Shown piece by piece: positions 1-64,000 of a stretch of DNA of 64,000 bases (the stretch's first letter is position 1; each line of letters starts with the position of its first letter). Source of the DNA: an uncultured Flavobacteriaceae bacterium (GTDB lineage: Bacteria > Bacteroidota > Bacteroidia > Flavobacteriales > Flavobacteriaceae); the NCBI GenBank assembly GCA_938020445.1, contig CALIIC010000048.1, positions 51,593 through 115,592 on the forward strand, in the 5' to 3' direction. Position numbers and translations under genes: made by a program. The notes below the pieces were generated by a model. That model ran no database searches. It was not told where the DNA came from and saw only the letters and a list, made by a program, of their open reading frames with translations.

Positions 1-839
1 CCATTTTCATCTCCATGCCGCACACTATCCAAAACCATTTTGTATTTATCATTGGTGGCAATCGTTCTTGGATAGCTGCCAAAGTAGAAAAGACTAAACT
101 GCATGGGGAACGCACGCTCGGAGGGCACTAGTTTCTTGAGTTCCCTATAAGGATCAGCAGTTGCTAAAACCTGTATAAACTGCCCTCCTTGCATCAGTAC
201 CCATAGCGCCTCGATTACAAATTGCGGTAACGGCAGCGTTTCAAACACGAAGTATTTATGATACCTGTCCAAACTAACCATGGAATCGAGCAATTGGAAC
301 GCTTCGAAAAGTTCTTTTTGAATGATCCGATGTTTTTCAACCGTTCTATTTTGTTGTTGAAAAAAAGTAAAGGACAAGCTCTCATGATCCACTGCGTTCT
401 TCCATTTTCCTTTTTGCCCCTCGCTATTGTATCCTCCCTTATCATGAATCGTAATATAGGGCGGCGCGTCCGACATGGGATGCGCCTCTTTCGAATCCTC
501 CCCCAGCATCACCAATGGATTTTCGGAATCAATTATGAAAGCTATTTCAGTTGCGGTGCAGGAGTTATCGGCAATCAGCAACTCTATTCCCGTTTCAAAT
601 GCGGCAAACACAGCCTTTAGACATGCAGCACGGCTTGTTGGAAGCACAAGTACCTTCTTACCAAGGGTTTCGCCTTTGAAATGCGTTTGTAACCGTTCAA
701 TTATAGTACTTGCACCATCACAGATATCAAGGTAAGAATAGGCGCAACCACCTTCCTTAAAGGCTATTTGTGCTTTTTGTATCAGCGCCTGTTGTTCAAA
801 CCGTTTTCCTATTGATTCTGTATTCATAATTGAGTTCAT
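1..839 (-). CDS. Degenerate adenylation-domain N-half fused to luciferase-like monooxygenase (partial, cut by window edge)
   Basis: This frame stays open from the start codon to base 1, so the C-terminal part lies outside the window. In-frame ATG codons sit at 839 and 827; I use the longer. Residues about 20-115 resemble the N-terminal subdomain of an AMP-binding (adenylation) domain, with the pattern YSYLDICDGA followed by KKVLVLPTSRAACLKAVFAA. Where the TSGSTG-PKG ATP loop should be, near residues 155-175, the sequence reads FTFFQQQNRTVEKHRII, so that loop is missing. From about residue 245 it switches to MQFSLFYFGSYPR and then KYKMVLDSVRHGDENG. That is the opening of the MupA/Atu3671-type FMN-dependent luciferase-like monooxygenase domain found in NRPS/PKS systems. 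It lies 14 bp after the asparagine synthetase stop and is probably the next piece of the same assembly line. It would oxidise a carrier-bound substrate (inferred). The full domain order is unknown. Confidence 0.75.
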   Translation of the reverse strand, partial: MNSIMNTESIGKRFEQQALIQKAQIAFKEGGCAYSYLDICDGASTIIERLQTHFKGETLGKKVLVLPTSRAACLKAVFAAFETGIELLIADNSCTATEIAFIIDSENPLVMLGEDSKEAHPMSDAPPYITIHDKGGYNSEGQKGKWKNAVDHESLSFTFFQQQNRTVEKHRIIQKELFEAFQLLDSMVSLDRYHKYFVFETLPLPQFVIEALWVLMQGGQFIQVLATADPYRELKKLVPSERAFPMQFSLFYFGSYPRTIATNDKYKMVLDSVRHGDEN

Positions 840-853
840 TTATATTAACAAGT

Positions 854-2719
854 CTAACAGCTTGGCATTTTGAATTGTTCCAGAAAAACTCCGAAAGTGA
901 GTACGATCATCAACAAATCATTTTCAAATGTTTGATTGACGTTAAAGCTGTCGGCGCTGTACATTTTCTTTAGTCTTTCTACCACTTCTGGGTCAAAATA
1001 ACCTTGCCTTTTAATGGTTTCTGTTGAAAGGATATCATTAATCCATTCGATATCCCTGCGCATTAGATATGGGCTGCCGGGTGCTACAAAACTGAACTTT
1101 TCACGCGCTATGATCTGCTTTGGCAAATGCCGTTCAGAACATTTCTTCAAAATGTATTTTTCTTTTAAATCTTTGAGTTTTAATGCAGAGGGAATTGTTT
1201 TTACAAACTCTAACAAGTTGATATCCAGAAACGGATACCGGGCTTCTACGGAATTTGCAAAACTTACGCGGTCGCCATGATCCGCGAGAAGGTGATCGGA
1301 AATACGAAGTTTAAAGTCGATATAAGACCGTTTATGCAGTTTACTTCTACCATCTAGTTTCAGCTTATCTACCGGGCCTGTAACCGAACTATCGAATTCT
1401 GACAATCGTTCGCGAATGTCTTTCGCATACAATACTTCTTTTGTATCCCGGAAAGCGTTGTAATCACGTTCATAAAAAAAAGAGCTGTCACCCCATAATT
1501 GCAGTCGGTTCTCCCGTTCCATAAGCTCCTCCATATCTAGGATTCCAGCTGACAAGTCCGCTCTTTGTTGATCAAACCGATACCCTACATAACCTGCGAA
1601 CATCTCGTCGGCCCCCTCACCGGTCAAAACCACTTTTAATTTTGAATCACTCACCAACTGAGATAGTGCAAGACTACAGGTATTGTAACTTTCTTTTAAA
1701 GGAGCCTCGGCATGGTAAACAGCCCTTTGCAGTGAGCTGGCGATATTTTCACTACCAAACTTTGATTCATGATGAATGGAGTTCACATGGGACGACATCA
1801 AATGCTGGTAATAGCTTTCATCAATTGTATCGTCTTCAAAAGCAATGGAAAACGAATGTCGTTGCACTTTGGGATGTATTTTATGGGCATAGGAAGCGAT
1901 TAGGGAAGAATCGAGTCCTCCGCTCAGATAAAAGCCTACCGGGACATCGGCCTTTAGTCTATATTCAGTAGATTTTTGTAACAATGCATCGAGTTGATCC
2001 ACGTAATCTTCTTCCTTGTATTCCTGTATTTCCTCTGCCTCTTTGGGATAGGTCATATCCCAATACTCACGAAGCTTCACATCCTTATCATCAACCAACA
2101 TAAAATGCCCTGGAGGTACACAAATAATATCTTTGAACATGGTGGTAGGGCTTGCCATTCCCGGAAAGGTTAGAATTTGATCAAGCCCTTTCATATTCAC
2201 ATTCCTAGGCACCTCAGGATGTTCCAACAGCGCTTTGATTTCTGAAGCGAAAAGAAAAGCATTGTTATTGTTATAATAAAATAAAGGCGCGATTCCCACA
2301 TGGTCCCTTGCCAGAAAAAGACGTTTTTCATTGCTATCGTAAAGCGCTATTGCAAATTGACCATTGAGATGAGACAGCAGTTCTACTCCGTACTCTTCAT
2401 AGAGGTGTACTATTACTTCGATATCGCTATTGGTTCGGAAGGTGTGTCCTTTTGCAACAAGTTCCGCCCTTAATTCATGATGGTTGAATATTTCGCCATT
2501 ACACACAAGCATTAAGGACTTATCCTCATTGTATAGGGGTTGGTTCCCCGTATCCAAATCAACAATAGACAGTCTTCTAAATCCAAATGAAACCTTGTCA
2601 TTATGACTGTAGCCGAAATCATCGGGTCCTCGATGGGTCAGGACATCTGCCATTCTACGGAATAATGCTTTATCCGTTTCCCTATTCTTATAAAAATATG
2701 CCCCTACAATGCCGCACAT
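854..2719 (-). CDS. asnB: Asparagine synthetase (glutamine-hydrolysing), AsnB type
   Basis: A 621-residue protein with the complete AsnB layout. The mature N-terminus MCGIVGAY supplies Cys2, the nucleophile of the class II glutamine amidotransferase domain (residues about 2-190), with RGPDD and the NGEIFNH glutamine-pocket motif. The synthetase domain carries the PP-loop SGGLDSS near residue 265 and GEGADEMFAGY downstream. The family converts aspartate, glutamine and ATP to asparagine. AsnB copies embedded in NRPS/PKS clusters usually supply Asn or amidate a carboxylate of the product. It starts 18 bp after the megasynthase stop and ends 14 bp before the next gene, so the three genes are almost certainly one transcript. 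Its position inside the cluster suggests that Asn, or an amidated carboxylate, is part of the natural product (inference). Confidence 0.93.
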   Translation of the reverse strand: MCGIVGAYFYKNRETDKALFRRMADVLTHRGPDDFGYSHNDKVSFGFRRLSIVDLDTGNQPLYNEDKSLMLVCNGEIFNHHELRAELVAKGHTFRTNSDIEVIVHLYEEYGVELLSHLNGQFAIALYDSNEKRLFLARDHVGIAPLFYYNNNNAFLFASEIKALLEHPEVPRNVNMKGLDQILTFPGMASPTTMFKDIICVPPGHFMLVDDKDVKLREYWDMTYPKEAEEIQEYKEEDYVDQLDALLQKSTEYRLKADVPVGFYLSGGLDSSLIASYAHKIHPKVQRHSFSIAFEDDTIDESYYQHLMSSHVNSIHHESKFGSENIASSLQRAVYHAEAPLKESYNTCSLALSQLVSDSKLKVVLTGEGADEMFAGYVGYRFDQQRADLSAGILDMEELMERENRLQLWGDSSFFYERDYNAFRDTKEVLYAKDIRERLSEFDSSVTGPVDKLKLDGRSKLHKRSYIDFKLRISDHLLADHGDRVSFANSVEARYPFLDINLLEFVKTIPSALKLKDLKEKYILKKCSERHLPKQIIAREKFSFVAPGSPYLMRRDIEWINDILSTETIKRQGYFDPEVVERLKKMYSADSFNVNQTFENDLLMIVLTFGVFLEQFKMPSC

Positions 2720-2737
2720 ATGGTCTTGTTTAGTTGT

Positions 2738-5700
2738 TTAAAAATCTTCTTTAAGTTCTTTTTTCAATGCCTTTTTATGATCTTGATGCTGCGTTGCTTC
2801 TTGATTGGAAGACAGTTCACTTTTTAATTGTTGTATACTCTTAAAGGGGTCTTCCAAAACTCGGTTCAATAACCAGCCAAAGTCACGTACCATTTCACTA
2901 ATCGTATTAGATTTAAAAAGGTCTAGCCTGTATTCAATTTCTATTTCCAAACGAGTTCCCTGCATAATAAAAAAGGTAAGGTCTAGCTTGCTTGTTTTAT
3001 GTGTTAAACCATAGGGACTCATACTTATCCCATCTCCCAATTCGAGTCCGGAAAAGAAGGCTTTGTCGGTGATGTTCTTATCGTTTGTGATATTTCCCAA
3101 AGTCACCAAGGTGACCAATACGTCGTAAAGTGGGTTTCTACCTTCTTCTGGTGGAATCGCCACGGTATCTACCAACATATCGTATGGTACCCGTTGGTGC
3201 TCAAGGCCAGATAAGGTGGTGTTTTTCACCTGCTGTAGGAACGCTTTGAAGGTCGTGGTTCTTTTAAAAATATCACGTAGAACAATGACGTTCGAGTAGT
3301 ATCCTATTTGATGTTCAAAAGCCTTATGATCTCTACCTGCCACCGGTGAACCGATGGTAATATCTTCTTGACCACTATGTTTGTACAAGAGTACCTTGAT
3401 AATTGCCAAAATTGCGATGAAAGGGCTTACACCTTCTTTTTTACTAAACTCCTTTAAAGCATTATAATTTTCAGGAGCTATAACAACCGTCTCCTTGGCA
3501 CCTTCATGACTCCTGACCTCCTTTCTAGGAAAATCGGTCTTCAGCTGAAGGGGTTGATACGGTTCTTCAAACTGCTGTTTCCAATACGTCAAATGCCTTC
3601 CTATCTTATCTTCGTCCAAATAATTGTTCAACCAAGAAACATATTCCTTGAAATGAACCTTCATATTTGGTAATCCGTGCGGTTTTTGATTTGCATAAGC
3701 CTGGTACAAAGACCGTATTTCATGTAGCACTACCCCATGAGACCAGGCATCACAGGCCATATGATGAATGACCAAAATAAGTATGAAACCGGTATCGGAA
3801 AGCTGAAGCAGCGTCATTCGAATCAAGGGACCTTTTTCAAGACTGAAAAACCGATTTGCTATTTCTTCTGATTTTTGTTTCACCACTTCGGGCTGCATCT
3901 TGTGCGACCGAAAGTCGATTATTTCAAAAATCTGTTCTTCTTTAAAATCAACCAGCATATTTACTTTTTGCTTGATTCTAGCGTCTATGACATGATAGGT
4001 TGTCCGTAATACTTCATGACGGTTCACAAGTTCAAGACACGCTTTTTTCAAGGCATTTACCTGAAGCGCTCCCTTGATAGAATGAGATGATATCATGTTG
4101 TAAGCAGACGCGTCCAAGCCCATATTTTCAAGAATCCACAGACTCTTCTGGGAGGGTGATACGGGATAAAATTCCTGTTCTTTTAGGGGTACAATTGCGA
4201 TCTCTTTTGTGATTACTATGGACTTCTCAATGGTTCCCATTACCTCGGTAGCGAGTTGTTCGATACTCGCCCCGTCCAGTATTTTCTCAATTCCGATTTC
4301 AATTCGCAATTGTTGAAACCGATTTCTTAGTTCCATTGCCATCAATGAATCCATTCCAAGTTCCATTAAAGGTCTGTCTGTGGCTATCGTCGAGTCTTCC
4401 GTACCGAAAGACATGACCGCCGCGATTTCATTCTGAATCGTTTCTTTTAAAAACCCGTATCTGGCTTCCTTATCAAGTAGTTGAAGTTCTTTATGGAATG
4501 CGTCGCCTGCCGTGGTGTCCGTTTCTTTAAAATTTATATGGAAGTTTGCATAGAGCGTCGGAACCTCCCCAAGACGTTGTTGCATCACCGAGGTGAATCG
4601 CTCTTCGGCGATACCAGTAATCACATGCTGATGAATATCGCTATTTAAAGCTACCGCCAAGTGTTCAAAAGCCTCCTCTTTTTCAAGATATTCCAGCCCG
4701 AGCGCCCTTATTCTGTCGGCATCGCCCGTACCGGTGCTAGCGGCCATACCACCGCTAATGTCCCAAGCTCCCCAATTGATGGTGTGAATCGGTAATGAAA
4801 GATTTTGTCTGTAATCTGCCAAAGCATCTAAAAAGGAATTCGCCATAGCATAGTTGGCCTGACCTATAGATCCTAGAATAGAAGTGAAAGAAGAAAAAAG
4901 CACAAAATAATCAAGTGCATATTCCCTGGTAAGTTCATGCAAATACCAAGCACCCGATGCTTTTGGCCTAAACGATTTCTCAAAATGGTCTTTTGTTTGA
5001 TTAATAATGGTCGCATCTTGCAACACCCCTGCCAAATGGAAAACACCTTTTAATGCATGTGCCGTTGGTATGTTCTCAATAACTGCTTCCAGTTCTTCCT
5101 TATTACTGACATCTACCCTTTTGTACGTCACCTTTACATGGTTGGCCCGCAAGGTTTCCATAGCGCTATTTGCTTCTAAAGAGGCAGCACTTCTTCCAAT
5201 AAGAAGTAAATGTTCCACGGCCGTGTTTGCAACCAACCAAGTTGCAAGTGCCAAACCAATACTTCCCAAACCACCCGTAATAAGCACCGTTCCTTTTAGT
5301 GCAAGCGGTTCTTTTTTACTTTCTATTGACGCCAAAGGTTTCCGAAGGGGTTTTAACCGCATGCCGAGAAGCGTATTGTTCTCGATACTCATCTGACGTT
5401 CGCGCACATTTTCACTTGTATCCTGCAACACCGATCTTAGGGTTGTCAAAGAAGTTTGTTTTGCCACCGAAAGCACCCTTAAAGGCAGATGATAATGTTC
5501 CTGAGCGAAAACCCGAGCCAATCCTTGCAATGGAACATTTGTTAAACCTACGCCATTGGCATCCAACCCCGAAACGGTATCTGTAAGCCACCACACAGCA
5601 TCCAGCTCCTTCAGACTGTGACTTTGAGGGTTTGAAATCCAAGACTGTAATTGATGCAATGCTCCAATACTTCTTTCTTCAAAATTCTGAATCGTGAAAT

Positions 5701-8700
5701 CTACTTCTTTCGAACGCCAGTCTACGATTACACCCGTAATCTGTTCTTGACGAGATAGATTCATCAGTTCTTCCCAACTGGTGACTTCCAAAACTGTATC
5801 TCCCGCCCTTATTAATTCCTCTTTGAGCGCTGTATTGTCCAAGGTAAACTCTTGAGATATCAAAACCCACGATTTCGCCACCGCATGCGAGGCATTTGTT
5901 TTGTTCAATACCAGATTCTCCCATTCTAATTGAAAACGCTTGGTCACCGATTGCTTTTTGGTAGTATCAATAAATAGTGTCAGGGGCATTTTACGCAGTA
6001 CCACCTCCGCCAGGCCGCCTATTACTTTTCCAAAACTATTGGCCATTGTTACGGAAAAGGACAGGGTAGTATCGCCAACAGTTCCTGTCTTGTGTTCCAA
6101 TCGTACCCAAAGTTCATTTTCTCCGGTAGTTTTAATGTGATACTTTTCAACACGGTCTGGCAAGTAGAGGGTATTGGAGCCGGTTGTATCGTACATCAGA
6201 GCGGCCGCTTGAAAGGCACCATCCAATATTGCAGGGTGTAATACATATGAGGAATTTCCAGTTTCTTTTGATAGCGCTACTCTTGCAAGAATTCCGTTAT
6301 CTATCTCATACAATTCCTTAACTCCTCTGAAAATTGGTCCGTAGTTCAAACCAACCTGGGCCAGTTGTGCATAAAAAGTAGGAATCGTTGTTGCACTAGG
6401 TTTCTCCTGTAAAGCCGGTACATCAAGCACCTTATTATCCTCCATATCCTCCATTGAACCAATAACACCGGAAGCATGTTTCATCCATTTGGTACCCGAA
6501 TCTGGCTTACCATAAATGTCAAATTTAAGTTGCTCTTCGCTGGTGTTTCCAATAAATTGTATTTGAACGGTATCGGATAAAGCTAGTACCAGCGGTGAAT
6601 GGAACTGCATGCCGGAGATACAAAAATCACCCCCCTTTTGCTCCTTAATAAATCCTTGTACCACTTCAAAGAAAACCGCTGCAGGGAGTACTATTTTATC
6701 ACCGACTTGATGGTCTTCCAAATAGGGAAACCGATCTAAGGAAATGGTAGTTTCATATGCATGCTCACTTTGTGCTAGAGAGAGTTTTGATGATAAGAAC
6801 GGGTGTTTTGTAGAATCAATCGTCTTGGGGGAGGTGCCGATAACGGCTTCTACCCAATAGCGCTTGCGTTGAAATGCATATTTAGGTAGGTTTAGCCTTA
6901 ACCCCTCGCGGCCTTTGTAGAAGTTTTTCCAGTCAATTGAACTACCTCTTGTATAACATTTCCCCAAACCTTCAAACACCATTTCAATATCCGAATGATT
7001 TTTCCGAAGAAAACCACCAAATACAAGTTCCCTTTCTTTTTCTACAATCTGAGATATTAATGCGGTAAGGGTTGGCTGCGGTCCCATTTCCCAATAGCAA
7101 TTTATACCCATCGCTTCCGTTGAACGCACTCCCTCTAAAAAGTCTACCGTAGCAACAATATGTTCCACCCAATATTCGGGCATCAAAATTTCTTCCCGAG
7201 TCAGTTTTCCTGAAATATTACCGATAAGTGGATACAACGGTTTTTTAAATGAAATTTCCTTTACAACCTTTTCGAAACTATCTAAAATGGGCCGCATCAA
7301 ATGGGAATGAAAAGCGTGCGACACCTGTAATAATGTAGCTGCATACCCTTTTTCTTTTGCTTTTTCACAAATCGTTTCAACAGCCTTTCGTTCGCCTGAG
7401 ATGACCGTTTGATGCTGGCCGTTCTTTGCCGCGATCACTACCTTTTTGCTATAATTTATCAGTATTTCATGCGTGACTTCCGCACTACAACGCAGCGAAG
7501 CCATCGCCCCTTCTTTTGGCAACGATTGCATTAACCTTCCCCTTGCCGTGACCAGTTTCACCGCATCATCTAAATCAAAAACTTCTGCTATACATGCCGC
7601 TGTAATTTCTCCGATACTGTGTCCTATTAACACGGTCGGACGTATTCCCCAAAACATCCACAACTTGGCTAGTGCATATTCCAAAGAAAAAAGTGCTGGT
7701 TGTGTGTAGAGGGTTTCGTTTAGGTAAGCGGTGTTTTCAGTGTTGAAAATGACTTCCTTCAAATCGATCTCCAAGTTTCTGTTAAACCGCTCCAAACACG
7801 CATCCAAATGATCTCTAAAAACAGGTTCGGCCTCGTATAGCTCTTGGCCCATAGTGGCATACTGCGACCCTTGACCTGTAAATACAAAGGCAATTTTTAA
7901 TTCTTCTTTAGGTTGAATTCGGAAATCGTCCCAATTTGCCAAAGTCGCTTTTACATCGGCCAATTGGTCTGATTTAAATGCTATCCTGTGGGAAAAATGT
8001 GTTCTATGTACTCCAAGGGTGTATGCCAGATCAGCGAGGTCTAGTTGCTTTTCAGTATTGATATAGGACAGCAAGTTTTTTACTTGACCTTGAAGCGCCT
8101 CCCGATCATGGGCAGAAATAGTAATCAATTGTGACTTTTCAGGTCCTTTTGAAGCGGACACTTGCCTCTCAACGGTTATGCCCTCTTCCAAAACTAAATG
8201 TGCATTGGTACCACTAAAACCGAAGGAACTTATACCCGCCAAACGAGGTTTTCCATTCTTGGCCCAAACTGTATTCGATGCTGTAATTTTCAGCGGAAGC
8301 GTTTCCCATGGAATATGTGGACTTGGCGTATTGAAGTGAATGTTCGCCGGAATTAGCTGGTGTTTCATGGCCAAGACCGTTTTTAATAACCCGGCAATTC
8401 CTGCAGCTCCCTCACAATGGCCTATGTTGCTTTTCACAGACCCGACCAATAAAGGGGTTGCCTGTTTTTCTTTTTCACCAAAAACAGTTCCTAAGGATTG
8501 TAATTCAATAGGATCTCCCAAGGGTGTTCCGGTTCCATGGGCTTCGATATAATCTATTTCCGAAGCATCTATCTTGCTTTGTTCCAATGCCCTTCTGATG
8601 ACCGCTTGTTGTGAGGGGCCATTTGGTGCGGTAAATCCTTGACTTTTCCCATCTTGATTTACCGCACTCCCTCGAATAATGGCATGAATTTGATCCCCAT

Positions 8701-11700
8701 TGGCGAGGGCATCCGAAAGCCTTTTTATGAGAACAACACCACAGCCTTCACTGCGTATATACCCATCGGCGTTGGCATCAAAAGAATGGCAGTGCCCAGT
8801 GGCCGAAAGTGCGTTCAATTTGCTAAAATAGACACTGCCTTGTGGTGATAATACTAAATTGACTCCCCCCGCAAGCGCCTGGTCGCATTCTCCGTTTCGC
8901 AGTGCCTGAATTCCTAAATGAACGCTGACCAGGGAAGAAGAACAAGCGGTATCTATTGCCATGCATGGGCCTTTTAAACCCAACCAATACGATATTCTTC
9001 CTGCGATGGCACTATGGGAGCTCCCTAACATCGCATAGGCATCTATTTGTCTTGCATCGGACATGACCTTTGCCTGGTAATCAATTCCGCACATCCCAAA
9101 ATAGACTCCTGTATTGCTATTCTCGACAGCGCTCTTCGTAAGGCCTGCATGTTCCAAGGCTTCCCAACTTGTCTCCAATAAAAGACGCTGTTGGGGGTCG
9201 ATACTAATAGCCTCCCTGGGGGAAATGCCAAAAAAGGAAGCATCAAAAGATTCTATATTCTTTAGAAAGCCTCCGTGCCGTACATACATTTTCCCTTGAG
9301 CATCCCTATCCTGACTATACCATTCGTCAATGGACCAACGTTCTTTCGGTATTTCGGAAATTCCGTCTACCCCATCAACTAAATTAGACCAGAACATTTC
9401 CATATTTTCGGCTCCGGGGAAACGCCCGGAATAGCCGACAATTGCAAATTTTTCTTCCGATGTTTGTTCAGAGCGAATCGTGTTTTCTTTCTGCCCTCTT
9501 GCCTTGTCCGTACGATCGTTCAAATATGTTTCGTAAAGGTGAAGGGCACATGTTTCTATGGTCGGATAATCAAACAATAGCGATACTGGCAGTATCTTAC
9601 CAACCGCCGAAGAAATTCGATTTCTCAATTCTACTGCCATCAAAGAATCCAGACCTGCCTCCATTAAAGGCGCGGCAGTAGAGATTGAAGTTGCTTCTTG
9701 AACAGACAATACCTTGGCAACTTCCTTTTGAAGGAAAGTTTCCAAATAACCGATGCGTACACTCGGGGCCAAAGAAACCAACTGTTCCTTTAGACTGTTT
9801 CTTTTAAATGGTGCTTCATCAGCTGCGGGTTGTGCGTTTAGAAAATCTTGGTAGGTAGTAGGTATACCATCTACATTCGTTTCGAGATAAGCAGCGAATC
9901 TTTTTGAATTTAAGGAAACGGCTATTGTATTTTCGTGAGAGGTGCGGGAAATTGTTTCCAACATTGCCAAACCTGCGGTCGTTTCCCAAGAATTAATACC
10001 AATGGAGGCCATTCGTTGTCGATCCAATTCTAAGACTCCTCCAAGCCCTATCAACTCCCATGGCCCCCAATTTATGTTTTGTGACGTAAGACCTTTTGCC
10101 CTCCTATAGGTCGCAAGTGTATCTAAAAAAGCATTTGCAGCGGCATAATTCCCCTGCCCCGAAGATCCCATAACGGATGCTATCGAGGAAAAAGTAACGA
10201 AGAAATCCAAGGGTGTTTTCAGGGATACCCTATGTAAATTCCATGCCCCTCGTACTTTTGCGGCAAAAGGCTTGAGAAATTTTTCCTGTGTTTGATTTTC
10301 CAAAACCGCATCTTCCAAAACCCCGGCCAGATGCAGTATACCCGTTAATGGATATTCCGCCACATACGGGGCGATGCTTTTTTCCAGGTTTTCTAATTCA
10401 CTTACATCTGTTGCTATATAGTGCACGGGAATGCCTTTTTGCGAAAGCTTTTCCACTACTTTTTTTATTGCGGCGTTGGATTTTCTTCTACCTATCAATA
10501 GCACTTGGGCTATGTTGGCACCACCGGAAATTAGCCAATTCGTAACCACTTGTCCCAATTGCCCTGTGCCACCTGAAACGATTACCGTACCGGCTGATGA
10601 CCGTAAATGAGGGGGGGTCTTTTCATGTATATTGCCGATTTCGGCATTGGGTTCCCGTAACGCTCCGAAACGAAGCGCCTTGCATGAAGTAGCATCACAG
10701 ACCAATTGACGTTCTTTTCCAGCCGCTCCATTGCAAATGGCCGCCACCATGGCTAAATTGTAGTTGGCAGATCTGATGTCTATCATACCAAAATCGAACA
10801 TTTGTACTTCCTGCATGAAGACCCTTCCCAATCCCCACAGCCCGCCATGGGCTAGTCCTATTTCACTACTCGTATCATATACATCTTTGGTGACCCACCA
10901 ATAGTGTTTTAGATTTTGAAGAGCGCCCTCATTCTTTTTTGCGGTAATGAACTGCAGTTGCTTCAAAGCGGTAACGCAAATGGTTTCCGCAGTAATGGCT
11001 ATTGTTTTTTGAATGGGTTCTGGCCAAAGTACCCCGATGCCATCAACTGATGAAAAATCGGTATAGTTGTATAGATCTTCCAAGTCTTCTAGAACAACTA
11101 CTTTGGAGTCCAATTCGCGCAATTTCTCTTTTAGGGAGCTTTTTCCTTTATCATCCCCCAGTAACAACCAGGTTGGTTGTACAGACAGCTTTTCAATTTT
11201 GCCCAATTGAAAAGGCTGTTTTGTAAGCCTATAAAGGACCGGTATAGAAGCGGCTGCGCTATCTGCAATCCTAGGGCTACGATGTTCGGTGAGATGTACG
11301 GAATCGATACTGGCTACAGCTTGCCCGTGCTGATCCCATATTGACAATGAAAATGATGCAGGTTTCACATTTGCCTTGGCCGCTGTACTATTCTTTATTT
11401 TCACCCATAGGCCAGATACCCCTCTTTCATAAAGTTTGTAACCTTCAAATTTGGTAGGTAACCATAATTTTTCATCCTGAAACCACCTATTGAATATAAG
11501 CTGTAGGCAGTTATCTAAAAGTACCGGATGCAACTTATAATTCGCCGCTTCTTTTTGCGTACTTGGAGTGCCGTTTACAAATGCATATACCCCATCCTCA
11601 CCATCGTAAGCCTCGGTAACACCTTGTAACAAGGGCCCATATTGAATTCCATATTGCGCAATGGCATCGTAAAAGTTCTGTAAATCAATGGCTTTTGAGT

Positions 11701-14700
11701 TGGCGCGAACCTGTTCTAAATCAAGCATTTCCGGTACTTGAGCCCCAAGGTCCTCTACCACCTTTCCTTGGGCACATAGTGTCCATTTCGATTGATTATC
11801 CGAACTATTCCGGACAAAAACTTCCAATAAAAATTCCTTCCCTATTTTTTTTATTTTCACTTGAAGTGTAGCAGCTGCAGCTACCGCAGTAACAATTGGA
11901 AGCTCGTGTACAAAACTTTCCAGCTTATAGGACTTTTCCTTGGGCAAGAAATCGGCAATACCCGTTTGGAGCAGCTCTAAATAGAATGCAACAGGAACTA
12001 GCATTTCACCGTTCACCTTAAAATCCTCTAGATATGGAAACAGTTCTGTCGAAACCAATGTTTCAAAAGCAGCATAGTACTCTTTAGCGTCAAGCTCTGG
12101 AGATAACATGCTACCTTCGAAAAATGCGGACTCCTTCTCTTGGTGTTTTTCTAAGTGTACCCAATAGCGCTGTCTATCAAAAGGATATGCGGGAAGTGGA
12201 ACAAATTGTCCCCCGTTATCTTGGTAAAATCCATTCCAATCTATCGTACCACCACTCAGGTAATAGGTACCCAAACTTTCCAGTATGGGGAAGCCATCGG
12301 CTCTATTTTTTCGCAGTGACGGCAATAGCAGACTTGTTTTGGAAATCATAGGATCTGCCACAGCAAGAAGTCCCAAGAGGGTAGCTTGTGGACCAATCTC
12401 TATGAAAGTGTTGCATTCATTTTCCAGGAGGCTCTCTAATCCCTTTTGGAAATGTACGGTCGCCGTAACATGTGAAAGCCAATAGACCTTGTTACTCATT
12501 TCATCAGTAACTTCCTGCCCCGTAACAGTACTTATCATGCGGTAGGTAGGCTTTTCAAAGGTAAGTTCCTTCAAAACTGTCTCAAACGCCTCGAGCATCG
12601 AACGCATTAATGGCGAATGAAAGGCATGAGACACCCTTAGTTTCTTGCCTTCGATTCCCTGTTTCGCCAGTCTTTTCTTCACCGCTTCCACCTGATCTAT
12701 TCTTCCAGAAACAACCACCTGATTCGAAGAATTGATAGCGGCCACCGATACCAAATCAAAAGAGCCGATGGCTTTGGTCGCTTGAAGTTCCGTACAAGAA
12801 AAAGCCATCATAGTGCCCCCTTTCGGTAATTCCTGCATTAAACTCGCTCTTGCGGAAACCAGTTTTACGGCATCTTCTAGGCTGAACACACCAGCTAGAC
12901 AGGCCATAGCAATTTCTCCGATACTATGCCCCATGAGTATCTCGGGAACAACACCCCACGAAATCCATAGTTTTCCCAAGGCATATTCAATAGCGAACAA
13001 AGCGGGTTGGGTTAATTTGGTATTGTTTATATCTTCTCCTTCCAAAGCCTTTCCCTGTAATACCTTTAAAAGATCTGTTTGAAGCAACGGGTTTAAAAGA
13101 TTTACACAGGTTTCAAAATAGTGCCTAAAAAGCGGCTCCGTTTTATAAAGCCCCATTGCCATCCCGACATACTGCGCCCCTTGCCCCGTAAAAAGAAATG
13201 CCGTTTTTTGAACCCTGCGATGCGACAACGAAGGCGCAACCGCATAATCATCAAACAAATTTGCGGGCAACTTTTCGTTTACAACCGGCACAACGGCAAT
13301 ACTTCTATGGGAATAGCCTGTTCGAAATAGTGCCTGACTGAAAGCAATATCATGTAGACGATACTCTTGAACGCTTTTGGTGCTTAATAGTGATTGTTTG
13401 ATCTGCGCCAACGCACTGGCACTTTTTGCTGCCGTCGGAACTAAATAAAAGTTTCTGTGATAGTTCTTTTTAGTTTTGTGTTTCGGAATAGGCTTTTTTG
13501 GAGGTTCTTCCAAAATCAGATGCGAATTCACACCACCGAAACCAAAGGAGCTTACCGCACCCATCAAAGGGGTATTGGATGGGGATTCCCATTTGCTCAA
13601 GTCGGTATTTACCCGAAGATTGAAGCGTTCCCAAGGGATATGCTTATTCTTTTTATGGAGATGTGGTTGTCCGGGTATTTGACGATTTTTGAGGCACAAA
13701 GCCAGCTTAATGAGTCCTGCAATTCCCGCTGCAGATTCAAGATGTCCAATATTGGCTTTAACCGCCCCTATGCTAAGGGGAGTACTCCTCTTTGTACCTC
13801 CGTAAACAGCTTGTAGTGCATTTACTTCGATTGGGTCACCAAGGGAGGTACCGGTACCATGGGCCTCTACATAGCCGATGGCTTCCACAGAAACCCCGGC
13901 TTTGGTAATTGCCTTTTTTAATACCGCCTGCTGCGCCAAGCCGTTTGGTGCAGTGAGGCCATTGCTATGACCATCTTGATTAATGGCCGAACCTTTAATT
14001 ATACCTACAATGGCATCTCCTTCCGCAACCGCCTTTTTTAAGGGTTTCAATAAAACCAAACCGCAGCCTTCACTTCGTACGTACCCATCTGCGGAATCAT
14101 CGAAGGTCTTGCAGCGCCCATTCGGTGATAACATATTTGCCTGAGACAGGGCGACCGATACCTCTGGACTCAAGATCATATTCACACCACCCGCTAAGGC
14201 CAGCGCGCATTCACCGTTTCTCAAACTCTGTATTGCATTATGCACGGCTACCAAAGAAGAGGAGCAAGCGGTATCAATGGCAATACTTGGCCCGTTAAAA
14301 TCATAGTAATAGGAAAGGCGATTGGCAGCAATACTCAAAGCGCCCCCTAGACCAGAATAAACGTCTTGCTCTGCCTTTTTGATCAGGTCGCTATAATTGC
14401 TTTGACTTATCCCAAGAAAGACACCGGTATCAGATCCTTTCAAATTTTCCGGTAGATACCCACAGTTTTCAAATAACTTATGACTTTGCTCTAGCAATAT
14501 TCGTTGTTGAGGATCCATCTGGCGTGCCTCGCGTTCATGTATTCCAAAAAAGTTGGCATCGAACAAATCTATATCCTTAATAAAACCACCATGCTTACTG
14601 TTAATTTTATTCTTTTCGGGAAGCGCACTGAAATAGGTATCGTTGTTCCAACGTTCGCTAGGAACTTCCGAGATGGAATCAACTTTGTTGACAAGGTTTG

Positions 14701-16855
14701 CCCAGAACTCCTCTAGATTGTCCGCTCCAGGAAATCTGCAGGACATACTTATAATAGCAATCGGCTCGTCCTCCAAAACGGCCGTATCTTCGACCAAGGG
14801 CGTAGTTTCTCCGTGAAGTATGAAATTCGATAGACTCTTAACATCTGAATAATCGTACAACGTAATTGGCTGTATTTCTTTTCCTGAATAGTCGCTTAGT
14901 TGTCCCGCCAACCGGATTGCTTGCAACGAACTCAAACCCAATTCAGCAAAGGCCGTTGTTGGTACGATATCTTTTGATGGTAACTTTAGGGTTGCCGCCA
15001 AAGCAGCTATCATCCATTTCTCCAAGTGATTTACGGCTGCGGAATCTACTGCTTTTTCTGAGGAAACAGGAATTTGTTGTTTCTTTATGTCAAGTTGATC
15101 TAAGACCCCCGCGAACGTATTTGACCTGTACCAATCAGCACATTGCAACCTTTTGATTTTTCCGCTTGAAGTTTTTGGTATCCTACCAGGACTTACCAAA
15201 ATAATCGTGTGCAGTGCCAGTTGATGGTTCTTAAGCACCGCGGTTTTGACATCTTTGGTAATTGCTTCGAGATCATAGGCTTTAAGCGAGGTACGTTTTA
15301 TCTCCTGAGCAACAACCAATACTTCTTTTTGTTCCTCTTGAACGCTAAAAACAGCTCCTGCATTTGGTGTAAAATGTTCGCTGACAGCTTGAACGGTTCG
15401 CTCGATATCTTGCGGGTAATGATTCGCCCCATTTATAATAATAAGTTCCTTTATTCTCCCAGTTACGTATAGTACTCCTCTTCGAAGAAAGCCTAAATCA
15501 CCAGTTCGTAAGTATGGGGCAATACCCTGTTTCCCTTTGCTTGTGTATTGGGCCCTAAAGGTTTCTTTGCTCAGCACGGGTCTGTTCCAATAGTTTTGTG
15601 CAACGCTAGGCCCTGAAACCCATATTTCCCCTATTTCGTTCTTTGCACAAGCTGCAAGCGTTGTTGGGTTTACAATACGTACATCCATACCCTCCAATAC
15701 GCGACCACTGCCGACTATTTCATATCGTTCTTCCGATCCGAGAGGGTGTTCTTTTGCTACTTCTTTTACTTTACCTTCATTGAAAACAGCTTTGTTCAAA
15801 GAGAGATAGGAGGGTTTGCGCCTGCTCGGCGTACCTGTAATTATTAGTGTAGTTTCGGCCATGCCATAACATGGGAAATAAGAGGAAGCGCTAAACCCAC
15901 ACTTTTTAAATTTTTCTATAAACTTCCGAATGGTATTTGGGCGAATTGTTTCTGCACCGTTATAGGCGATTTTCCAATTACTTAAGTCAATATCTGTCAG
16001 CATTTCGTCCGCTATCGCTGAGACACATAGGTCATATGCAAAGTTGGGAGCGCCACCGGTAGCCCCTTTGTAATATGATAATGCCCGAATCCAGCGAATT
16101 GGCTTTTGGATGAAAGCAGTAGGAGGCATAAAAACCAACGTACCTCCAACAAATAAGGGCTGTATAATATTACCAATAAGCCCCATATCATGATAAACGG
16201 GAAGCCATCCCACAACAATTGTATCGTTCGAATGATCAAATGATTTTTTGATTAGGCCTTCGTTGTGAACCAGATTTGCATGGGATACTACCACTCCTTT
16301 GGGATTTCCGGTAGAACCAGAAGTATATTGCAAAAATGCCGTATCATTGAGATGTATATCCTGATGTGTTACGGGAACAATTGCCTCCTCAACACTGTCG
16401 CTTGCAATCCACCTTACATTTTGAAGCAGGTCACTTTTTAAAAACCATTGTTCCCCTTTTGACTTCAAGGCCCCTGTACTCAGCGCCCATTGCGCATTGC
16501 AGTCAGCAACAATATTTTCCAACCGCCCCAGCCTTCTGCTCCCAGCAGGTGGGTACACAGGAACTGCTATCATACCCGCCGATAAACAAGCGAAAAAAGC
16601 TATGATGTACTCAATACCTGTGGGATATAATAATAGCACACGATCTCCCTTTTTGCCTTTTTGGGATAGCAAGTTGGCCAAAGCCAGTTGCTTTTCATAA
16701 AAGGACTTATAATTTATCGTGTCCGTTTCTTCCTCACCATTCGCTAGAAAACGATAAAGCACTTTTTCCGGTTGTTTTTCCGCCCAATATGCTAAAACCC
16801 CTAAGATCGTTGTCCCAGAGACACGGCCCGATGTCGTTATTTCTACCCCTGACAT
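2738..16855 (-). CDS. Hybrid megasynthase FAAL-ACP-[KS-AT-DH-KR-ACP]x2-C
   Basis: A 4705-residue assembly-line enzyme. Residues about 15-575 are a fatty-acyl-AMP ligase (QYTSGSTGNPKG, PCYGMAETTL), followed by an ACP (LGLSSLQ). Module 1: KS from about 693 (DTACSSS, EAHGTGT, NIGHLE), AT with GHSIGE and malonyl-type HAFH, DH about 1600-1790, KR (GGTGQLG near 2095; GNYAAAN), ACP (AGLDSLM near 2400). Module 2: KS from about 2475 (all three catalytic residues), AT with GHSIGE and HAFH, DH with His3382, KR (GGLGSIG near 3862; QANYAMAN), ACP (GMDSLM near 4165). Residues about 4235-4705 are a condensation domain with HHMACDAWS. DH1 has Phe1612 where the catalytic His belongs. Predicted chemistry: a fatty acid is activated, extended twice with malonate, keeps one hydroxyl, gains one double bond, and is passed to an aminoacyl partner. 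There is no A, PCP or TE domain after C, so the chain must continue on another protein. Confidence 0.95.
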   Translation of the reverse strand: MSGVEITTSGRVSGTTILGVLAYWAEKQPEKVLYRFLANGEEETDTINYKSFYEKQLALANLLSQKGKKGDRVLLLYPTGIEYIIAFFACLSAGMIAVPVYPPAGSRRLGRLENIVADCNAQWALSTGALKSKGEQWFLKSDLLQNVRWIASDSVEEAIVPVTHQDIHLNDTAFLQYTSGSTGNPKGVVVSHANLVHNEGLIKKSFDHSNDTIVVGWLPVYHDMGLIGNIIQPLFVGGTLVFMPPTAFIQKPIRWIRALSYYKGATGGAPNFAYDLCVSAIADEMLTDIDLSNWKIAYNGAETIRPNTIRKFIEKFKKCGFSASSYFPCYGMAETTLIITGTPSRRKPSYLSLNKAVFNEGKVKEVAKEHPLGSEERYEIVGSGRVLEGMDVRIVNPTTLAACAKNEIGEIWVSGPSVAQNYWNRPVLSKETFRAQYTSKGKQGIAPYLRTGDLGFLRRGVLYVTGRIKELIIINGANHYPQDIERTVQAVSEHFTPNAGAVFSVQEEQKEVLVVAQEIKRTSLKAYDLEAITKDVKTAVLKNHQLALHTIILVSPGRIPKTSSGKIKRLQCADWYRSNTFAGVLDQLDIKKQQIPVSSEKAVDSAAVNHLEKWMIAALAATLKLPSKDIVPTTAFAELGLSSLQAIRLAGQLSDYSGKEIQPITLYDYSDVKSLSNFILHGETTPLVEDTAVLEDEPIAIISMSCRFPGADNLEEFWANLVNKVDSISEVPSERWNNDTYFSALPEKNKINSKHGGFIKDIDLFDANFFGIHEREARQMDPQQRILLEQSHKLFENCGYLPENLKGSDTGVFLGISQSNYSDLIKKAEQDVYSGLGGALSIAANRLSYYYDFNGPSIAIDTACSSSLVAVHNAIQSLRNGECALALAGGVNMILSPEVSVALSQANMLSPNGRCKTFDDSADGYVRSEGCGLVLLKPLKKAVAEGDAIVGIIKGSAINQDGHSNGLTAPNGLAQQAVLKKAITKAGVSVEAIGYVEAHGTGTSLGDPIEVNALQAVYGGTKRSTPLSIGAVKANIGHLESAAGIAGLIKLALCLKNRQIPGQPHLHKKNKHIPWERFNLRVNTDLSKWESPSNTPLMGAVSSFGFGGVNSHLILEEPPKKPIPKHKTKKNYHRNFYLVPTAAKSASALAQIKQSLLSTKSVQEYRLHDIAFSQALFRTGYSHRSIAVVPVVNEKLPANLFDDYAVAPSLSHRRVQKTAFLFTGQGAQYVGMAMGLYKTEPLFRHYFETCVNLLNPLLQTDLLKVLQGKALEGEDINNTKLTQPALFAIEYALGKLWISWGVVPEILMGHSIGEIAMACLAGVFSLEDAVKLVSARASLMQELPKGGTMMAFSCTELQATKAIGSFDLVSVAAINSSNQVVVSGRIDQVEAVKKRLAKQGIEGKKLRVSHAFHSPLMRSMLEAFETVLKELTFEKPTYRMISTVTGQEVTDEMSNKVYWLSHVTATVHFQKGLESLLENECNTFIEIGPQATLLGLLAVADPMISKTSLLLPSLRKNRADGFPILESLGTYYLSGGTIDWNGFYQDNGGQFVPLPAYPFDRQRYWVHLEKHQEKESAFFEGSMLSPELDAKEYYAAFETLVSTELFPYLEDFKVNGEMLVPVAFYLELLQTGIADFLPKEKSYKLESFVHELPIVTAVAAAATLQVKIKKIGKEFLLEVFVRNSSDNQSKWTLCAQGKVVEDLGAQVPEMLDLEQVRANSKAIDLQNFYDAIAQYGIQYGPLLQGVTEAYDGEDGVYAFVNGTPSTQKEAANYKLHPVLLDNCLQLIFNRWFQDEKLWLPTKFEGYKLYERGVSGLWVKIKNSTAAKANVKPASFSLSIWDQHGQAVASIDSVHLTEHRSPRIADSAAASIPVLYRLTKQPFQLGKIEKLSVQPTWLLLGDDKGKSSLKEKLRELDSKVVVLEDLEDLYNYTDFSSVDGIGVLWPEPIQKTIAITAETICVTALKQLQFITAKKNEGALQNLKHYWWVTKDVYDTSSEIGLAHGGLWGLGRVFMQEVQMFDFGMIDIRSANYNLAMVAAICNGAAGKERQLVCDATSCKALRFGALREPNAEIGNIHEKTPPHLRSSAGTVIVSGGTGQLGQVVTNWLISGGANIAQVLLIGRRKSNAAIKKVVEKLSQKGIPVHYIATDVSELENLEKSIAPYVAEYPLTGILHLAGVLEDAVLENQTQEKFLKPFAAKVRGAWNLHRVSLKTPLDFFVTFSSIASVMGSSGQGNYAAANAFLDTLATYRRAKGLTSQNINWGPWELIGLGGVLELDRQRMASIGINSWETTAGLAMLETISRTSHENTIAVSLNSKRFAAYLETNVDGIPTTYQDFLNAQPAADEAPFKRNSLKEQLVSLAPSVRIGYLETFLQKEVAKVLSVQEATSISTAAPLMEAGLDSLMAVELRNRISSAVGKILPVSLLFDYPTIETCALHLYETYLNDRTDKARGQKENTIRSEQTSEEKFAIVGYSGRFPGAENMEMFWSNLVDGVDGISEIPKERWSIDEWYSQDRDAQGKMYVRHGGFLKNIESFDASFFGISPREAISIDPQQRLLLETSWEALEHAGLTKSAVENSNTGVYFGMCGIDYQAKVMSDARQIDAYAMLGSSHSAIAGRISYWLGLKGPCMAIDTACSSSLVSVHLGIQALRNGECDQALAGGVNLVLSPQGSVYFSKLNALSATGHCHSFDANADGYIRSEGCGVVLIKRLSDALANGDQIHAIIRGSAVNQDGKSQGFTAPNGPSQQAVIRRALEQSKIDASEIDYIEAHGTGTPLGDPIELQSLGTVFGEKEKQATPLLVGSVKSNIGHCEGAAGIAGLLKTVLAMKHQLIPANIHFNTPSPHIPWETLPLKITASNTVWAKNGKPRLAGISSFGFSGTNAHLVLEEGITVERQVSASKGPEKSQLITISAHDREALQGQVKNLLSYINTEKQLDLADLAYTLGVHRTHFSHRIAFKSDQLADVKATLANWDDFRIQPKEELKIAFVFTGQGSQYATMGQELYEAEPVFRDHLDACLERFNRNLEIDLKEVIFNTENTAYLNETLYTQPALFSLEYALAKLWMFWGIRPTVLIGHSIGEITAACIAEVFDLDDAVKLVTARGRLMQSLPKEGAMASLRCSAEVTHEILINYSKKVVIAAKNGQHQTVISGERKAVETICEKAKEKGYAATLLQVSHAFHSHLMRPILDSFEKVVKEISFKKPLYPLIGNISGKLTREEILMPEYWVEHIVATVDFLEGVRSTEAMGINCYWEMGPQPTLTALISQIVEKERELVFGGFLRKNHSDIEMVFEGLGKCYTRGSSIDWKNFYKGREGLRLNLPKYAFQRKRYWVEAVIGTSPKTIDSTKHPFLSSKLSLAQSEHAYETTISLDRFPYLEDHQVGDKIVLPAAVFFEVVQGFIKEQKGGDFCISGMQFHSPLVLALSDTVQIQFIGNTSEEQLKFDIYGKPDSGTKWMKHASGVIGSMEDMEDNKVLDVPALQEKPSATTIPTFYAQLAQVGLNYGPIFRGVKELYEIDNGILARVALSKETGNSSYVLHPAILDGAFQAAALMYDTTGSNTLYLPDRVEKYHIKTTGENELWVRLEHKTGTVGDTTLSFSVTMANSFGKVIGGLAEVVLRKMPLTLFIDTTKKQSVTKRFQLEWENLVLNKTNASHAVAKSWVLISQEFTLDNTALKEELIRAGDTVLEVTSWEELMNLSRQEQITGVIVDWRSKEVDFTIQNFEERSIGALHQLQSWISNPQSHSLKELDAVWWLTDTVSGLDANGVGLTNVPLQGLARVFAQEHYHLPLRVLSVAKQTSLTTLRSVLQDTSENVRERQMSIENNTLLGMRLKPLRKPLASIESKKEPLALKGTVLITGGLGSIGLALATWLVANTAVEHLLLIGRSAASLEANSAMETLRANHVKVTYKRVDVSNKEELEAVIENIPTAHALKGVFHLAGVLQDATIINQTKDHFEKSFRPKASGAWYLHELTREYALDYFVLFSSFTSILGSIGQANYAMANSFLDALADYRQNLSLPIHTINWGAWDISGGMAASTGTGDADRIRALGLEYLEKEEAFEHLAVALNSDIHQHVITGIAEERFTSVMQQRLGEVPTLYANFHINFKETDTTAGDAFHKELQLLDKEARYGFLKETIQNEIAAVMSFGTEDSTIATDRPLMELGMDSLMAMELRNRFQQLRIEIGIEKILDGASIEQLATEVMGTIEKSIVITKEIAIVPLKEQEFYPVSPSQKSLWILENMGLDASAYNMISSHSIKGALQVNALKKACLELVNRHEVLRTTYHVIDARIKQKVNMLVDFKEEQIFEIIDFRSHKMQPEVVKQKSEEIANRFFSLEKGPLIRMTLLQLSDTGFILILVIHHMACDAWSHGVVLHEIRSLYQAYANQKPHGLPNMKVHFKEYVSWLNNYLDEDKIGRHLTYWKQQFEEPYQPLQLKTDFPRKEVRSHEGAKETVVIAPENYNALKEFSKKEGVSPFIAILAIIKVLLYKHSGQEDITIGSPVAGRDHKAFEHQIGYYSNVIVLRDIFKRTTTFKAFLQQVKNTTLSGLEHQRVPYDMLVDTVAIPPEEGRNPLYDVLVTLVTLGNITNDKNITDKAFFSGLELGDGISMSPYGLTHKTSKLDLTFFIMQGTRLEIEIEYRLDLFKSNTISEMVRDFGWLLNRVLEDPFKSIQQLKSELSSNQEATQHQDHKKALKKELKEDF

Positions 16856-17427
16856 ACAGAACCAAACTTTACTGCTTGTGAATTCATTTTCATCTTTTTA
16901 GGTAGTATTAAAAGGGTTCTATCGTGTTCTGCGAACGAACTCTTCAGATTGTTGAAAACAAGCTACTAGCAACCATCTTATTATCTACCTTCTTTTAGAG
17001 CGTACTTTCCCTATCGTTTAAAATCAAATTGAGCATTCGGTTTTTCGAAATCGATCACAATCGAGAATGTGTGTTCAGAAAGTATCTGTTAGATCAGTAA
17101 ACTTTAGGGTATAACCCAAAAGTCATTCACAGGTATCGCTCATTATAGGGGGACCAATGCCGAACTGTTCCAGGTTTTGTAAAATCTATAAAATGATCTT
17201 TTAAAAAACCTAAAAATTCTGTAAGATGATTACAAATAACTTAGGTTAAATGTCTGTTCTTTTTAAGGGAAAAGGCTTGATCTACATCAATTTTGAAGTA
17301 ATAAACTGCACATAAAGCAAGATTATACCCGCTAATAAAAATTATTAGGATAAGGAAATTTTAATTGAATTTGAAAAGTTAAAGGCAAAAACCTTGTTCC
17401 TTCCAATTTTTAAATGAGGCACCTAAA
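16856..17427. other. Intergenic region between megasynthase and Crp/Fnr gene
   Basis: This 572-bp stretch without a convincing gene should hold the megasynthase promoter and long leader. It contains a perfect FNR-type box (17277-17290) and an AT palindrome at 17332-17348 with arms CTAATAA and TTATTAG around three A. I see no coding remnant, tRNA or riboswitch fold that I would defend. Confidence 0.6.
17277..17290. promoter_or_regulatory. Perfect FNR/Crp-type box TTGAT-CTAC-ATCAA
   Basis: The 14 bases are TTGAT, CTAC, ATCAA, an exact match to the classical FNR consensus TTGAT-N4-ATCAA. The box sits 422 bp upstream of the megasynthase start and 137 bp beyond the 3' end of a Crp/Fnr-family gene. 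If functional it would make the biosynthetic operon responsive to a Crp/Fnr protein, possibly the adjacent one. One 10-base exact match in AT-rich DNA can occur by chance, and the distance to the gene is long, so function is unproven. Confidence 0.45.
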
Positions 17428-18027
17428 CTATACCAATTGCGATGCTCTAATCCTGCTCAAAGTAGAGGGGGTCATATTTAAATAGGAGGCTATATCTTTT
17501 AAGCGAATTCTATTAAAGATAGATGGGTTTTGCTTCATAAGTGCGGCAAATCGTTCTTTGGCCGTTGTCTTCTGCAGATTGATTATGTGCCTTTCCAATC
17601 CGCAATAATATTGTTCCAAAATGTGTCGGATAGAATTATTCATTTTTGGAAAACGTTCGCTCATCAAATTCCAATTTTGCTTGGATACTCGTTTTAGTTT
17701 ACAATCTTCTATTGTTTTAAGATTGATGAGACTTGGCTGATTGGACAAAAATGAATGTAAAGCGGTCACAAACGAAACTTCGAGACTGATACAAGTGACA
17801 TGCTCTCCTTTGTCGGAAACAAAAAATTTCTTTATTGCACCTTCTTCCAAAAAGTATACGTAATCACACATTTCACCTTCTTCCACCAGAAAAGTGTTTT
17901 TTTCAACCCGAACATCTTCCCACAAATACATTAACTCGGAAACAAGCTCATAATCGTTCACATATTTCATCAAAAGAGATGCTAGTTTTCCTGTAGGTAT
18001 TTGACTTATCTGTATCATATTAAACAA
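17428..18027 (-). CDS. Crp/Fnr-family transcriptional regulator
   Basis: A 199-residue protein with an N-terminal cyclic-nucleotide-binding-type beta-roll (residues about 25-120; FLVEEGEMCDYVYFLEEGAI is the characteristic strand-turn-strand). A long dimerisation helix follows, then a C-terminal winged helix with LKDIASYLNMTPSTLSRIR as recognition helix. The Ser-Arg pair of Crp/Fnr recognition helices is kept, while the FNR Glu is Ser. No FNR-type N-terminal cysteine cluster is visible, so it is not an oxygen-sensing iron-sulfur FNR. Met4 is an alternative start. Two TGCAA-N4-TTGCA dyads lie 120-175 bp upstream, so autoregulation is possible. Downstream on the same strand is the megasynthase operon, a plausible target. 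Confidence 0.88.
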   Translation of the reverse strand: MFNMIQISQIPTGKLASLLMKYVNDYELVSELMYLWEDVRVEKNTFLVEEGEMCDYVYFLEEGAIKKFFVSDKGEHVTCISLEVSFVTALHSFLSNQPSLINLKTIEDCKLKRVSKQNWNLMSERFPKMNNSIRHILEQYYCGLERHIINLQKTTAKERFAALMKQNPSIFNRIRLKDIASYLNMTPSTLSRIRASQLV

Positions 18028-18146
18028 TTAGGGGCATTTGTTTACAAACGATTTTAGCGAACAAGTCTTACAACTTGTTCCTACAATCTGCAATTTTTGT
18101 ATATACGATACAAACATGTAGATCGGTTTAAATATACTGAAATATT

Positions 18147-18160
18147 TGCATTTTTTTGCT
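18147..18160. promoter_or_regulatory. Imperfect TGCAA-N4-TTGCA dyad upstream of Crp/Fnr gene
   Basis: The bases read TGCAT, four T, TTGCT: half-sites TGCAt and tTGCt with a 4-bp spacer. The same geometry is found 41 bp away and four times upstream of susC. Confidence 0.4.
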
Positions 18161-18183
18161 GTAATTTTACATAAATTGCGCCT

Positions 18184-18205
18184 TTATTGCAATATTTTGC
18201 AATAA
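18184..18205. promoter_or_regulatory. Perfect 22-bp dyad TTATTGCAA-N4-TTGCAATAA
   Basis: The arms TTATTGCAA and TTGCAATAA are exact inverted copies with a 4-bp spacer. The site lies 157 bp upstream of the Crp/Fnr start, in the gap before the methyltransferase gene. Core TGCAA-N4-TTGCA sites recur in the susC promoter region, so one regulator may serve both loci. The 5-4-5 spacing is that of Crp/Fnr-family operators, which makes the adjacent regulator a candidate. The DeoR protein near 23.8 kb is the alternative. Confidence 0.55.
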
Positions 18206-18302
18206 TTTAACTTTTTAATTCGAACAAAGTAGCATGTACTATACATACAAATTGTGAGAATCGTCGGTAGAAAATATCCCTCACGTATTTAGCGTAAAAG
18301 TT

Positions 18303-18974
18303 TTACCTAACTGTCAGGGTAAAAATAACGGACAATGGTCTTTTTTCCTTGTTGCACACCTCTTGTAATCTTTTTAGATGATAGCCTGAATCTCTTAGAA
18401 TGGCTATCCAATCTTCAAAAGTTCTAGCATACCATGAGTGGCCATCTGACCAATTCCCTGATAAGCCCTCCCAAGAATCGGGCATTGTTTGGCTTGTATA
18501 GGGTAGGTTTTGTTCCATAAAGAAAAAAGGATGTAAGGTTTGAATGACGAGATGGCCATTTTCAGAAAGGACATTCTTTAAACTGACCAGCAAATCTTTT
18601 AAAGTAGCTGCCAAGTAAATAGAAAAATTAAAAACAATCAAATCGTACGGCGCTCCGTGAAGTTTTGTCCCCTTCGCTACTTCCTCAAATGTAGTTTGGT
18701 AGAAAATACCCGCTCGCTGTTTTGCAAAATCGATCAATGCGGCGGTTCCATCAACACCTACGGCATGCTTTCCCGCCTTGGTAAGGTTTCTAACCAACCA
18801 ACCTTCTCCACATCCCATATCCAACACCTTTGATCCGGGTAACGAGAAGAGGGCTTCTTCAATAGCGGGATTGGTAAAATGCCGCGACACCAATTGCCCT
18901 TCTTGCATTGCCCGAATCCACTCTCCGGCATTCTTTTCCCATGCGCTCGTTACATCATTTTCCATCTTAACCAT
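18303..18974 (-). CDS. Class I SAM-dependent methyltransferase
   Basis: A 223-residue protein with the Rossmann-fold SAM site VLDMGCGEGWLVRNL near residue 50, the acidic ribose contact in VGVDGTAALI, and LIVFNFSIYL as motif II/III. This matches the UbiE/SmtA-like small-molecule methyltransferase group. The substrate cannot be read from sequence. It stands alone on the minus strand: the Crp/Fnr gene begins 275 bp downstream, and the susD terminator lies just upstream. A link to the biosynthetic cluster is possible but is based only on proximity. Confidence 0.85.
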   Translation of the reverse strand: MVKMENDVTSAWEKNAGEWIRAMQEGQLVSRHFTNPAIEEALFSLPGSKVLDMGCGEGWLVRNLTKAGKHAVGVDGTAALIDFAKQRAGIFYQTTFEEVAKGTKLHGAPYDLIVFNFSIYLAATLKDLLVSLKNVLSENGHLVIQTLHPFFFMEQNLPYTSQTMPDSWEGLSGNWSDGHSWYARTFEDWIAILRDSGYHLKRLQEVCNKEKRPLSVIFTLTVR

Positions 18975-19074
18975 TATTTTTAGGTTCTTCTTTATACTAC
19001 TTTTGCGGGCTCACAAGATGTTTATTCCCCCGCCTCCATAGCTTTTCCTTAAATTTAGGGATATCTACAAAACA

Positions 19075-19113
19075 AAAGACCCTCTTTTGCTAACCAGGCA
19101 AAATCGGGTCTTT
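19075..19113 (-). terminator. Strong intrinsic terminator after susD
   Basis: A long hairpin: arm AAAGACCC, TC bulge, TTTTGC, loop TAACCAG, GCAAAA, TC, GGGTCTTT. On the minus strand the hairpin runs into a T-rich tail. It begins 24 bp after the susD stop codon and ends the susC-susD transcript. Confidence 0.85.
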
Positions 19114-19119
19114 CTACTC

Positions 19120-19135
19120 TAAACTAACTCAAACT
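19120..19135 (-). repeat. Conserved 16-nt post-stop element, copy 1
   Basis: TAAACTAACTCAAACT (plus strand) lies directly beyond the susD stop and before its terminator hairpin. The identical 16-mer follows the other TonB receptor gene at 42395-42410, also ahead of a hairpin. Confidence 0.6.
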
Positions 19136-19136
19136 A

Positions 19137-20477
19137 TTAAATTGATGGGTCCCCAGGTGTGTTGGGATTGCTATTCCTTTCAACATCCGGAAAAGGATAA
19201 AAATTACGATTGCGCTCTTCTGCGTAGTCCATTGCGCTTCCACTCGGCTCGGGGCGATTAAATCTACGACTATCCTCAAGACTCATTCCCGTTAGGAACA
19301 ACTCCGCTCTTCTGTTCTTGTATACTTCATTCAACAAGTCGGCAACACTACCATCACCACTATAGGCAGCTGTATTTGCGTTGATTCCAAAAACATCATC
19401 CGTATCGGTTAGCACCTCATTAAGTGCCGTGATGGCCGCGGCGGTGTCGGGAGCCGCTTTTCTTAGGTTTGCTTCCGCAGTTATTAAGAGCATTTCATCT
19501 GGTAAATACAGCGGGATACTGCTTGTGCTCGCACTGTAGAAACCTGCCAAGTCCTCAATAGGCAAACCGTTTTGGTTTAGCTCTTCTAAAGGCACCAGAT
19601 AAAATGAAAGCCGACCGTCTGCGGCATCAAAAGAAAAAGTTGCAGGGAGGCCAAAGTTATCTCTCGGTTTAAAATTCGGTGCGTCATTTTGGAACACCCG
19701 TGCCCAAATTGGGTTCAAATTTTGTGAATCATAGGCGAAAGAGGATGCTGAAGAAAGATCTACCTGCGCCGCCGCCGCAATGGCCGCATCATAATTCCCA
19801 GCAAATAAATTGTACCTGGCCAGCATGGCATCGATGGCATTTGGAAGGTCAATATTACCTTGGGTAATCTGAGCCGAAAATTCGTCCGATACTGGAGTAC
19901 CGGCTAAAATAGATTTCGCTTCTCCCAATAGGTTTATTGCGGTATTTAAGGCTTCTATCCTAGATACGAAGGGTGCATCGTTATCTGCACTTGTGACCAC
20001 CACTACATCTGTATAGTTTTGGGCCAAACTCGCAATTGCCACTGCCTTATAGAATTTTGCATAGGCGATTAAACCACTTTTGGTACCATCTTCTAAAGCA
20101 ATACTCTCGGTATTTGCCTCAATATCCTCGGCAACCTTTATGATTCTTAGCATTGTTGACCAAAGGCCTTGTACGTTCGAATTAAAGTTTGGCAAGGTCG
20201 ACCCACCGTCTTCCAACTCGATCATATTCTGGAACGTTGTGGTAATACCACCTTCGCGGGTAGTTACTGCCGGGGTTTCGACTATAAAGCGCAAACCGGT
20301 TGTACTAAAAGTTTGCTGCAAGCCCACTGCAGCCGCTAGAATACCTTCTCTTGAAGAAAAGGTCTGATCAACGGTAGGCGCATTTGGATTATCAAAATCG
20401 GTTTCACAAGATACCATCGGGAGCAGGCTGATTATAGCGAGTGCAAACCATATACTATGTTTTATTTTACTTTTCAT
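19137..20477 (-). CDS. SusD/RagB-family outer-membrane lipoprotein
   Basis: A 446-residue protein with a lipoprotein signal peptide (LPMVSCETDFDNPNAPT; lipidated Cys near residue 24) followed by the NPN element typical of SusD homologues. The interior is alpha-helical with TPR-like repeats rich in Ala and Leu (AINLLGEAKSILAG, MLLITAEANLR). The C-terminus has the RRAELFLTGMSLEDSRRF segment common in this family. SusD proteins are surface lipoproteins that cap the SusC channel and bind the ligand. At 446 residues it is short for glycan-type SusD, as in SusD homologues that handle small ligands. It starts 16 bp after the susC stop. The ligand is unknown and no glycoside hydrolase is nearby, so a polysaccharide substrate is not supported by this window. 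Confidence 0.93.
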   Translation of the reverse strand: MKSKIKHSIWFALAIISLLPMVSCETDFDNPNAPTVDQTFSSREGILAAAVGLQQTFSTTGLRFIVETPAVTTREGGITTTFQNMIELEDGGSTLPNFNSNVQGLWSTMLRIIKVAEDIEANTESIALEDGTKSGLIAYAKFYKAVAIASLAQNYTDVVVVTSADNDAPFVSRIEALNTAINLLGEAKSILAGTPVSDEFSAQITQGNIDLPNAIDAMLARYNLFAGNYDAAIAAAAQVDLSSASSFAYDSQNLNPIWARVFQNDAPNFKPRDNFGLPATFSFDAADGRLSFYLVPLEELNQNGLPIEDLAGFYSASTSSIPLYLPDEMLLITAEANLRKAAPDTAAAITALNEVLTDTDDVFGINANTAAYSGDGSVADLLNEVYKNRRAELFLTGMSLEDSRRFNRPEPSGSAMDYAEERNRNFYPFPDVERNSNPNTPGDPSI

Positions 20478-20493
20478 CTTTATCTTTTTTGAA

Positions 20494-23472
20494 TTAGAAA
20501 CTTACGTTGATACCCAATTGATAGGTTCTTGGGATTGGTACACCCGCAAAATCAAAACCACGAACGGCATTGCTTTGTCCGGCAGTATTAATTTCAGGAT
20601 CCCACCCACTGTAGTCATCCCAAGAAATCAAGTTTCTTCCAATTAGACTAATACCTATATTGTCTATACTCTTAAAAGGTGATTTTAAATCATATCGCAA
20701 AGACAATTCTCTTAGTTTCACAAAGGAACCGTCTTCTACAAACTCTTCAAAAATCCCTGCCTGAGCGCCTCCAAATCCTTTAGGCCTATTGCCTGCCAAT
20801 TCCGCTCCTACATTCGAACCACCTCCAAAAATCACATTGTCCAATAATCGTCGATTCCAGTTGAATACATCAAAACCTTGCACTGCATCGAACTGTACAC
20901 GAAGTGTGAAATTTTTATACGCAAATTCATTGATCAAAGAGCCGAACCAATCCGGGTTCGGATCACCGATAACTTTTGACGAGGTACCATCATCGTTTGT
21001 ACCTGCAAACGGATACCCATTTTCATCCAATGAAATACTACCATCAGCATCCCTCGCATAGAATTGTCTGTAAAAAACACCCAAAGGTTCCCCTTCGATC
21101 ACGTAGTTTGTTGCAAAACTCCCGGCCAGGGCAAATTGCCCACCGCCGGCCACTTTGGTTATTGTGTTGTCGTTTTTCGAATAGGTCGCCGTAACATCCC
21201 AAGTAAAATCTTGCGTTCGTACGGGAGAGCCTTTAAGTAAAAGTTCAACACCCTTGTTCTCTAAATCCCCAACATTCTCAATTCGAGAGCCAAAACCTGT
21301 GGAAGAAGCCAATTCACGCGGCAATAATAGATCAGATACATCTTGTTTGTAGTATGTAAATTCAACTCCCAATCTATTATTAAAGAAGCCGGCATCAAAT
21401 CCAAACTCTATTTCCTCTTGTCGCTCAGGTGCAATGTTCAAATCACCCAATTGGGAATCTGGGTTTAAACTAGGCGACCCATTAATGGCCGATGGCACAT
21501 AGTTGGTAAACCTTTGAAAAGCGGAAAGCGCCGTTAAGTTACCTGCTTGCCCCCAAGAACCTCTTATTTTAAAAGTACTAAAGAAATCACCGAAAGTGTT
21601 CTCCCAAAACTCTTCTTGAGAGACTACATAGGATAAACTCGCTTTTGCATACAATTGATCACGTTCATCTTTCCCGAATGTGGAAGCGCCATCTTGGCGC
21701 AATGCCCCGTTTAAATAGATTTTGTCTTTATAACTGAATGATTGTTGAATAAACGCACCCCAATAAGAAATTTGAGACCTGCTTTCGCCTTGGGCAAGAA
21801 TACTGCCACTTTCCGCTGTTTCTACAATTGGTGGAAGCCCGTCGGCACTTATCCCGATTCTATCAAATTCTTCATATTGCCAAGATCCGCCAACAGTCGT
21901 TGTCGACACGATCGCATCAGATAAATTTGCCTTGTAAATCAGATTCAAGTCACTGTTGTACTGAAAGTTGTTAATATCGGATCTACGAGCAAAACCAGCA
22001 CCGTTCGGTGAAGTGTTGTTAATAGGTATGAACGCGGTGGCAGATTGGTTGAAATAATCAACTCCCAACTTATAGTTCGCTGATAGGTTCTTAGAAATTT
22101 TCGCATCAAGACCTACACTGGAGATGATTCGATTCACTTTTTGACCAAAATCAAATCGATTGACCGCTTCGGCAGGGTTGGTCCGTGGAACCAGTAAAGA
22201 AGTAACCGGGTATACCCCAGATTCATTTGGTGCTGGATTCACCGAGTTGTCACTAAACAAAAATCCAGTAATAGCACCGTAAGCGGAATTGATTCCTCCG
22301 TTTGGAATATCGGAACTACTGCTTCGAACATAGTTTAAGCCAATGTTTACATCCAACCATTCAAAAGCCTTCTGGTTAATATTTGCCTTAAAACCTACTC
22401 TGCGGTAATCCGTATTCTTTATGATACCCTCATTATCTAATTGGGAAGCAGAAATAAAGTACGATGTCTTTTCATTACCTCCCGTTACAGATAGGTAATT
22501 CTCCACCCCGAAACCTGAGCCAAAAAATTCATCTTGCAAATCATATCGCGTTACTGGCACCGTCGCAAGATCTGTTCTGTCAAAAGGGTTTTCCCATGCC
22601 AATGGGACCGTGTTATAATCGATTTTTTTACGCAGTTCATTTACTCGAATACTCGTAGAAAAATTAAATTTAGGGTCTCCGTTTTTTCCTTTTTTAGTAA
22701 ATATCTGAACGACCCCGTTACTTGCTCTGGAACCATAGATAGCGGCCGCGGCAGCACCTTTGATGATTTCGATACGTTCTACGTCGTTCGGGTTTAAGTC
22801 GGCCAATCTATTTTGAGCGCTCCCCCCTAAATCTACCAACTGATTACTAGAGTTACTGATGATGATACCATCTACAATATACAAGGGATCAGAATTCCCT
22901 AACACCGTACTTGGCCCTCTTAGTCGAATACTAATGCCCCCGGCAGGGTCTCCTGAGTTTTGCTGTACCAGGGCTCCGGTAATTTTACCGGAAATAGCTT
23001 GATCCACGGCCGTGGCACCATTGTTGACCAAATCTTCTGCCTTAACAGTCGAGATAGCATTCCCCAATGTTCGTTTGTTCACACCGGAATTCGTCCCGGT
23101 AACGATTACCTCGTCGAGACTTAGCAAATCTTCGGAGAGTTCGGCATTCGTGGTAATCAAAGCCGCACTACCAACTTCCAAGGGCATTTTTTTGGTCGAA
23201 TACCCCAAATAACTAATGACCAAGGTGTAAGAGCCTGTGCTCAAGGATGCATCGAAACTATAGTTACCGTCAAAATCGGAAACTACTCCGTACGTAGTGC
23301 CTTCAATAAAAACGGATGCCCCGGCAATTGGAATTGTCGTACTTGCATCTGTCACATTCCCATTGAAGGAATAATCGCTGGTTTGCCCTTTAACCGAAGT
23401 AAAGCATACCAAACACAATAGCAGTAAAAAAGGGAAAGATACCATCCCTTTCGTAAACTTCTTTTTTTTCAT
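20494..23472 (-). CDS. SusC/RagA-family TonB-dependent outer-membrane receptor
   Basis: A 992-residue receptor. A signal peptide is followed by a carboxypeptidase-regulatory-like beta-sandwich (GNVTDASTTIPIAGASVFI to SYLGYSTKKMPL), a plug domain (SGKITGALVQQNSGDPAGG, PLYIVDGI, IEIIKGAAAAAIYGSRASNG) and a C-terminal 22-strand-type barrel ending in Phe (YQLGINVSF). The order susC then susD, 21 bp between the two coding regions including the stop, is the standard pair. It imports a ligand across the outer membrane with TonB energy. The promoter region carries four TGCAA-N4-TTGCA-like dyads and the DeoR gene is divergent, so control by one of those regulators is likely. The ligand is unknown. Confidence 0.95.
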   Translation of the reverse strand: MKKKKFTKGMVSFPFLLLLCLVCFTSVKGQTSDYSFNGNVTDASTTIPIAGASVFIEGTTYGVVSDFDGNYSFDASLSTGSYTLVISYLGYSTKKMPLEVGSAALITTNAELSEDLLSLDEVIVTGTNSGVNKRTLGNAISTVKAEDLVNNGATAVDQAISGKITGALVQQNSGDPAGGISIRLRGPSTVLGNSDPLYIVDGIIISNSSNQLVDLGGSAQNRLADLNPNDVERIEIIKGAAAAAIYGSRASNGVVQIFTKKGKNGDPKFNFSTSIRVNELRKKIDYNTVPLAWENPFDRTDLATVPVTRYDLQDEFFGSGFGVENYLSVTGGNEKTSYFISASQLDNEGIIKNTDYRRVGFKANINQKAFEWLDVNIGLNYVRSSSSDIPNGGINSAYGAITGFLFSDNSVNPAPNESGVYPVTSLLVPRTNPAEAVNRFDFGQKVNRIISSVGLDAKISKNLSANYKLGVDYFNQSATAFIPINNTSPNGAGFARRSDINNFQYNSDLNLIYKANLSDAIVSTTTVGGSWQYEEFDRIGISADGLPPIVETAESGSILAQGESRSQISYWGAFIQQSFSYKDKIYLNGALRQDGASTFGKDERDQLYAKASLSYVVSQEEFWENTFGDFFSTFKIRGSWGQAGNLTALSAFQRFTNYVPSAINGSPSLNPDSQLGDLNIAPERQEEIEFGFDAGFFNNRLGVEFTYYKQDVSDLLLPRELASSTGFGSRIENVGDLENKGVELLLKGSPVRTQDFTWDVTATYSKNDNTITKVAGGGQFALAGSFATNYVIEGEPLGVFYRQFYARDADGSISLDENGYPFAGTNDDGTSSKVIGDPNPDWFGSLINEFAYKNFTLRVQFDAVQGFDVFNWNRRLLDNVIFGGGSNVGAELAGNRPKGFGGAQAGIFEEFVEDGSFVKLRELSLRYDLKSPFKSIDNIGISLIGRNLISWDDYSGWDPEINTAGQSNAVRGFDFAGVPIPRTYQLGINVSF

Positions 23473-23666
23473 AGAGTTCTAGTTTAGTAAATATTTAGTT
23501 TTAGCTCCTCCTTGCGAAAACTTGCATTTGTAAAGGAGGCGTTTTGATTGGATATTTGTCGATTTGGCGACAAACGGCAGTTTCAAAAAACCACCATTCC
23601 ATATTGATTTTGGTATTTGCACAGCATCTGCGTTGCCAGTTTTTAAGCTTTTCCTATGCTAATTAT

Positions 23667-23751
23667 TGCAAAATCATTCAAATATATGCAAATAACTGCC
23701 AATCATGCAATTTTTTGCGTATATTTAATTCGTATTATGCAATATATTGCA
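23667..23751. promoter_or_regulatory. Array of four TGCAA-N4-TTGCA-like dyads in the susC/deoR divergent region
   Basis: Dyads start at 23667 (TGCAA-N4-ATTCA), 23687 (TGCAA-N4-CTGCC), 23706 (TGCAA-N4-TTGCG) and 23738 (TGCAA-N4-TTGCA, the best match). The first three are spaced 20 and 19 bp apart, about two helical turns. The array lies between the divergent susC (start 23472) and DeoR-family gene (start 23833), and the same core occurs twice upstream of the Crp/Fnr gene. It is a probable operator cluster. Which regulator binds cannot be decided by eye. Confidence 0.6.
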
Positions 23752-23832
23752 GCTTACCATTTATTATTAACAAGTGATCAATTGTTATCATAAGGAGTCT
23801 ATTGTAATTTGTTTTTATATTTTTGCCATACC

Positions 23833-24582
23833 ATGTTAAAAGAAGAACGCCATCAAATTATCTTAAATGAAGTAAGAGTACACAACAGAGTGCTTTTAAC
23901 TGATTTAGGAGAAATGCTCAATGTATCTTTAGATACTGTTCGGCGTGACATCAAAAGGCTAGACGAGGAAAAGAAACTAAAAAAAGTACATGGCGGGGCG
24001 ATATCCCTTGGTTTTGACAGTTATAGTTTTAAGGGATCCCAGATATATTCACGAGAAGAGAAAACGCAAATTGCCAGAAAAGCGATTGCACTTCTGAAAG
24101 AGGGGCAAGTGATTATTTTGAGTGGCGGGACAACGAATTTGGAACTGGCCCGGCTGATTCCGGAAAAAATGAAACTTACCTGTTTTACTCCTAGCCTTCC
24201 AGTAGCTATAGAATTGCTATCAAAACCAAACATTGAAGTTATTTTCATAGGTGGAAAACTTTCCCATCAGGCGCAGATTACCATTGGTGCCGCTGCGATA
24301 CGCTATCTAACCCAAATCAAATTCGATATCGGTTTTATCGGAACGGGCTATTTGGACTCGGTAAATGGCCTTACGGAATTTGATTGGGACGTTGTGCAGA
24401 TCAAAAAAGCTATCATCAAGGCTTCTCGAAAAATAGTGGTACTTTCTATTTCAGAAAAATTAAATTCAAGTCAACGGTATAAAACGTGTGACTTAAGTGA
24501 TATTAACACCTTGATTACGGAACTGGAACCGAATGATATCTCTTTGATACCTTTCGAAAAACAAGAGATAGAACTCCTCTAG
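23833..24582 (+). CDS. DeoR-family transcriptional regulator
   Basis: I choose the ATG at 23833 (MLKEERHQIILNEVRVHNRV) over the one at 23809, because DeoR proteins start directly with this helix. The 249-residue protein has an N-terminal DeoR-type HTH (LTDLGEMLNVSLDTVRRDIKRL, ending in VHGGA) and a C-terminal sugar-phosphate-isomerase-like sensor domain (LSGGTTNLELARLI, VIFIGGKLS, DIGFIGTGYLD). DeoR proteins usually repress catabolic operons and respond to phosphorylated sugars or related metabolites. It is divergent from susC-susD and ends 6 bp from the convergent MarR gene. Control of susCD is the simplest reading. Confidence 0.9.
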   Translation: MLKEERHQIILNEVRVHNRVLLTDLGEMLNVSLDTVRRDIKRLDEEKKLKKVHGGAISLGFDSYSFKGSQIYSREEKTQIARKAIALLKEGQVIILSGGTTNLELARLIPEKMKLTCFTPSLPVAIELLSKPNIEVIFIGGKLSHQAQITIGAAAIRYLTQIKFDIGFIGTGYLDSVNGLTEFDWDVVQIKKAIIKASRKIVVLSISEKLNSSQRYKTCDLSDINTLITELEPNDISLIPFEKQEIELL

Positions 24583-24588
24583 AAATCC

Positions 24589-25104
24589 TTATTCAACATC
24601 AACCAGTAATTTGTGAAATGACTTTATCTTATCATCCTCATTGATAAGTTTGTTCATGCATGTTTCCAAAAAGCGAAGGAATGTTTTCTTCTCTGCACTA
24701 TCAAAACCTTCGGTTAAATAGTTGATGACCCCCAAGCGAGATGGCTGCGTATTGTTTACGAGCGTAATCCCCTTCTTTGTAAGCTTCAATCGTTTTTTTC
24801 TACGATCATCTTTATCTTCATACTGTCTTATAAGTCCTTTGTCCAACAACACATTAATGAGATTTGTGATGTTGGCCCTAGATACATTCAGCGAATCGGC
24901 AAGTTCACTAGCCATCAAATCTTTGCTGTGTTTTTCCCTCTTAAAGAACGGCAAATTGGGATTATTGGCCAAGTGTAAAAGAATAAGCCACTGTTGGGTA
25001 GTCAACCCAACCTTTTGGTACACATCGTCACCTATCTTTTTTAGCTGATTTGATAAATCAAAAATGCTCAATACAATCGATTCTTCTATGCTGCTTTCTA
25101 TCAT
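24589..25104 (-). CDS. MarR-family regulator, candidate master regulator of the catabolic island
   Basis: A 171-residue MarR-type protein. Dimerisation helices flank a winged helix (LTTQQWLILLHLANN, SELADSLNVSRANITNLINVLLDKGLIR), and the wing has the YEDKDDRRKKRLKLTKKG signature. Such regulators bind 16-22 bp inverted repeats as dimers and are often released by a small aromatic or acidic ligand. The gene follows the nitrilase-family gene by 54 bp, and I see no operator in that gap. It is therefore probably co-transcribed from the operator at 26207-26227 and autoregulated. Related operators precede most transcription units up to 63 kb, so this is the best candidate for the shared regulator (inference). 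Confidence 0.88.
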   Translation of the reverse strand: MIESSIEESIVLSIFDLSNQLKKIGDDVYQKVGLTTQQWLILLHLANNPNLPFFKREKHSKDLMASELADSLNVSRANITNLINVLLDKGLIRQYEDKDDRRKKRLKLTKKGITLVNNTQPSRLGVINYLTEGFDSAEKKTFLRFLETCMNKLINEDDKIKSFHKLLVDVE

Positions 25105-25158
25105 TTCTTTTTCGTTGCTTACGAGGTCATACTACCGTGCAATATAAAGCACTTCGTA

Positions 25159-26172
25159 TTAACCCTGCAGTTTTTTAATAACGTTTAATTGTGTTTTTAT
25201 AAACAATTCTTTCGACGGTTCTTTGTCCTTGAACGAATTCGCCGGGTAATGGGTATACTTTTCATACGACGACGCATACAGTTCGAAACGTTGTCGCGCA
25301 TTGTAATTTTGCATCGACACCTTGGATCTGTAATCCCGAAGTGCCCTAATATCAATGTAGCTATTGGCCACCATGCTTCCTCCTGTACCTGCTTCTGCCA
25401 ATACATGCCCCTCATACCCTACTACTTTCGAGAGACCGTCGGTTGCTGCAAACGGAAAATCAATTCCGGAAATCCCTGCAGAGTTCGCGGAAATCACATA
25501 GCTCATGTTTTCGATTGCCCTGGCACGTTTTGCCACTTCTTTATGGGTTAATTGAGGACTTCCCGCTTCTGAAGATGAGTGTAAAAACACTTCGGCTCCT
25601 CGCATCATTAAACATCTGGCAATCTCAGGATACAAGATCTCCTCAGAGGCAATACAGCTCAACTTACCTAATTTTGTATCTACCACTGGAAATAATGCCT
25701 CCTCCCCATAAATTTTTAGGTATTCATCCAATACATCATGCGGTGTAGGCGCAAACATCGAATTTAAACGACGGTATTTGAGAATCAACATTCCCGCATC
25801 ATCAATAATAAAACTACTTTGAAAATAGAGTTCCGGAAAGTGTTCATCAAGTTCATAAAAGTTACCGGAAAGAAAAATGGATTGCTCCTTGCAAAACGCT
25901 TTCATTTCATCAAAGAGCGGGTCATTAACCGAAATACAGGCTTTCTCCCGCCATTGTTCCAAATGCTCCCCAAAAGGAAAACTTGTCAGAAAATACTCTG
26001 GTAAAACCACTAGTTTTAAATCGGGCCCTATAAAAGCTTTGGAGCCTTTTGTTTCAGCCAAGACCTGTTTTAAGGAACGTTGCATACGTTCGTAAGTCTC
26101 CGCTCGGTTTTTACAGGAATTCACAGCAAAACACTCGGTTTGAAGGGCTAAAGCTTTATATCGTTGGACCAA
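25159..26172 (-). CDS. Carbon-nitrogen hydrolase (nitrilase superfamily)
   Basis: A 337-residue protein with the Glu-Lys-Cys triad of the nitrilase superfamily: Glu in LVVLPEYFL, Lys in ILKYRRLN, Cys in LSCIASEEILYPEIARCL. Downstream is VISANSAG, also typical of amidase branches of this superfamily. It hydrolyses a C-N bond, most likely an amide or carbamoyl group. The cysteine context (SCIASEE) differs from classical nitrilases (CWEHxQ), so an amidase is more likely than a nitrilase. It is the first gene of a probable two-gene operon with the MarR regulator, behind the 21-bp operator 35 bp upstream. The substrate is unknown. Confidence 0.85.
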   Translation of the reverse strand: MVQRYKALALQTECFAVNSCKNRAETYERMQRSLKQVLAETKGSKAFIGPDLKLVVLPEYFLTSFPFGEHLEQWREKACISVNDPLFDEMKAFCKEQSIFLSGNFYELDEHFPELYFQSSFIIDDAGMLILKYRRLNSMFAPTPHDVLDEYLKIYGEEALFPVVDTKLGKLSCIASEEILYPEIARCLMMRGAEVFLHSSSEAGSPQLTHKEVAKRARAIENMSYVISANSAGISGIDFPFAATDGLSKVVGYEGHVLAEAGTGGSMVANSYIDIRALRDYRSKVSMQNYNARQRFELYASSYEKYTHYPANSFKDKEPSKELFIKTQLNVIKKLQG

Positions 26173-26206
26173 ATTCTAAAGATTAGGATGATTACAAGGT
26201 ACAAAA

Positions 26207-26227
26207 ATAGTTAATAATATTAACTAT
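26207..26227 (-). promoter_or_regulatory. 21-bp operator dyad upstream of nitrilase-marR operon
   Basis: ATAGTTAAT, AAT, ATTAACTAT: a perfect inverted repeat with 9-bp arms and a 3-bp centre, 35 bp before the start codon. On the minus strand it is followed by TTTTTGTACCTTGTA, much like the downstream flank of other copies (TTTTTAGTACATTG at 63 kb), so it probably overlaps the promoter. Confidence 0.75.
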
Positions 26228-26297
26228 CTATGAATAGAAGTTCGTTGAATCGACGAACTTCAGCTTACCAAGACAAACACCAAAAAAAACGAAAAAC

Positions 26298-27371
26298 TTA
26301 TTCAGTAAGTTTAAATTCCAAGGCAGTTGAGGGCGTATTTGCAAGTTTTTGCGTCTTTTCGATTATTTGCCAACTTACCCCTGCCGTATCGGTAAAAACG
26401 AATGATTGCTCCCCAAACTCGTTCGCTTGTATTTTAGAAGGGTTTAGCTCGTGTTTATGAACCAAATTATGCACCATCATCAATTTTGGGGTATAGAACG
26501 AATGCAGGGTGATTCCCTTCTCCCCTATTCGCTGCCGGTTGGATTTATTGGTTTTAGCTCCTCGGGGAATGAAAAATTTCAATTTTCCGCATATATTATT
26601 GGGTGATACAAATCCCTGATACCAATGACTGAAGCCAGGTTCCATTTGAAAAACCTGTTTGGGTCCTTTTTGCCAATCACCATCTATGGTTGGTTCTTCT
26701 TCTGCCTTTAACCCCAAGGCGGTCGTTAAATAAGATATTTGCTCCAAGGAGACCGCATCGATGATAAAATCGTGGTGTGTAAATTCACTTGTTTTCAGTT
26801 TTGTATCAGCATCAATGGTACCGTAACCTGGTATTTCATACCCATAGCGTTGAAAAAAAATGTGATTAAAAAAGGCTCCATAAACGGCATTTTCACGCAC
26901 TAGCACCGGACGCTTAAAAAAATCTCGGTCCCCGGTGTTCAAACCAAAAAGATCATCGACAACCGGTTCTGTGGGAAGCCATGGTTTTTTCCCCACCTCC
27001 CGGGCCGTTTGATAAATATCGAACAATCGAAAAATATCGTGGGTCATCATCACTGCTATTCGCGTACCAATGGTCTCGACCGGGGCGTAACCAATGCCTT
27101 CTCCTAGAGGGTTTTCCCATTCTAGAATACGAAGCAAACCATGACTGTCAATACCACCATTTTGTAAGCGGTAAGAACGCAGTTTTGATTCAACTCCATA
27201 GATTTTGAACGCTTCCTCTGCATCTATGATAGCGTTATCGACCTCTTTGAAACCAAAGTCGGCAAAGTACTTCTTAGCGTAGTCGGCATCCGAAGTACCG
27301 ATCATTACTTCATATAGGCCGCTTATTCCCGTATCCGGGAGCACTTGTTCGGTAGCTTTTGTATTCGTCAT
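26298..27371 (-). CDS. Two-domain VOC (glyoxalase/dioxygenase fold) protein
   Basis: A 357-residue protein whose two halves each open with a VOC-type beta-alpha-beta pattern (GLYEVMIGTSDADYAKKYFADFGF near residue 18; HHDFIIDAVSLEQISYLTTALGL near residue 190). The family includes extradiol dioxygenases, glyoxalases and epimerases. I cannot assign a metal triad by eye, although FTHHDF at the start of the second half is a candidate metal ligand. It starts 11 bp after the stop of the NADP-dependent oxidoreductase gene and forms a two-gene unit with it. Its place in the regulated island suggests a ring-cleavage, isomerisation or binding step, but the function is not known. Confidence 0.7.
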   Translation of the reverse strand: MTNTKATEQVLPDTGISGLYEVMIGTSDADYAKKYFADFGFKEVDNAIIDAEEAFKIYGVESKLRSYRLQNGGIDSHGLLRILEWENPLGEGIGYAPVETIGTRIAVMMTHDIFRLFDIYQTAREVGKKPWLPTEPVVDDLFGLNTGDRDFFKRPVLVRENAVYGAFFNHIFFQRYGYEIPGYGTIDADTKLKTSEFTHHDFIIDAVSLEQISYLTTALGLKAEEEPTIDGDWQKGPKQVFQMEPGFSHWYQGFVSPNNICGKLKFFIPRGAKTNKSNRQRIGEKGITLHSFYTPKLMMVHNLVHKHELNPSKIQANEFGEQSFVFTDTAGVSWQIIEKTQKLANTPSTALEFKLTE

Positions 27372-27382
27372 ATAGCCAAGGT

Positions 27383-28378
27383 TTACGGAACCAAAATAAG
27401 TTTTCCAAAGTTCTGTCCCGTATAGAGCATTTTTAGAGTGGACGCATAGTTTTCTAAACCTTCTGCAATATGCTCTTTCACATTAATTTTCCCTTCAGCG
27501 ATCCAAGTAGCAATTTCTTTCACCGCTATGGGCCACTCCTGAACAAAATCGAACACGATAATACCAGTTAAAACACCCCTGGCCGTTACAATTTTCATGT
27601 AGTTTTTAGGCCCTTGTATGCTTCCCATATTATTGTACTGCGATATGGCACCACAAATCACCACCCGGGCTCCCTGCGCCAAATTCAACAGCGCAATATC
27701 CAAAGTTTCCCCTCCCACATTGTCGTAAAAGATATGAACTCCCTTAGGAGCGTATTCCTTTAATTTGACATCTATATCCTCTGTCTTATAGTTTATGGCA
27801 TAATCGAAACCACATTCGTTTAGAAGGTAATCGCATTTGGCATCGGTACCGGCTGAACCAATAACAGTACAACCCTTGATCTTGGCTATTTGACCTACTG
27901 TAGAACCAACCACCCCTGCGGCGCCGGACACATAAATTACCTCTCCAACTTGGGGCTTCCCACGGCGTAATAATCCAAAATAAGCGGTCATTCCCGGCAT
28001 TCCCAATACCCCTAAGTGATGCGAGAGCTTGCCCGCTGACATCTCCAATTTCTTGAGCCCCTCACCATTCGAGATTGCGTAGGTTTGTGAACCCAATAGT
28101 CCTTCTACATAGTCCCCCTCCCCATATGCATCGTTCTTGGATTCGATGACCTTTCCTGCGGAAAAGCTGCGCATTACTGCACCGATCTCAATTCCCTTAA
28201 TATATGTGGTTCCTTCATTCATCCAACCGCGAATCGCAGGGTCCAAGGAAATCGCCTCGATTTTAATCAATACTTCTCCACTCTTTATTGGCGCTACCGC
28301 TTCTGTCACTAAATTGAAGTTGCTATCTTCGACTGCCCCCGTTGGCCTGCAGGCCAGAACCACTTTTGTGTTGGTCAT
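27383..28378 (-). CDS. Zinc-independent MDR oxidoreductase (prostaglandin reductase/CurA-like)
   Basis: A 331-residue medium-chain reductase. An N-terminal GroES-like domain (PAIRGWMNEGTTYI, AGKVIESKN) lacks zinc ligands, and the nucleotide-binding domain has GAAGVVGSTVGQIAKIKG and the family segment FYDNVGGETLDIALL. Members reduce enones and alkenals with NADPH. It is the first gene of a leftward unit with the VOC protein, starting 38 bp from the double operator at 28416-28452 and divergent from the alpha/beta-hydrolase gene. A role in saturating an activated double bond of the substrate is a reasonable inference. Confidence 0.85.
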   Translation of the reverse strand: MTNTKVVLACRPTGAVEDSNFNLVTEAVAPIKSGEVLIKIEAISLDPAIRGWMNEGTTYIKGIEIGAVMRSFSAGKVIESKNDAYGEGDYVEGLLGSQTYAISNGEGLKKLEMSAGKLSHHLGVLGMPGMTAYFGLLRRGKPQVGEVIYVSGAAGVVGSTVGQIAKIKGCTVIGSAGTDAKCDYLLNECGFDYAINYKTEDIDVKLKEYAPKGVHIFYDNVGGETLDIALLNLAQGARVVICGAISQYNNMGSIQGPKNYMKIVTARGVLTGIIVFDFVQEWPIAVKEIATWIAEGKINVKEHIAEGLENYASTLKMLYTGQNFGKLILVP

Positions 28379-28415
28379 TCTTAGTAAAGTTTAATTTATT
28401 TAAAAGTATGAAAAA

Positions 28416-28452
28416 TTAGTTAATATTATAAATAATTAACTATATTAACTAA
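28416..28452. promoter_or_regulatory. 37-bp double operator (MDR reductase / alpha-beta hydrolase divergent promoters)
   Basis: Reads TTAGTTAAT, three bases, core ATAAATAATTAAC, three bases, ATTAACTAA. The outer arms match the other copies; the core is the most degenerate of the six 37-bp elements. Leftward, a TACTTTTA -7-like box begins 8 bp beyond the element, upstream of the MDR gene. Confidence 0.7.
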
Positions 28453-28473
28453 TTAATTGAAATTCCCTAAAAT

Positions 28474-29505
28474 TTGAGCACCGGTAAATACGTTCTTGTA
28501 GATTCTCGAAAGGTCCACTTTCATATGATGGGCAAGGGTCCCGCCTTGCTACTATTTCATCCTTCTCCCCATACTTCGGAAATCCTACTGCCCTTGGCAA
28601 AAGAACTGGCTTCCCATTACACGGTTTTTTCCATTGACACCCCTGGATATGGCAAATCGGATGCCTTGGGGTTTGAACCCAACGCGCTGAATGAATATAC
28701 AGATTTTTTACATAAGGCGTTAAAAGAAATGGGCTTGAAACAACCAGTGTTTTATGGTTCTGCCACTGGCGCACAGATTGCAATTCGGTACGCCTTGGAA
28801 TACCCAGATGATGTCTCTTGCCTTTTTTTGGACAACGCGGCACATTTTGATGATGCATTGCGTAGCCAAATTTTGCAACATTACTTCCCCGACCTACGCC
28901 CGCAGCTTAATGGGAATCATTTGACACAAATCTGGAGAATGGTCAGCCAAATGTTCCAGTATTTTCCATGGTGTTTTACCACGGACGAATACGCCTTGAA
29001 CCGACCGCAGCTTCCAGCAGCCGCACTGCACTATATAGCCATAGATTATTTAAAGGCCGGAAAGCATTATGATTATGCTTACAAAGCTGCGTTTCAGCAT
29101 GAGCGTGCTACTTTTGTGCAACAATTAAAAGTACCGACGACCATATTTCGCTGGAACAATAGCATCATCACTAGATATGTAGATGATTTGTTGGCCTTCG
29201 AATTCCCCCCAAATGTATCTTCCTTTGAAATTAACGGAGATCCTACAGAGCGTATGCATTTGATGACGCAGTTTATAAAGGACAAAGCAGAAGGGTTTTT
29301 AGTTTGTCAAGTATCTGAAAAAATCAAACCCTATGCTGACGCCCCAAGAATAGCATACCTGAAAGAAAATAATCATCCTCCGAAGGCTACTGCCGATGGG
29401 CTGTACCTAAAGCAAGCATGGGATGCATTGGTATTGCAGAACCCAACCCTAAGTGCAGAAGAAATTCAAGCGTGCCTTGTTGATTGGTACACAAATCCAA
29501 ATTAA
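28474..29505 (+). CDS. Alpha/beta-hydrolase fold protein with atypical nucleophile elbow
   Basis: A 343-residue protein, started at a TTG codon. The fold is clear: LLLFHPSPHTSEILLPLA (oxyanion loop), YTVFSIDTPGYGKSDALG, then the elbow. The elbow reads YGSATGAQIA, so the usual G-x-Ser-x-G becomes G-S-Ala97-T-G, with Ser one position early. A late acid is plausible, and the catalytic His may be the one in ERMHLM near residue 265. Alpha/beta-fold proteins lacking the Ser nucleophile include cofactor-free dioxygenases and lyases, so a simple esterase is not assured. It is the first gene of a rightward unit (hydrolase, lipoprotein, SDR) and divergent from the MDR reductase across the 37-bp operator. 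Confidence 0.8.
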   Translation: MSTGKYVLVDSRKVHFHMMGKGPALLLFHPSPHTSEILLPLAKELASHYTVFSIDTPGYGKSDALGFEPNALNEYTDFLHKALKEMGLKQPVFYGSATGAQIAIRYALEYPDDVSCLFLDNAAHFDDALRSQILQHYFPDLRPQLNGNHLTQIWRMVSQMFQYFPWCFTTDEYALNRPQLPAAALHYIAIDYLKAGKHYDYAYKAAFQHERATFVQQLKVPTTIFRWNNSIITRYVDDLLAFEFPPNVSSFEINGDPTERMHLMTQFIKDKAEGFLVCQVSEKIKPYADAPRIAYLKENNHPPKATADGLYLKQAWDALVLQNPTLSAEEIQACLVDWYTNPN

Positions 29506-29514
29506 AAATTCATC

Positions 29515-30273
29515 ATGAAAAAGTTACTTTATACACTTATCCTTTCAATCATCCTTGTTGGCTGCAAGGAAAACAACACAACTCCTGAACCAACACCAGA
29601 AACTACCAAGCTTGTTTCCTTGGAAGGTACCTGGGATAATTTTCAGCAATACTGGCTCGAAAACACTGAAACGGACATACACAGGGTAAAAACGGATGAC
29701 AAACACCGTCATTTATCGATGGTTATTCAAGAAGTTGAAAATGGGGGGTATTCAGCAGCACTTAAGGAGGGGAGAAACGGTCAACAGTTCGTAGAAACCA
29801 TGGCGCTCAGCGAAGCAGATTTGGCAGGGCCAGATTTCAAAATAGATGGTGACACCTTATATGTAACAGGAAGAAGCCATTTTGAAAATAAGGACCCTTA
29901 CAAGTTCATACGTACACGAAAATTTTCTGGCTGGATAGAAGTCCCTATGAAACAATACCCAGACAGTATATATAGGAAATCCAATCTTGAAATTCACGAC
30001 CAGGGAGGGATGGCCGAGCTGCACGTAGATGGCATTCAATACACCGCAGAGCTAACGCAACTGCTTTTTGGACAAAAATTAGCGATCATGAAATTGGCTA
30101 TTTATGATATGCCGTTAGATAGTGTAGAAATTAATAGTCGTTCTATTAGCTATACTTGGTTGAATCCCGAAGCCAAAAGAACGGGCATTAATCTTCGTAA
30201 AGTGACTTCGGGATGGACGCTTATCGAGCCCGGTTATATAAATTCGGACAATACGAAGTTTGATAAAAAATAG
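29515..30273 (+). CDS. Hypothetical lipoprotein
   Basis: A 252-residue protein with a clear lipoprotein signal (MKKLLYTLILSIILVGCKEN, lipobox LVGC near residue 17). The mature part is mostly beta-strand pattern with GTWDNFQQYW near residue 40 and DMPLDSVEINSRSISYTW near the end. The opening GTW-N and beta-rich pattern are lipocalin-like, but I do not recognise a family. It begins 9 bp after the hydrolase stop and its stop nearly touches the SDR start, so it belongs to that unit. Probably exported and anchored in a membrane; role unknown. Confidence 0.75.
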   Translation: MKKLLYTLILSIILVGCKENNTTPEPTPETTKLVSLEGTWDNFQQYWLENTETDIHRVKTDDKHRHLSMVIQEVENGGYSAALKEGRNGQQFVETMALSEADLAGPDFKIDGDTLYVTGRSHFENKDPYKFIRTRKFSGWIEVPMKQYPDSIYRKSNLEIHDQGGMAELHVDGIQYTAELTQLLFGQKLAIMKLAIYDMPLDSVEINSRSISYTWLNPEAKRTGINLRKVTSGWTLIEPGYINSDNTKFDKK

Positions 30274-30274
30274 C

Positions 30275-31021
30275 ATGATCCAGTCAGCATATACCGCGTT
30301 ACATTCGTACATCATTATCGTTGGGGCCAATAGTGGTATTGGGCTAGCGCTGATCAAGCAACTTTTAGATACCAAAGCGACCGTATTTGGTATTGATATT
30401 CAAAAAGAATCGAAGACCTCAGCTTCGAACCATTTTCAATATTATACGGCAAACCCCCTCGAGGAAGAAAGCCTTTTGGTAGTTGCAGAAAACATTAGAA
30501 GGCAAACCGCCCATGTAAACGGACTCGTAAATCTTTCGGGAACCATCTCGCAGTTTACATCAATAAGCGAGCTAACATTTGAGGATTGGAACGAAACGTA
30601 TGATATTAGCTTTAAAAGCTGTTTCAATGCATGCAAGGCGTTTGTACCATTGCTCAAAGAAGCAACGAACGGTGCCCTAGTCAACATGTCATCGGGCCTT
30701 GCCTTTATCGGCCAGAAAAACTATGGGCCCTATAGCGCTGCAAAGGCGGCCATACTAAGCTTCAGTAAAACCCTGGCTGCGGAACTTGCTCCGACCATCC
30801 GGGTAAATACCGTCGCCCCCGGGGCCGTGGATACTGATTTTATTTACAAGAAAGATGGGAGCACCCGATTCGATAAAGAAGCCTATACCAAAATGGTGCC
30901 TTTAGGCAGCATGGCAAAACCAGCGGAAATTAGTTCGGTTATCCTGTTCTTGTTAAGTGAAGGCGCCTCCCATATGACCGGGCAATGCCTGCATATCAAT
31001 GGCGGGGCGGGGATGCACTGA
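30275..31021 (+). CDS. Short-chain dehydrogenase/reductase
   Basis: I start at the ATG at 30275 (one base after the lipoprotein stop) rather than 30260, which would overlap. The 248-residue protein has the cofactor motif IIVGANSGIGLALI, NLSGT where classical SDRs have NNAG, catalytic Ser in NMSSGLAFIG and the YxxxK pair in YSAAKAAIL, then VNTVAPGAVDT and the C-terminal GQCLHINGG. It is a classical SDR that oxidises an alcohol or reduces a ketone with NAD(P)(H). It is the last gene of the rightward unit; a low-complexity repeat begins at its stop codon. Confidence 0.9.
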   Translation: MIQSAYTALHSYIIIVGANSGIGLALIKQLLDTKATVFGIDIQKESKTSASNHFQYYTANPLEEESLLVVAENIRRQTAHVNGLVNLSGTISQFTSISELTFEDWNETYDISFKSCFNACKAFVPLLKEATNGALVNMSSGLAFIGQKNYGPYSAAKAAILSFSKTLAAELAPTIRVNTVAPGAVDTDFIYKKDGSTRFDKEAYTKMVPLGSMAKPAEISSVILFLLSEGASHMTGQCLHINGGAGMH

Positions 31022-31358
31022 AAAGTGCAAGTGCAAGTGCAAGTGTCAAGTTCAAACTCAAACTCAAACTCAAATATCAAATTCAACTGCAAAAAGTAGG
31101 AAGACAAATTCAAGTTCAAACTCAAATATCAAATTCAACTGCAAAAAGCAGAAGACAAAAGACCGCTGCGCTGAAAGAGCAAAGACAATAGACTAAAGAC
31201 AAATTCAAGTTCAAGTGCAAGTGCAAGGGTCAAGTTCAAGCTCAAACTCAAATATCAAATTCAACTACAAAAACTATTAACTATTTACTGATTAACTGTT
31301 TACCGATTACTCAGTACTGTTCATTGTTCACTATTTACTGATAACTGCTAATCGACTA
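31022..31358. repeat. Composite low-complexity intergenic repeat, copy 1
   Basis: Starts at the SDR stop with GTGCAAGTGCAAGTGCAAG, continues with degenerate CAAGTTCAAACTCAAA and TATCAAATTCAACTGC units (a block of about 60 bp occurs twice almost unchanged), then AAGACAATAGACTAAAGAC. It ends in a TTACTGATTAACTG / CGATTACTCAGTACT tract. It fills the gap between two convergent genes. A second element with the same order of sub-blocks is at 47020-47270. Confidence 0.8.
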
Positions 31359-31366
31359 TTTCAAAA

Positions 31367-32140
31367 TCACCCCATCACCCCTTTCACCAAGCCGCCATCT
31401 ACCGTAATGGTCTGCCCTGTAATATAACTACTATGAGGAGATAGTAACCAAAGTGCTAAAGAAGCAAAATCCTCCGGTTGCCCAATTTTTTTAACCGCCG
31501 TTTGTTCAGAAAAAGTTCTTCTAATCTCTTCCTCTGGAATACCCTTTAGCTCGCTGTTTTTTGCGAACAGGTTTTCCATACGCTGTGTTGCGTGATAACC
31601 AGGTCCCAAAATATTAAGAGTCACCCCCGATGCGCCTATTTCTTGGGCAAGGGTTTTTACATAACCGGTCACTGCCAATCGCATCGCGTTGCTCAGTACC
31701 AAATTTTCTACGGGTTGTTTGGTAGCTACACTTTCAATATAAAGCAGTCGACCATATTCTTGTTCCATCATTTTGGGGAGTAACGCTTGGGTCAGCCCAA
31801 TCTTCCAACGGACCACAGTCTTATATGCATTGTCCCAGTCAGATAGGGTCGTCTCCAAAACGGGCATTGCCGGTGGGCCGCCAGAATTAATAACAGCTCC
31901 GGTAAGCACACGGTCTCCAATTTTCGTCAGTACCTCATCTAAAACAGCTTCTGATGACAGATCCCCTGCAACCACTTCTATACGGTCACTGGTCTGTTGC
32001 AGCGTTGTTAGTTTAGACCGCGTACGCGCCACCGCAATTACCAAAGCACCTTCCGCAATAAGTTGTTCGACAATTGCTTTGCCGAGACCACTTGTAGCGC
32101 CACCGACCAAAAAAAGTTTCTCTGTTAAATGTAGCTTCAT
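31367..32140 (-). CDS. Atypical SDR-family oxidoreductase
   Basis: A 257-residue protein with LVGGATSGLGKAIVEQL as the cofactor loop and the SDR C-terminal GQTITVDGG. The catalytic Ser is in YIESVATK, but the YxxxK pair is absent: the position reads PVENLVLSNAMRLAVTG. This belongs to an SDR branch with NLVLSN in place of the Tyr-Lys pair, so it may be non-canonical or non-reductive. Its start overlaps the symporter stop by 4 bp (ATGA), and it is the last gene of the long leftward operon that starts with the HMG-CoA-lyase-like gene. Confidence 0.82.
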   Translation of the reverse strand: MKLHLTEKLFLVGGATSGLGKAIVEQLIAEGALVIAVARTRSKLTTLQQTSDRIEVVAGDLSSEAVLDEVLTKIGDRVLTGAVINSGGPPAMPVLETTLSDWDNAYKTVVRWKIGLTQALLPKMMEQEYGRLLYIESVATKQPVENLVLSNAMRLAVTGYVKTLAQEIGASGVTLNILGPGYHATQRMENLFAKNSELKGIPEEEIRRTFSEQTAVKKIGQPEDFASLALWLLSPHSSYITGQTITVDGGLVKGVMG

Positions 32141-33033
32141 ACGTTTTCTTCTTTAACTATCATTCCTCTGTAAAGATAAATAACTCCAATGGCAAATACA
32201 CACATAACAACCCCATATACCCCTGGCGTGGCAGCCATTTCCGGGCTATTCAATAGACTAGGTGATATGGCAAGAGTCATCCCTAAAACGTTGTTTTGCA
32301 TCCCACTCTCAATAGATATGGTTGCTGCCTGCTTTGTTGAGAGTCTTAAAAATTTCGCGCTAAAAAAACCAATTCCCAAAGTTAATATGTTCAACAGTAC
32401 AACACTTAGAAATGCCGCTTTTAAAAAACGCCAACTGTCTCCTATTTCCTCTAACTTCAGCACCATAAAAATCAAGGCAAGTACGATGACGGTTATGGAA
32501 CCCCATTTGATGGCAGGCCTACTTTTATCTGCAAAGTTGGAAAATTTGTAGTTGATAAACATTCCAATAAAAACAGGGAGCGCCGTTAATTTAAAAATGT
32601 TGAAAATCGTTTTCCCCAACGGAAGTTGAATGCTTTTGGATGCTTCCCCAAGAATAGCGTCCAACGAAAAATTGATGATTAACGGAATGGTGAAAATAGT
32701 AACAAGACTACTGATCGCGGTCAAGGTAATGGACAAGGCCGTGTCCCCTTTGGCTAAATACGAATATAAATTAGAAACCGCACCGCCAGGACTACACGCA
32801 CAAACCATCAAGCCCATGGCTATCATGGGTTCCATAGGAACCAGCAACACAATGCCATATGCGATGAGCGGTACAAGAACAATCTGATTTAAAAGTCCGG
32901 TAAAAACCGCTTTCGGGGCGGTGCCCACCCTGGTAAAATCAGGTATTGTCAAGGTCATCCCCATCCCGAACATCACCAAAAAAAGGAGTATTTGAAGTAT
33001 CGCGGGAATGTAAGCTGATAAAAATTCCGTCAT
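32137..33033 (-). CDS. Bile acid:sodium symporter family (BASS) transporter
   Basis: A 298-residue membrane protein with about nine or ten hydrophobic segments. The signature ACSPGGAVSNLYSYLAKGDTAL near residue 95 is the crossover motif of BASS transporters, and a second GMQNNVLGMTLA matches the other crossover helix. Family members carry out Na+-coupled import of organic anions such as bile acids, pyruvate or pantothenate. Inside the catabolic operon it probably moves the organic-acid substrate across the inner membrane. The stop overlaps the downstream SDR start by 4 bp, and it begins 12 bp after the hydrolase upstream. Confidence 0.9.
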   Translation of the reverse strand: MTEFLSAYIPAILQILLFLVMFGMGMTLTIPDFTRVGTAPKAVFTGLLNQIVLVPLIAYGIVLLVPMEPMIAMGLMVCACSPGGAVSNLYSYLAKGDTALSITLTAISSLVTIFTIPLIINFSLDAILGEASKSIQLPLGKTIFNIFKLTALPVFIGMFINYKFSNFADKSRPAIKWGSITVIVLALIFMVLKLEEIGDSWRFLKAAFLSVVLLNILTLGIGFFSAKFLRLSTKQAATISIESGMQNNVLGMTLAISPSLLNSPEMAATPGVYGVVMCVFAIGVIYLYRGMIVKEENV

Positions 33034-33045
33034 CTATTGCGTTGC

Positions 33046-33972
33046 TTATTGCTGGTTTTTCCAGGTGGTTGCAATTTCCCCTCCTGAAGTGGACCATACT
33101 GCCGGGTGACTGCTTAATTTTTCAAGCACTCGCTCCAAATACTGAATGCGATGTGGTTGCCCCAATACCCAAGGGTGAATATTCAGGCCTAAAACACGCC
33201 CCCCGCCAATACTGCTCTCTTCCAATAAAAATTCAAAAGCATCGGTTACCTGATCGGCCCAATCTTCCGCAGCGTGCAAATTGTTGTTTATAATAAAGTA
33301 GTCGTCCAATTCCGTGGGTAAGGGCATTGCGACCAAAGTACCATTTTTAGTACTAAAATCATACGGCATCTCATCATTGGCCCAATCACAAAAATAGCTG
33401 ATTCCGTTCGATGCCAGTATATCAGGAGTATTCGCTGATTCATTCTTTGCAGGGCTGATCCACCCTTTGATATCTTGTGCAGTTAGGCTTCTTAAACCAT
33501 CCAATGCCCTTGCAATCAGCGCTTCCTCCTCTTTCATATCTTGGCCCCCATAATGCAATGAGTCCATATCATATCCATGACAGATAATTTCGTTCCCACG
33601 TTCCTTAAGTGTTCCTACCAAATAAGGAAGTCGTTCGGCCAAACGCGTGTTCATAGCGAAGGTAGGTGCAATACCAAACCGATCAAAGGCCTTAAAAAAA
33701 CGATAGATACCCACTCTATTTCCGTAATCCCGTAAGCTATAATGCCTTAAATCGGGATACGGTTTGGTCATTCCTCCTGGCACTTTAAAAGGAATCCCTT
33801 TTTGATTCAAGGGAAAAAATTGTAAACCTACATTCACCCACAGCGCAATTTTCTTTCCGTTAGGCCATTGTACCGCTTTACGATCTTGTAGCATCTTCCA
33901 TTCATAACGGTCATGATCCATTCCGTATGAACGTTCCGGATATTTTAGGTAGTCATTATCCAAAGTTGCCAT
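33046..33972 (-). CDS. PuuE-like polysaccharide-deacetylase-fold hydrolase (paralogue 2)
   Basis: I choose the ATG at 33972 (MATLDNDYLKYPERSYGMDH), giving 308 residues and a 17-bp overlap with the upstream gene; the longer start at 34014 adds an unlikely N-terminus. The fold is recognised from WPNGKKIALWVNVGLQFFPLN, RDYGNRVGIYRFFKAFDRF, NEIICHGYD and GWISPAKNESANTPDIL. The CE4 metal motif TFDDG is missing. The cofactor-independent allantoinase PuuE, a cyclic-amide hydrolase, was recruited from this fold and is also atypical. A hydrolase of a cyclic amide or imide is more likely than a glycan deacetylase, given the operon. It is a paralogue of the gene just upstream; both may act together. Confidence 0.8.
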   Translation of the reverse strand: MATLDNDYLKYPERSYGMDHDRYEWKMLQDRKAVQWPNGKKIALWVNVGLQFFPLNQKGIPFKVPGGMTKPYPDLRHYSLRDYGNRVGIYRFFKAFDRFGIAPTFAMNTRLAERLPYLVGTLKERGNEIICHGYDMDSLHYGGQDMKEEEALIARALDGLRSLTAQDIKGWISPAKNESANTPDILASNGISYFCDWANDEMPYDFSTKNGTLVAMPLPTELDDYFIINNNLHAAEDWADQVTDAFEFLLEESSIGGGRVLGLNIHPWVLGQPHRIQYLERVLEKLSSHPAVWSTSGGEIATTWKNQQ

Positions 33973-34909
33973 ACTGTTGTTTTTTGTTTTTGATATCGTC
34001 CAGCGCGGCATCATAGTAATTATCTAAAAAGAACTGGGCTATTTCTTTTCCCGTAGTCACCCATACATCTGAATGTCCTGTAATATATTCCAATGCCTCT
34101 TCGTATGCTTTGATACGATGTGCGTTGCTCACCTGATAATTATGTGTGGGGATGCACATAATAGTGCCACTTTCTGCGCCTTCGGCATAGAGTCTATCAA
34201 AATTGTCTTTGAGTTCTTTTCCATAACGGCGGGGCGTAATTTTCTGTACCAGATAGGCAATGGTATCATTCATTTCCAAGGAGTAGGGAATCGATACAAA
34301 CCGCTTTCCTTGCCTTAAATTAATAGGCGTTGGCTGATCATCATGAAAAAGATCACAGGAATAAAAGCCAGCTGCTTCCCCAAAAAGTTCCGTACCTACT
34401 TCAGCGAACAAATCCAAGGTATGGTCCGAGTGGGATAAGGCGGGCGCCAAGTAACCCGCGCATTTTTGTCCGGTATGCTTGTAAATGGTTTCGATGGAAT
34501 CTTTGATCATTTCGCGCTCCTGGGCCTCGGTCATCCCGTAGGTATAACGGGTATTGTAAATACCGTGACTAAAGAATTCCCAATTGCGTTCTTTGCATAG
34601 TTCAATAATCTCGGGATGGTGATCACAAAGTGCTGTGGATAACGAAATAGATCCACGAATACCATACTTGTCTAACAATTGCATTTGACGGGCATGCCCT
34701 ACTCTATTGCCCCAATCCCTGCTGGTATACCCTGGTAAAGCCGGACTCGGTTGTGGCCATGGTTTCCGAAACGGATTATTGGGCGGATTCAATTCGTAAA
34801 ATTCAATGTTAGGAGCTACCCAAAAGGCCACTTTGGCCCCATTTGGCCAGCTAATCTTAGGCCTATTTTCATAAGGCCAATACTCGTAATATCCGGGATC
34901 TTCTTTCAT
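33956..34909 (-). CDS. PuuE-like polysaccharide-deacetylase-fold hydrolase (paralogue 1)
   Basis: A 317-residue NodB-fold protein with ISWPNGAKVAFWVAPNIEFY, TSRDWGNRVGHARQMQLL, WEFFSHGIYNTRY, GYLAPALSHSDHTLDL and IPTHNYQVSNAHR. No signal peptide is visible, so it is cytoplasmic, unlike peptidoglycan or chitin deacetylases. The TFDDG metal motif is replaced by NIEFYEL. It resembles PuuE allantoinase-type proteins, which open cyclic amides. It follows the isochorismatase-type gene by 6 bp and overlaps its paralogue downstream. In the operon context I infer ring opening of a cyclic amide or imide; the substrate is not established. Confidence 0.82.
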   Translation of the reverse strand: MKEDPGYYEYWPYENRPKISWPNGAKVAFWVAPNIEFYELNPPNNPFRKPWPQPSPALPGYTSRDWGNRVGHARQMQLLDKYGIRGSISLSTALCDHHPEIIELCKERNWEFFSHGIYNTRYTYGMTEAQEREMIKDSIETIYKHTGQKCAGYLAPALSHSDHTLDLFAEVGTELFGEAAGFYSCDLFHDDQPTPINLRQGKRFVSIPYSLEMNDTIAYLVQKITPRRYGKELKDNFDRLYAEGAESGTIMCIPTHNYQVSNAHRIKAYEEALEYITGHSDVWVTTGKEIAQFFLDNYYDAALDDIKNKKQQYGNFG

Positions 34910-34915
34910 TGAAGG

Positions 34916-35581
34916 TTATTTTAAGGTATTCAACCACTCAAAAACTTCTTGCACCTCTAAAACGTCACAATACTTCAAGGAGAGATCCGTAAGGTTCGCA
35001 TAATGATAGCTTTCGTGCTTGTCGGCAACACATTCCTCAGGAATTATGGTGCGATACCCTCTGGATAAAGAATCGACTCCGGCAGCACGCACACAACCCG
35101 ATGTAGAGCCCCCGGTAAGTATGACCGTATCTACTTGATGCCAGACCAAGAGCGATTGCAAGGGGGTTTCAAAAAATGGGGATGGCATTTTCTTTTCATA
35201 AAAAACGTCCGTCTTTTTATCAACTTCTAAGCGATCATCAAGCTCGGATCTCTCGGAACCAAACTTAATGTTTTGCAAGCTATCCGGGGTGTCGGTTCTT
35301 GTGCCCCAAATTCCCGCATCTGCCGCGGTATCCATATAGGCAACATTGGTCCATACCACAGGCCAATCTAAAACCCTGAACGCTTTTGCAAGTTGGTTCA
35401 CATAATCCAGCTGTTTCGGATCCGCTTCGTAAGCCGTTTTAAATAGGTCCGTTCGCGTGTAAGCCTTCTGAATGTCGATATTGACCAAAGCGGCCTTTTT
35501 ACCAAATCCGAAGCGTTTGCGAGCGGGATTTGCCTTGACTTCCAAATAGATCTCCTTCGCGGTTTTGTTAGTTGTTTGCAT
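34916..35581 (-). CDS. Isochorismatase-family cysteine amidohydrolase
   Basis: A 221-residue protein with the Asp-Lys-Cys triad of the family: Asp in VNIDIQKAY near residue 34, Lys in YEKKMPSPFF near residue 130, Cys in GGSTSGCVRAAGVDSL near residue 162. The closest named activities with this layout are N-carbamoylsarcosine, ureidoacrylate and maleamate amidohydrolases. It would hydrolyse a terminal amide to an acid and ammonia. Directly upstream of two ring-opening-type hydrolases, it fits the second step of imide or cyclic-amide breakdown (half-amide to dicarboxylate). Specificity is inferred from context. Confidence 0.88.
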   Translation of the reverse strand: MQTTNKTAKEIYLEVKANPARKRFGFGKKAALVNIDIQKAYTRTDLFKTAYEADPKQLDYVNQLAKAFRVLDWPVVWTNVAYMDTAADAGIWGTRTDTPDSLQNIKFGSERSELDDRLEVDKKTDVFYEKKMPSPFFETPLQSLLVWHQVDTVILTGGSTSGCVRAAGVDSLSRGYRTIIPEECVADKHESYHYANLTDLSLKYCDVLEVQEVFEWLNTLK

Positions 35582-35585
35582 GGTG

Positions 35586-36038
35586 TTATTCCTTTTGTTT
35601 ACGGGTCTTTACTTTAGAAGACTGCATTGAAATTATTTTCCAAGTATTGTTATGAATCGTCCAAACCACCGTTAGGCGATACCTACCTTTCGGAAAATCT
35701 TTGTATTTGCGTTCGTTTATATAATTGGTGAGTACTACGTTCTCGCAAACAATTAAAAATTCAATTTCAGAACTTTCGTAGGCTTCAAAGGTGTTTTTGA
35801 TATTAACCAAGGCCACTTCTTTATTGTACTTCTTTCCGCTTTGGGAGGTAAGAATTAAGTTTGGATGATACAATTGATCTGCCAATTCAACATTACTGTT
35901 CAGGTGTGCGGTTCTTAAATTTTTGATTTGCTTGTGTATGTGTTCTGTAACCGCTGAACTGGTTTCTTGTGCATTCCCAGACAGCGTCAATAACAATGTA
36001 ATGACCATCACTAACAATACTTTTACCAAATGCATCAT
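35586..36038 (-). CDS. Exported SnoaL/DUF4440-like small protein
   Basis: A 150-residue protein with a Sec signal peptide (VKVLLVMVITLLLTLSGNAQ, cleavage near residue 24) and an NTF2/SnoaL-like alpha-beta pattern (LNSNVELADQLYHPNLILTSQSG, YRLTVVWTIHNNTWKIIS). These are DUF4440/ketosteroid-isomerase-like domains, often without a known activity. The ATG overlaps the CoA-transferase stop by 4 bp, so it is translationally coupled within the operon. Its periplasmic location among cytoplasmic catabolic enzymes is notable; role unknown. Confidence 0.72.
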   Translation of the reverse strand: MMHLVKVLLVMVITLLLTLSGNAQETSSAVTEHIHKQIKNLRTAHLNSNVELADQLYHPNLILTSQSGKKYNKEVALVNIKNTFEAYESSEIEFLIVCENVVLTNYINERKYKDFPKGRYRLTVVWTIHNNTWKIISMQSSKVKTRKQKE

Positions 36039-37222
36039 TCTTCAGCTGTTTTAATTATCCCTTCGGCGATCATTTTAGCGATGGCCGCGTCATCGATCTT
36101 CAAACTTTTCAACACTTCAGCAGTGTGTTCGCCAATACTTGGCGGGTCTAACCGTTTTTCAACTCTCGTACCTTTATATTCCAACGGAAATTTGGGCAAT
36201 TTGGTGGTTTTACCATTCCCCATATCCACTTCCATTAGGCTATTGCCTTTATTCAATTGTTCGTCTTCAAAAAGATCTTCTGGTCGGCTTATCGGTGCAA
36301 ACGGAATATGTCCACGTTCACAGCGTTCTACAATCTCCGCTTTCGTGAACTGTCTCACTCGATCATCCAAAGCGGGAATAAACCATTCACGTTCGTTGAT
36401 TCGTAAGTTATTTGTTTTCAGGCGCGTATCGTTCAACCAATCGTCCCATTGAAAGACATCACACAAACGCTCCCAATGCTTTTCGCTGATGATACCGATA
36501 AATGCTTTGTCATCATCTTTCGTATCAAAAACCTTGTAAATAGACCAGGCGCTCACACGAGAAGGCATGGGCGGAATTTGATAATCTATCTGTGAGGAAT
36601 ACGCCATATGCTGTCCCATTAAAAAAGCACAGGTTTCAAACAAAGCTGCTTTTACAAGTCCGCCTTCTCCTGTTTTTTCACGCTCGTACAGCGCTTGAAG
36701 AATACCGATATAACCGAACATGCCTCCTGTAATATCGATCACCGAAGTGCCCGCTCGAAGTGGATCCCCTTCGCGTCCTGTCATATACGCGAGGCCACCC
36801 ATCATCTGCACCACCTCATCCATAGCATGTCTTTTCTCATAGGGACCACTTAAAAACCCTTTGAGCGAACAATAGATCAGCCCTTTGTTAAGTGTTTTTA
36901 GTGTATCATAGCCCAAACCAAGACGATCCATGGTACCCGGACCAAAATTTTCTACAATTACATCGTACTCCTTCACCAAATCATAGATCAGTTGAAGACC
37001 TTCTTTCGATTTCAGGTTAACCGCCAAGCTTTTTTTGTTTCGGTTGTAAAACCAAAAATAGCCCGTACCAAACCCTTGTAAACGCCGAGTACTATCCCCA
37101 TTTGTAGGTTCTACATGCACCACATCGGCACCCATATCCGCCAACATCAAACCTGCACAAGGCCCCATAACGGCATGGGTGAATTCTAAGACTTTTATAC
37201 CTTTTAGGGGTGCACTACTCAT
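36035..37222 (-). CDS. Class III (CaiB/BaiF family) CoA-transferase
   Basis: A 395-residue protein with the family N-terminus LKGIKVLEFTHAVMGPCAGLMLADMGADVVHVEP, the NRNKKSLAVNLKSKEG segment, the IVENFGPGTMDRLGLGYD block, the catalytic Asp in KRHAMDEVVQ (near residue 148) and a C-terminal SIGEHTAEVLKSL. These enzymes move CoA from a donor such as succinyl-CoA to an organic acid. The start overlaps the carboxymuconolactone-decarboxylase-like gene by 4 bp. Beside LeuCD-like hydratase and HMG-CoA-lyase-like genes, a substrate of the citramalate or alkylmalate type is the most economical inference. Confidence 0.92.
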   Translation of the reverse strand: MSSAPLKGIKVLEFTHAVMGPCAGLMLADMGADVVHVEPTNGDSTRRLQGFGTGYFWFYNRNKKSLAVNLKSKEGLQLIYDLVKEYDVIVENFGPGTMDRLGLGYDTLKTLNKGLIYCSLKGFLSGPYEKRHAMDEVVQMMGGLAYMTGREGDPLRAGTSVIDITGGMFGYIGILQALYEREKTGEGGLVKAALFETCAFLMGQHMAYSSQIDYQIPPMPSRVSAWSIYKVFDTKDDDKAFIGIISEKHWERLCDVFQWDDWLNDTRLKTNNLRINEREWFIPALDDRVRQFTKAEIVERCERGHIPFAPISRPEDLFEDEQLNKGNSLMEVDMGNGKTTKLPKFPLEYKGTRVEKRLDPPSIGEHTAEVLKSLKIDDAAIAKMIAEGIIKTAEE

Positions 37223-37782
37223 TTAGTTTTGTTTAAAGATTGATAAAAAGATTCGGGAGTATTTTCTAATTGTGTGTTGAAGGTCGAATTCCATCGGTTC
37301 AAAAAACCGAACATGGCTATCACTCCCACAATCTCAACAATGGCCGGTTTTGAAAAATAACCCTTTAAAACTTCGAAGTCCTCATCAGATACATTGTTGG
37401 GGGTCGTACCCGCTTTTAGGGCAATATTCAAAGCAGCCCTTTCGCTTTCTAAAAACAATGGGGAGGTTTGAAACTCCCATATTGCTTCTAATTTTTCTTT
37501 GGCCACCCCTTGCTTATCCGCCCCATAGGCCGTGTGAGCACTACAATACTCGCAGCCAGCTGCCAAACTCGTAATATGCCCTATCATTCTTTTTAGTCCC
37601 GAGGGGACCAAACCTTCTGCATATATGGCTTTTGCCAACGTAAAGAAAGCCGTTAATATGGCGGGCTTGTGCGCCATGAGCAATCCGTCATTTGGTTGAA
37701 AACCCATCCATTTTTCTGCCTGGGCGAAAAGCGGTAACAACTCACTCTCTTCAACATCTTTTATAGGTTCAATTCTGCTCAT
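37219..37782 (-). CDS. Carboxymuconolactone decarboxylase/AhpD-like protein
   Basis: A 187-residue all-alpha protein with the CMD/AhpD core LTSLAAGCEYCSAHTAYGADKQG (Cys-x2-Cys-x2-His arrangement, residues about 75-82) and EIVGVIAMFGFLNRWN in the second half. The family includes gamma-carboxymuconolactone decarboxylase and peroxidase-type AhpD proteins. The paired Cys and His favour a redox (alkylhydroperoxidase-like) activity. It lies between the LeuD-like and CoA-transferase genes with 2-bp and 4-bp (overlapping) junctions. Its step is unknown. Confidence 0.83.
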   Translation of the reverse strand: MSRIEPIKDVEESELLPLFAQAEKWMGFQPNDGLLMAHKPAILTAFFTLAKAIYAEGLVPSGLKRMIGHITSLAAGCEYCSAHTAYGADKQGVAKEKLEAIWEFQTSPLFLESERAALNIALKAGTTPNNVSDEDFEVLKGYFSKPAIVEIVGVIAMFGFLNRWNSTFNTQLENTPESFYQSLNKTK

Positions 37783-37784
37783 AG

Positions 37785-38294
37785 TTATAGGGAATAATTA
37801 CCATATTTGGCAAGGTAATTTACCAGTCCGCCTTCATTTAAAATAGCAATCATGATAGCGGGAAGTTTGGTAGCCGTATAGGTAATATTCGCGCTAAGAT
37901 CTTCAACTATACCTGTTTCCAAATCAATCTGTAGTTCGGCACCCTTTTGAATTTTGTGATCCGTTATTTCCAATACCGGAAGCCCAATATTAATGGCATT
38001 TCTAAAAAAAATACGGGCAAAGTCCTTGGCGATTACAACAGAAACACCTGCCTGTTTTAAGGCCAATGGCGCTTGCTCACGAGAAGATCCACAGCCAAAG
38101 TTAATACCGGCCACAAGAACATCTCCCTGCTTGACAATTTTATTAAAATTAGGGTCTAGATCTTCTAAAACATGATTTGCCAGCGTAGACAAGTCCAAGG
38201 TCTTGGTGTATTTACCCGGAATAATGCGATCTGTATCAATATGGTCACCATAGACATGTGCTTTTGCTTTGATATTTGTTTGCACTTCCCTCAT
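37785..38294 (-). CDS. Aconitase-family hydratase, small subunit (LeuD-like, canonical loop)
   Basis: A 169-residue swivel-domain protein of the isopropylmalate/homoaconitate dehydratase type. It keeps the substrate-loop motif HIDTDRIIPGKY near residue 19 and NFGCGSSREQAPLAL near residue 71 with the substrate-binding Arg. It pairs with the large subunit 1 bp upstream. With no leuA or leuB nearby and an HMG-CoA-lyase-like gene next door, leucine synthesis is unlikely; a citraconate/alkylmaleate or related hydratase is preferred (inference). Dimethylmaleate hydratase of nicotinate fermenters is a characterised member of this group. Confidence 0.9.
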   Translation of the reverse strand: MREVQTNIKAKAHVYGDHIDTDRIIPGKYTKTLDLSTLANHVLEDLDPNFNKIVKQGDVLVAGINFGCGSSREQAPLALKQAGVSVVIAKDFARIFFRNAINIGLPVLEITDHKIQKGAELQIDLETGIVEDLSANITYTATKLPAIMIAILNEGGLVNYLAKYGNYSL

Positions 38295-38295
38295 T

Positions 38296-39531
38296 TTACA
38301 ACAAGTATTTTTTAGGGTTCGTAATACAGCCCTCCAACGCCGAGGCGGCCACCGTAGATGGTGCCCCTAAATAGATATTGGAGTTGGGATTCCCCATACG
38401 GCCTCTAAAATTTCTATTCGCGGCCGAGATTACTACTTCACCGTCTGCCGGGACTCCTTGGTGGGTTCCGACACAAGGACCGCAGCCCGAAGTAATCAAA
38501 GAAGCACCCGCCTCAATAAGGACGGCCATCGTGCCATTACCGATCGCATCCAATAAAACACTTTGGGAAGCAGGGGCTATCACCATACGCACATCGGGAT
38601 GTATTTTCTTGCCTTTCAAAATTTCGGCAGCAATGTTCAAGTCTTCCAAACGCCCGTTACAACAGGTACCGATAAAGGCATAGTTGATTTTTGTGCCTTC
38701 ATAGCTGGAGATGTTATGCACGTTATCTGGAGATTCGGGCGCACTTACCTGTGGTTCCAACCCCGAGACATCAAAATCAAAAGTTTTTACATAAGTGGCA
38801 TCCTCATCTGGAGTAATTGCCTCAAAATCGTACTCCAAGGCTAGCCCTTTTGGATGGACGATCCCGGTCTTGGCCCCCATTTCAGAAGACATGTTCGCAA
38901 TCGTCATTCGGCTGGCCAAACTCAACCCTTCAAAGGCTTCTCCTGTGAACTCAATTGCTTGGTAGGTTGCCCCCGAAACGGTCACCTTTCCTACTAAGAA
39001 CAAAATCAGATCTTTAGCCGTTACGCCATCCTGTAGCTTGCCCGAACAATTGATTTGTATGGTCTGTGGTACTTTCAGCCAGATTTTTCCGGTCATCATA
39101 GTAGCCGCCAAATCCGTGGATCCCACACCACAGGCGAACGCATTTAACGCTCCGTAGGTGGGCGTATGCGAATCGGCGCCAATAAAAATATCTCCCGGTT
39201 TTACATAAGCGTTTTCAACCATTACCTGATGGCAGATACCCTCCCCTATTTCAAATAACCGCATGCCTTGCTCTTTGGCAAAGTCGCGCATCATTTTGTG
39301 CAGATTGGCGATGCGTTCATTGGGTGATGGTGCCGCATGATCAATAATTAAAGCACATTTATCAGGGTCGAATACCTTCTTCCCTCCCATTTCACGAAAG
39401 GCTTTGATGGTCAACGGTCCCGTGGTATCGCTCGCCATGGCCCCATCAACATCGCTGATCACCAATTCACCGGCATAGACCTTACGCCCTACATGATTTG
39501 ATATAATTTTTTCTGAAATTGTTTGTCCCAT
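38296..39531 (-). CDS. Aconitase-family hydratase, large subunit (LeuC-like)
   Basis: I start at the internal ATG at 39531 (MGQTISEKIISNHVGRKVYA), the usual family start; the upstream Met at 39558 adds nine odd residues. The 411-residue subunit keeps the [4Fe-4S] cysteines: FIGTCCNGRLEDL near residue 293 and SGCGPCVGTHQGVP near residue 350. Also present are DHAAPSPNE and GADSHTPTYGALNAFACGVGSTD. Short 'archaeal/homoaconitase-type' large subunits of about 420 residues hydrate diverse methyl- or alkyl-substituted maleates. It is the second gene of the long operon, 103 bp after the lyase gene, and should form a heterodimer with the downstream small subunit. Confidence 0.92.
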   Translation of the reverse strand: MGQTISEKIISNHVGRKVYAGELVISDVDGAMASDTTGPLTIKAFREMGGKKVFDPDKCALIIDHAAPSPNERIANLHKMMRDFAKEQGMRLFEIGEGICHQVMVENAYVKPGDIFIGADSHTPTYGALNAFACGVGSTDLAATMMTGKIWLKVPQTIQINCSGKLQDGVTAKDLILFLVGKVTVSGATYQAIEFTGEAFEGLSLASRMTIANMSSEMGAKTGIVHPKGLALEYDFEAITPDEDATYVKTFDFDVSGLEPQVSAPESPDNVHNISSYEGTKINYAFIGTCCNGRLEDLNIAAEILKGKKIHPDVRMVIAPASQSVLLDAIGNGTMAVLIEAGASLITSGCGPCVGTHQGVPADGEVVISAANRNFRGRMGNPNSNIYLGAPSTVAASALEGCITNPKKYLL

Positions 39532-39634
39532 TTTTTTCTTTAAAGGAGCTAAGACCAAAATTGTCTTGTTTAAGTATTGGTCTTCGGTTCAATATCGTAT
39601 CCCCTATGTCAAAAACCACTAAACTCTGTCAAGC

Positions 39635-40546
39635 TTATATCATTGCGATACCCTCTTTATCTAACAATTGGTATAACTGTCCTGGGAGTTTGTAACCCAA
39701 TATCGTTTCTAACTCTCTACTTATTCCTGCAATTTTATCGATATCAATACCCGTTTCATATCCCATTTGGTGGGCCATGTGGGCGGTATCTTCTGTCGCA
39801 ATATTACCTGTCGCGCTTTTGATAAATGGGCATCCGCCCAAACCGCCAAAAGCGGTATCGAAAATACGTACTCCTGCTTCCGTAGCGGCATAAAAATTTG
39901 AATACCCCTTATTTTCGGTATTATGTAAATGGAGAATTACCGGAATGTCTCCCGCCTTGTCGACCACCTTTTGCATTAGCGCACCCAATAGCTTCGGATT
40001 TCCCATACCCGTAGAATCTGCCAGGGCAAGCTCATCTATTCCCATATCCAAGTGATGGTCTACCATATCCAACACATGACCTTCATCGATATGCCCTTCA
40101 TAACGACATCCAAAAGCACATTGAATACCACCGCGCACGGCAATACCATTTGTTTTGGATAGCCGAACCATTTCTTTGAAAGCCTTTTTGGCTCCCTCTA
40201 GTGTTAAACGAGCATTTTTCTGGCTATGGGTATCACTTGCCGATATGGAACAGGCCAGGTGATCTAAGCCGGCATCGATACCACGTTCAACTCCCCTCAA
40301 ATTAAGCACTAAACCACTGTAAACAACACCGCTTTTTTTAATCAACCGCTTACAAACGGTCTCTGCATCGGCCATTTGAGGCACTAGCTTAGGATGAACA
40401 AAGGAAGCCACTTGAATACGCGTCAAACCCGCTGTAACCAAACGATCTATGTACTCCAACTTTTTTTCAGTCGGTATAATTTGTGTAAGCGTCTGAAAAC
40501 CGTCTCGGAGCCCTTGCTCTTCTAGTATAATTTTGTTTACATTCAT
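39635..40546 (-). CDS. HMG-CoA lyase-type TIM-barrel lyase
   Basis: A 303-residue protein of the DRE-TIM metallolyase group: the LRDGFQ motif (residues about 12-17), QVASFVHPKLVPQMADAE, HLHNTENKGYSN (metal ligands) and FGGLGGCPFIKSATGNIATED, which includes the HMG-CoA-lyase Cys-containing loop GGLGGCP. The family cleaves 3-hydroxy-3-alkyl acyl-CoAs to an acyl-CoA and an oxo acid. As first gene of an operon with hydratase and CoA-transferase, it probably cleaves the CoA ester of an alkylmalate- or citramalate-like acid. The -7-like box TAATTTTG at 40571-40564 overlaps the operator, so repression would be direct. Confidence 0.9.
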   Translation of the reverse strand: MNVNKIILEEQGLRDGFQTLTQIIPTEKKLEYIDRLVTAGLTRIQVASFVHPKLVPQMADAETVCKRLIKKSGVVYSGLVLNLRGVERGIDAGLDHLACSISASDTHSQKNARLTLEGAKKAFKEMVRLSKTNGIAVRGGIQCAFGCRYEGHIDEGHVLDMVDHHLDMGIDELALADSTGMGNPKLLGALMQKVVDKAGDIPVILHLHNTENKGYSNFYAATEAGVRIFDTAFGGLGGCPFIKSATGNIATEDTAHMAHQMGYETGIDIDKIAGISRELETILGYKLPGQLYQLLDKEGIAMI

Positions 40547-40563
40547 ATTGCATTGTAGTCTTG

Positions 40564-40571
40564 CAAAATTA
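40564..40571 (-). promoter_or_regulatory. Bacteroidota -7 box TAATTTTG of the long leftward operon
   Basis: Minus-strand TAATTTTG matches the Bacteroidota TAnnTTTG consensus exactly. It overlaps the outer arm of the operator at 40569-40589 and lies 18 bp before the HMG-CoA-lyase-like start codon, implying a very short leader. Confidence 0.55.
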
Positions 40572-40589
40572 GTTAACTAAGTTAATTAA
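40569..40589 (-). promoter_or_regulatory. 21-bp operator dyad, leftward operon side
   Basis: TTAGTTAAC, TAA, GTTAATTAA: an inverted repeat with 9-bp arms (one mismatched pair) and a 3-bp centre, 23 bp before the HMG-CoA-lyase-like start. Confidence 0.7.
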
Positions 40590-40622
40590 TTTTAATGAAA
40601 CGAAGCCGGTTTGTCTAAAATA

Positions 40623-40643
40623 ATAGTTAACTTTATTAACTAT
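40623..40643 (+). promoter_or_regulatory. 21-bp operator dyad, aldehyde dehydrogenase side
   Basis: ATAGTTAAC, TTT, ATTAACTAT: arms ATAGTTAA and TTAACTAT are perfect inverted copies. It is 18 bp before the aldehyde dehydrogenase start, and 54 bp centre-to-centre from the operator on the other side. Confidence 0.72.
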
Positions 40644-40660
40644 TTTACAGTTGTCACGAT

Positions 40661-42076
40661 ATGAAGGTACGAAATCCAAGAACGGGTAAATACGATTATG
40701 AGTTGGTAGAGGACATTCCTGAAATGGTCCAAAAAAAAGCAAGCCAAATTCGTGCTGCCCAAGGGGCATGGCAAGCACATACGATTAAAGAACGCGTAAC
40801 CGTATTGCAAGAATGGTTGGGTAGCTTTACCGAATTTCAAATAGAAATCGCCGAACAACTTGCAATCGATACCGCCAGAAAAAGAATTTCCAAAGTTGAG
40901 ACGGACGGTATTATAGGTCTAATGCAAGCATGGGCTTATCGCGCACCGCAGTTATATCATCCGCCAGCAGAGCGGACTTCTGCCTCAGCAACTACCGTTC
41001 AAATCGGACAGCAATGGGTGCCTTACGGATTGGTGGGGGTTATAAGCCCTTGGAATTTCCCTTTACTTTTAGCCCTAATTGATACCATACCTGCCTTACT
41101 TGCCGGTTGTGGGGTGCTATTAAAACCAAGCGAAGTTACGCCTCGCTTTATGGATGGATTGGAAAAAAGCATATCGGCAGTGCCAGCCTTGGCGGCTGTT
41201 TTAAAGTTGGTTCGAGGCGGTGCCGAAGCCGGTAAAGCGGTAGTTCAAACGGTAGACGCTGTTTGTTTTACAGGCAGTGTCCCTACAGGTAAAATGATAG
41301 GAGCCGTGTGCGCAGCGCGTTTTATTCCTGCTTTTTTGGAATTGGGCGGTAAAGATCCGGCCATTGTACTTGAGGACGCCAATTTGGAGGTGGCAACGGA
41401 TGCTGTTCTAAGAAGTTGCGCAGGTGCCACGGGCCAAGCCTGTCAATCATTGGAACGCATTTACGTACATGAAAATATATTCGCTTCTTTTGTTGAACAA
41501 ATAACAAGAAAAGCCGCTGCGGTTACCCTGACCATCAACCCTCATGAAGGCCAAATAGGGCCATTGATTTTTGAAAAACAAGCGAAAAAAATTCAAGAAC
41601 AGATCGATGATGCCGTAGCAAAAGGAGCCACGGTTCATACAGGCGGGAAGGTGGAAAACATAAAGGGCGGACTCTGGTGCGCGCCTACCGTACTGACCAA
41701 TGTAGATCATACGATGGATGTGATGGTCGAGGAGACTTTCGGACCACTCATCCCTATTATGTCGTTCAGTACAGAAGAACAGGCCATAGAATGGGCCAAT
41801 GAGAGTATTTTTGGATTGTCAGCCTCTGTTTTCTCAACGAATAGGCAAAAAGCTATTGAAATAGCTTCGCGAATCGAAGCCGGCGCTATCAGCATTAATG
41901 ATGGTAGCTTGACCAATAAAGTCTATGATGCCGAAAAGAATTCTTTTAAAGAATCAGGCATTAACGGCTCTCGAATGGGCGATGCCGGTTTTCTTCGTTT
42001 CTTTAGAAAGAAAGCACTTTTAATCCAGACCGCGCATCCGGAAACGATGGCTAATTTTGAAGAAAACACGCATTAA
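40661..42076 (+). CDS. NAD(P)-dependent aldehyde dehydrogenase
   Basis: A 471-residue ALDH-superfamily protein. Visible are the cofactor segment GVISPWNFPLLLALIDTIPALLAG with LLKPSE, the general-base Glu in FLELGGKDPAIVLED near residue 228, and the catalytic Cys in CAGATGQACQSLERI near residue 262, followed by VEETFGPLIPIM. It oxidises an aldehyde to an acid. The gene is alone on its transcript and divergent from the long leftward operon, each side with its own operator. A partner could be the HpaI-type aldolase at the window end, whose class of reaction releases an aldehyde (inference). Confidence 0.92.
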   Translation: MKVRNPRTGKYDYELVEDIPEMVQKKASQIRAAQGAWQAHTIKERVTVLQEWLGSFTEFQIEIAEQLAIDTARKRISKVETDGIIGLMQAWAYRAPQLYHPPAERTSASATTVQIGQQWVPYGLVGVISPWNFPLLLALIDTIPALLAGCGVLLKPSEVTPRFMDGLEKSISAVPALAAVLKLVRGGAEAGKAVVQTVDAVCFTGSVPTGKMIGAVCAARFIPAFLELGGKDPAIVLEDANLEVATDAVLRSCAGATGQACQSLERIYVHENIFASFVEQITRKAAAVTLTINPHEGQIGPLIFEKQAKKIQEQIDDAVAKGATVHTGGKVENIKGGLWCAPTVLTNVDHTMDVMVEETFGPLIPIMSFSTEEQAIEWANESIFGLSASVFSTNRQKAIEIASRIEAGAISINDGSLTNKVYDAEKNSFKESGINGSRMGDAGFLRFFRKKALLIQTAHPETMANFEENTH

Positions 42077-42229
42077 TTTTTTTGTCAACTTCTAAAATTG
42101 TTGTTATGAAAGGGGGCTCTTATGCTGTTCAGATATCTCTTTTAAACAGCTTATTGACAAGAACCGAAAAAAGACACGCCAACCTTATATAGGTTGGAGC
42201 AATTCATGAGCTTTTTCTCTGGGGCATTT

Positions 42230-42379
42230 TCAATCTATGAATACATCGGTATCCATTTTCTGAAACATGGCCTCCAACCCACTTGGTCCATTGAGGTTAA
42301 TTCTCTTTCCTGGCCCCTCTAAACAGATTGCAATCGTTTTAAAAACATAAGGACCTTCATCTCTGAAGGCCCTTACCAC
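42230..42379 (-). other. Possible 49-residue ORF or coding remnant
   Basis: A GTG-started minus-strand frame encodes VVRAFRDEGPYVFKT, then IAICLEGPGKRINLNGPSG and LEAMFQKMDTDVFID before TGA. Composition is protein-like, but there is no ATG start and its first codons run through the terminator hairpin. It may be a decayed gene end, a small protein, or chance. Confidence 0.25.
42349..42374 (-). terminator. Intrinsic terminator of the TonB receptor gene
   Basis: Hairpin AAGG-A-CCTTCA, loop TCTC, TGAAGG-C-CCTT, with one A/C mismatch. On the minus strand it is followed by ATGTTTTTA. It lies 36 bp after the receptor stop codon. Confidence 0.75.
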
Positions 42380-42394
42380 TCAATAGTATTAAAA

Positions 42395-42410
42395 TAAACT
42401 AACTCAAACT
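42395..42410 (-). repeat. Conserved 16-nt post-stop element, copy 2
   Basis: TAAACTAACTCAAACT, identical to the element after susD at 19120-19135. Here it touches the receptor stop codon and precedes a terminator hairpin by 20 bp. Confidence 0.6.
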
Positions 42411-45106
42411 CAGAATCTATATCCTATTGTAAACAATACCCTCTTTGGGTTTTGCAGTACCGCAGTAGTTATTCTGCCAGCTCCGGTAGGATTGTTTTGT
42501 TTTTCGATCAAACTTGCATCCGTACTCTGACCACCTACAACGAGCTGTCTTGCATTGGCGCCATCAAACAGGTTTTTGATACGCATACTCAATCTAAGCT
42601 CATTTGTACCCATCGGGAAAGCATAGTAGGCGCCAAAATTATATTCAGAAATATTCGGCAGTTCAAAAAGGTTTAAAGCATCTGCGTACCCTCCTGAATA
42701 CGTAAATCCGCCAAAGTCGGCACCCCATCTTTTGGCATTATAACCGATATTGATATTGTAAATAGCCGTAGGTCTGTTTTGCGCTTTTAAACCTTCGAGG
42801 TTCACACCGGCATTTACACCACTACCCACCAATTCTAGACCGAAAAGATCTCCGCTCTGATCTACAGTGGTAGCATCGGGCGTTCCATCACGGTCGGTAT
42901 CTACGGTGGACAATGGAACAAAGAACTCTTCATATTGAGAGTCTTGCAAGGTCAAAGCACCTCGCACCAATAACCCTTTAAGTAGTTTAGGAGCATAGGT
43001 CGCCGAGAATTCTCCGCCGAATATTTTGTTTGATCCAGCAGGCCGTTCTATAAATTCCCCTAGATTACCATCGAATACGGTAGCCGTTCTATTATCGATT
43101 TTAGTATTAAAAACCGTGATGTCCAAGGTTAAATCCCCTAGCCCAGCTCGGTATCCTACTTCTAAGTTATTCACAACCTCATTTTCATCTGGCAAAGTGG
43201 TCGTTGCATTTATAGATCCTGGAAGAGAAAACGCTCGAACGTAGTTGGCGTATACTGCAGAAGATTCCCCAATTAAATAATTGGCCCCAATAGAATAAGA
43301 GAAATCATTGAATTTCAGCTCATTTTCAATGAAATCGCCACTAGGATTGTATTCGATTCCAGAATTTGGAATCTCCTCGGGATCATTGTTAAAACGTGAC
43401 TTCAACCAATCGTATCGAAGCGCAACATTCAAACTTAATTTTTCATTGAATACCATTTCATCCCCTAGGAATATTCCAGTAGCCGACTCCCCTCTATTGG
43501 ACGATGTATTTGAAATATAGGAGGTTGGTGCAGGCTGAGGGAATCCAAAAGACCCGGTACTAAATCCAAAAGAAGAACCTACTTCAGGGTTTCTAAAGTC
43601 AACACTTGAGCCATAAACGAAGTTAAGTCCCAATCTGTCTCTTTCGGCCGTACTGTAATAAACACCTCCACTAATGTTATGTTCAGCCTTATCACCTTTG
43701 ATCTGTTTTGAAATTCTATGCTCTGTAATCAGTTCCACATTTTGGTTAAAAGCCTGACCATTGAAACGGTTTACAGTATCGTCTTCATTGAAGAATGTAG
43801 AAAAGTTGAACTCATTGATATCTTCATATACGAAGTTGTTATATCTAAAACGCTCGCTCCAAAACCATCCATTTCCTAAATCAATATTGAAATCAAGTCC
43901 GACATTACCACCCTTCGTAACCTCCCTATTTGCTCCGGGAGCATCTCGAATTGGTCTTCCATTGGCATCATTAGCAGGAGCCGTATTAAAGAATCCTTGT
44001 CGTACATTTAGCTCTCCAAAGGCCCTATCCAAAGGCCTTGCATCGTTAAAAAAGGTATTGGCCGGGTGCCAACCTTCTAGAATACGGTTGTTTTCGGTAT
44101 CCCAAGGAGTGTCCGTAATGTTTTGAAACTGATTGTTAAAAACACTACCATACAAACGAATAGAGGATGTCTCCGAAATCAAGTAATCAAAGTTTGCACG
44201 CACTTGTGCCCCTCTGTCTTTTGCAAATTGTTCTTTTACACCTGAATCTTCCAGCACATACCCACCAATATTATAGCGTAGCTTATCACTTATAGGACCA
44301 TTGAAATTAAAATCCGCTCGAAAATCGACCTCGCCTTCGAACTGGTGTCCTTCTCTTGAATTACTGCTGTATTTTGTCATCGTAAAACTGCCATGATGTT
44401 CCGTACCGCCCGTTTTGGATATGATGTTGATGGCACCTGCAGCTGCAGCCCTTCCAAAAAGTGTAGCGGCCGCCCCACGAACGACCTCAATATTTTGAAC
44501 ATTCTGGTCAATGCCAAAAAACTCTTGCTGGCTGCCTGATTGCGCGGCTACGGCAGAGACGGGCAAACCATCAATTAGAGTCGTTGAGTAAATTGAGCCG
44601 CCAGGAAAACCCCTTATATTAAAGCCACCTTTTCTACCCTGCGTCTCATCAATAATAACACCTGGGGTATTTTGTATCGCTTCAGTGAAAGATTCAGCTT
44701 TCAAAGTTGCCAACTCTTGTGTACCAATACTGTTAATTGCCGTGGTTGCCTGCAACTTTCGTACTGGCTTACGTGTGGAGGATACAACTACTTCGTTTAG
44801 AAGACTTACGTCTTCAACCAATTGAATATTTACGACACCATCAGACCCAACAACAGCTTGTTTACGACCGAAACCGATATAAGAAAATAGGAGTATATCG
44901 CCTTCATTGGCTTGAATACTATATGCCCCGTTTTCGTCGGTGACTACCCCAGCCGTACCGTCCTTGACCTGTACCGTTGCCCCAAAAATAGGCGCGTTGC
45001 TTTCATCTGATACTGTACCAGTTACAGTGCCCTGCGCAAAAATTCCTGCGGAACAGAGCAAAAAACTGAGTAAACAGACCAAATTCATACGTTTCTTCGT
45101 TCTCAT
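42410..45106 (-). CDS. TonB-dependent outer-membrane receptor (FecA/FhuA-like, no SusD partner)
   Basis: An 898-residue receptor. A signal peptide ends at GIFAQG, then a carboxypeptidase-regulatory-like domain (VTGTVSDESNAPIFGATVQV to FSYIGFGRKQAVV), a TonB-box-like SLLNEVVVSSTRK, a plug domain (EAIQNTPGVIIDETQGRKGG, IEVVRGAAATLFGRAAAAGA) and a barrel ending VLFTIGYRF. It is smaller than SusC and has no susD beside it, so it belongs to the siderophore/small-ligand receptor type. The 37-bp operator lies 114 bp upstream, which ties it to the catabolic island. It presumably imports the island's substrate, too large or too dilute for porins (inference). Confidence 0.93.
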   Translation of the reverse strand: MRTKKRMNLVCLLSFLLCSAGIFAQGTVTGTVSDESNAPIFGATVQVKDGTAGVVTDENGAYSIQANEGDILLFSYIGFGRKQAVVGSDGVVNIQLVEDVSLLNEVVVSSTRKPVRKLQATTAINSIGTQELATLKAESFTEAIQNTPGVIIDETQGRKGGFNIRGFPGGSIYSTTLIDGLPVSAVAAQSGSQQEFFGIDQNVQNIEVVRGAAATLFGRAAAAGAINIISKTGGTEHHGSFTMTKYSSNSREGHQFEGEVDFRADFNFNGPISDKLRYNIGGYVLEDSGVKEQFAKDRGAQVRANFDYLISETSSIRLYGSVFNNQFQNITDTPWDTENNRILEGWHPANTFFNDARPLDRAFGELNVRQGFFNTAPANDANGRPIRDAPGANREVTKGGNVGLDFNIDLGNGWFWSERFRYNNFVYEDINEFNFSTFFNEDDTVNRFNGQAFNQNVELITEHRISKQIKGDKAEHNISGGVYYSTAERDRLGLNFVYGSSVDFRNPEVGSSFGFSTGSFGFPQPAPTSYISNTSSNRGESATGIFLGDEMVFNEKLSLNVALRYDWLKSRFNNDPEEIPNSGIEYNPSGDFIENELKFNDFSYSIGANYLIGESSAVYANYVRAFSLPGSINATTTLPDENEVVNNLEVGYRAGLGDLTLDITVFNTKIDNRTATVFDGNLGEFIERPAGSNKIFGGEFSATYAPKLLKGLLVRGALTLQDSQYEEFFVPLSTVDTDRDGTPDATTVDQSGDLFGLELVGSGVNAGVNLEGLKAQNRPTAIYNINIGYNAKRWGADFGGFTYSGGYADALNLFELPNISEYNFGAYYAFPMGTNELRLSMRIKNLFDGANARQLVVGGQSTDASLIEKQNNPTGAGRITTAVLQNPKRVLFTIGYRF

Positions 45107-45219
45107 AAAGTTTGAATTAGTGGTTTAGAATTAGTTGATTAAGTCCCATTTTATTTGGCTTGAGACCGATTATGTTTCTTTTTTTTACCATAAAACCATG
45201 TTAATTTGACACCAATATA

Positions 45220-45256
45220 ATAATTAATTATGTTAATCATTAATTAAATTAACTAA
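45220..45256 (-). promoter_or_regulatory. 37-bp double operator upstream of the TonB receptor
   Basis: Plus-strand reading: ATAATTAAT, TAT, core GTTAATCATTAAT, TAA, ATTAACTAA. It has the same 9-3-13-3-9 geometry as the other copies. Confidence 0.75.
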
Positions 45257-45382
45257 TTTTTTAAAAAAATAATAATCCACTATGTTTTACCTTATTTATA
45301 TTGTAATACCCTAATAACAAGCATGGTTTAAAGAACAATCCTTTGCTATATGCATAATTACATAGCAATTCAACAAGTGATT

Positions 45383-46030
45383 TTATTCAAAATTATCCGT
45401 TAAAAAGCGGATATAACCTTCCAACATTTCCTCCCGTGCTTCTTGAGACACATGAGAAACCGAATAGGCAATAAAAGGTGATCGTACCCCATACCCTACC
45501 AAGCCCAAAATACCTTCATTGATGTTTCTCAAAATATTTTCTAAAGAACGCCCATGCGGCCCCTCTTTTGTATAAAAGGAAGAAGGGCTACCAGTACTAA
45601 TACTCAAAAAAGCGTGCTTGCCCTTGTATTTTCCAGCGGCATAAAAACCATGATCGCCCCCGTAGGCGAAACCATAGGCCAAAATTCGATCTACCCATCC
45701 TTTCAGTATCGCGGGCATTCCAAACCACCAAAGCGGAAAATTTAGAATCAATACATCGGCTTTATCCAATGCCTCCATTTCCTCCCTTACATCGTCCTGA
45801 AAACTATGCGTCTTATGGGCATGTAATTGCTCTAGCGCATATTTGTAATACGCGCTATCCGAAGTTTGTTTGAAATCGTGCTTTCCGGCAACCGGGTTAA
45901 AACCTTTTTGATACAAATCAGAAACAGTGACCTTATCTCCTCTGCCCTTAAAATAAGCAAGCGCAGTGTTCATCATTGCTGTGGAAAAGGATTCAGGATT
46001 TTCGTGGGCATGTATTATAAGAATGTTCAT
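45383..46030 (-). CDS. NAD(P)H dehydrogenase (quinone), flavodoxin-like fold
   Basis: A 215-residue flavodoxin-fold protein with the FMN/FAD phosphate loop IIHAHENPESFSTAMMN, the LILNFPLWWFGMPAILKGWVDRI segment (quinone/substrate lid) and FLSISTGSPSSFYTKEGPHG. This matches the NQO1/MdaB group, which performs two-electron reduction of quinones and other acceptors. It starts 24 bp from the 37-bp operator at 46054-46090 and is divergent from the DUF1838-like gene. A reductive step on a conjugated substrate or redox protection is possible. Confidence 0.9.
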   Translation of the reverse strand: MNILIIHAHENPESFSTAMMNTALAYFKGRGDKVTVSDLYQKGFNPVAGKHDFKQTSDSAYYKYALEQLHAHKTHSFQDDVREEMEALDKADVLILNFPLWWFGMPAILKGWVDRILAYGFAYGGDHGFYAAGKYKGKHAFLSISTGSPSSFYTKEGPHGRSLENILRNINEGILGLVGYGVRSPFIAYSVSHVSQEAREEMLEGYIRFLTDNFE

Positions 46031-46053
46031 AGAGAGATAATTTGCTTTAAATT

Positions 46054-46090
46054 TAGTTAATTATATTAATGATTAATTGAATTAACTTTT
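46054..46090. promoter_or_regulatory. 37-bp double operator (quinone reductase / DUF1838-like divergent promoters)
   Basis: TTAGTTAAT, TAT, core ATTAATGATTAAT, TGA, ATTAACTTT. Rightward, a TATCTTTA -7-like box begins 6 bp beyond the element. Confidence 0.78.
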
Positions 46091-46127
46091 TATGTATCTT
46101 TAAGCTGGGAACAAATAAACTATTCGA

Positions 46128-47012
46128 ATGAAACGATTTATGAGTATTGCATGTCTTGCACTGTTAATTGGGTGCGGACAAAACACCCAAACCGATAATA
46201 GTACACAACCGGAAGAAACGGCAGAAAAAGCAGTCACCCACCCTTGGGCCGACAAAGCCTCTTATCAAAATGCCCCGGAAGTTCTAAAAACATGGGTCGA
46301 TGCGCGGGCAGGCACGGGCGAACCCGTGCACTGGGTTGCCGATGGCGCCGTATACGAATATCCCTCCGGAAAAAAACTCTTTGGGATGATCGGTTTTGAT
46401 AGTTCTACCATCATATGGCCCGATGAGGCCGACGGAAAAATAACCCATTTAACTAGGAAGACATTTGCCTATACCGACCCGGAAACTGGTGAAGTGTTGA
46501 CCGAGTATAACGGCCAAGCGGTCACTCCAATCGCTTATCCGTACCAAATGATCACCTACCGCCTTGAAAACAATCGAATTTATGGAGATGTGGAACAAGG
46601 TGTTGGCGAACGGGTACAAGAAATCAAATCAAAAGATGGGATTCCGTACCGGCAAATGGGAAGCGGTTACATTTTTAATGCCTCTGTATTTCTTGATTTC
46701 CCCTTGCCGACCGGAAAGCAATACCAAGCTTGGGAAAACTATGATTTCTTTATTCAACCTGAGGGCAGCGTTGATGAACCGCACCAAATGGGATGGCAAC
46801 GTTATGGCGCTTTACCACCATGGGCCGGTATGCCCGATACGAAGTCAATCATTCAACTACACTCTTGGCGTGTAGAAGGTCATGATGAATTTCCTGAAAA
46901 ACTACTGGCATGGGCAAAAGAGCATAAACCTAAGTGGTTGAACCCGCCTAAGGATATAGCCGAAGTTCGGGCACTTCAGAAGGGTGAAGCTGGTGATGGC
47001 TGGGGAAGGTAA
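46128..47012 (+). CDS. DUF1838-like lipoprotein
   Basis: A 294-residue protein with a lipoprotein signal (MSIACLALLIGCGQN, lipobox LIGC near residue 17). The mature part, with WVDARAGTGEPVHWVADGAVYEY, KLFGMIGFDSS, FAYTDPETGEVLTEYNGQAV and SVFLDFPLPTGKQYQAWENYDFFI, resembles DUF1838 proteins (my recollection of the family, not a search). DUF1838 has no assigned activity. It is alone between a divergent 37-bp operator and a low-complexity repeat that begins 5 bp after its stop. The envelope location and shared operator suggest substrate binding or an extracytoplasmic step. Confidence 0.7.
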   Translation: MKRFMSIACLALLIGCGQNTQTDNSTQPEETAEKAVTHPWADKASYQNAPEVLKTWVDARAGTGEPVHWVADGAVYEYPSGKKLFGMIGFDSSTIIWPDEADGKITHLTRKTFAYTDPETGEVLTEYNGQAVTPIAYPYQMITYRLENNRIYGDVEQGVGERVQEIKSKDGIPYRQMGSGYIFNASVFLDFPLPTGKQYQAWENYDFFIQPEGSVDEPHQMGWQRYGALPPWAGMPDTKSIIQLHSWRVEGHDEFPEKLLAWAKEHKPKWLNPPKDIAEVRALQKGEAGDGWGR

Positions 47013-47017
47013 TTTCT

Positions 47018-47277
47018 AAAGTGCAAGTGCAAGAATCAAGCGCAAACACAAATGTCAAATTCAAGGTTTGGGTTTGAGGTTTGAGGTTTGAGGTTTGAGG
47101 TTTGAGGTTTGAGGTTTGAGGAAAAAATAAATTCAAATACAAATGTCAAACTCAAATACCAACTCATAATCTTTATTAACTACCGATTACCAATACTGAT
47201 TACTGATTACTGATTACTGAATACTGAATACCGATTACTCATTACTATCCACTGTGCACTGATAATTGTTATAGTCT
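47018..47277. repeat. Composite low-complexity intergenic repeat, copy 2
   Basis: Opens with AAAGTGCAAGTGCAAG just after the DUF1838-like stop, then CAAATGTCAAATTCAA, a GTTTGAG tandem block, more CAAATACAAATGTCAAA, and a tail of ATTACTGATTACTG and CGATTACTCATTACT ending near GCACTGATAATTG. The order of sub-blocks and the tail match the repeat at 31022-31358. Confidence 0.78.
47072..47120. repeat. Heptamer tandem repeat GTTTGAG x7
   Basis: Seven perfect head-to-tail copies of GTTTGAG (49 bp), preceded by one variant unit. Copy number could vary by slippage. It is inside the second composite repeat, about 390 bp upstream of aceE and beyond the promoter, so an effect on expression is not obvious. 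Confidence 0.9.
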
Positions 47278-47428
47278 TTCAACGTTCGCCCGATAGGAGA
47301 TAGCACGAAAGAGTACTTTGTTTTCCATACAAGGCTATTTTACGCACCCTGTTTTAAAAATTCCTGGCTTCTCCACTGAAATTCCAATCCAAATTACAGT
47401 TTTACAGCGCATTTTTCTCAAAATAAAT

Positions 47429-47465
47429 TTAGTTAATACTATTAATGATTAATTAAATTAACTAA
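47429..47465 (+). promoter_or_regulatory. 37-bp double operator upstream of aceE
   Basis: TTAGTTAAT, ACT, core ATTAATGATTAAT, TAA, ATTAACTAA: the most regular copy. It is followed 7 bp later by a TACATTAG -7-like box, and the start codon is 45 bp downstream. Confidence 0.8.
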
Positions 47466-47509
47466 TTTTAAGTACATTAGTACAGTCTTAACAGAACAAT
47501 TGCGCTACT

Positions 47510-50188
47510 ATGAATGATATAGCTACTCAAACCTCAGAGGATTGGAAACTTGAACTACACGAATGGTTGGCTTCTATGGAAGAGGTGATTCAGGACCAAG
47601 GTGATAAACGTGCCGCCGATTTAATTCGGGAACTAAGGGCTCTGGCGATTCGCAAAGGGGTGATGCTTGGTGGAGAAGCCTTGAATTCCCCCTACATCAA
47701 TACCATCAATGCCAAACATCAACCCCCCTACCCGGGAAATACAGTATTGGAAACCAAGATAGAGAATATTAATCGTTGGAATGCCATGGCGATGGTTTTA
47801 CAAGGGTATGATAGTGGCGAAGGAGTTGGAGGTCATATTGCCACCTATGCTTCCGCAGCCAGCATGTACGAGGTAGGTTTTAATCATTTCTTTCGAAAAA
47901 AATCGGCGGAGTACGGGGGAGATTTGGTCTCTTTGCAACCGCATGCCGCTCCAGGGGTCTACGCACGTGCTTTGCTGGAAGGACGGTTGACGGAAGCCAA
48001 CTTGAAAAATTTTAGACGTGAATTGAAATCTGAAGGTGGGCTACCCTCCTACCCACATCCAAGGCGTTTACCCGAATTTTGGGAAATTCCATCGGCTTCC
48101 ATGGGGCTGATCGGTGTGAGTGCCATCTACCAAGCACGTTTCAAGAAATACCTTGAAAACCGAGGGTTAAAAGAAAACAAAGGCGGCAAAATCTGGGCAT
48201 TCGTCGGAGACGGCGAAATGGACGAGCCTGAAACCTTGGGAACCTTAAACATTGCCGTTCGCGAGGAACTGGATAATTTGGTATTGGTCGTGAACTGCAA
48301 CCTACAGCGTTTGGATGGTCCCGTTCGCGGGAACGGAAAGGTAATCCAGGAACTGGAACGCAGTTTCTTAGGGGCCGGTTGGAATGTCACAAAGGTCATT
48401 TGGGGCAGCGAATGGGACGCGCTTTTGGAACGAGATCAAAAGGGTATTTTGGTCGACCGAATGAACAAAGCCCTCGATGGTGATTATCAGCTATATTCGG
48501 TACTCCCAGGAGATGAAGTACGGCGCCATTGGGTCAAGGATAACCCGGAATTGGAACAGTTGATGCATTCGCTCTCAGATGAAGAGATCCGAACCATCAA
48601 ACGGGGTGGCCATGATTACAAAAAAATATATGCGGCCTTTGATAAAGCCGCCAAACCGAATGGCAAGCCAAGTGTAATTTTAATGAAAACGCTTAAAGGC
48701 TATGGTATGGGCGGGTCCGGTGAAGGCAAGAACACGACCCATCAAAAGAAAAACATGAATGCTGAAGAGCGTATTGCAGCGGCGAAACGCTTTGGAATTC
48801 CACTGAGCGAAGAAGATGCGGCCAAAGCCAAATTTTATGTTCCGGCTTCCGATAGTCCGGAGATACAGTACATGCAAGAGCGCAGACTGGCCCTTGGTGG
48901 CTATTTACCGGAAAGGAAAGATGAAAGTCCGGTTCTAAAAACACCCGGAGATGATCTTTGGGGGGAGTTTTATACCGGTACGGAAGAACGCTCGGTGTCT
49001 ACGACCATGGTATTGGTACGCATTGTCACTAAACTCTTGCGCCAAGAGGGCATTAAAAAGTATGTGGTGCCGATTATTCCGGACGAGGCAAGAACGTTCG
49101 GTTTAGACGGACTTTTCCGTTATGCGGGCATCTATCAACCGAAAGGGCAATTGTACAAGCCTGTAGACGCCGATAGCATATCGTACTACAGGGAGAGTGT
49201 TGACGGGCAAATCCTCCAAGAGGGTATTTGCGAAGCAGGGGCCATCGCATCCTTTATGGCGGCCGGTTCTGCCTATTCGATGCACGGTTTGCCCATGATT
49301 CCCTTTTATGTATTCTACTCTATTTTTGGTTTTCAGCGCGTGGGCGATATGATTTGGGCCTGTGGCGATATGATGTGCAAAGGGTTCTTAATAGGCGGTA
49401 CATCGGGCAGGACTACCTTGAACGGCGAAGGAGTACAACACCAAGATGGGCATTCCCATATTCTATCGAGCATCGTTCCGAATATGAAAAGCTACGACCC
49501 TTCGTTTGCGTACGAATTGGCCTTGATCGTCAAAGACGGTATCCACCGAATGTATGAATTACAGGAGAAAATCTTCTACTATATAACCGTGACCAATGAG
49601 AACTACCCAATGCCTATTATGCCCGAGGGCGTGGAAGAGGGGGTCATCAAAGGAATGTATCGGTATGAGAAATCCACCAAAAAAACAAAAAATAACAGAA
49701 AAGCGCACCTGATGGGAAGCGGTTCGATCATGATACAAGTCATTGAAGCAAAGAAAATCCTGGAGGAATTGGGTATCACTACCGATATATGGAGCGTCAC
49801 CAGCTATACAGAACTACAGCGTGATGCGCAAAATGTGGAACGGGAGCAGTTACTGTCAGCAGACGGGGAACGGCCCAAGGCATATGTTGAAGCACTATTG
49901 GAAAAAGAAACGGGAGTATTCGTTTCCGTATCCGACTATGTAAAACAATGGGCGCATGGTATTTCCAAATGGATGCCCAAAGCCTATCATGTCTTAGGTA
50001 CCGACGGCTACGGCCTTAGTGAGGCCCGAAGTGATTTAAGGGATTATTTTGAAATAAGCCCAAAATACATTGCGTTGGCAGCGCTTCAATTACTGCGAAA
50101 AGAAGATGTCGCCACGGCAAAAGAAGTGAGCGATTTTATCAAAAAATATCAAATAGATCGCACGAAAGTGAATCCGGCAAACGAATAG
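47510..50188 (+). CDS. aceE: Pyruvate dehydrogenase E1, homodimeric (AceE) type
   Basis: An 892-residue protein collinear with E. coli AceE. It shows RWNAMAMVLQ and GGHIATYASAASMYEVGFNHFF early, the thiamine-diphosphate motif GDGEMDEPETLGTLNIA near residue 232 through VVNCNLQRLDGPVRGNGKVI, the TLKGYGMGGSGEGKNTTHQ loop, and GLDGLFRYAGIY with QEGICEAGAIASFMAAGSAY in the pyrimidine domain. It decarboxylates a 2-oxo acid, normally pyruvate, and hands the acyl group to lipoyl-E2. It starts a five-gene rightward unit under the island's operator, with E2 24 bp downstream and no E3 in the window. Its regulation with the island suggests it oxidises a pathway-derived 2-oxo acid rather than serving central metabolism. 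Confidence 0.95.
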   Translation: MNDIATQTSEDWKLELHEWLASMEEVIQDQGDKRAADLIRELRALAIRKGVMLGGEALNSPYINTINAKHQPPYPGNTVLETKIENINRWNAMAMVLQGYDSGEGVGGHIATYASAASMYEVGFNHFFRKKSAEYGGDLVSLQPHAAPGVYARALLEGRLTEANLKNFRRELKSEGGLPSYPHPRRLPEFWEIPSASMGLIGVSAIYQARFKKYLENRGLKENKGGKIWAFVGDGEMDEPETLGTLNIAVREELDNLVLVVNCNLQRLDGPVRGNGKVIQELERSFLGAGWNVTKVIWGSEWDALLERDQKGILVDRMNKALDGDYQLYSVLPGDEVRRHWVKDNPELEQLMHSLSDEEIRTIKRGGHDYKKIYAAFDKAAKPNGKPSVILMKTLKGYGMGGSGEGKNTTHQKKNMNAEERIAAAKRFGIPLSEEDAAKAKFYVPASDSPEIQYMQERRLALGGYLPERKDESPVLKTPGDDLWGEFYTGTEERSVSTTMVLVRIVTKLLRQEGIKKYVVPIIPDEARTFGLDGLFRYAGIYQPKGQLYKPVDADSISYYRESVDGQILQEGICEAGAIASFMAAGSAYSMHGLPMIPFYVFYSIFGFQRVGDMIWACGDMMCKGFLIGGTSGRTTLNGEGVQHQDGHSHILSSIVPNMKSYDPSFAYELALIVKDGIHRMYELQEKIFYYITVTNENYPMPIMPEGVEEGVIKGMYRYEKSTKKTKNNRKAHLMGSGSIMIQVIEAKKILEELGITTDIWSVTSYTELQRDAQNVEREQLLSADGERPKAYVEALLEKETGVFVSVSDYVKQWAHGISKWMPKAYHVLGTDGYGLSEARSDLRDYFEISPKYIALAALQLLRKEDVATAKEVSDFIKKYQIDRTKVNPANE

Positions 50189-50211
50189 CGAACGATTTTA
50201 ATCCAAATAAA

Positions 50212-51828
50212 ATGACCGAGTTAAAATTACCCGAATTGGGAGAAGGCATTGAAAGTGGTACCGTAATCACGATTATGGTCAGTGTTGGCGACACTGTCAA
50301 AATGGAGCAATCTTTATTGGAAGTTGAGACGGATAAGGTCGTTGTAGAAATACCTTGTGATGCCGAGGGGGTCGTTACCGAAATTTTGGTAAACACTGGG
50401 GACCAGGTATCTCGTGGCATGCCCATACTTCGTTTAGAGGGTAGCACTGTCCCGGCAGAGCGTATCTCGTCAAAAAAACAGGGGGCAACTGCCGAACCGA
50501 TTTCGATGACGGTGGTAAAGGAACCCGATACGGCCGCAGCAGCAATACCAAAAACTTCTTTAACAAGACCATCTCTCTCTGAAGTAACCTTGCCTTCTCT
50601 CGGAGAAGGCATCGAGAAAGGTACCATTATCGCTGTTCATATCGCAGTAGGTGACACCATTGTCGCCGAACAAACCCTCATCGAAGTGGAGACCGATAAA
50701 GTGGTGGTAGAAGTACCGGCAGATTTCGGAGGGACCATCACCAAGGTTTTGGTGAAGGTTGGCGATGAAATTCAGGAAGGGGCACCGATCGCCTCCTTAA
50801 AAAGTAATCTGATTGAGACAGCTCCTCCAATTCCTGAGACAAATCACATAGAAACACCTCCAGAGGAGATTCAAAAAACTGAAACCGTTCAAAAAATAGA
50901 AGAAATCCGAACTGCGAAAAAGCCAATACGCAACGGAAAATTCAGGGCATCCCCCTTGGCGAAAAAAATAGCCCGTGAAATAGGGATTGATATCGCTACA
51001 ATGCCGCTGAGCATAAATAGCAATCGAATTTCCGTGAAAGATGTAAAGAACCATGCAAAAGCACTGAACCAACAGCGATCTGTGAGTGGCGGGAGCATGC
51101 CAATGGCTATTTTACCCGATTTAGGCAAGTGGGGCAACATCCGTAGTGAAGCTATGACAGGAATCATGCAAGCTACCAGCAAAAATATGACCACCTCTTG
51201 GAGCCAAATTCCACATGCGTGGCTACAGGAGAAAGTGGATATTACCTACTTGGAACAACAACGGCAAGCCCACAAGGCAACATTTAAAGAAAAAGGAAGC
51301 GCATTGACCATTACCGGAATTTTGGTAAAAGTGGTCGCCAAAGCGCTAGAAGATTTCCCTATTTTCAATGCCAGTATCGATATCCAAAACGCAGCCATTG
51401 TATACAAGGACTATATCAACGTTGGCGTTGCGGTAGATAGTGACCGCGGCTTAATGGTACCTGTGCTGAAAAACACCGACCAAAAGAACATTACAGAAAT
51501 TGCCTTTGAGTTGGGAGCCCTAGCGGCAAAAGTAAAAGACAGGAAAATAGCCATGACCGAACTGGACGGGGCTACCTTCACCATATCCAATTTAGGAGGT
51601 ATTGGCACAAGTGCTATATTCCCACTGGTCAGTTTTCCACAGGTCGCCATTTTAGGGGTGGCCGGAAGTCAGACCGAGGCAATATATATAAACGGTCAAT
51701 TTCAACCCAGACTAATGATGCCCTTGACCATTGGGTTTGATCACCGCGTTATCAATGGTGCCGATGCCGCTCGTTTTTTAAAACATATTAAAACGTTGTT
51801 GGAAGATTGGTTTGTGTGGAATTTATAG
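50212..51828 (+). CDS. aceF: Dihydrolipoamide acyltransferase E2 (AceF type), two lipoyl domains
   Basis: A 538-residue protein. Two lipoyl domains carry lipoylatable Lys in VETDKVVVEI (near residue 43) and VETDKVVVEV (near residue 163), each starting with LPxLGEGIExGT. A peripheral-subunit-binding domain is at about 244-280 (RASPLAKKIAREIGIDI), and the C-terminal catalytic domain ends with GFDHRVINGADAARFL near residue 510. The acyltransferase motif usually reads DHRxxDG; here it is DHRVING, with Asn in place of Asp, while His is kept. It is the partner of the AceE upstream. The dihydrolipoamide dehydrogenase must come from elsewhere in the genome. Confidence 0.94.
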   Translation: MTELKLPELGEGIESGTVITIMVSVGDTVKMEQSLLEVETDKVVVEIPCDAEGVVTEILVNTGDQVSRGMPILRLEGSTVPAERISSKKQGATAEPISMTVVKEPDTAAAAIPKTSLTRPSLSEVTLPSLGEGIEKGTIIAVHIAVGDTIVAEQTLIEVETDKVVVEVPADFGGTITKVLVKVGDEIQEGAPIASLKSNLIETAPPIPETNHIETPPEEIQKTETVQKIEEIRTAKKPIRNGKFRASPLAKKIAREIGIDIATMPLSINSNRISVKDVKNHAKALNQQRSVSGGSMPMAILPDLGKWGNIRSEAMTGIMQATSKNMTTSWSQIPHAWLQEKVDITYLEQQRQAHKATFKEKGSALTITGILVKVVAKALEDFPIFNASIDIQNAAIVYKDYINVGVAVDSDRGLMVPVLKNTDQKNITEIAFELGALAAKVKDRKIAMTELDGATFTISNLGGIGTSAIFPLVSFPQVAILGVAGSQTEAIYINGQFQPRLMMPLTIGFDHRVINGADAARFLKHIKTLLEDWFVWNL

Positions 51829-51847
51829 TACCCCGTTAAAAACCACT

Positions 51848-52513
51848 ATGAATATGTATCTATTTCTAAAACTACTACACCTGTTACTGTTCGCTTTTTG
51901 GCTCGGTACCGATATGGGCACTTACTACTCTAGCAAATTCGTGGTAAACCCAAAATTGACCCCTGGGCAACGCACAACGGCCCTACATATATTACTAGGG
52001 TGCGATTTAGGTCCGCGTGTGGCAATGCCATTGGTAACACCGACCGGTTTGCATATGGCGAGTTTAATGGGTATTGCCAAAGTCAGCACTGTTGGGTTGG
52101 CCAGTATTTGGACCATCAGTATTCTTTGGTTGGTGTTGGTTTTAGCGGCTCACTTTAGTAAGAACGAACCCTTGAAAAAAAAGTTGAAAACTATTGATTT
52201 TTGGATTCGTCCCATACTGGTAATCGGTATAGGAGCTGTGGCCATCTACAATCTGATATACCCAACCCATTTGATGGCACCATTTCTAAATTACAAATTG
52301 TTGGTGCTTTCCGGATTGATATTGTGTGGTCTGGGAATTCGACGGCAATTAGCCAAATTCACCCCCGCGTTTGTGGCCTTGGTAAGTGGAAATGAAACCG
52401 CGGAGACCAATGACATTCTAAAGAAAAGAATGGACAATTGTCTGCCATACGTATATGGCATTTGGACAGGGACCATTGCATGTGCCGCCCTGGGCCTTCA
52501 CTTGATAGGATGA
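51848..52513 (+). CDS. Integral membrane protein, unknown function
   Basis: I use the ATG at 51848 (MNMYLFLKLLHLLLFAFWLG), which avoids overlap with aceF; the longer frame from 51812 is unlikely. The 221-residue protein has about six hydrophobic segments, including WLVLVLAAHF, ILVIGIGAVAIYNLIY and LLVLSGLILCGLGI. The opening KLLHLLLFAFWLGTDMG resembles CopD/DUF2269-type small membrane proteins, but I do not assign it. It sits 19 bp after aceF and 1 bp before the next gene, so it belongs to the operon. It could be a redox or transport accessory. Confidence 0.75.
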   Translation: MNMYLFLKLLHLLLFAFWLGTDMGTYYSSKFVVNPKLTPGQRTTALHILLGCDLGPRVAMPLVTPTGLHMASLMGIAKVSTVGLASIWTISILWLVLVLAAHFSKNEPLKKKLKTIDFWIRPILVIGIGAVAIYNLIYPTHLMAPFLNYKLLVLSGLILCGLGIRRQLAKFTPAFVALVSGNETAETNDILKKRMDNCLPYVYGIWTGTIACAALGLHLIG

Positions 52514-52514
52514 T

Positions 52515-53237
52515 ATGAAACACAAGACCATAAGAGGGTATATTCGCTATACGAGCAAAAAACCGGAACGTCTGGACCAAGAACGGGGACGGGAATTTTT
52601 TACCCTCACAACGCAAGCAGATCATACATTGGTAATGCAGGCGCATTGTGAAATAGACGACGAACCCAACGTTATACGAGATGTAGTACATGCCATGCAT
52701 TTAGATGGCTCCCCAATCGATTGCAATGTGCGGCTAACGGTGGGAGACCAATATGAAGGTTCGGGCTGGTTTCGCTTTGAAGAGGACCTTGCTACCTGCG
52801 AAATGCACAATCGAAAAGACGGGCGGATCTCACAGCGGATCAGCACAAAAGGAACCATCCCTTGGTTGCAATCGCATCCCATCGTGGGGGATGGTTTGTT
52901 GATGAAACTATACGACCTCTCAAAGGGAGTAGGGAAACAAATGATCAAAGATTTTATGTTGACCTCACCGGATCATCGCGGCGCTACAGGTCCCATGCTC
53001 TTCAAAATGGCCCAGATGAGCATTGAATACTTGGGGGAAGAACAAATTACTATTGCCGCAGGATCCTTTAAAGCGAGGCATTTTGCGGTGGGCGATACCG
53101 CTGGCAGTCTGTTGGAAGAACATCCGCCCTATCATGTTTGGGTAACCGCAGACGACGATTACCTATTCCTAAAGGCAGGGGCCGCAGGGTATATGCAAAC
53201 CCATTACGAACTAGAAAGTGTTTCCTATTTTAAGTAA
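52515..53237 (+). CDS. Conserved hypothetical protein (DUF3108-like pattern, cytoplasmic)
   Basis: A 240-residue protein without a signal peptide, beta-rich (TLVMQAHCEIDDEPNVIRDVV, DCNVRLTVGDQYEGSGWFRF). Near the end, QITIAAGSFKARHFAVGD and YHVWVTADDDYLFLKAGA resemble the second half of DUF3108-type proteins; this is a loose pattern match. It starts 1 bp after the membrane-protein stop and ends 10 bp before the next gene. The function is not known. Its tight packing with aceEF and under the island operator suggests a role linked to the substrate. Confidence 0.65.
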   Translation: MKHKTIRGYIRYTSKKPERLDQERGREFFTLTTQADHTLVMQAHCEIDDEPNVIRDVVHAMHLDGSPIDCNVRLTVGDQYEGSGWFRFEEDLATCEMHNRKDGRISQRISTKGTIPWLQSHPIVGDGLLMKLYDLSKGVGKQMIKDFMLTSPDHRGATGPMLFKMAQMSIEYLGEEQITIAAGSFKARHFAVGDTAGSLLEEHPPYHVWVTADDDYLFLKAGAAGYMQTHYELESVSYFK

Positions 53238-53247
53238 ATAACCAAGT

Positions 53248-53952
53248 ATGAAATCATTATTAACGCTAACGACCCTTTTGTTATTTTTAATCAGTAATGC
53301 GCAAGACACCTTCTCCATTGTTGATTATTATCCGATAGCGGATCAAAACGAATGGCGTTATACCGCTCCGGAAAATTGGAAAGAGGGCGACTATATTTCA
53401 AAAATTGAAGCAGACACTTCAAACTTCTTCCACTATTTTGAGGGAACGGCAGTATCGCGTGTTCCGAATGCAAAATCGTTTAAGCATTATGACGCGACCA
53501 AAGCCGCTAAGTTGTTGCAGCTAAACGAAAATGGTATCTACTATGTAGGGGAAGTATTTTCAGGGAATGAAAGTTACGTACTGTTCGATACTCCCATTTT
53601 ATGGTTCCCCATGCAGTTTCACTCAGATTTTTCTATGGATGAAACCCGAGGTTTTACGCGCTACTATAACAATGGAAACCAAACCAAAGGAACCTTCAAA
53701 ATAGCACAAAACCTTGCCTCAATCGAAGATGCGACCGTTAGCGCAGGCAGTTATAAAGACGCCCTTGCCTTTGCCTTTGAGACTTATTGGGATTTTGGAA
53801 AAGGTTCGGAAGCACGCTCTATCAATACCTACCACCATGCCAAGGGTGTAGGCGTAATAAAAGCATCCGCCCGTTTTATTGTGATGCAAAACAAAAAAGA
53901 ACTCATCAATCGGTTGATCGAAACGGATATGAAAACCTATGCCCTACATTAA
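53248..53952 (+). CDS. Secreted hypothetical protein
   Basis: A 234-residue protein with a Sec signal peptide (SLLTLTTLLLFLISNAQDTF, cleavage near residue 19). The mature part starts with VDYYPIADQNEWRYTAPENW, a phrase seen in beta-rich exported Bacteroidota proteins of unknown function, and contains VSAGSYKDALAFAFETYWDFG and HHAKGVGVIKASARFI. That second half recalls DUF3108-like proteins and parallels the gene just upstream (AAGSFKARHFAVGD versus SAGSYKDALAF). It is the last gene of the aceE unit, converging 8 bp from the MDR gene on the other strand. Probably periplasmic; role unknown. Confidence 0.7.
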   Translation: MKSLLTLTTLLLFLISNAQDTFSIVDYYPIADQNEWRYTAPENWKEGDYISKIEADTSNFFHYFEGTAVSRVPNAKSFKHYDATKAAKLLQLNENGIYYVGEVFSGNESYVLFDTPILWFPMQFHSDFSMDETRGFTRYYNNGNQTKGTFKIAQNLASIEDATVSAGSYKDALAFAFETYWDFGKGSEARSINTYHHAKGVGVIKASARFIVMQNKKELINRLIETDMKTYALH

Positions 53953-53960
53953 CTTGCCCG

Positions 53961-54962
53961 CTATAGCCGTACCACCACCTTACCACAACTGTTTCCTCCC
54001 AGTAGGTATCGGGAAGCATCTGCTATCGATTCAATACCCTCGAAAGCGGTCGGGTCCACTTTTACCTTCAACACCCCTTTTTGGTACTGATCAAATAGAT
54101 AGGCCCTTCCTTCCGGCTGTTGTTCCCGAAATAGATGGTTCATAAAACAGCGTACGGAGGCTCCCTTCCAATAGATACTTTCATAGACCCTGGATGCGGT
54201 AATTTGTTCAAATTGGGGTGCCGAAAGTTCAGTGGCCAAACCGCTTACGACAAGGCGGCCAAGCGGCGCTAAATTTCCCAAAAATGCATCGAACATATGC
54301 CGACCGACCGAGTCAAAACCAACATCGATCTTATTCGCATACTCATCGCGCAATACCTCGGAGATATCTTCTTCACGATAGTTGACAATGCGGTCACAGA
54401 CATCCAAACTTTGTAACAATCGTACTTTTTCCGGTTTGCCACAAATAGCAACTACATGGCATTTTTTCTGCTTTGCCAATTGCACCACAATATGCCCCAA
54501 ACCGCCTGCAGCTGCCGAAACAACAATGGTTTCCCCTTCTTTTAATTCCGCCGTATTTTTCAATGCCAAATAGGCGGATACCCCTGTAGGGTTCAACGTC
54601 AGGTAAGCAGCCGTTGCTTCCGGAATTTTAATAGCATCATCCGCTTCAATGAGTTGGTACTCTTGATAGGCCGTACCTACTCTTACCGTTGAAACCGCTT
54701 GGCCCATTTGTACGTCTTTGACCTTGTTTCCCATAGCCACTACTTCCCCGACCGCTTCTACCCCAAAAACGTAGGGAAACCGTACATTGATATAGGGGAC
54801 GCGTCCTCGATACAGCTCGCGATCATACAATGCGTTGATTCCTATACAAGTGTTCTTTATCAAAAGCTGCGAATCTCCTGGAATCGGCACGTCGGTTTCG
54901 ACGATACGGGTCGCCACTTGAAGGGTTTCCGAAAATTTCGAAATGACCAGTTGCTTATTCAT
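53961..54962 (-). CDS. MDR-family NAD(P)H quinone/enone oxidoreductase
   Basis: I start at the ATG at 54962 (MNKQLVISKFSETLQ), which overlaps the upstream lipoprotein gene by 8 bp. The 333-residue protein has a GroES-like N-terminus without zinc ligands (PYVFGVEAVGEVVAMGNKV), and the Rossmann motif VSAAAGGLGHIVVQLAKQKK with DVGFDSVGRHMFD. It is closest to the zeta-crystallin/PTGR3-like branch that reduces enones or quinones. It is the last of five genes in a leftward unit that starts at the 59.15-kb operator. Confidence 0.87.
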   Translation of the reverse strand: MNKQLVISKFSETLQVATRIVETDVPIPGDSQLLIKNTCIGINALYDRELYRGRVPYINVRFPYVFGVEAVGEVVAMGNKVKDVQMGQAVSTVRVGTAYQEYQLIEADDAIKIPEATAAYLTLNPTGVSAYLALKNTAELKEGETIVVSAAAGGLGHIVVQLAKQKKCHVVAICGKPEKVRLLQSLDVCDRIVNYREEDISEVLRDEYANKIDVGFDSVGRHMFDAFLGNLAPLGRLVVSGLATELSAPQFEQITASRVYESIYWKGASVRCFMNHLFREQQPEGRAYLFDQYQKGVLKVKVDPTAFEGIESIADASRYLLGGNSCGKVVVRL

Positions 54963-55719
54963 CCTCCGCACCTTTTAAAACGAACAAGGCATCGGCCAGT
55001 TCTTCGTTTACTTCAAAATCAGTCCAAAAAACCTCATTGGCCAGGGTACCGTCATAGAACAATTCCACGCGACCCGATTGCAACCAGGAATATTCTTCTT
55101 TTGAAAAGAATTCGGAGTATTCGCGATGATGCCACCCGCGTGGGGTTTGAAATGCTACTTTTACGATTTTAAAATCTTCTTTATCAATCCCGAAAAAGGT
55201 CTCGCCCTTATTGGGGTCTACTACTTTTATCGTATATGCTGGCCTTGTTTTGACCGTGTCGTCTGCTACCAATTTTAGCGTATAGCCATCATCCAAAGCA
55301 TGGCGAATGGCCCCATAGCCGAAATTTGAGGACCACCGCGCATCTGCATCCGAAGGGTCTTGCTTTCCCCTAAGATCATAGGTGTTGGTACCGTCGAAGG
55401 TTACCACAAAAACGGGTATTGAGTCTTTAAAGGATTCTATGCGCACCTTTCCATTGGCGACGTGGGCATCATCTTTGGTACTTTCAAATACGCGCCACAT
55501 ATTATGGGTTTCATGTTTGCTCGCTTTTCCATCCCGATAAAAAACAGCATGGCCTTTCATGCTCAGACTTTTGGGTTTCTGCCAAAATGCACCGCCGGCT
55601 TTCTCATGTGCTTTTTGCATGATCTGGGCGGCGGTAAGTGTTTCTTTCTTTTTGTTCTCTTTGCAACTAAATAACAATAAGAACACGAATATGGTATATA
55701 CGGTTGCTTGTTTTATCAT
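54955..55719 (-). CDS. Hypothetical lipoprotein, LolA-like pattern
   Basis: A 254-residue protein with a lipoprotein signal (MIKQATVYTIFVFLLLFSCK, lipobox LFSC near residue 19). The mature part starts with TLTAAQIMQKAHEKAGGAFW and beta strands (SLSMKGHAVFYRDG, FVVTFDGTNTYDLRG, AYTIKVVDPNKGETFFGIDK). That LolA/LppX-like half-barrel pattern suggests binding of a hydrophobic ligand. Its start overlaps the CpcT-like stop by 4 bp. It is in the same leftward unit as two MFS transporters. The ligand is unknown. Confidence 0.68.
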   Translation of the reverse strand: MIKQATVYTIFVFLLLFSCKENKKKETLTAAQIMQKAHEKAGGAFWQKPKSLSMKGHAVFYRDGKASKHETHNMWRVFESTKDDAHVANGKVRIESFKDSIPVFVVTFDGTNTYDLRGKQDPSDADARWSSNFGYGAIRHALDDGYTLKLVADDTVKTRPAYTIKVVDPNKGETFFGIDKEDFKIVKVAFQTPRGWHHREYSEFFSKEEYSWLQSGRVELFYDGTLANEVFWTDFEVNEELADALFVLKGAEDE

Positions 55720-56465
55720 CTGTTTATGTATTCGTTACAGGGGGTTGCTTTTAGGTTGATAGTGGGGCCCTTGTCAGCCACACCGAATACCAGTTTGCCA
55801 TCGGCATCGGTTGCCATATCATCTAACAACAGTGCATCTCTTCGAAGAACCAGCGTTTCATTTAGGTACACCTGCGTTTCGAATCTATCGGAATAGTAGT
55901 TACAAGCGTTTTCTTTAAGATACCCTTTAAACACAGCTCCTTCTCGTTTCCAGAAAACATCACAACCCGGCTTTAGGAAAAAATCTTCCGGTTGAAGCTT
56001 AACAAATACCGCTGGATTCAAATGTCCATTTTTAAGTTTGCTCGGGTCTTTGGGGGTATAAATCCGTAACCGAATTGCCTGTTCGGTTTCATCGATCTCA
56101 AAAGCATAAATTCTTTGTCGATACAGATCATCTAAATCGTAATGTTGGGATTGCTGCGCATATAAAGTACGACCAGGAATAAAATCCAACGCTACCGAAT
56201 GGAATATATGATGCGTTTGTCGGTGCCTCCTTTCTTTTGGAATATTTTCAACTGCTTCTCGATAGACTTGCCGATGGTTATCGTATTCCCCCGGAAACCA
56301 TTCTAAGAGCATTTTAAGGTCTTTTTCAAGACGTTCCTCGGACACCGCCACAGTACTATCTTTTTTTACAAATGTTCGTGCATCATTCTTTACTGAATAA
56401 TTCACAGCCAGGGAAGTACTAAAAAGGAGCGGGAGCAGCGGTATGTAAAGTAGTTTATGCATCAT
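55716..56465 (-). CDS. CpcT/CpeT-like (chromophore-lyase fold) exported protein
   Basis: I use the ATG at 56465, which overlaps the MFS stop as ATGA; the longer frame to 56654 is a shadow extension. The 249-residue protein has a signal peptide (HKLLYIPLLPLLFSTSLAVN) and then the CpcT/CpeT layout: LLEWFPGEYDNHRQV, HHIFHSVALDFIPGRTLYAQQ, LDDLYRQRIYAFEID, KPGCDVFWKREGAVFKGYL and ENACNYYSDRF. CpcT/CpeT proteins attach bilins to phycobiliproteins in cyanobacteria and have a calycin beta-barrel. Homologues in non-phototrophs have no established role. Export and the catabolic context argue for ligand binding, not pigment assembly. Family recognition is by eye. Confidence 0.75.
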   Translation of the reverse strand: MMHKLLYIPLLPLLFSTSLAVNYSVKNDARTFVKKDSTVAVSEERLEKDLKMLLEWFPGEYDNHRQVYREAVENIPKERRHRQTHHIFHSVALDFIPGRTLYAQQSQHYDLDDLYRQRIYAFEIDETEQAIRLRIYTPKDPSKLKNGHLNPAVFVKLQPEDFFLKPGCDVFWKREGAVFKGYLKENACNYYSDRFETQVYLNETLVLRRDALLLDDMATDADGKLVFGVADKGPTINLKATPCNEYINR

Positions 56466-57727
56466 TTCATTTTTCTGGTTAAGGGGACCGGTCGTATTTT
56501 TGGAATAAAGAGCATGATGATCAAGGCGGATAATACATGTAAAAAAGCCACAATAACAAATACGGGGGAATAGGAAATGGTATCGACCAACCAGCCGATC
56601 AGCGGTGTGAACAACATGGCACCAAAGCTTCCGGCCGAACCGGAAATACCCCAAACAGATGCCGCATCTTGCTTCGGAAATAGGTCGATCGGCAGGGTAA
56701 AGAGCGATGATTGTTTGAATTGTGTTGCAAAGAGCGAGAAGCTAATTAATGCAATAGCCCAGTATGGAGATTCGATATACAAACATCCCAATACGGGAAT
56801 CACCAGGAAGGCCCCGACCCAAAGCACCCATTTTCGGGAAGCATCTAATGAAAAGCCGTTCTTTATCAAGCGACTCCCTGTCCAACCGCCCGCAAAGCTT
56901 CCGACATCTGAAAGAAGAAAAGGAATCCATGCGAACATGCCTATTTCCATGAGACTAAACCCCTTTTCATCGGCCAACCAAGAAGGAAGCCAGAAAACAA
57001 AAAAATAGAACACTCCATCGGAAACAAACCGAGAAAGCGCCAGCCCCCATACCTCCTTATGTTTTAAATAATGTAGCCACGGTAATTTGTTTCGCTTCTC
57101 CGCTTCTAATTGTCCGCTCTGAATATAGATCAGTTCTTCCCCACTAACACGCGGGTGCGCATTCGGTTCATAGTAAACCCATCGCCAAAGCAGTAGCCAA
57201 AAAAATCCCAAGGCTCCCGTCACTACAAAAGCCATTTTCCATCCCACGGTAAGAATCAACCAAGCCATTAGGGGCGGGGCTATGATGGCGCCCATTCCGG
57301 GGCCCATATTCAATATGCCCACTGCCTTACTACGTTCTTCCTTCGGAAACCATTCAGAAATAGCCTTCATGGCCGCAGGGTAGTTGCCCGCTTCCCCTAT
57401 TCCCAATAAAAATCGAAAAGCACCTAAACTGAACAATCCCTTACCAAAAGCATGCAGCATATTTGCAATTGACCACCATATGACGGCCAAAGAGAAGCCT
57501 TTTTTAGTTCCAAGTACATCGACCAACCTTCCTGAAACGATTTGCATAATAGCATAAGAGAGCAAGAATGCACTAACAATATACCCATATTGCTCGTTTG
57601 ACAGGCCGAGGTCTTCCCGGATAACGGGAGCAGCTACCGACAATGCTTGCCGGTCTATATAGTTAATGGTGGTCGCCAAAAAAATAGTCCCGGCGATGCC
57701 CCAACGAATGTTTGTACCCTTACGCAT
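56462..57727 (-). CDS. MFS transporter, anion:cation symporter (ACS)-like
   Basis: A 421-residue protein with twelve predicted membrane helices. The N-terminus ATTINYIDRQALSVAAPVIREDLGLSNEQYG is the hallmark of the ACS/hexuronate-transporter branch, followed by GRLVDVLGTKKGF (motif A), GIGEAGNYPAAMKAISEWFPKEERS and GMGAIIAPPLMAWL. Members import organic anions such as sugar acids and aromatic acids with protons. Its stop overlaps the CpcT-like start by 4 bp, and it begins 3 bp after the other MFS gene. It probably imports the island's substrate or an intermediate. Confidence 0.92.
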   Translation of the reverse strand: MRKGTNIRWGIAGTIFLATTINYIDRQALSVAAPVIREDLGLSNEQYGYIVSAFLLSYAIMQIVSGRLVDVLGTKKGFSLAVIWWSIANMLHAFGKGLFSLGAFRFLLGIGEAGNYPAAMKAISEWFPKEERSKAVGILNMGPGMGAIIAPPLMAWLILTVGWKMAFVVTGALGFFWLLLWRWVYYEPNAHPRVSGEELIYIQSGQLEAEKRNKLPWLHYLKHKEVWGLALSRFVSDGVFYFFVFWLPSWLADEKGFSLMEIGMFAWIPFLLSDVGSFAGGWTGSRLIKNGFSLDASRKWVLWVGAFLVIPVLGCLYIESPYWAIALISFSLFATQFKQSSLFTLPIDLFPKQDAASVWGISGSAGSFGAMLFTPLIGWLVDTISYSPVFVIVAFLHVLSALIIMLFIPKIRPVPLTRKMK

Positions 57728-57730
57728 CTG

Positions 57731-59002
57731 CTATGCGCCTTCAGTGACAGGTTCAGGTCCAAAAGTGCGGTACTTCCCTAAAAACAGAAGCGGTATGGAT
57801 CCTAGCACAAAGGCAAAGGCGGCGTATAACAATATTTGATCATAGCTACCGGTAGCAGTAAAAGACCTGCTGAATATATACGGACCAAAACCGGCTCCGA
57901 GGGCAAAAAAGCTATAGAGCATTCCGTAAATGGTCGAATAGTACTTCATTCCAAAATATTTAGACACCAAAAAGCCAAGAATATCATACTCTACGCCTGC
58001 GGCAAACCCAAGAATACAAATTGCGACCAGTGCCATGGAATAACTTACTTCTGGCTGAAAAAGCAGGTAACAGGAAATGGCCGGTGCACATAACAAGATA
58101 AAAGAAATCAAAGGCGCCCAAAAACGATCGATCAGGTAACCGCCTATTACCCGGCCAAGTAAAACGGAATAGCCCAAAAAACTGGCAAGGATCACGGCTT
58201 GGTTGAAGTCAAACCCTTTTGAACTCAACATTTTTTCCAGATTGGGGATAGGACCGCCTATTGCAAAGGAAATAGGGATAAAGGCCAATGCCAACAACCA
58301 AAACTTCTTGTCTTTAAAAGCCTCCCCCAGACTCATCCCATAGGTTTCGGTGGTCACCAAATCCGGAAATTCTGCTTTTAAATCAGCCGCTCTTTTTGCG
58401 ACTCTTTTATCATTTATATCCCGGAACCAAATAAAGGCGATGGGCAGGGCTATCAACAAAGGCAAAGCCCCCATCCCAAGATAGGCCATTTTCCAACCAT
58501 AGTTTTCTATCAAATAAGAGGCATATAATTTGGCCGCAGCTCCAAAAAGACCCGTTCCCATAAGGGTTACACCAAGGGCCAAACCACGGTTCTTATGAAA
58601 CCAATTGTTGACCGCTCGCGTCCATGTCATGGGCAATGTTCCCGCACCAGTAATAGAAAGCAGCGCCCAAAGTGTAAGATATAAGCCCTTGCTACCCGTA
58701 TTCAACGCAAAAGCAATAAAAGTGAGTCCGAATAAAAGTACTGCGCCCAAGACCGTCTTACGTACACCGTATTTATCTGCTACCAGACCAATCAACGGAC
58801 TCATAATAATGGCGGCAATGGTGAAAATCGGCAGTCCAAGCATCACATCGTCCATGCCCCAACCGAATTGTTTCGTCAGCGGAATGGCAAAAACCCCAAT
58901 GGTATAAAATGGCAAGGGAGACATTCCCAATCCGATACCAATTGCAGAAGAAAGGACCACTCGCCAGCCGTGTTTAAATTCGCTTAAGTTCGAAAAATTC
59001 AT
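57731..59002 (-). CDS. MFS transporter, OFA/monocarboxylate-type
   Basis: A 423-residue protein with twelve hydrophobic segments. The opening FKHGWRVVLSSAIGIGLGMSPLPFYTIGVF, SPLIGLVADKYGVRKTVLG (motif A) and TRAVNNWFHKNRGLALGVTLMGTGL are typical of the oxalate/formate antiporter and monocarboxylate porter groups. The likely cargo is a small carboxylic acid. It is the first gene of the leftward five-gene unit, with the 37-bp operator 150 bp upstream. Two different MFS carriers in tandem suggest separate uptake of substrate and by-product or a two-substrate system. Confidence 0.92.
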   Translation of the reverse strand: MNFSNLSEFKHGWRVVLSSAIGIGLGMSPLPFYTIGVFAIPLTKQFGWGMDDVMLGLPIFTIAAIIMSPLIGLVADKYGVRKTVLGAVLLFGLTFIAFALNTGSKGLYLTLWALLSITGAGTLPMTWTRAVNNWFHKNRGLALGVTLMGTGLFGAAAKLYASYLIENYGWKMAYLGMGALPLLIALPIAFIWFRDINDKRVAKRAADLKAEFPDLVTTETYGMSLGEAFKDKKFWLLALAFIPISFAIGGPIPNLEKMLSSKGFDFNQAVILASFLGYSVLLGRVIGGYLIDRFWAPLISFILLCAPAISCYLLFQPEVSYSMALVAICILGFAAGVEYDILGFLVSKYFGMKYYSTIYGMLYSFFALGAGFGPYIFSRSFTATGSYDQILLYAAFAFVLGSIPLLFLGKYRTFGPEPVTEGA

Positions 59003-59152
59003 AGTATATATTGTTTGTCTGGTTGGAAATTTCTTTTAAAATTAGACTCAAAACCAAGGTTTTAAGGTCTTTTTTGGTAAATTAAAATCGAAAAAATCCT
59101 TTTAAAACTATTGATTTTATTAGGATATGACCCGAAATTATTCATAAATTTA

Positions 59153-59189
59153 ATGATTAATCACATTAATAGTTAATTAAATTAACTAT
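59153..59189. promoter_or_regulatory. 37-bp double operator (MFS unit / LeuC2 unit divergent promoters)
   Basis: ATGATTAAT, CAC, core ATTAATAGTTAAT, TAA, ATTAACTAT. It lies between divergent units starting at 59002 (minus) and 59235 (plus). Leftward, a TAAATTTA -7-like box follows the outer arm. Confidence 0.78.
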
Positions 59190-59234
59190 TTTTAAGCATC
59201 AAAATAGAAAAGTAACCATTTTTAGTTAACAAAC

Positions 59235-59753
59235 ATGAGCAGGCCCGAATTAAAATTATTTCCGAAGCATGAAGGCATTTGGGAAGGAACATATAAAAGA
59301 ATAGGAGCGGATGGCAAACTGATTGACGAATGGAAAAGTCGCCTAACCTGTGTCCTACTCCCCGACAACAAGTACCATCAGGTAAATGAATACACTTGGG
59401 AAGACGGCTTTAAAGAATGCCTCGATTTCGGTGTGTGCCCGTTCAATGAAAAAAACGAATTGATTTTTGAAAATCCCCGCCTTAGCGGTAAGGCTTGGGA
59501 AACGGGGAGAAGTGTTGTCCTAATTTGGGAATACAAACATCGCCCCGGCATGATGTTGTTCGAACAAATTGACCTTATCGGAAATGATGACCATCGCATC
59601 AGGGTTTGGAAATGGTCTGAAGGAGATACCTTCAACGGCATTACCATGATCGAAGAACGAAAGGTTTGCGGCAAAGAAGGCATTGATCCCCAGTTTTGGA
59701 TCGATCTGCCAAAGAATAGAACCAACGGTCAGGCATCGAGATCCGATAGCTAA
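59235..59753 (+). CDS. Small lipocalin/DUF3598-like cytoplasmic protein
   Basis: A 172-residue protein without signal peptide. The pattern FPKHEGIWEGTYKRIGADG, SRLTCVLLPDNKYHQVNEYTW and SGKAWETGRSVVLIWEYKHRPGMMLFEQ is that of a calycin-type beta-barrel and recalls DUF3598-like proteins (by-eye resemblance only). Calycins bind hydrophobic ligands or catalyse isomerisation or hydration. It is the first gene of the rightward unit with LeuC2, amine oxidase and LeuD2, 33 bp before LeuC2. With the CpcT-like protein it makes two calycin-like proteins in the island. Confidence 0.6.
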   Translation: MSRPELKLFPKHEGIWEGTYKRIGADGKLIDEWKSRLTCVLLPDNKYHQVNEYTWEDGFKECLDFGVCPFNEKNELIFENPRLSGKAWETGRSVVLIWEYKHRPGMMLFEQIDLIGNDDHRIRVWKWSEGDTFNGITMIEERKVCGKEGIDPQFWIDLPKNRTNGQASRSDS

Positions 59754-59786
59754 CAGACCCCACAATATTAATACAACCACCAGCAT

Positions 59787-61055
59787 ATGGGAATGACCAT
59801 TACAGAGAAGATTATGGCCCGCAATAGCGGCCGCGAAAAAGTAGTCCCCGGTCAATTGGTATGGACAGACGTGCATACGGTAATGACAATGGACTATTTA
59901 GGGAAAACCTGTTTTGACAAATTTAGATCCTTGGGAAAGACCGAGGTCTTTGATAAAAATCGAGTGATATGTGTATCGGACCACTTGGTTCCCCCACCCA
60001 ATCAAAAGTTCGCTACCATGTTGAACGAGTGGCGAGCGGTGGTGAAGCAGCATGATATTACCAACTTCTACGACCTTGGCAGACAAGGAATCGCACATCA
60101 AATAATGGTGGAACAAGGGCATGTACTCCCAGGAAAAATAAGTATCGGAACCGACTCACATGCCAACACCTATGGTGCCGTGGGCGCCATGGGGAATGCT
60201 ATTGGGGTGACTGATGCCGCCGTTGCGATGGCCACTGGCAAGGCTTGGTTTCGAATTCCCCAATCGGTTAAGTTTAATATTACCGGAACATGGCAACCAT
60301 GGGTGATGGCCAAAGATCTAAGTCTTCATATCATGGGGATGATGCATTGGAACGGCCATTTGTTATATAAGGCATTGGAGTTTACCGGACCCGCGATCAA
60401 AAGCCTTAGCATGGCAGGTCGCATGACCTTGTGCAATATGACCGTCGATTTGGGGGCCAAAAATGGGATTATAGCGCCCGATGTAATTACCGAACGCTAT
60501 TTGAGAAATAGGACGTCGGATGCGTGGGACATGCTCGCAAGCGATGAGGACGCAACATATGACCAAGTGTACGATATTGACATTTCCGATTTAGGGCCCA
60601 CCATTGCGCTACCAGGAAAATTAGATGATACCGTACCGATCGACAAATTGATAGGCACTAAATTCAACAAAGCCTTTGTAGGCACTTGCACCAATGGGAG
60701 GCTGGAAGATTTTGCGGCAATGGCCGAGATTATGAAAGGCAAACAAGTGCATCGCGATGTAAATATGATTCTGGTACCCGCAAGCCAAACCGTTTATTTG
60801 GAAGCGTTGCGCGCAGGGTATATAGAAACCTTGGTAGAAGCAGGCGCTGCAGTTGACACCCCAAGTTGTGCCGCCTGTGCCGGCATTCATACCGGAGTGG
60901 CAGGTGATGGTGATATCGTATTAAGCGCAGGGAATCGAAATATGACCGGGCGCATGGGAAGCCGAAAGGCTGAAATCTATTTGACCTCCCCAAGCGTAGT
61001 GGCAGCCTCCTCGATACGAGGTGAAATTACCGACCCAAGAACCTTTGACATTTAG
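59787..61055 (+). CDS. Aconitase-family hydratase, large subunit, second copy (LeuC-like)
   Basis: A 422-residue protein with iron-sulfur cysteines in FVGTCTNGRLEDF near residue 298 and SCAACAGIHTGV near residue 360, plus GTDSHANTYGAVGAMGNAIGVTD. It differs from the first copy in many substrate-region residues: VSDHLVPPPNQK replaces IDHAAPSPNER, and MAKDLSLHIMGMMHWNGHLLYKA replaces the usual segment. Both Met1 and Met3 are possible starts. It should pair with the small subunit at 62429, separated by the amine oxidase gene. The altered sites suggest a different substituted dicarboxylate from the first hydratase. Confidence 0.9.
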   Translation: MGMTITEKIMARNSGREKVVPGQLVWTDVHTVMTMDYLGKTCFDKFRSLGKTEVFDKNRVICVSDHLVPPPNQKFATMLNEWRAVVKQHDITNFYDLGRQGIAHQIMVEQGHVLPGKISIGTDSHANTYGAVGAMGNAIGVTDAAVAMATGKAWFRIPQSVKFNITGTWQPWVMAKDLSLHIMGMMHWNGHLLYKALEFTGPAIKSLSMAGRMTLCNMTVDLGAKNGIIAPDVITERYLRNRTSDAWDMLASDEDATYDQVYDIDISDLGPTIALPGKLDDTVPIDKLIGTKFNKAFVGTCTNGRLEDFAAMAEIMKGKQVHRDVNMILVPASQTVYLEALRAGYIETLVEAGAAVDTPSCAACAGIHTGVAGDGDIVLSAGNRNMTGRMGSRKAEIYLTSPSVVAASSIRGEITDPRTFDI

Positions 61056-61070
61056 TCAAATCGCAGGTAC

Positions 61071-62417
61071 ATGAAAAGAAGAACGTTTATTCGGAATACG
61101 ACAGCGGCGGGTTTGGCTTTGGGCCTTGCTCCCCTTGCATGTGCAAAGCCTTCACTTGATACTGAAATAGTGATTTTAGGAGGTGGGCTTTCTGGATTGT
61201 ATCTCGCGTATCTGCTCGAAAAAGCGGGGAAAGAGTATATTCTTTTAGAAGGGAGTAATCGTTTGGGTGGCCGAATGTTTACCAGAAAGGATATCGATCG
61301 CGATGTGGGAGGAAGAGGCATTGGCGATAAATATACAGAGGTAATGAAACTCATCGAGGAGTTCAATACCGAGATGATCGACATTACGGACTATATGCGT
61401 TCCCCAACCGCTACCTATCTCGATGGACAGTTGTACGATAAATGGCCCGATCCGGCGACCAATCCAGCCTATTTACAATTTTCCGCTTTTGGAAAATCGC
61501 CTCAATTAACGGCCCTTGACCAATGGTATCAAAAACCCGAATTGGATGAGGTGTACAGCGCACTTTTAAAAAGAAACGGACTTACAGAGGCACAAATAGA
61601 TTTGGCAAATATCAGCGCCAATTACAACGACATCCGAAAAACATCGGCCATTAACGCTTATCATAGTTCCGCTTTTAGAAAATTCAATGGTTCCGAACGA
61701 ATCCTAAACTTCAAAGGGGGTACTGCCAATTTTATAGATGCTGTTGCCAATAGTCTTAAAAAGCAGGTCTTTACAGATAAAATGGTCACAAAAATAGCGG
61801 ACCAAAACGAAAAGATAGAGGTACATTGTAAAGACGGTAGTACCTATAGTGGCAAGAAAGTAGTAAGCACATTGCCATTCTCAACCCTGCGGGATGTTCA
61901 AATGAACGGCACTTTTAACACCAATCAAAAGAAAGCCATTCAACAGCTGGACTATACCAACATTACGCAAATACACCTGGAACATTCGGAAGCGTTTTGG
62001 GAAGAAGATGGACTGCCGGTAGACATGTGGACGGATACACCCTTGGAGCGAATCATGAACATGAGTTCCTCCCCTACCGAAAAACAGTTGGCATGTTGGG
62101 TTAACGGTACCGGAACCGCATTTTTTGACACGATGAATGAAGCGGAAATTGCAGCCTATACCATTAAAAAAATCAATGAAATTCGCCCGGCCTCCAAGGG
62201 CAAAATCGAATATCTGGGCCTACAGAATTGGGGACAATATGAATATAACAAAGGGGCTTATGTTGAATTTGGTCCTGGAGAAGCGGCTTGGTTTTTAGAT
62301 ATGATCAAACCGGCAGGGAATATGCATTTTGCAGGAGAACATACAGCACACGAATCACGCGGTATGGAAGGGGCCGCAGAATCGGCCAAACGGGTTTTTA
62401 ACGAACTAATGAACTAA
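61071..62417 (+). CDS. Flavin amine oxidase-family protein with Tat-type signal
   Basis: A 448-residue protein. The N-terminus MKRRTFIRNTTAAGLALGL is a twin-arginine signal and ends in PLACAK, a possible lipobox. The FAD motif is EIVILGGGLSGLYLAYLLE with LLEGSNRLGGRM, and the C-terminal FAD site is MHFAGEHTAHESRGMEGAAESA. The family oxidises amines or C-C bonds next to heteroatoms. It is located between the large and small subunits of the second hydratase (15 bp and 11 bp gaps). Export would separate it from the cytoplasmic hydratase, so it may act first, on the incoming substrate. Confidence 0.88.
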   Translation: MKRRTFIRNTTAAGLALGLAPLACAKPSLDTEIVILGGGLSGLYLAYLLEKAGKEYILLEGSNRLGGRMFTRKDIDRDVGGRGIGDKYTEVMKLIEEFNTEMIDITDYMRSPTATYLDGQLYDKWPDPATNPAYLQFSAFGKSPQLTALDQWYQKPELDEVYSALLKRNGLTEAQIDLANISANYNDIRKTSAINAYHSSAFRKFNGSERILNFKGGTANFIDAVANSLKKQVFTDKMVTKIADQNEKIEVHCKDGSTYSGKKVVSTLPFSTLRDVQMNGTFNTNQKKAIQQLDYTNITQIHLEHSEAFWEEDGLPVDMWTDTPLERIMNMSSSPTEKQLACWVNGTGTAFFDTMNEAEIAAYTIKKINEIRPASKGKIEYLGLQNWGQYEYNKGAYVEFGPGEAAWFLDMIKPAGNMHFAGEHTAHESRGMEGAAESAKRVFNELMN

Positions 62418-62428
62418 ACACGTATACG

Positions 62429-62953
62429 ATGATAAAAGGAACATGTTGGGTAGCCGACGACTATGTAATGGCGTATGACATTATCATTCAAGAATATTGG
62501 ACTTCGGCTATTGATGCCACTGAGAATAGCAAATGGGTAATGGCCGGGGTAAAAGAAGAATTCAATAAAGAAAATGCTTTTAAGGACCAAGGATACACAT
62601 TCATAGTAGCCGCACATAACTTTGCCGGTGGGGGCAAATCGATTGAGCATGTAATTACAGGGCTCATGGGAGCCGGTATTCAAGCCGTTTTTGCCACCAG
62701 TTTTGCCCGGTTGCAATTTCGGAATGCCATTAACTACGGTTTGCCATTTGTAACCTGTGATAGCATTAGCGAAGGCTGCGATACAGGAGATGAATTGGAG
62801 TACGATCCGGAAAGTGGTATGATTCGCAACCTTACCAAAGGAACACAGTTTCAATCGGTACCAGCCGCTCCCTTTGTGGCCGAAGTTGGTGAAGCAGGGG
62901 GCTTAATGAACTACATCCGTGAAAAAATAGCGAAGAGCGAAGCGATTGAATAG
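62429..62953 (+). CDS. Divergent aconitase-family hydratase small subunit, second copy (LeuD-like)
   Basis: A 174-residue swivel-domain protein recognised by FATSFARLQFRNAINYGLPFV and the C-terminal EVGEAGGLMNYIREKI. The two substrate-contact motifs are rebuilt: DTDRIIPGKY becomes YVMAYDIIIQEYW, and GCGSSREQAP becomes FAGGGKSIEHV near residue 64, removing the substrate-binding Ser-Arg pair. It pairs with the LeuC-like protein at 59787. The substrate must differ from isopropylmalate, and possibly has only one free carboxylate or a larger group in that pocket (inference). Confidence 0.85.
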   Translation: MIKGTCWVADDYVMAYDIIIQEYWTSAIDATENSKWVMAGVKEEFNKENAFKDQGYTFIVAAHNFAGGGKSIEHVITGLMGAGIQAVFATSFARLQFRNAINYGLPFVTCDSISEGCDTGDELEYDPESGMIRNLTKGTQFQSVPAAPFVAEVGEAGGLMNYIREKIAKSEAIE

Positions 62954-63259
62954 GTATGACAATTCATTTTTGCATATGCTTACCGTGTTTTCAGTCTTGG
63001 TATAAAAATCCCAACAAAGGAAACTGATCGCTATAAAGCGTATCTTCATTGAAATTTTCTTAAAGTACTAAATCAAATCCTGCGATTCTGTTTATTTTTA
63101 ATGATTAACTATGTTAATTATTAATTATATTAACTATTTTTAGTACATTGTACCTGTCCGGCAATCCGATACGCATCGCCGGCGAAAATCAGTTGCTTGG
63201 TTCACAAAAAAAATCTCTAATCGTATTTTTAGAACTTGAAGCACATCTATCGAGACACT
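62954..63259. other. Intergenic region before the HpaI-type aldolase
   Basis: A 306-bp gap. It contains the 37-bp operator and a following TACATTGT -7-like box at 63144, with roughly a 100-bp leader. Apart from a weak CGCT/AGCG hairpin near 63030, nothing else stands out. Confidence 0.6.
63101..63137 (+). promoter_or_regulatory. 37-bp double operator upstream of the HpaI-type aldolase
   Basis: ATGATTAAC, TAT, core GTTAATTATTAAT, TAT, ATTAACTAT, followed 6 bp later by TACATTGT, nearly the same downstream context as the aceE copy. Confidence 0.8.
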
Positions 63260-64000
63260 ATGAGAGAAAATCAACTAAAGAAGAGAATAGAGGCAGGAAA
63301 AGCCGGTTTGGGGGTAATTTCCCCGACCATTGACCCTACTATTTGCGAATATATAGGACTCCTAGGAATGGATTTCTATATGATCGACGGGGAACATGGG
63401 GCGATTACCGCTTCTGATGTAACTAATATGGTACGTGCTTGCGAATTAAGAAACACCACTCCCCTAGCCCGTATCAGAAGTGTAGACACCAAACTCATTT
63501 TACAGTATATGGATGCGGGGATCATGGGGGTTATGATGCCATCCATAGATAGGGCAGATGATGTAAAAACCTTGGTTGAAGCCATTAAATACCCACCTTT
63601 GGGAAAAAGAGGATTGGGTCCGGTACGCGCATCCGACTATATGCAAGGGCCAATGAGCCAAGCCGAGTATGTGACCTTCGCAAATGAGCAAACGCTGGTG
63701 ATGCCCCAGATAGAATCTATGGAATGCGTAAAAAACCTTCCTGAACTTTGCAAAATTGAGGGGGTAGACGGTTTTATCATTGGTCCACGAGACCTTGCCA
63801 TGTCCATGGGCTATTACAACGGTCCGGCACATGATGAAGTCAAGAAAGTGCTCGATGAAATTTTTGCCACGATCTTGGATTCCGGCAAATGGTTCGGAAC
63901 GGTAGCGGGCAACGCTGCCGGTGCAGAGGCCCTTATTGAAAAAGGTGCCTCAATGATCATGAATTCTGTTCAGGGATTGATCAAAGCATCTGGGAATGCC
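63260..64000 (+). CDS. HpcH/HpaI-family aldolase (partial, runs off the window)
   Basis: The frame opens at ATG 63260 and continues to the window end, 247 codons. It shows the HpcH/HpaI TIM-barrel motifs: GLLGMDFYMIDGEHG near residue 40, PLARIRSVDTKLILQYMDAG, GVMMPSIDRADD, GKRGLGPVRASDY, MPQIESMECVKNL (metal Glu) and GVDGFIIGPRDLAMSMGY. The family cleaves 4-hydroxy-2-oxo acids to pyruvate (or another 2-oxo acid) and an aldehyde, or acts on related malyl substrates. It has its own 37-bp operator. Released aldehyde and pyruvate could be used by the aldehyde dehydrogenase and AceE/AceF of the same regulon (inference). Confidence 0.9.
   Translation, partial: MRENQLKKRIEAGKAGLGVISPTIDPTICEYIGLLGMDFYMIDGEHGAITASDVTNMVRACELRNTTPLARIRSVDTKLILQYMDAGIMGVMMPSIDRADDVKTLVEAIKYPPLGKRGLGPVRASDYMQGPMSQAEYVTFANEQTLVMPQIESMECVKNLPELCKIEGVDGFIIGPRDLAMSMGYYNGPAHDEVKKVLDEIFATILDSGKWFGTVAGNAAGAEALIEKGASMIMNSVQGLIKASGNA

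Follow-up and report, generated by a model that had tools for sequence, protein, structure and literature searches.

One regulator likely switches a whole catabolic island on and off together. In the window, the 64,000-nucleotide stretch of DNA analysed here, a recurring palindromic site lies upstream of the gene units between positions 26207 and 63137, a stretch of about 40 kb. The sites are very probably the operators of the MarR-family protein encoded at 24589-25104 which, as read from the sequence, would repress all of the units and its own gene until a compound of the pathway releases it. Judging from the genes present, the island may break down bilin-type tetrapyrroles to propionyl-CoA by way of maleimides.

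Putative operators and gene units of the island

The site occurs in two forms. The single 21-bp dyad has the consensus WTAGTTAAY-N3-RTTAACTAW, and the 37-bp double element is made up of two dyads overlapping by 5 bp, giving four RTTAAY hexamers with gaps of 3, 1 and 3 bp. The preliminary description listed three single dyads (26207, 40569 and 40623), which were found at these positions, and six double elements, all of which are present as described except that the start given as 46054 was 1 bp off; the layout fits 46053-46089. The element at 28416 has one mismatch in an inner arm (ATAAAT for RTTAAY). The interpretation of the doubles as two overlapping dyads with centres 16 bp apart (~1.5 helical turns) was borne out by 24 overlapping pairs, and the remaining close distances are six register shifts. 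The features of the island are as follows.

24589..25104, minus strand: MarR-family regulator, second gene of the nitrilase-marR unit, proposed binder of all operators
25159..26172, minus strand: carbon-nitrogen hydrolase of amidase/nitrilase type (PF00795, 1.6e-25; amidase/formamidase structures), presumably co-transcribed with marR
26207..26227: single 21-bp dyad upstream of nitrilase-marR; autoregulation predicted
26298..28378, minus strand: two-gene unit, an ORF without Pfam match and an ADH_N_2 double-bond reductase type
28416..28452: double operator between two divergent units
28474..31021, plus strand: unit of alpha/beta hydrolase, ORF without Pfam match and SDR
31367..40546, minus strand: 11-gene unit of HMG-CoA-lyase type, homoaconitase-type large and small subunits, CMD, CoA-transferase III, DUF4440, isochorismatase-type amidase, two PuuE/polysaccharide-deacetylase-type hydrolases, SBF transporter and SDR
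40569..40589: single dyad proximal to the 11-gene unit; counterparts in the relatives G026 and G215
40623..40643: single dyad proximal to the aldehyde dehydrogenase; counterparts in G026 and G215
40661..42076, plus strand: aldehyde dehydrogenase (PF00171, 2.8e-102)
42410..45106, minus strand: TonB-dependent receptor
45220..45256: double operator upstream of the TonB-dependent receptor, adjoining a TATATTGG promoter-like box
45383..46030, minus strand: flavodoxin-fold reductase type (PF02525, 5.3e-47)
46053..46089: double operator, divergent
46128..47012, plus strand: DUF1838 protein, predicted beta-barrel resembling CpeS, DUF3598, nitrobindin and also other barrels
47429..47465: double operator
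47510..53952, plus strand: unit of AceE-type E1, E2 acyltransferase and three ORFs without Pfam match above cut-off
53961..59002, minus strand: unit of two MFS transporters, CpeT-type protein, ORF without Pfam match above cut-off and zinc-type reductase
59153..59189: double operator, divergent
59235..62953, plus strand: unit of DUF3598-type protein, second homoaconitase-type large subunit, flavin amine-oxidase family protein and small subunit
63101..63137: double operator upstream of the HpaI-type aldolase
63236..64000, plus strand: HpaI-type aldolase, reaching the contig end

The contig (115592 bases) and the window end at the same point. The dyads at 40569 and 40623 are 54 bp apart, and their counterparts are separated by 125 bp in G026 and 54 bp in G215. 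Eight ORFs of the island gave no match above cut-off in the Pfam scans. The DeoR gene (23809-24582) and the adjoining SusC/SusD-like pair were considered as members of the system and rejected; counterparts of DeoR and of the SusD-type gene are absent from the G026 and G215 stretches, and this region of the window contains no core with fewer than two mismatches.

Specificity and conservation of the sites

The exact core RTTAAY-N3-RTTAAY is found 14 times in the window, whereas 30 first-order Markov sequences contain it 0.2 times on average. A genome-wide search placed 14 of the 17 exact cores of the whole 4.66-Mb assembly inside the window; the other three (on C17, C75 and C178) all lack matching outer arms. 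The full-arm pattern (WTARTTAAYNNNRTTAAYNAW) occurs at 12 places in the assembly, all within 26207-63137. Because this pattern was derived from the window's own sites, the relatives serve as independent checks. Two relatives from other genera, with islands of about 70 kb, have 15 such places each, all of them inside a syntenic stretch of ~66 kb, so that 42 of 42 places in the three genomes pooled are within their islands. The short core is less specific in the relatives, with 17 of 37 exact cores inside the island in G026 and 22 of 27 in G215.

A site is carried by all 18 divergent gaps versus none of the eight convergent gaps. The proposal of one regulon is well supported by the genome-wide specificity, the conservation of position across genera and this placement. 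The number of controlled genes, previously put at about 35, is nearly matched by the 37 ORFs found here, and the island of each relative holds 66 ORFs (of at least 90 aa). A hydantoinase A query against the window's genome gave a single hit, a protein of 37% identity encoded on a different contig, and this genome has no full-arm sites outside C48, the window's contig; the other half of the island is therefore probably missing from the assembly, which is 82% complete.

The marR locus was found in Maribacter vaceletii DSM 25230 and Maribacter algarum RZ26. Flanking DNA was retrieved for 26 MarR loci on named GTDB contigs; it contains an exact dyad at 25 of them and a dyad with one mismatch at the remaining one (L080, with a short flank). 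The 26207 dyad is exact in 23 of the 25 related loci with the nitrilase-marR pair and has one mismatch in two. The 28416 double, with the 16-bp step and at most one core mismatch per dyad, is present in all 23 related loci with the reductase gene; its inner-arm mismatch is kept in 20 of these, with differing flanks.

Through a cis code that can be read from the sequence, either a single strong dyad or two weaker overlapping dyads with a step of exactly 16 bp, a single small regulator appears to govern 37-66 genes and little else.

The MarR protein as probable regulator

The 24589 protein has the MarR fold and a winged-helix MarR domain that scores above the curated cut-offs (PF12802, 48.1 bits, cut-off 27; PF01047, 42.1 bits, cut-off 24.6), and Pfam scans of the island recognised no regulator besides marR. 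Its candidacy, already put forward in the preliminary description, thus gains independent support at the sequence level, to which co-occurrence across genomes, a reduced locus (L078) and a distant family (f19) add. A marR orthologue is present in four of 249 genomes of the family. Clusters of the double pattern (7, 9 and 10) were found in three of these four only, and the full-arm places on the plus strand number 8, 12, 15 and 4 in the marR genomes and at most three in each of the other 245. The recognition helix is 71% identical across 19 homologues, with an overall identity of 49%.

At L078, in genome G152, marR adjoins a mutase/carboxylase (propionyl-CoA) operon with one perfect dyad, and there are no neighbouring island genes within the fetched 20 kb. 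This genome has six full-arm places, only one of them adjoining marR; a near-perfect one (C10:164805) has a NifS-type gene on one side and a small ORF on the other. An imidase query of G152 with one protein (E up to 1e-20, run without a positive control) gave no match. In family f19 the MarR protein is 45-49% identical and flanked by imidase-like and nitrilase genes of the same pathway cluster. In three of three genomes the divergent promoter of this cluster repeats the 7/9-bp steps between RTTAAY hexamers, departing from the pattern at 2, 3 and 2 of the 30 specified positions. One operator was found per ~28-kb cluster, its second dyad having two mismatches. The central dyad in G280 has one mismatch, as do two other places of the same 59 kb, and in G372 marR and the promoter are on different contigs.

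A single dyad would take one MarR dimer and the 37-bp element two, 16 bp apart and on opposite faces of the DNA, where binding may be cooperative. MarR would repress by covering the -33/-7 promoter region, a ligand derived from the pathway would release it, and the dyad preceding nitrilase-marR would make it autoregulated. This reading is favoured by a TANNTTTG-like box (at most one mismatch) that lies within 28 bp in 38 of 67 operator-gene pairs and concentrates at 0 and at 5-8 bp from the operator edge, a modest signal (57% versus 37% in shuffles) from rows that include register-shifted duplicates. It is also favoured by half-site quality. Perfect WTAGTTAAC half-sites make up 17 of 30 in single dyads versus 6 of 48 among the outer arms of doubles, as expected if the second dimer compensates at doubles; the comparison is overstated since orthologous sites are not independent.

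That MarR binds but mainly activates, or activates at doubles and represses at singles, is unlikely. The two classes of box offsets would suit activation, as would the MarR-family activator RmaH as a precedent and the difference in half-site quality between singles and doubles. Against activation, promoters abutting an operator would have their -33 element and spacer covered by it, and one site precedes nitrilase-marR itself. A site ahead of its own gene is the usual layout of an autorepressed MarR.

It is improbable that a different regulator encoded elsewhere binds the sites while MarR controls something else. The eight ORFs without a family match leave room for a regulator of unknown type, but none of the 245 genomes without MarR has a double-site cluster or more than three plus-strand full-arm sites, both L078 and f19 retain MarR together with the site type, and the neighbouring DeoR gene is missing from the G026 and G215 stretches. 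The dyads are AT-rich palindromes, but there is next to no chance that they are terminators, mobile-element repeats or a by-product of AT-rich intergenic DNA, given their presence in all 18 divergent and none of the eight convergent gaps, the uniform 16-bp distance, the retention of the 37-bp element and its mismatch between differing flanks, and the lack of site clusters in other genomes of the family.

Proposed pathway and substrate

The island may be a complete regulon, under one switch, that lets the cell feed on linear tetrapyrroles, a reading that, with all of its steps taken jointly, is tentative and less likely than not. The substrates would be bilins from phycobiliproteins, or breakdown products of chlorophyll or heme. 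Calycin-type bilin binders and flavin/dioxygenase-type enzymes would cut the pigment to dialkylmaleimides, which the PuuE-type hydrolases and the isochorismatase-type amidase would open and deamidate. The two homoaconitase-type hydratases, with the HMG-CoA-lyase-type and HpaI-type enzymes, may then cleave two kinds of dialkylmalate, and propionyl-CoA carboxylase/mutase would provide the final steps. The two-dimer operator code of MarR would set the strength of each unit.

The PuuE-type proteins are homologous to PuuE allantoinase and, from this homology and general background, are presumed to be linked to cyclic imides. The structure model of the DUF1838 protein is matched equally well by transmembrane barrels. 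Whatever the annotation says, the sites mark out which genes belong to the pathway, among them families without an assigned function such as DUF1838 and the ORFs that Pfam does not match, and they point towards a substrate class. Among the matches listed from open-licence PMC papers, none showed a bacterial catabolic pathway for this class, and those listed for imidase, dimethylmaleate hydratase and tetrapyrrole catabolism included nothing usable.

Comparison with known systems

The literature search found no publication on a palindromic MarR operator regulon in Flavobacteriaceae. Phycobiliprotein-lyase-like and nitrobindin-like calycins have predicted counterparts in the island that differ in sitting among catabolic enzymes. 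MarR regulators of the HpaR type are encoded in the aromatic catabolic clusters that they control. The island MarR is likewise encoded within the catabolic cluster it is thought to control, but the gene content differs and the HpaR model TIGR02337 gives 35.2 bits, below the cut-off of 121.2.

The zinc repressors AdcR and ZitR of the MarR superfamily also use a TTAA-based palindrome (TTAACYRGTTAA) with one or two sites per promoter, and ZitR binds two such sites overlapping -35 and -10 (PMC6372160). The TTAA repeat distance is 8 bp in AdcR/ZitR and 9 bp in the island, RTTAAY-N3-RTTAAY being 1 bp longer between half-sites. The AdcR model NF038251 scores 39 bits against the island MarR (cut-off 175), and the AdcR/ZitR genes concern zinc uptake whereas those of the island are catabolic.

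The closest parallel to the proposed two-dimer binding is Rv2887 of M. tuberculosis, of which two dimers, each on ~15 bp, are described on nearly opposite faces of a 30-bp DNA, with the QacR and ST1710 complexes cited as similar (PMC5526998). The 16-bp distance between dyad centres in the island is compatible with this layout. The DNA bound by Rv2887 is rich in GC and forms no more than a partial palindrome, whereas the island has two explicit AT-rich palindromes, and unlike in Rv2887 the double layout recurs across the whole island.

Predicted operator sites in the window and in related genomes

All nine elements of the preliminary description, six double and three single, were located in the window sequence, and their layout stood except that the element placed at 46054 starts at 46053 and that an inner arm of the 28416 element departs from it at a single position. 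Written as hexamers, the 37-bp double element is RTTAAY-N3-RTTAAY-N1-RTTAAY-N3-RTTAAY, in which position 19 is free. There are 14 copies of the exact 15-bp core (RTTAAY-N3-RTTAAY) in the window, whereas 30 first-order Markov sequences contained 0.2 on average. The whole 4.66-Mb assembly (82% complete, the contig stopping within the catabolic island) has 17 such places, 14 of them in the window, itself 1.4% of the total length. The expected specificity was upheld by a whole-genome scan with a pattern derived from the island's own sites: all 12 full-arm sites (core plus outer arms) lie between 26207 and 63137. The chance estimates, near 1e-25 to 1e-27, presuppose random placement along the genome.

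Among 249 family genomes, clusters of the double pattern (at most two mismatches) were found only in the window genome (7) and in two relatives, G026 (9) and G215 (10). In the remaining genomes the count ranged from 0 to 2; a control with the pattern reversed gave 0 to 4. Counterparts with at least 45% identity exist for 35 of the 37 window island ORFs (at least 90 aa) in the G026 stretch and for 34 in that of G215; gene order is mostly the same but inverted, and a small number of genes are missing or displaced. The MarR proteins are 92% (G026) and 81% (G215) identical to that of the window. Both islands extend beyond the point matching the window contig end, the extra part encoding propionyl-CoA carboxylase, methylmalonyl-CoA mutase, hydantoinase A and B, glyoxalase-fold proteins, more DUF1838 and CpeT proteins, flavin amine oxidases and MFS transporters. 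Full-arm sites are inside the island at 15 of 15 places in each relative, orthologous sites being non-independent observations; specificity is lower for the exact short core, with 17 of 37 places inside the island in G026 and 22 of 27 in G215. Eight MarR-less genomes were scanned for full-arm places, with none in seven and two in G014. In G215 two overlapping ORFs (locus L056, 2677-3697) each give a partial match to one and the same ADH-type reductase family and are possibly a single frameshifted gene.

Placement of the sites and neighbouring genes

In the window a site is present in 4/4 divergent gaps, 4/7 tandem gaps (of at least 25 bp) and 0/2 convergent gaps. From coordinates, the three site-less tandem gaps are short (54, 76 and 33 bp), as inside operons. 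The claim that sites lie upstream of nearly every unit is thus borne out by the counts, each inferred window unit, as deduced from spacing, having its own site. The islands of G026 and G215, with 66 ORFs in each, have sites in 7/7 and 7/7 divergent, 5/17 and 7/18 tandem, and 0/2 and 0/4 convergent gaps, respectively.

Features in and beside the island
2738-16855, minus strand: single ORF of 4705 codons, outside the island
19137-24582: SusD-type gene, 992-aa gene and DeoR-family regulator, directly adjoining the island
26298-27371: 357-aa island protein
47510-50188: homodimeric AceE-type pyruvate dehydrogenase E1 (1237 bits, cut-off 860), accompanied in the island by its E2

The 992-aa gene product has 30-36% identity to island TonB receptors, and island-type sites are absent from 19137-24582. 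The AceE-type E1 and E2 perhaps act on 2-oxobutyrate. The 357-aa protein matched nothing in Pfam or NCBIfam, and no PDB sequence matched it significantly; its G026 counterpart has 63%-identical relatives in f19, a distant family of the phylum. Named relatives of the DUF1838 proteins (window 46128-47012; P0047, P0067, P0089, P0090) include sequences from Henriciella, Hirschia and Hyphomonas; Alphaproteobacteria may therefore have parts of the pathway under a different regulator.

The MarR regulator and its distribution

The MarR protein (24589-25104, minus strand) was the only regulator recognised in Pfam scans of all 37 window ORFs and the further G026 island ORFs, one via its G215 counterpart; eight of the scanned ORFs had no Pfam match above cut-off. 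An orthologue was found in 4 of 249 family genomes, which have 8, 12, 15 and 4 full-arm sites on the plus strand, against at most three in the other 245. In named genome contigs (Maribacter, Croceitalea, Aquimarina, Muricauda and other Flavobacteriaceae) there are 26 MarR loci. The nitrilase gene is immediately 5' of marR in 25 of them, and the dyad at its promoter is exact in 23 of these 25 and has one mismatch in two. From this site ahead of nitrilase-marR, autoregulation is predicted.

The Maribacter genome G152 is an exception to the operator clustering, since at its locus (L078) marR adjoins a methylmalonyl-CoA mutase/propionyl-CoA carboxylase operon carrying a perfect dyad, no other island genes were found in the fetched flanks, and an imidase query against the genome gave no match. 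Five of its six full-arm places are distant from marR. One near-perfect dyad away from marR (C10:164805; L086 6806-6826), with a NifS-type gene on one side and a small ORF on the other, is either chance or an additional target.

Among 395 genomes of the phylum, MarR matches (E at most 1e-25) were four, the window genome and three of one genus in f19. The f19 proteins are 45-49% identical to the window MarR, share NVSRxNxTNLI with it, and their genes are flanked by imidase-like and nitrilase genes. The cluster around marR encodes the same pathway in compact form in G261 and G280; in G372 the contig starts at the marR place and the cluster's divergent promoter is on a different contig. This promoter has an array of RTTAAY hexamers in steps of 7, 9, 7 and 9 in 3/3 genomes, with 2, 3 and 2 mismatches per 30 specified positions. 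The central dyad is the sole exact core in 60 kb of G261; that of G280 has one mismatch, as do two other places in 59 kb. Across 19 MarR homologues the recognition helix is 71% identical, against 49% overall.

Operator architecture and comparison with known systems

The 66 intergenic dyads with at most one core mismatch in the three islands include 24 pairs 16 bp apart. The remaining spacings of at most 80 bp are 9 and 25 bp (three each, register shifts), 54 bp (two) and 67 bp (one). With three register-shifted dyads dropped and one doubtful single kept, perfect half-sites make up 1/48 inner arms, 6/48 outer arms and 17/30 in single dyads. Singles are therefore near-perfect and doubles weaker, the overlap forcing the inner arms to a compromise sequence; judged from sequence, this fits cooperative binding at the doubles. 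An inner mismatch, ATTTAY or ATTCAT, is retained in the 28416-type element in 20 of 23 loci, after three without the reductase gene were dropped, which suggests a tuned affinity.

As 16 bp is about 1.5 turns, two putative MarR dimers would occupy opposite DNA faces. Of 67 operator-gene pairs, 38 have a TANNTTTG-like box (at most one mismatch) no more than 28 bp away, against 37% in shuffles; the distances from box to operator edge concentrate at 0 and 5-8 bp. With these offsets the -33 element would fall inside the operator, and the likeliest mode of action would be repression through covering of the promoter.

The window MarR scores below the cut-offs of the AdcR and HpaR family models, and the system is filed under MarR-family regulons, its operator layout being new. 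Rv2887 was crystallised as two dimers on opposite faces of 30 bp DNA (PMC5526998), and ZitR has two TTAACYRGTTAA sites overlapping the -35 and -10 (PMC6372160). The present elements, with two dyads each and a proposed binding of two dimers, resemble operators of the Rv2887 type; they resemble ZitR in having two promoter sites, and differ by one base pair from the half-site spacing of ZitR.
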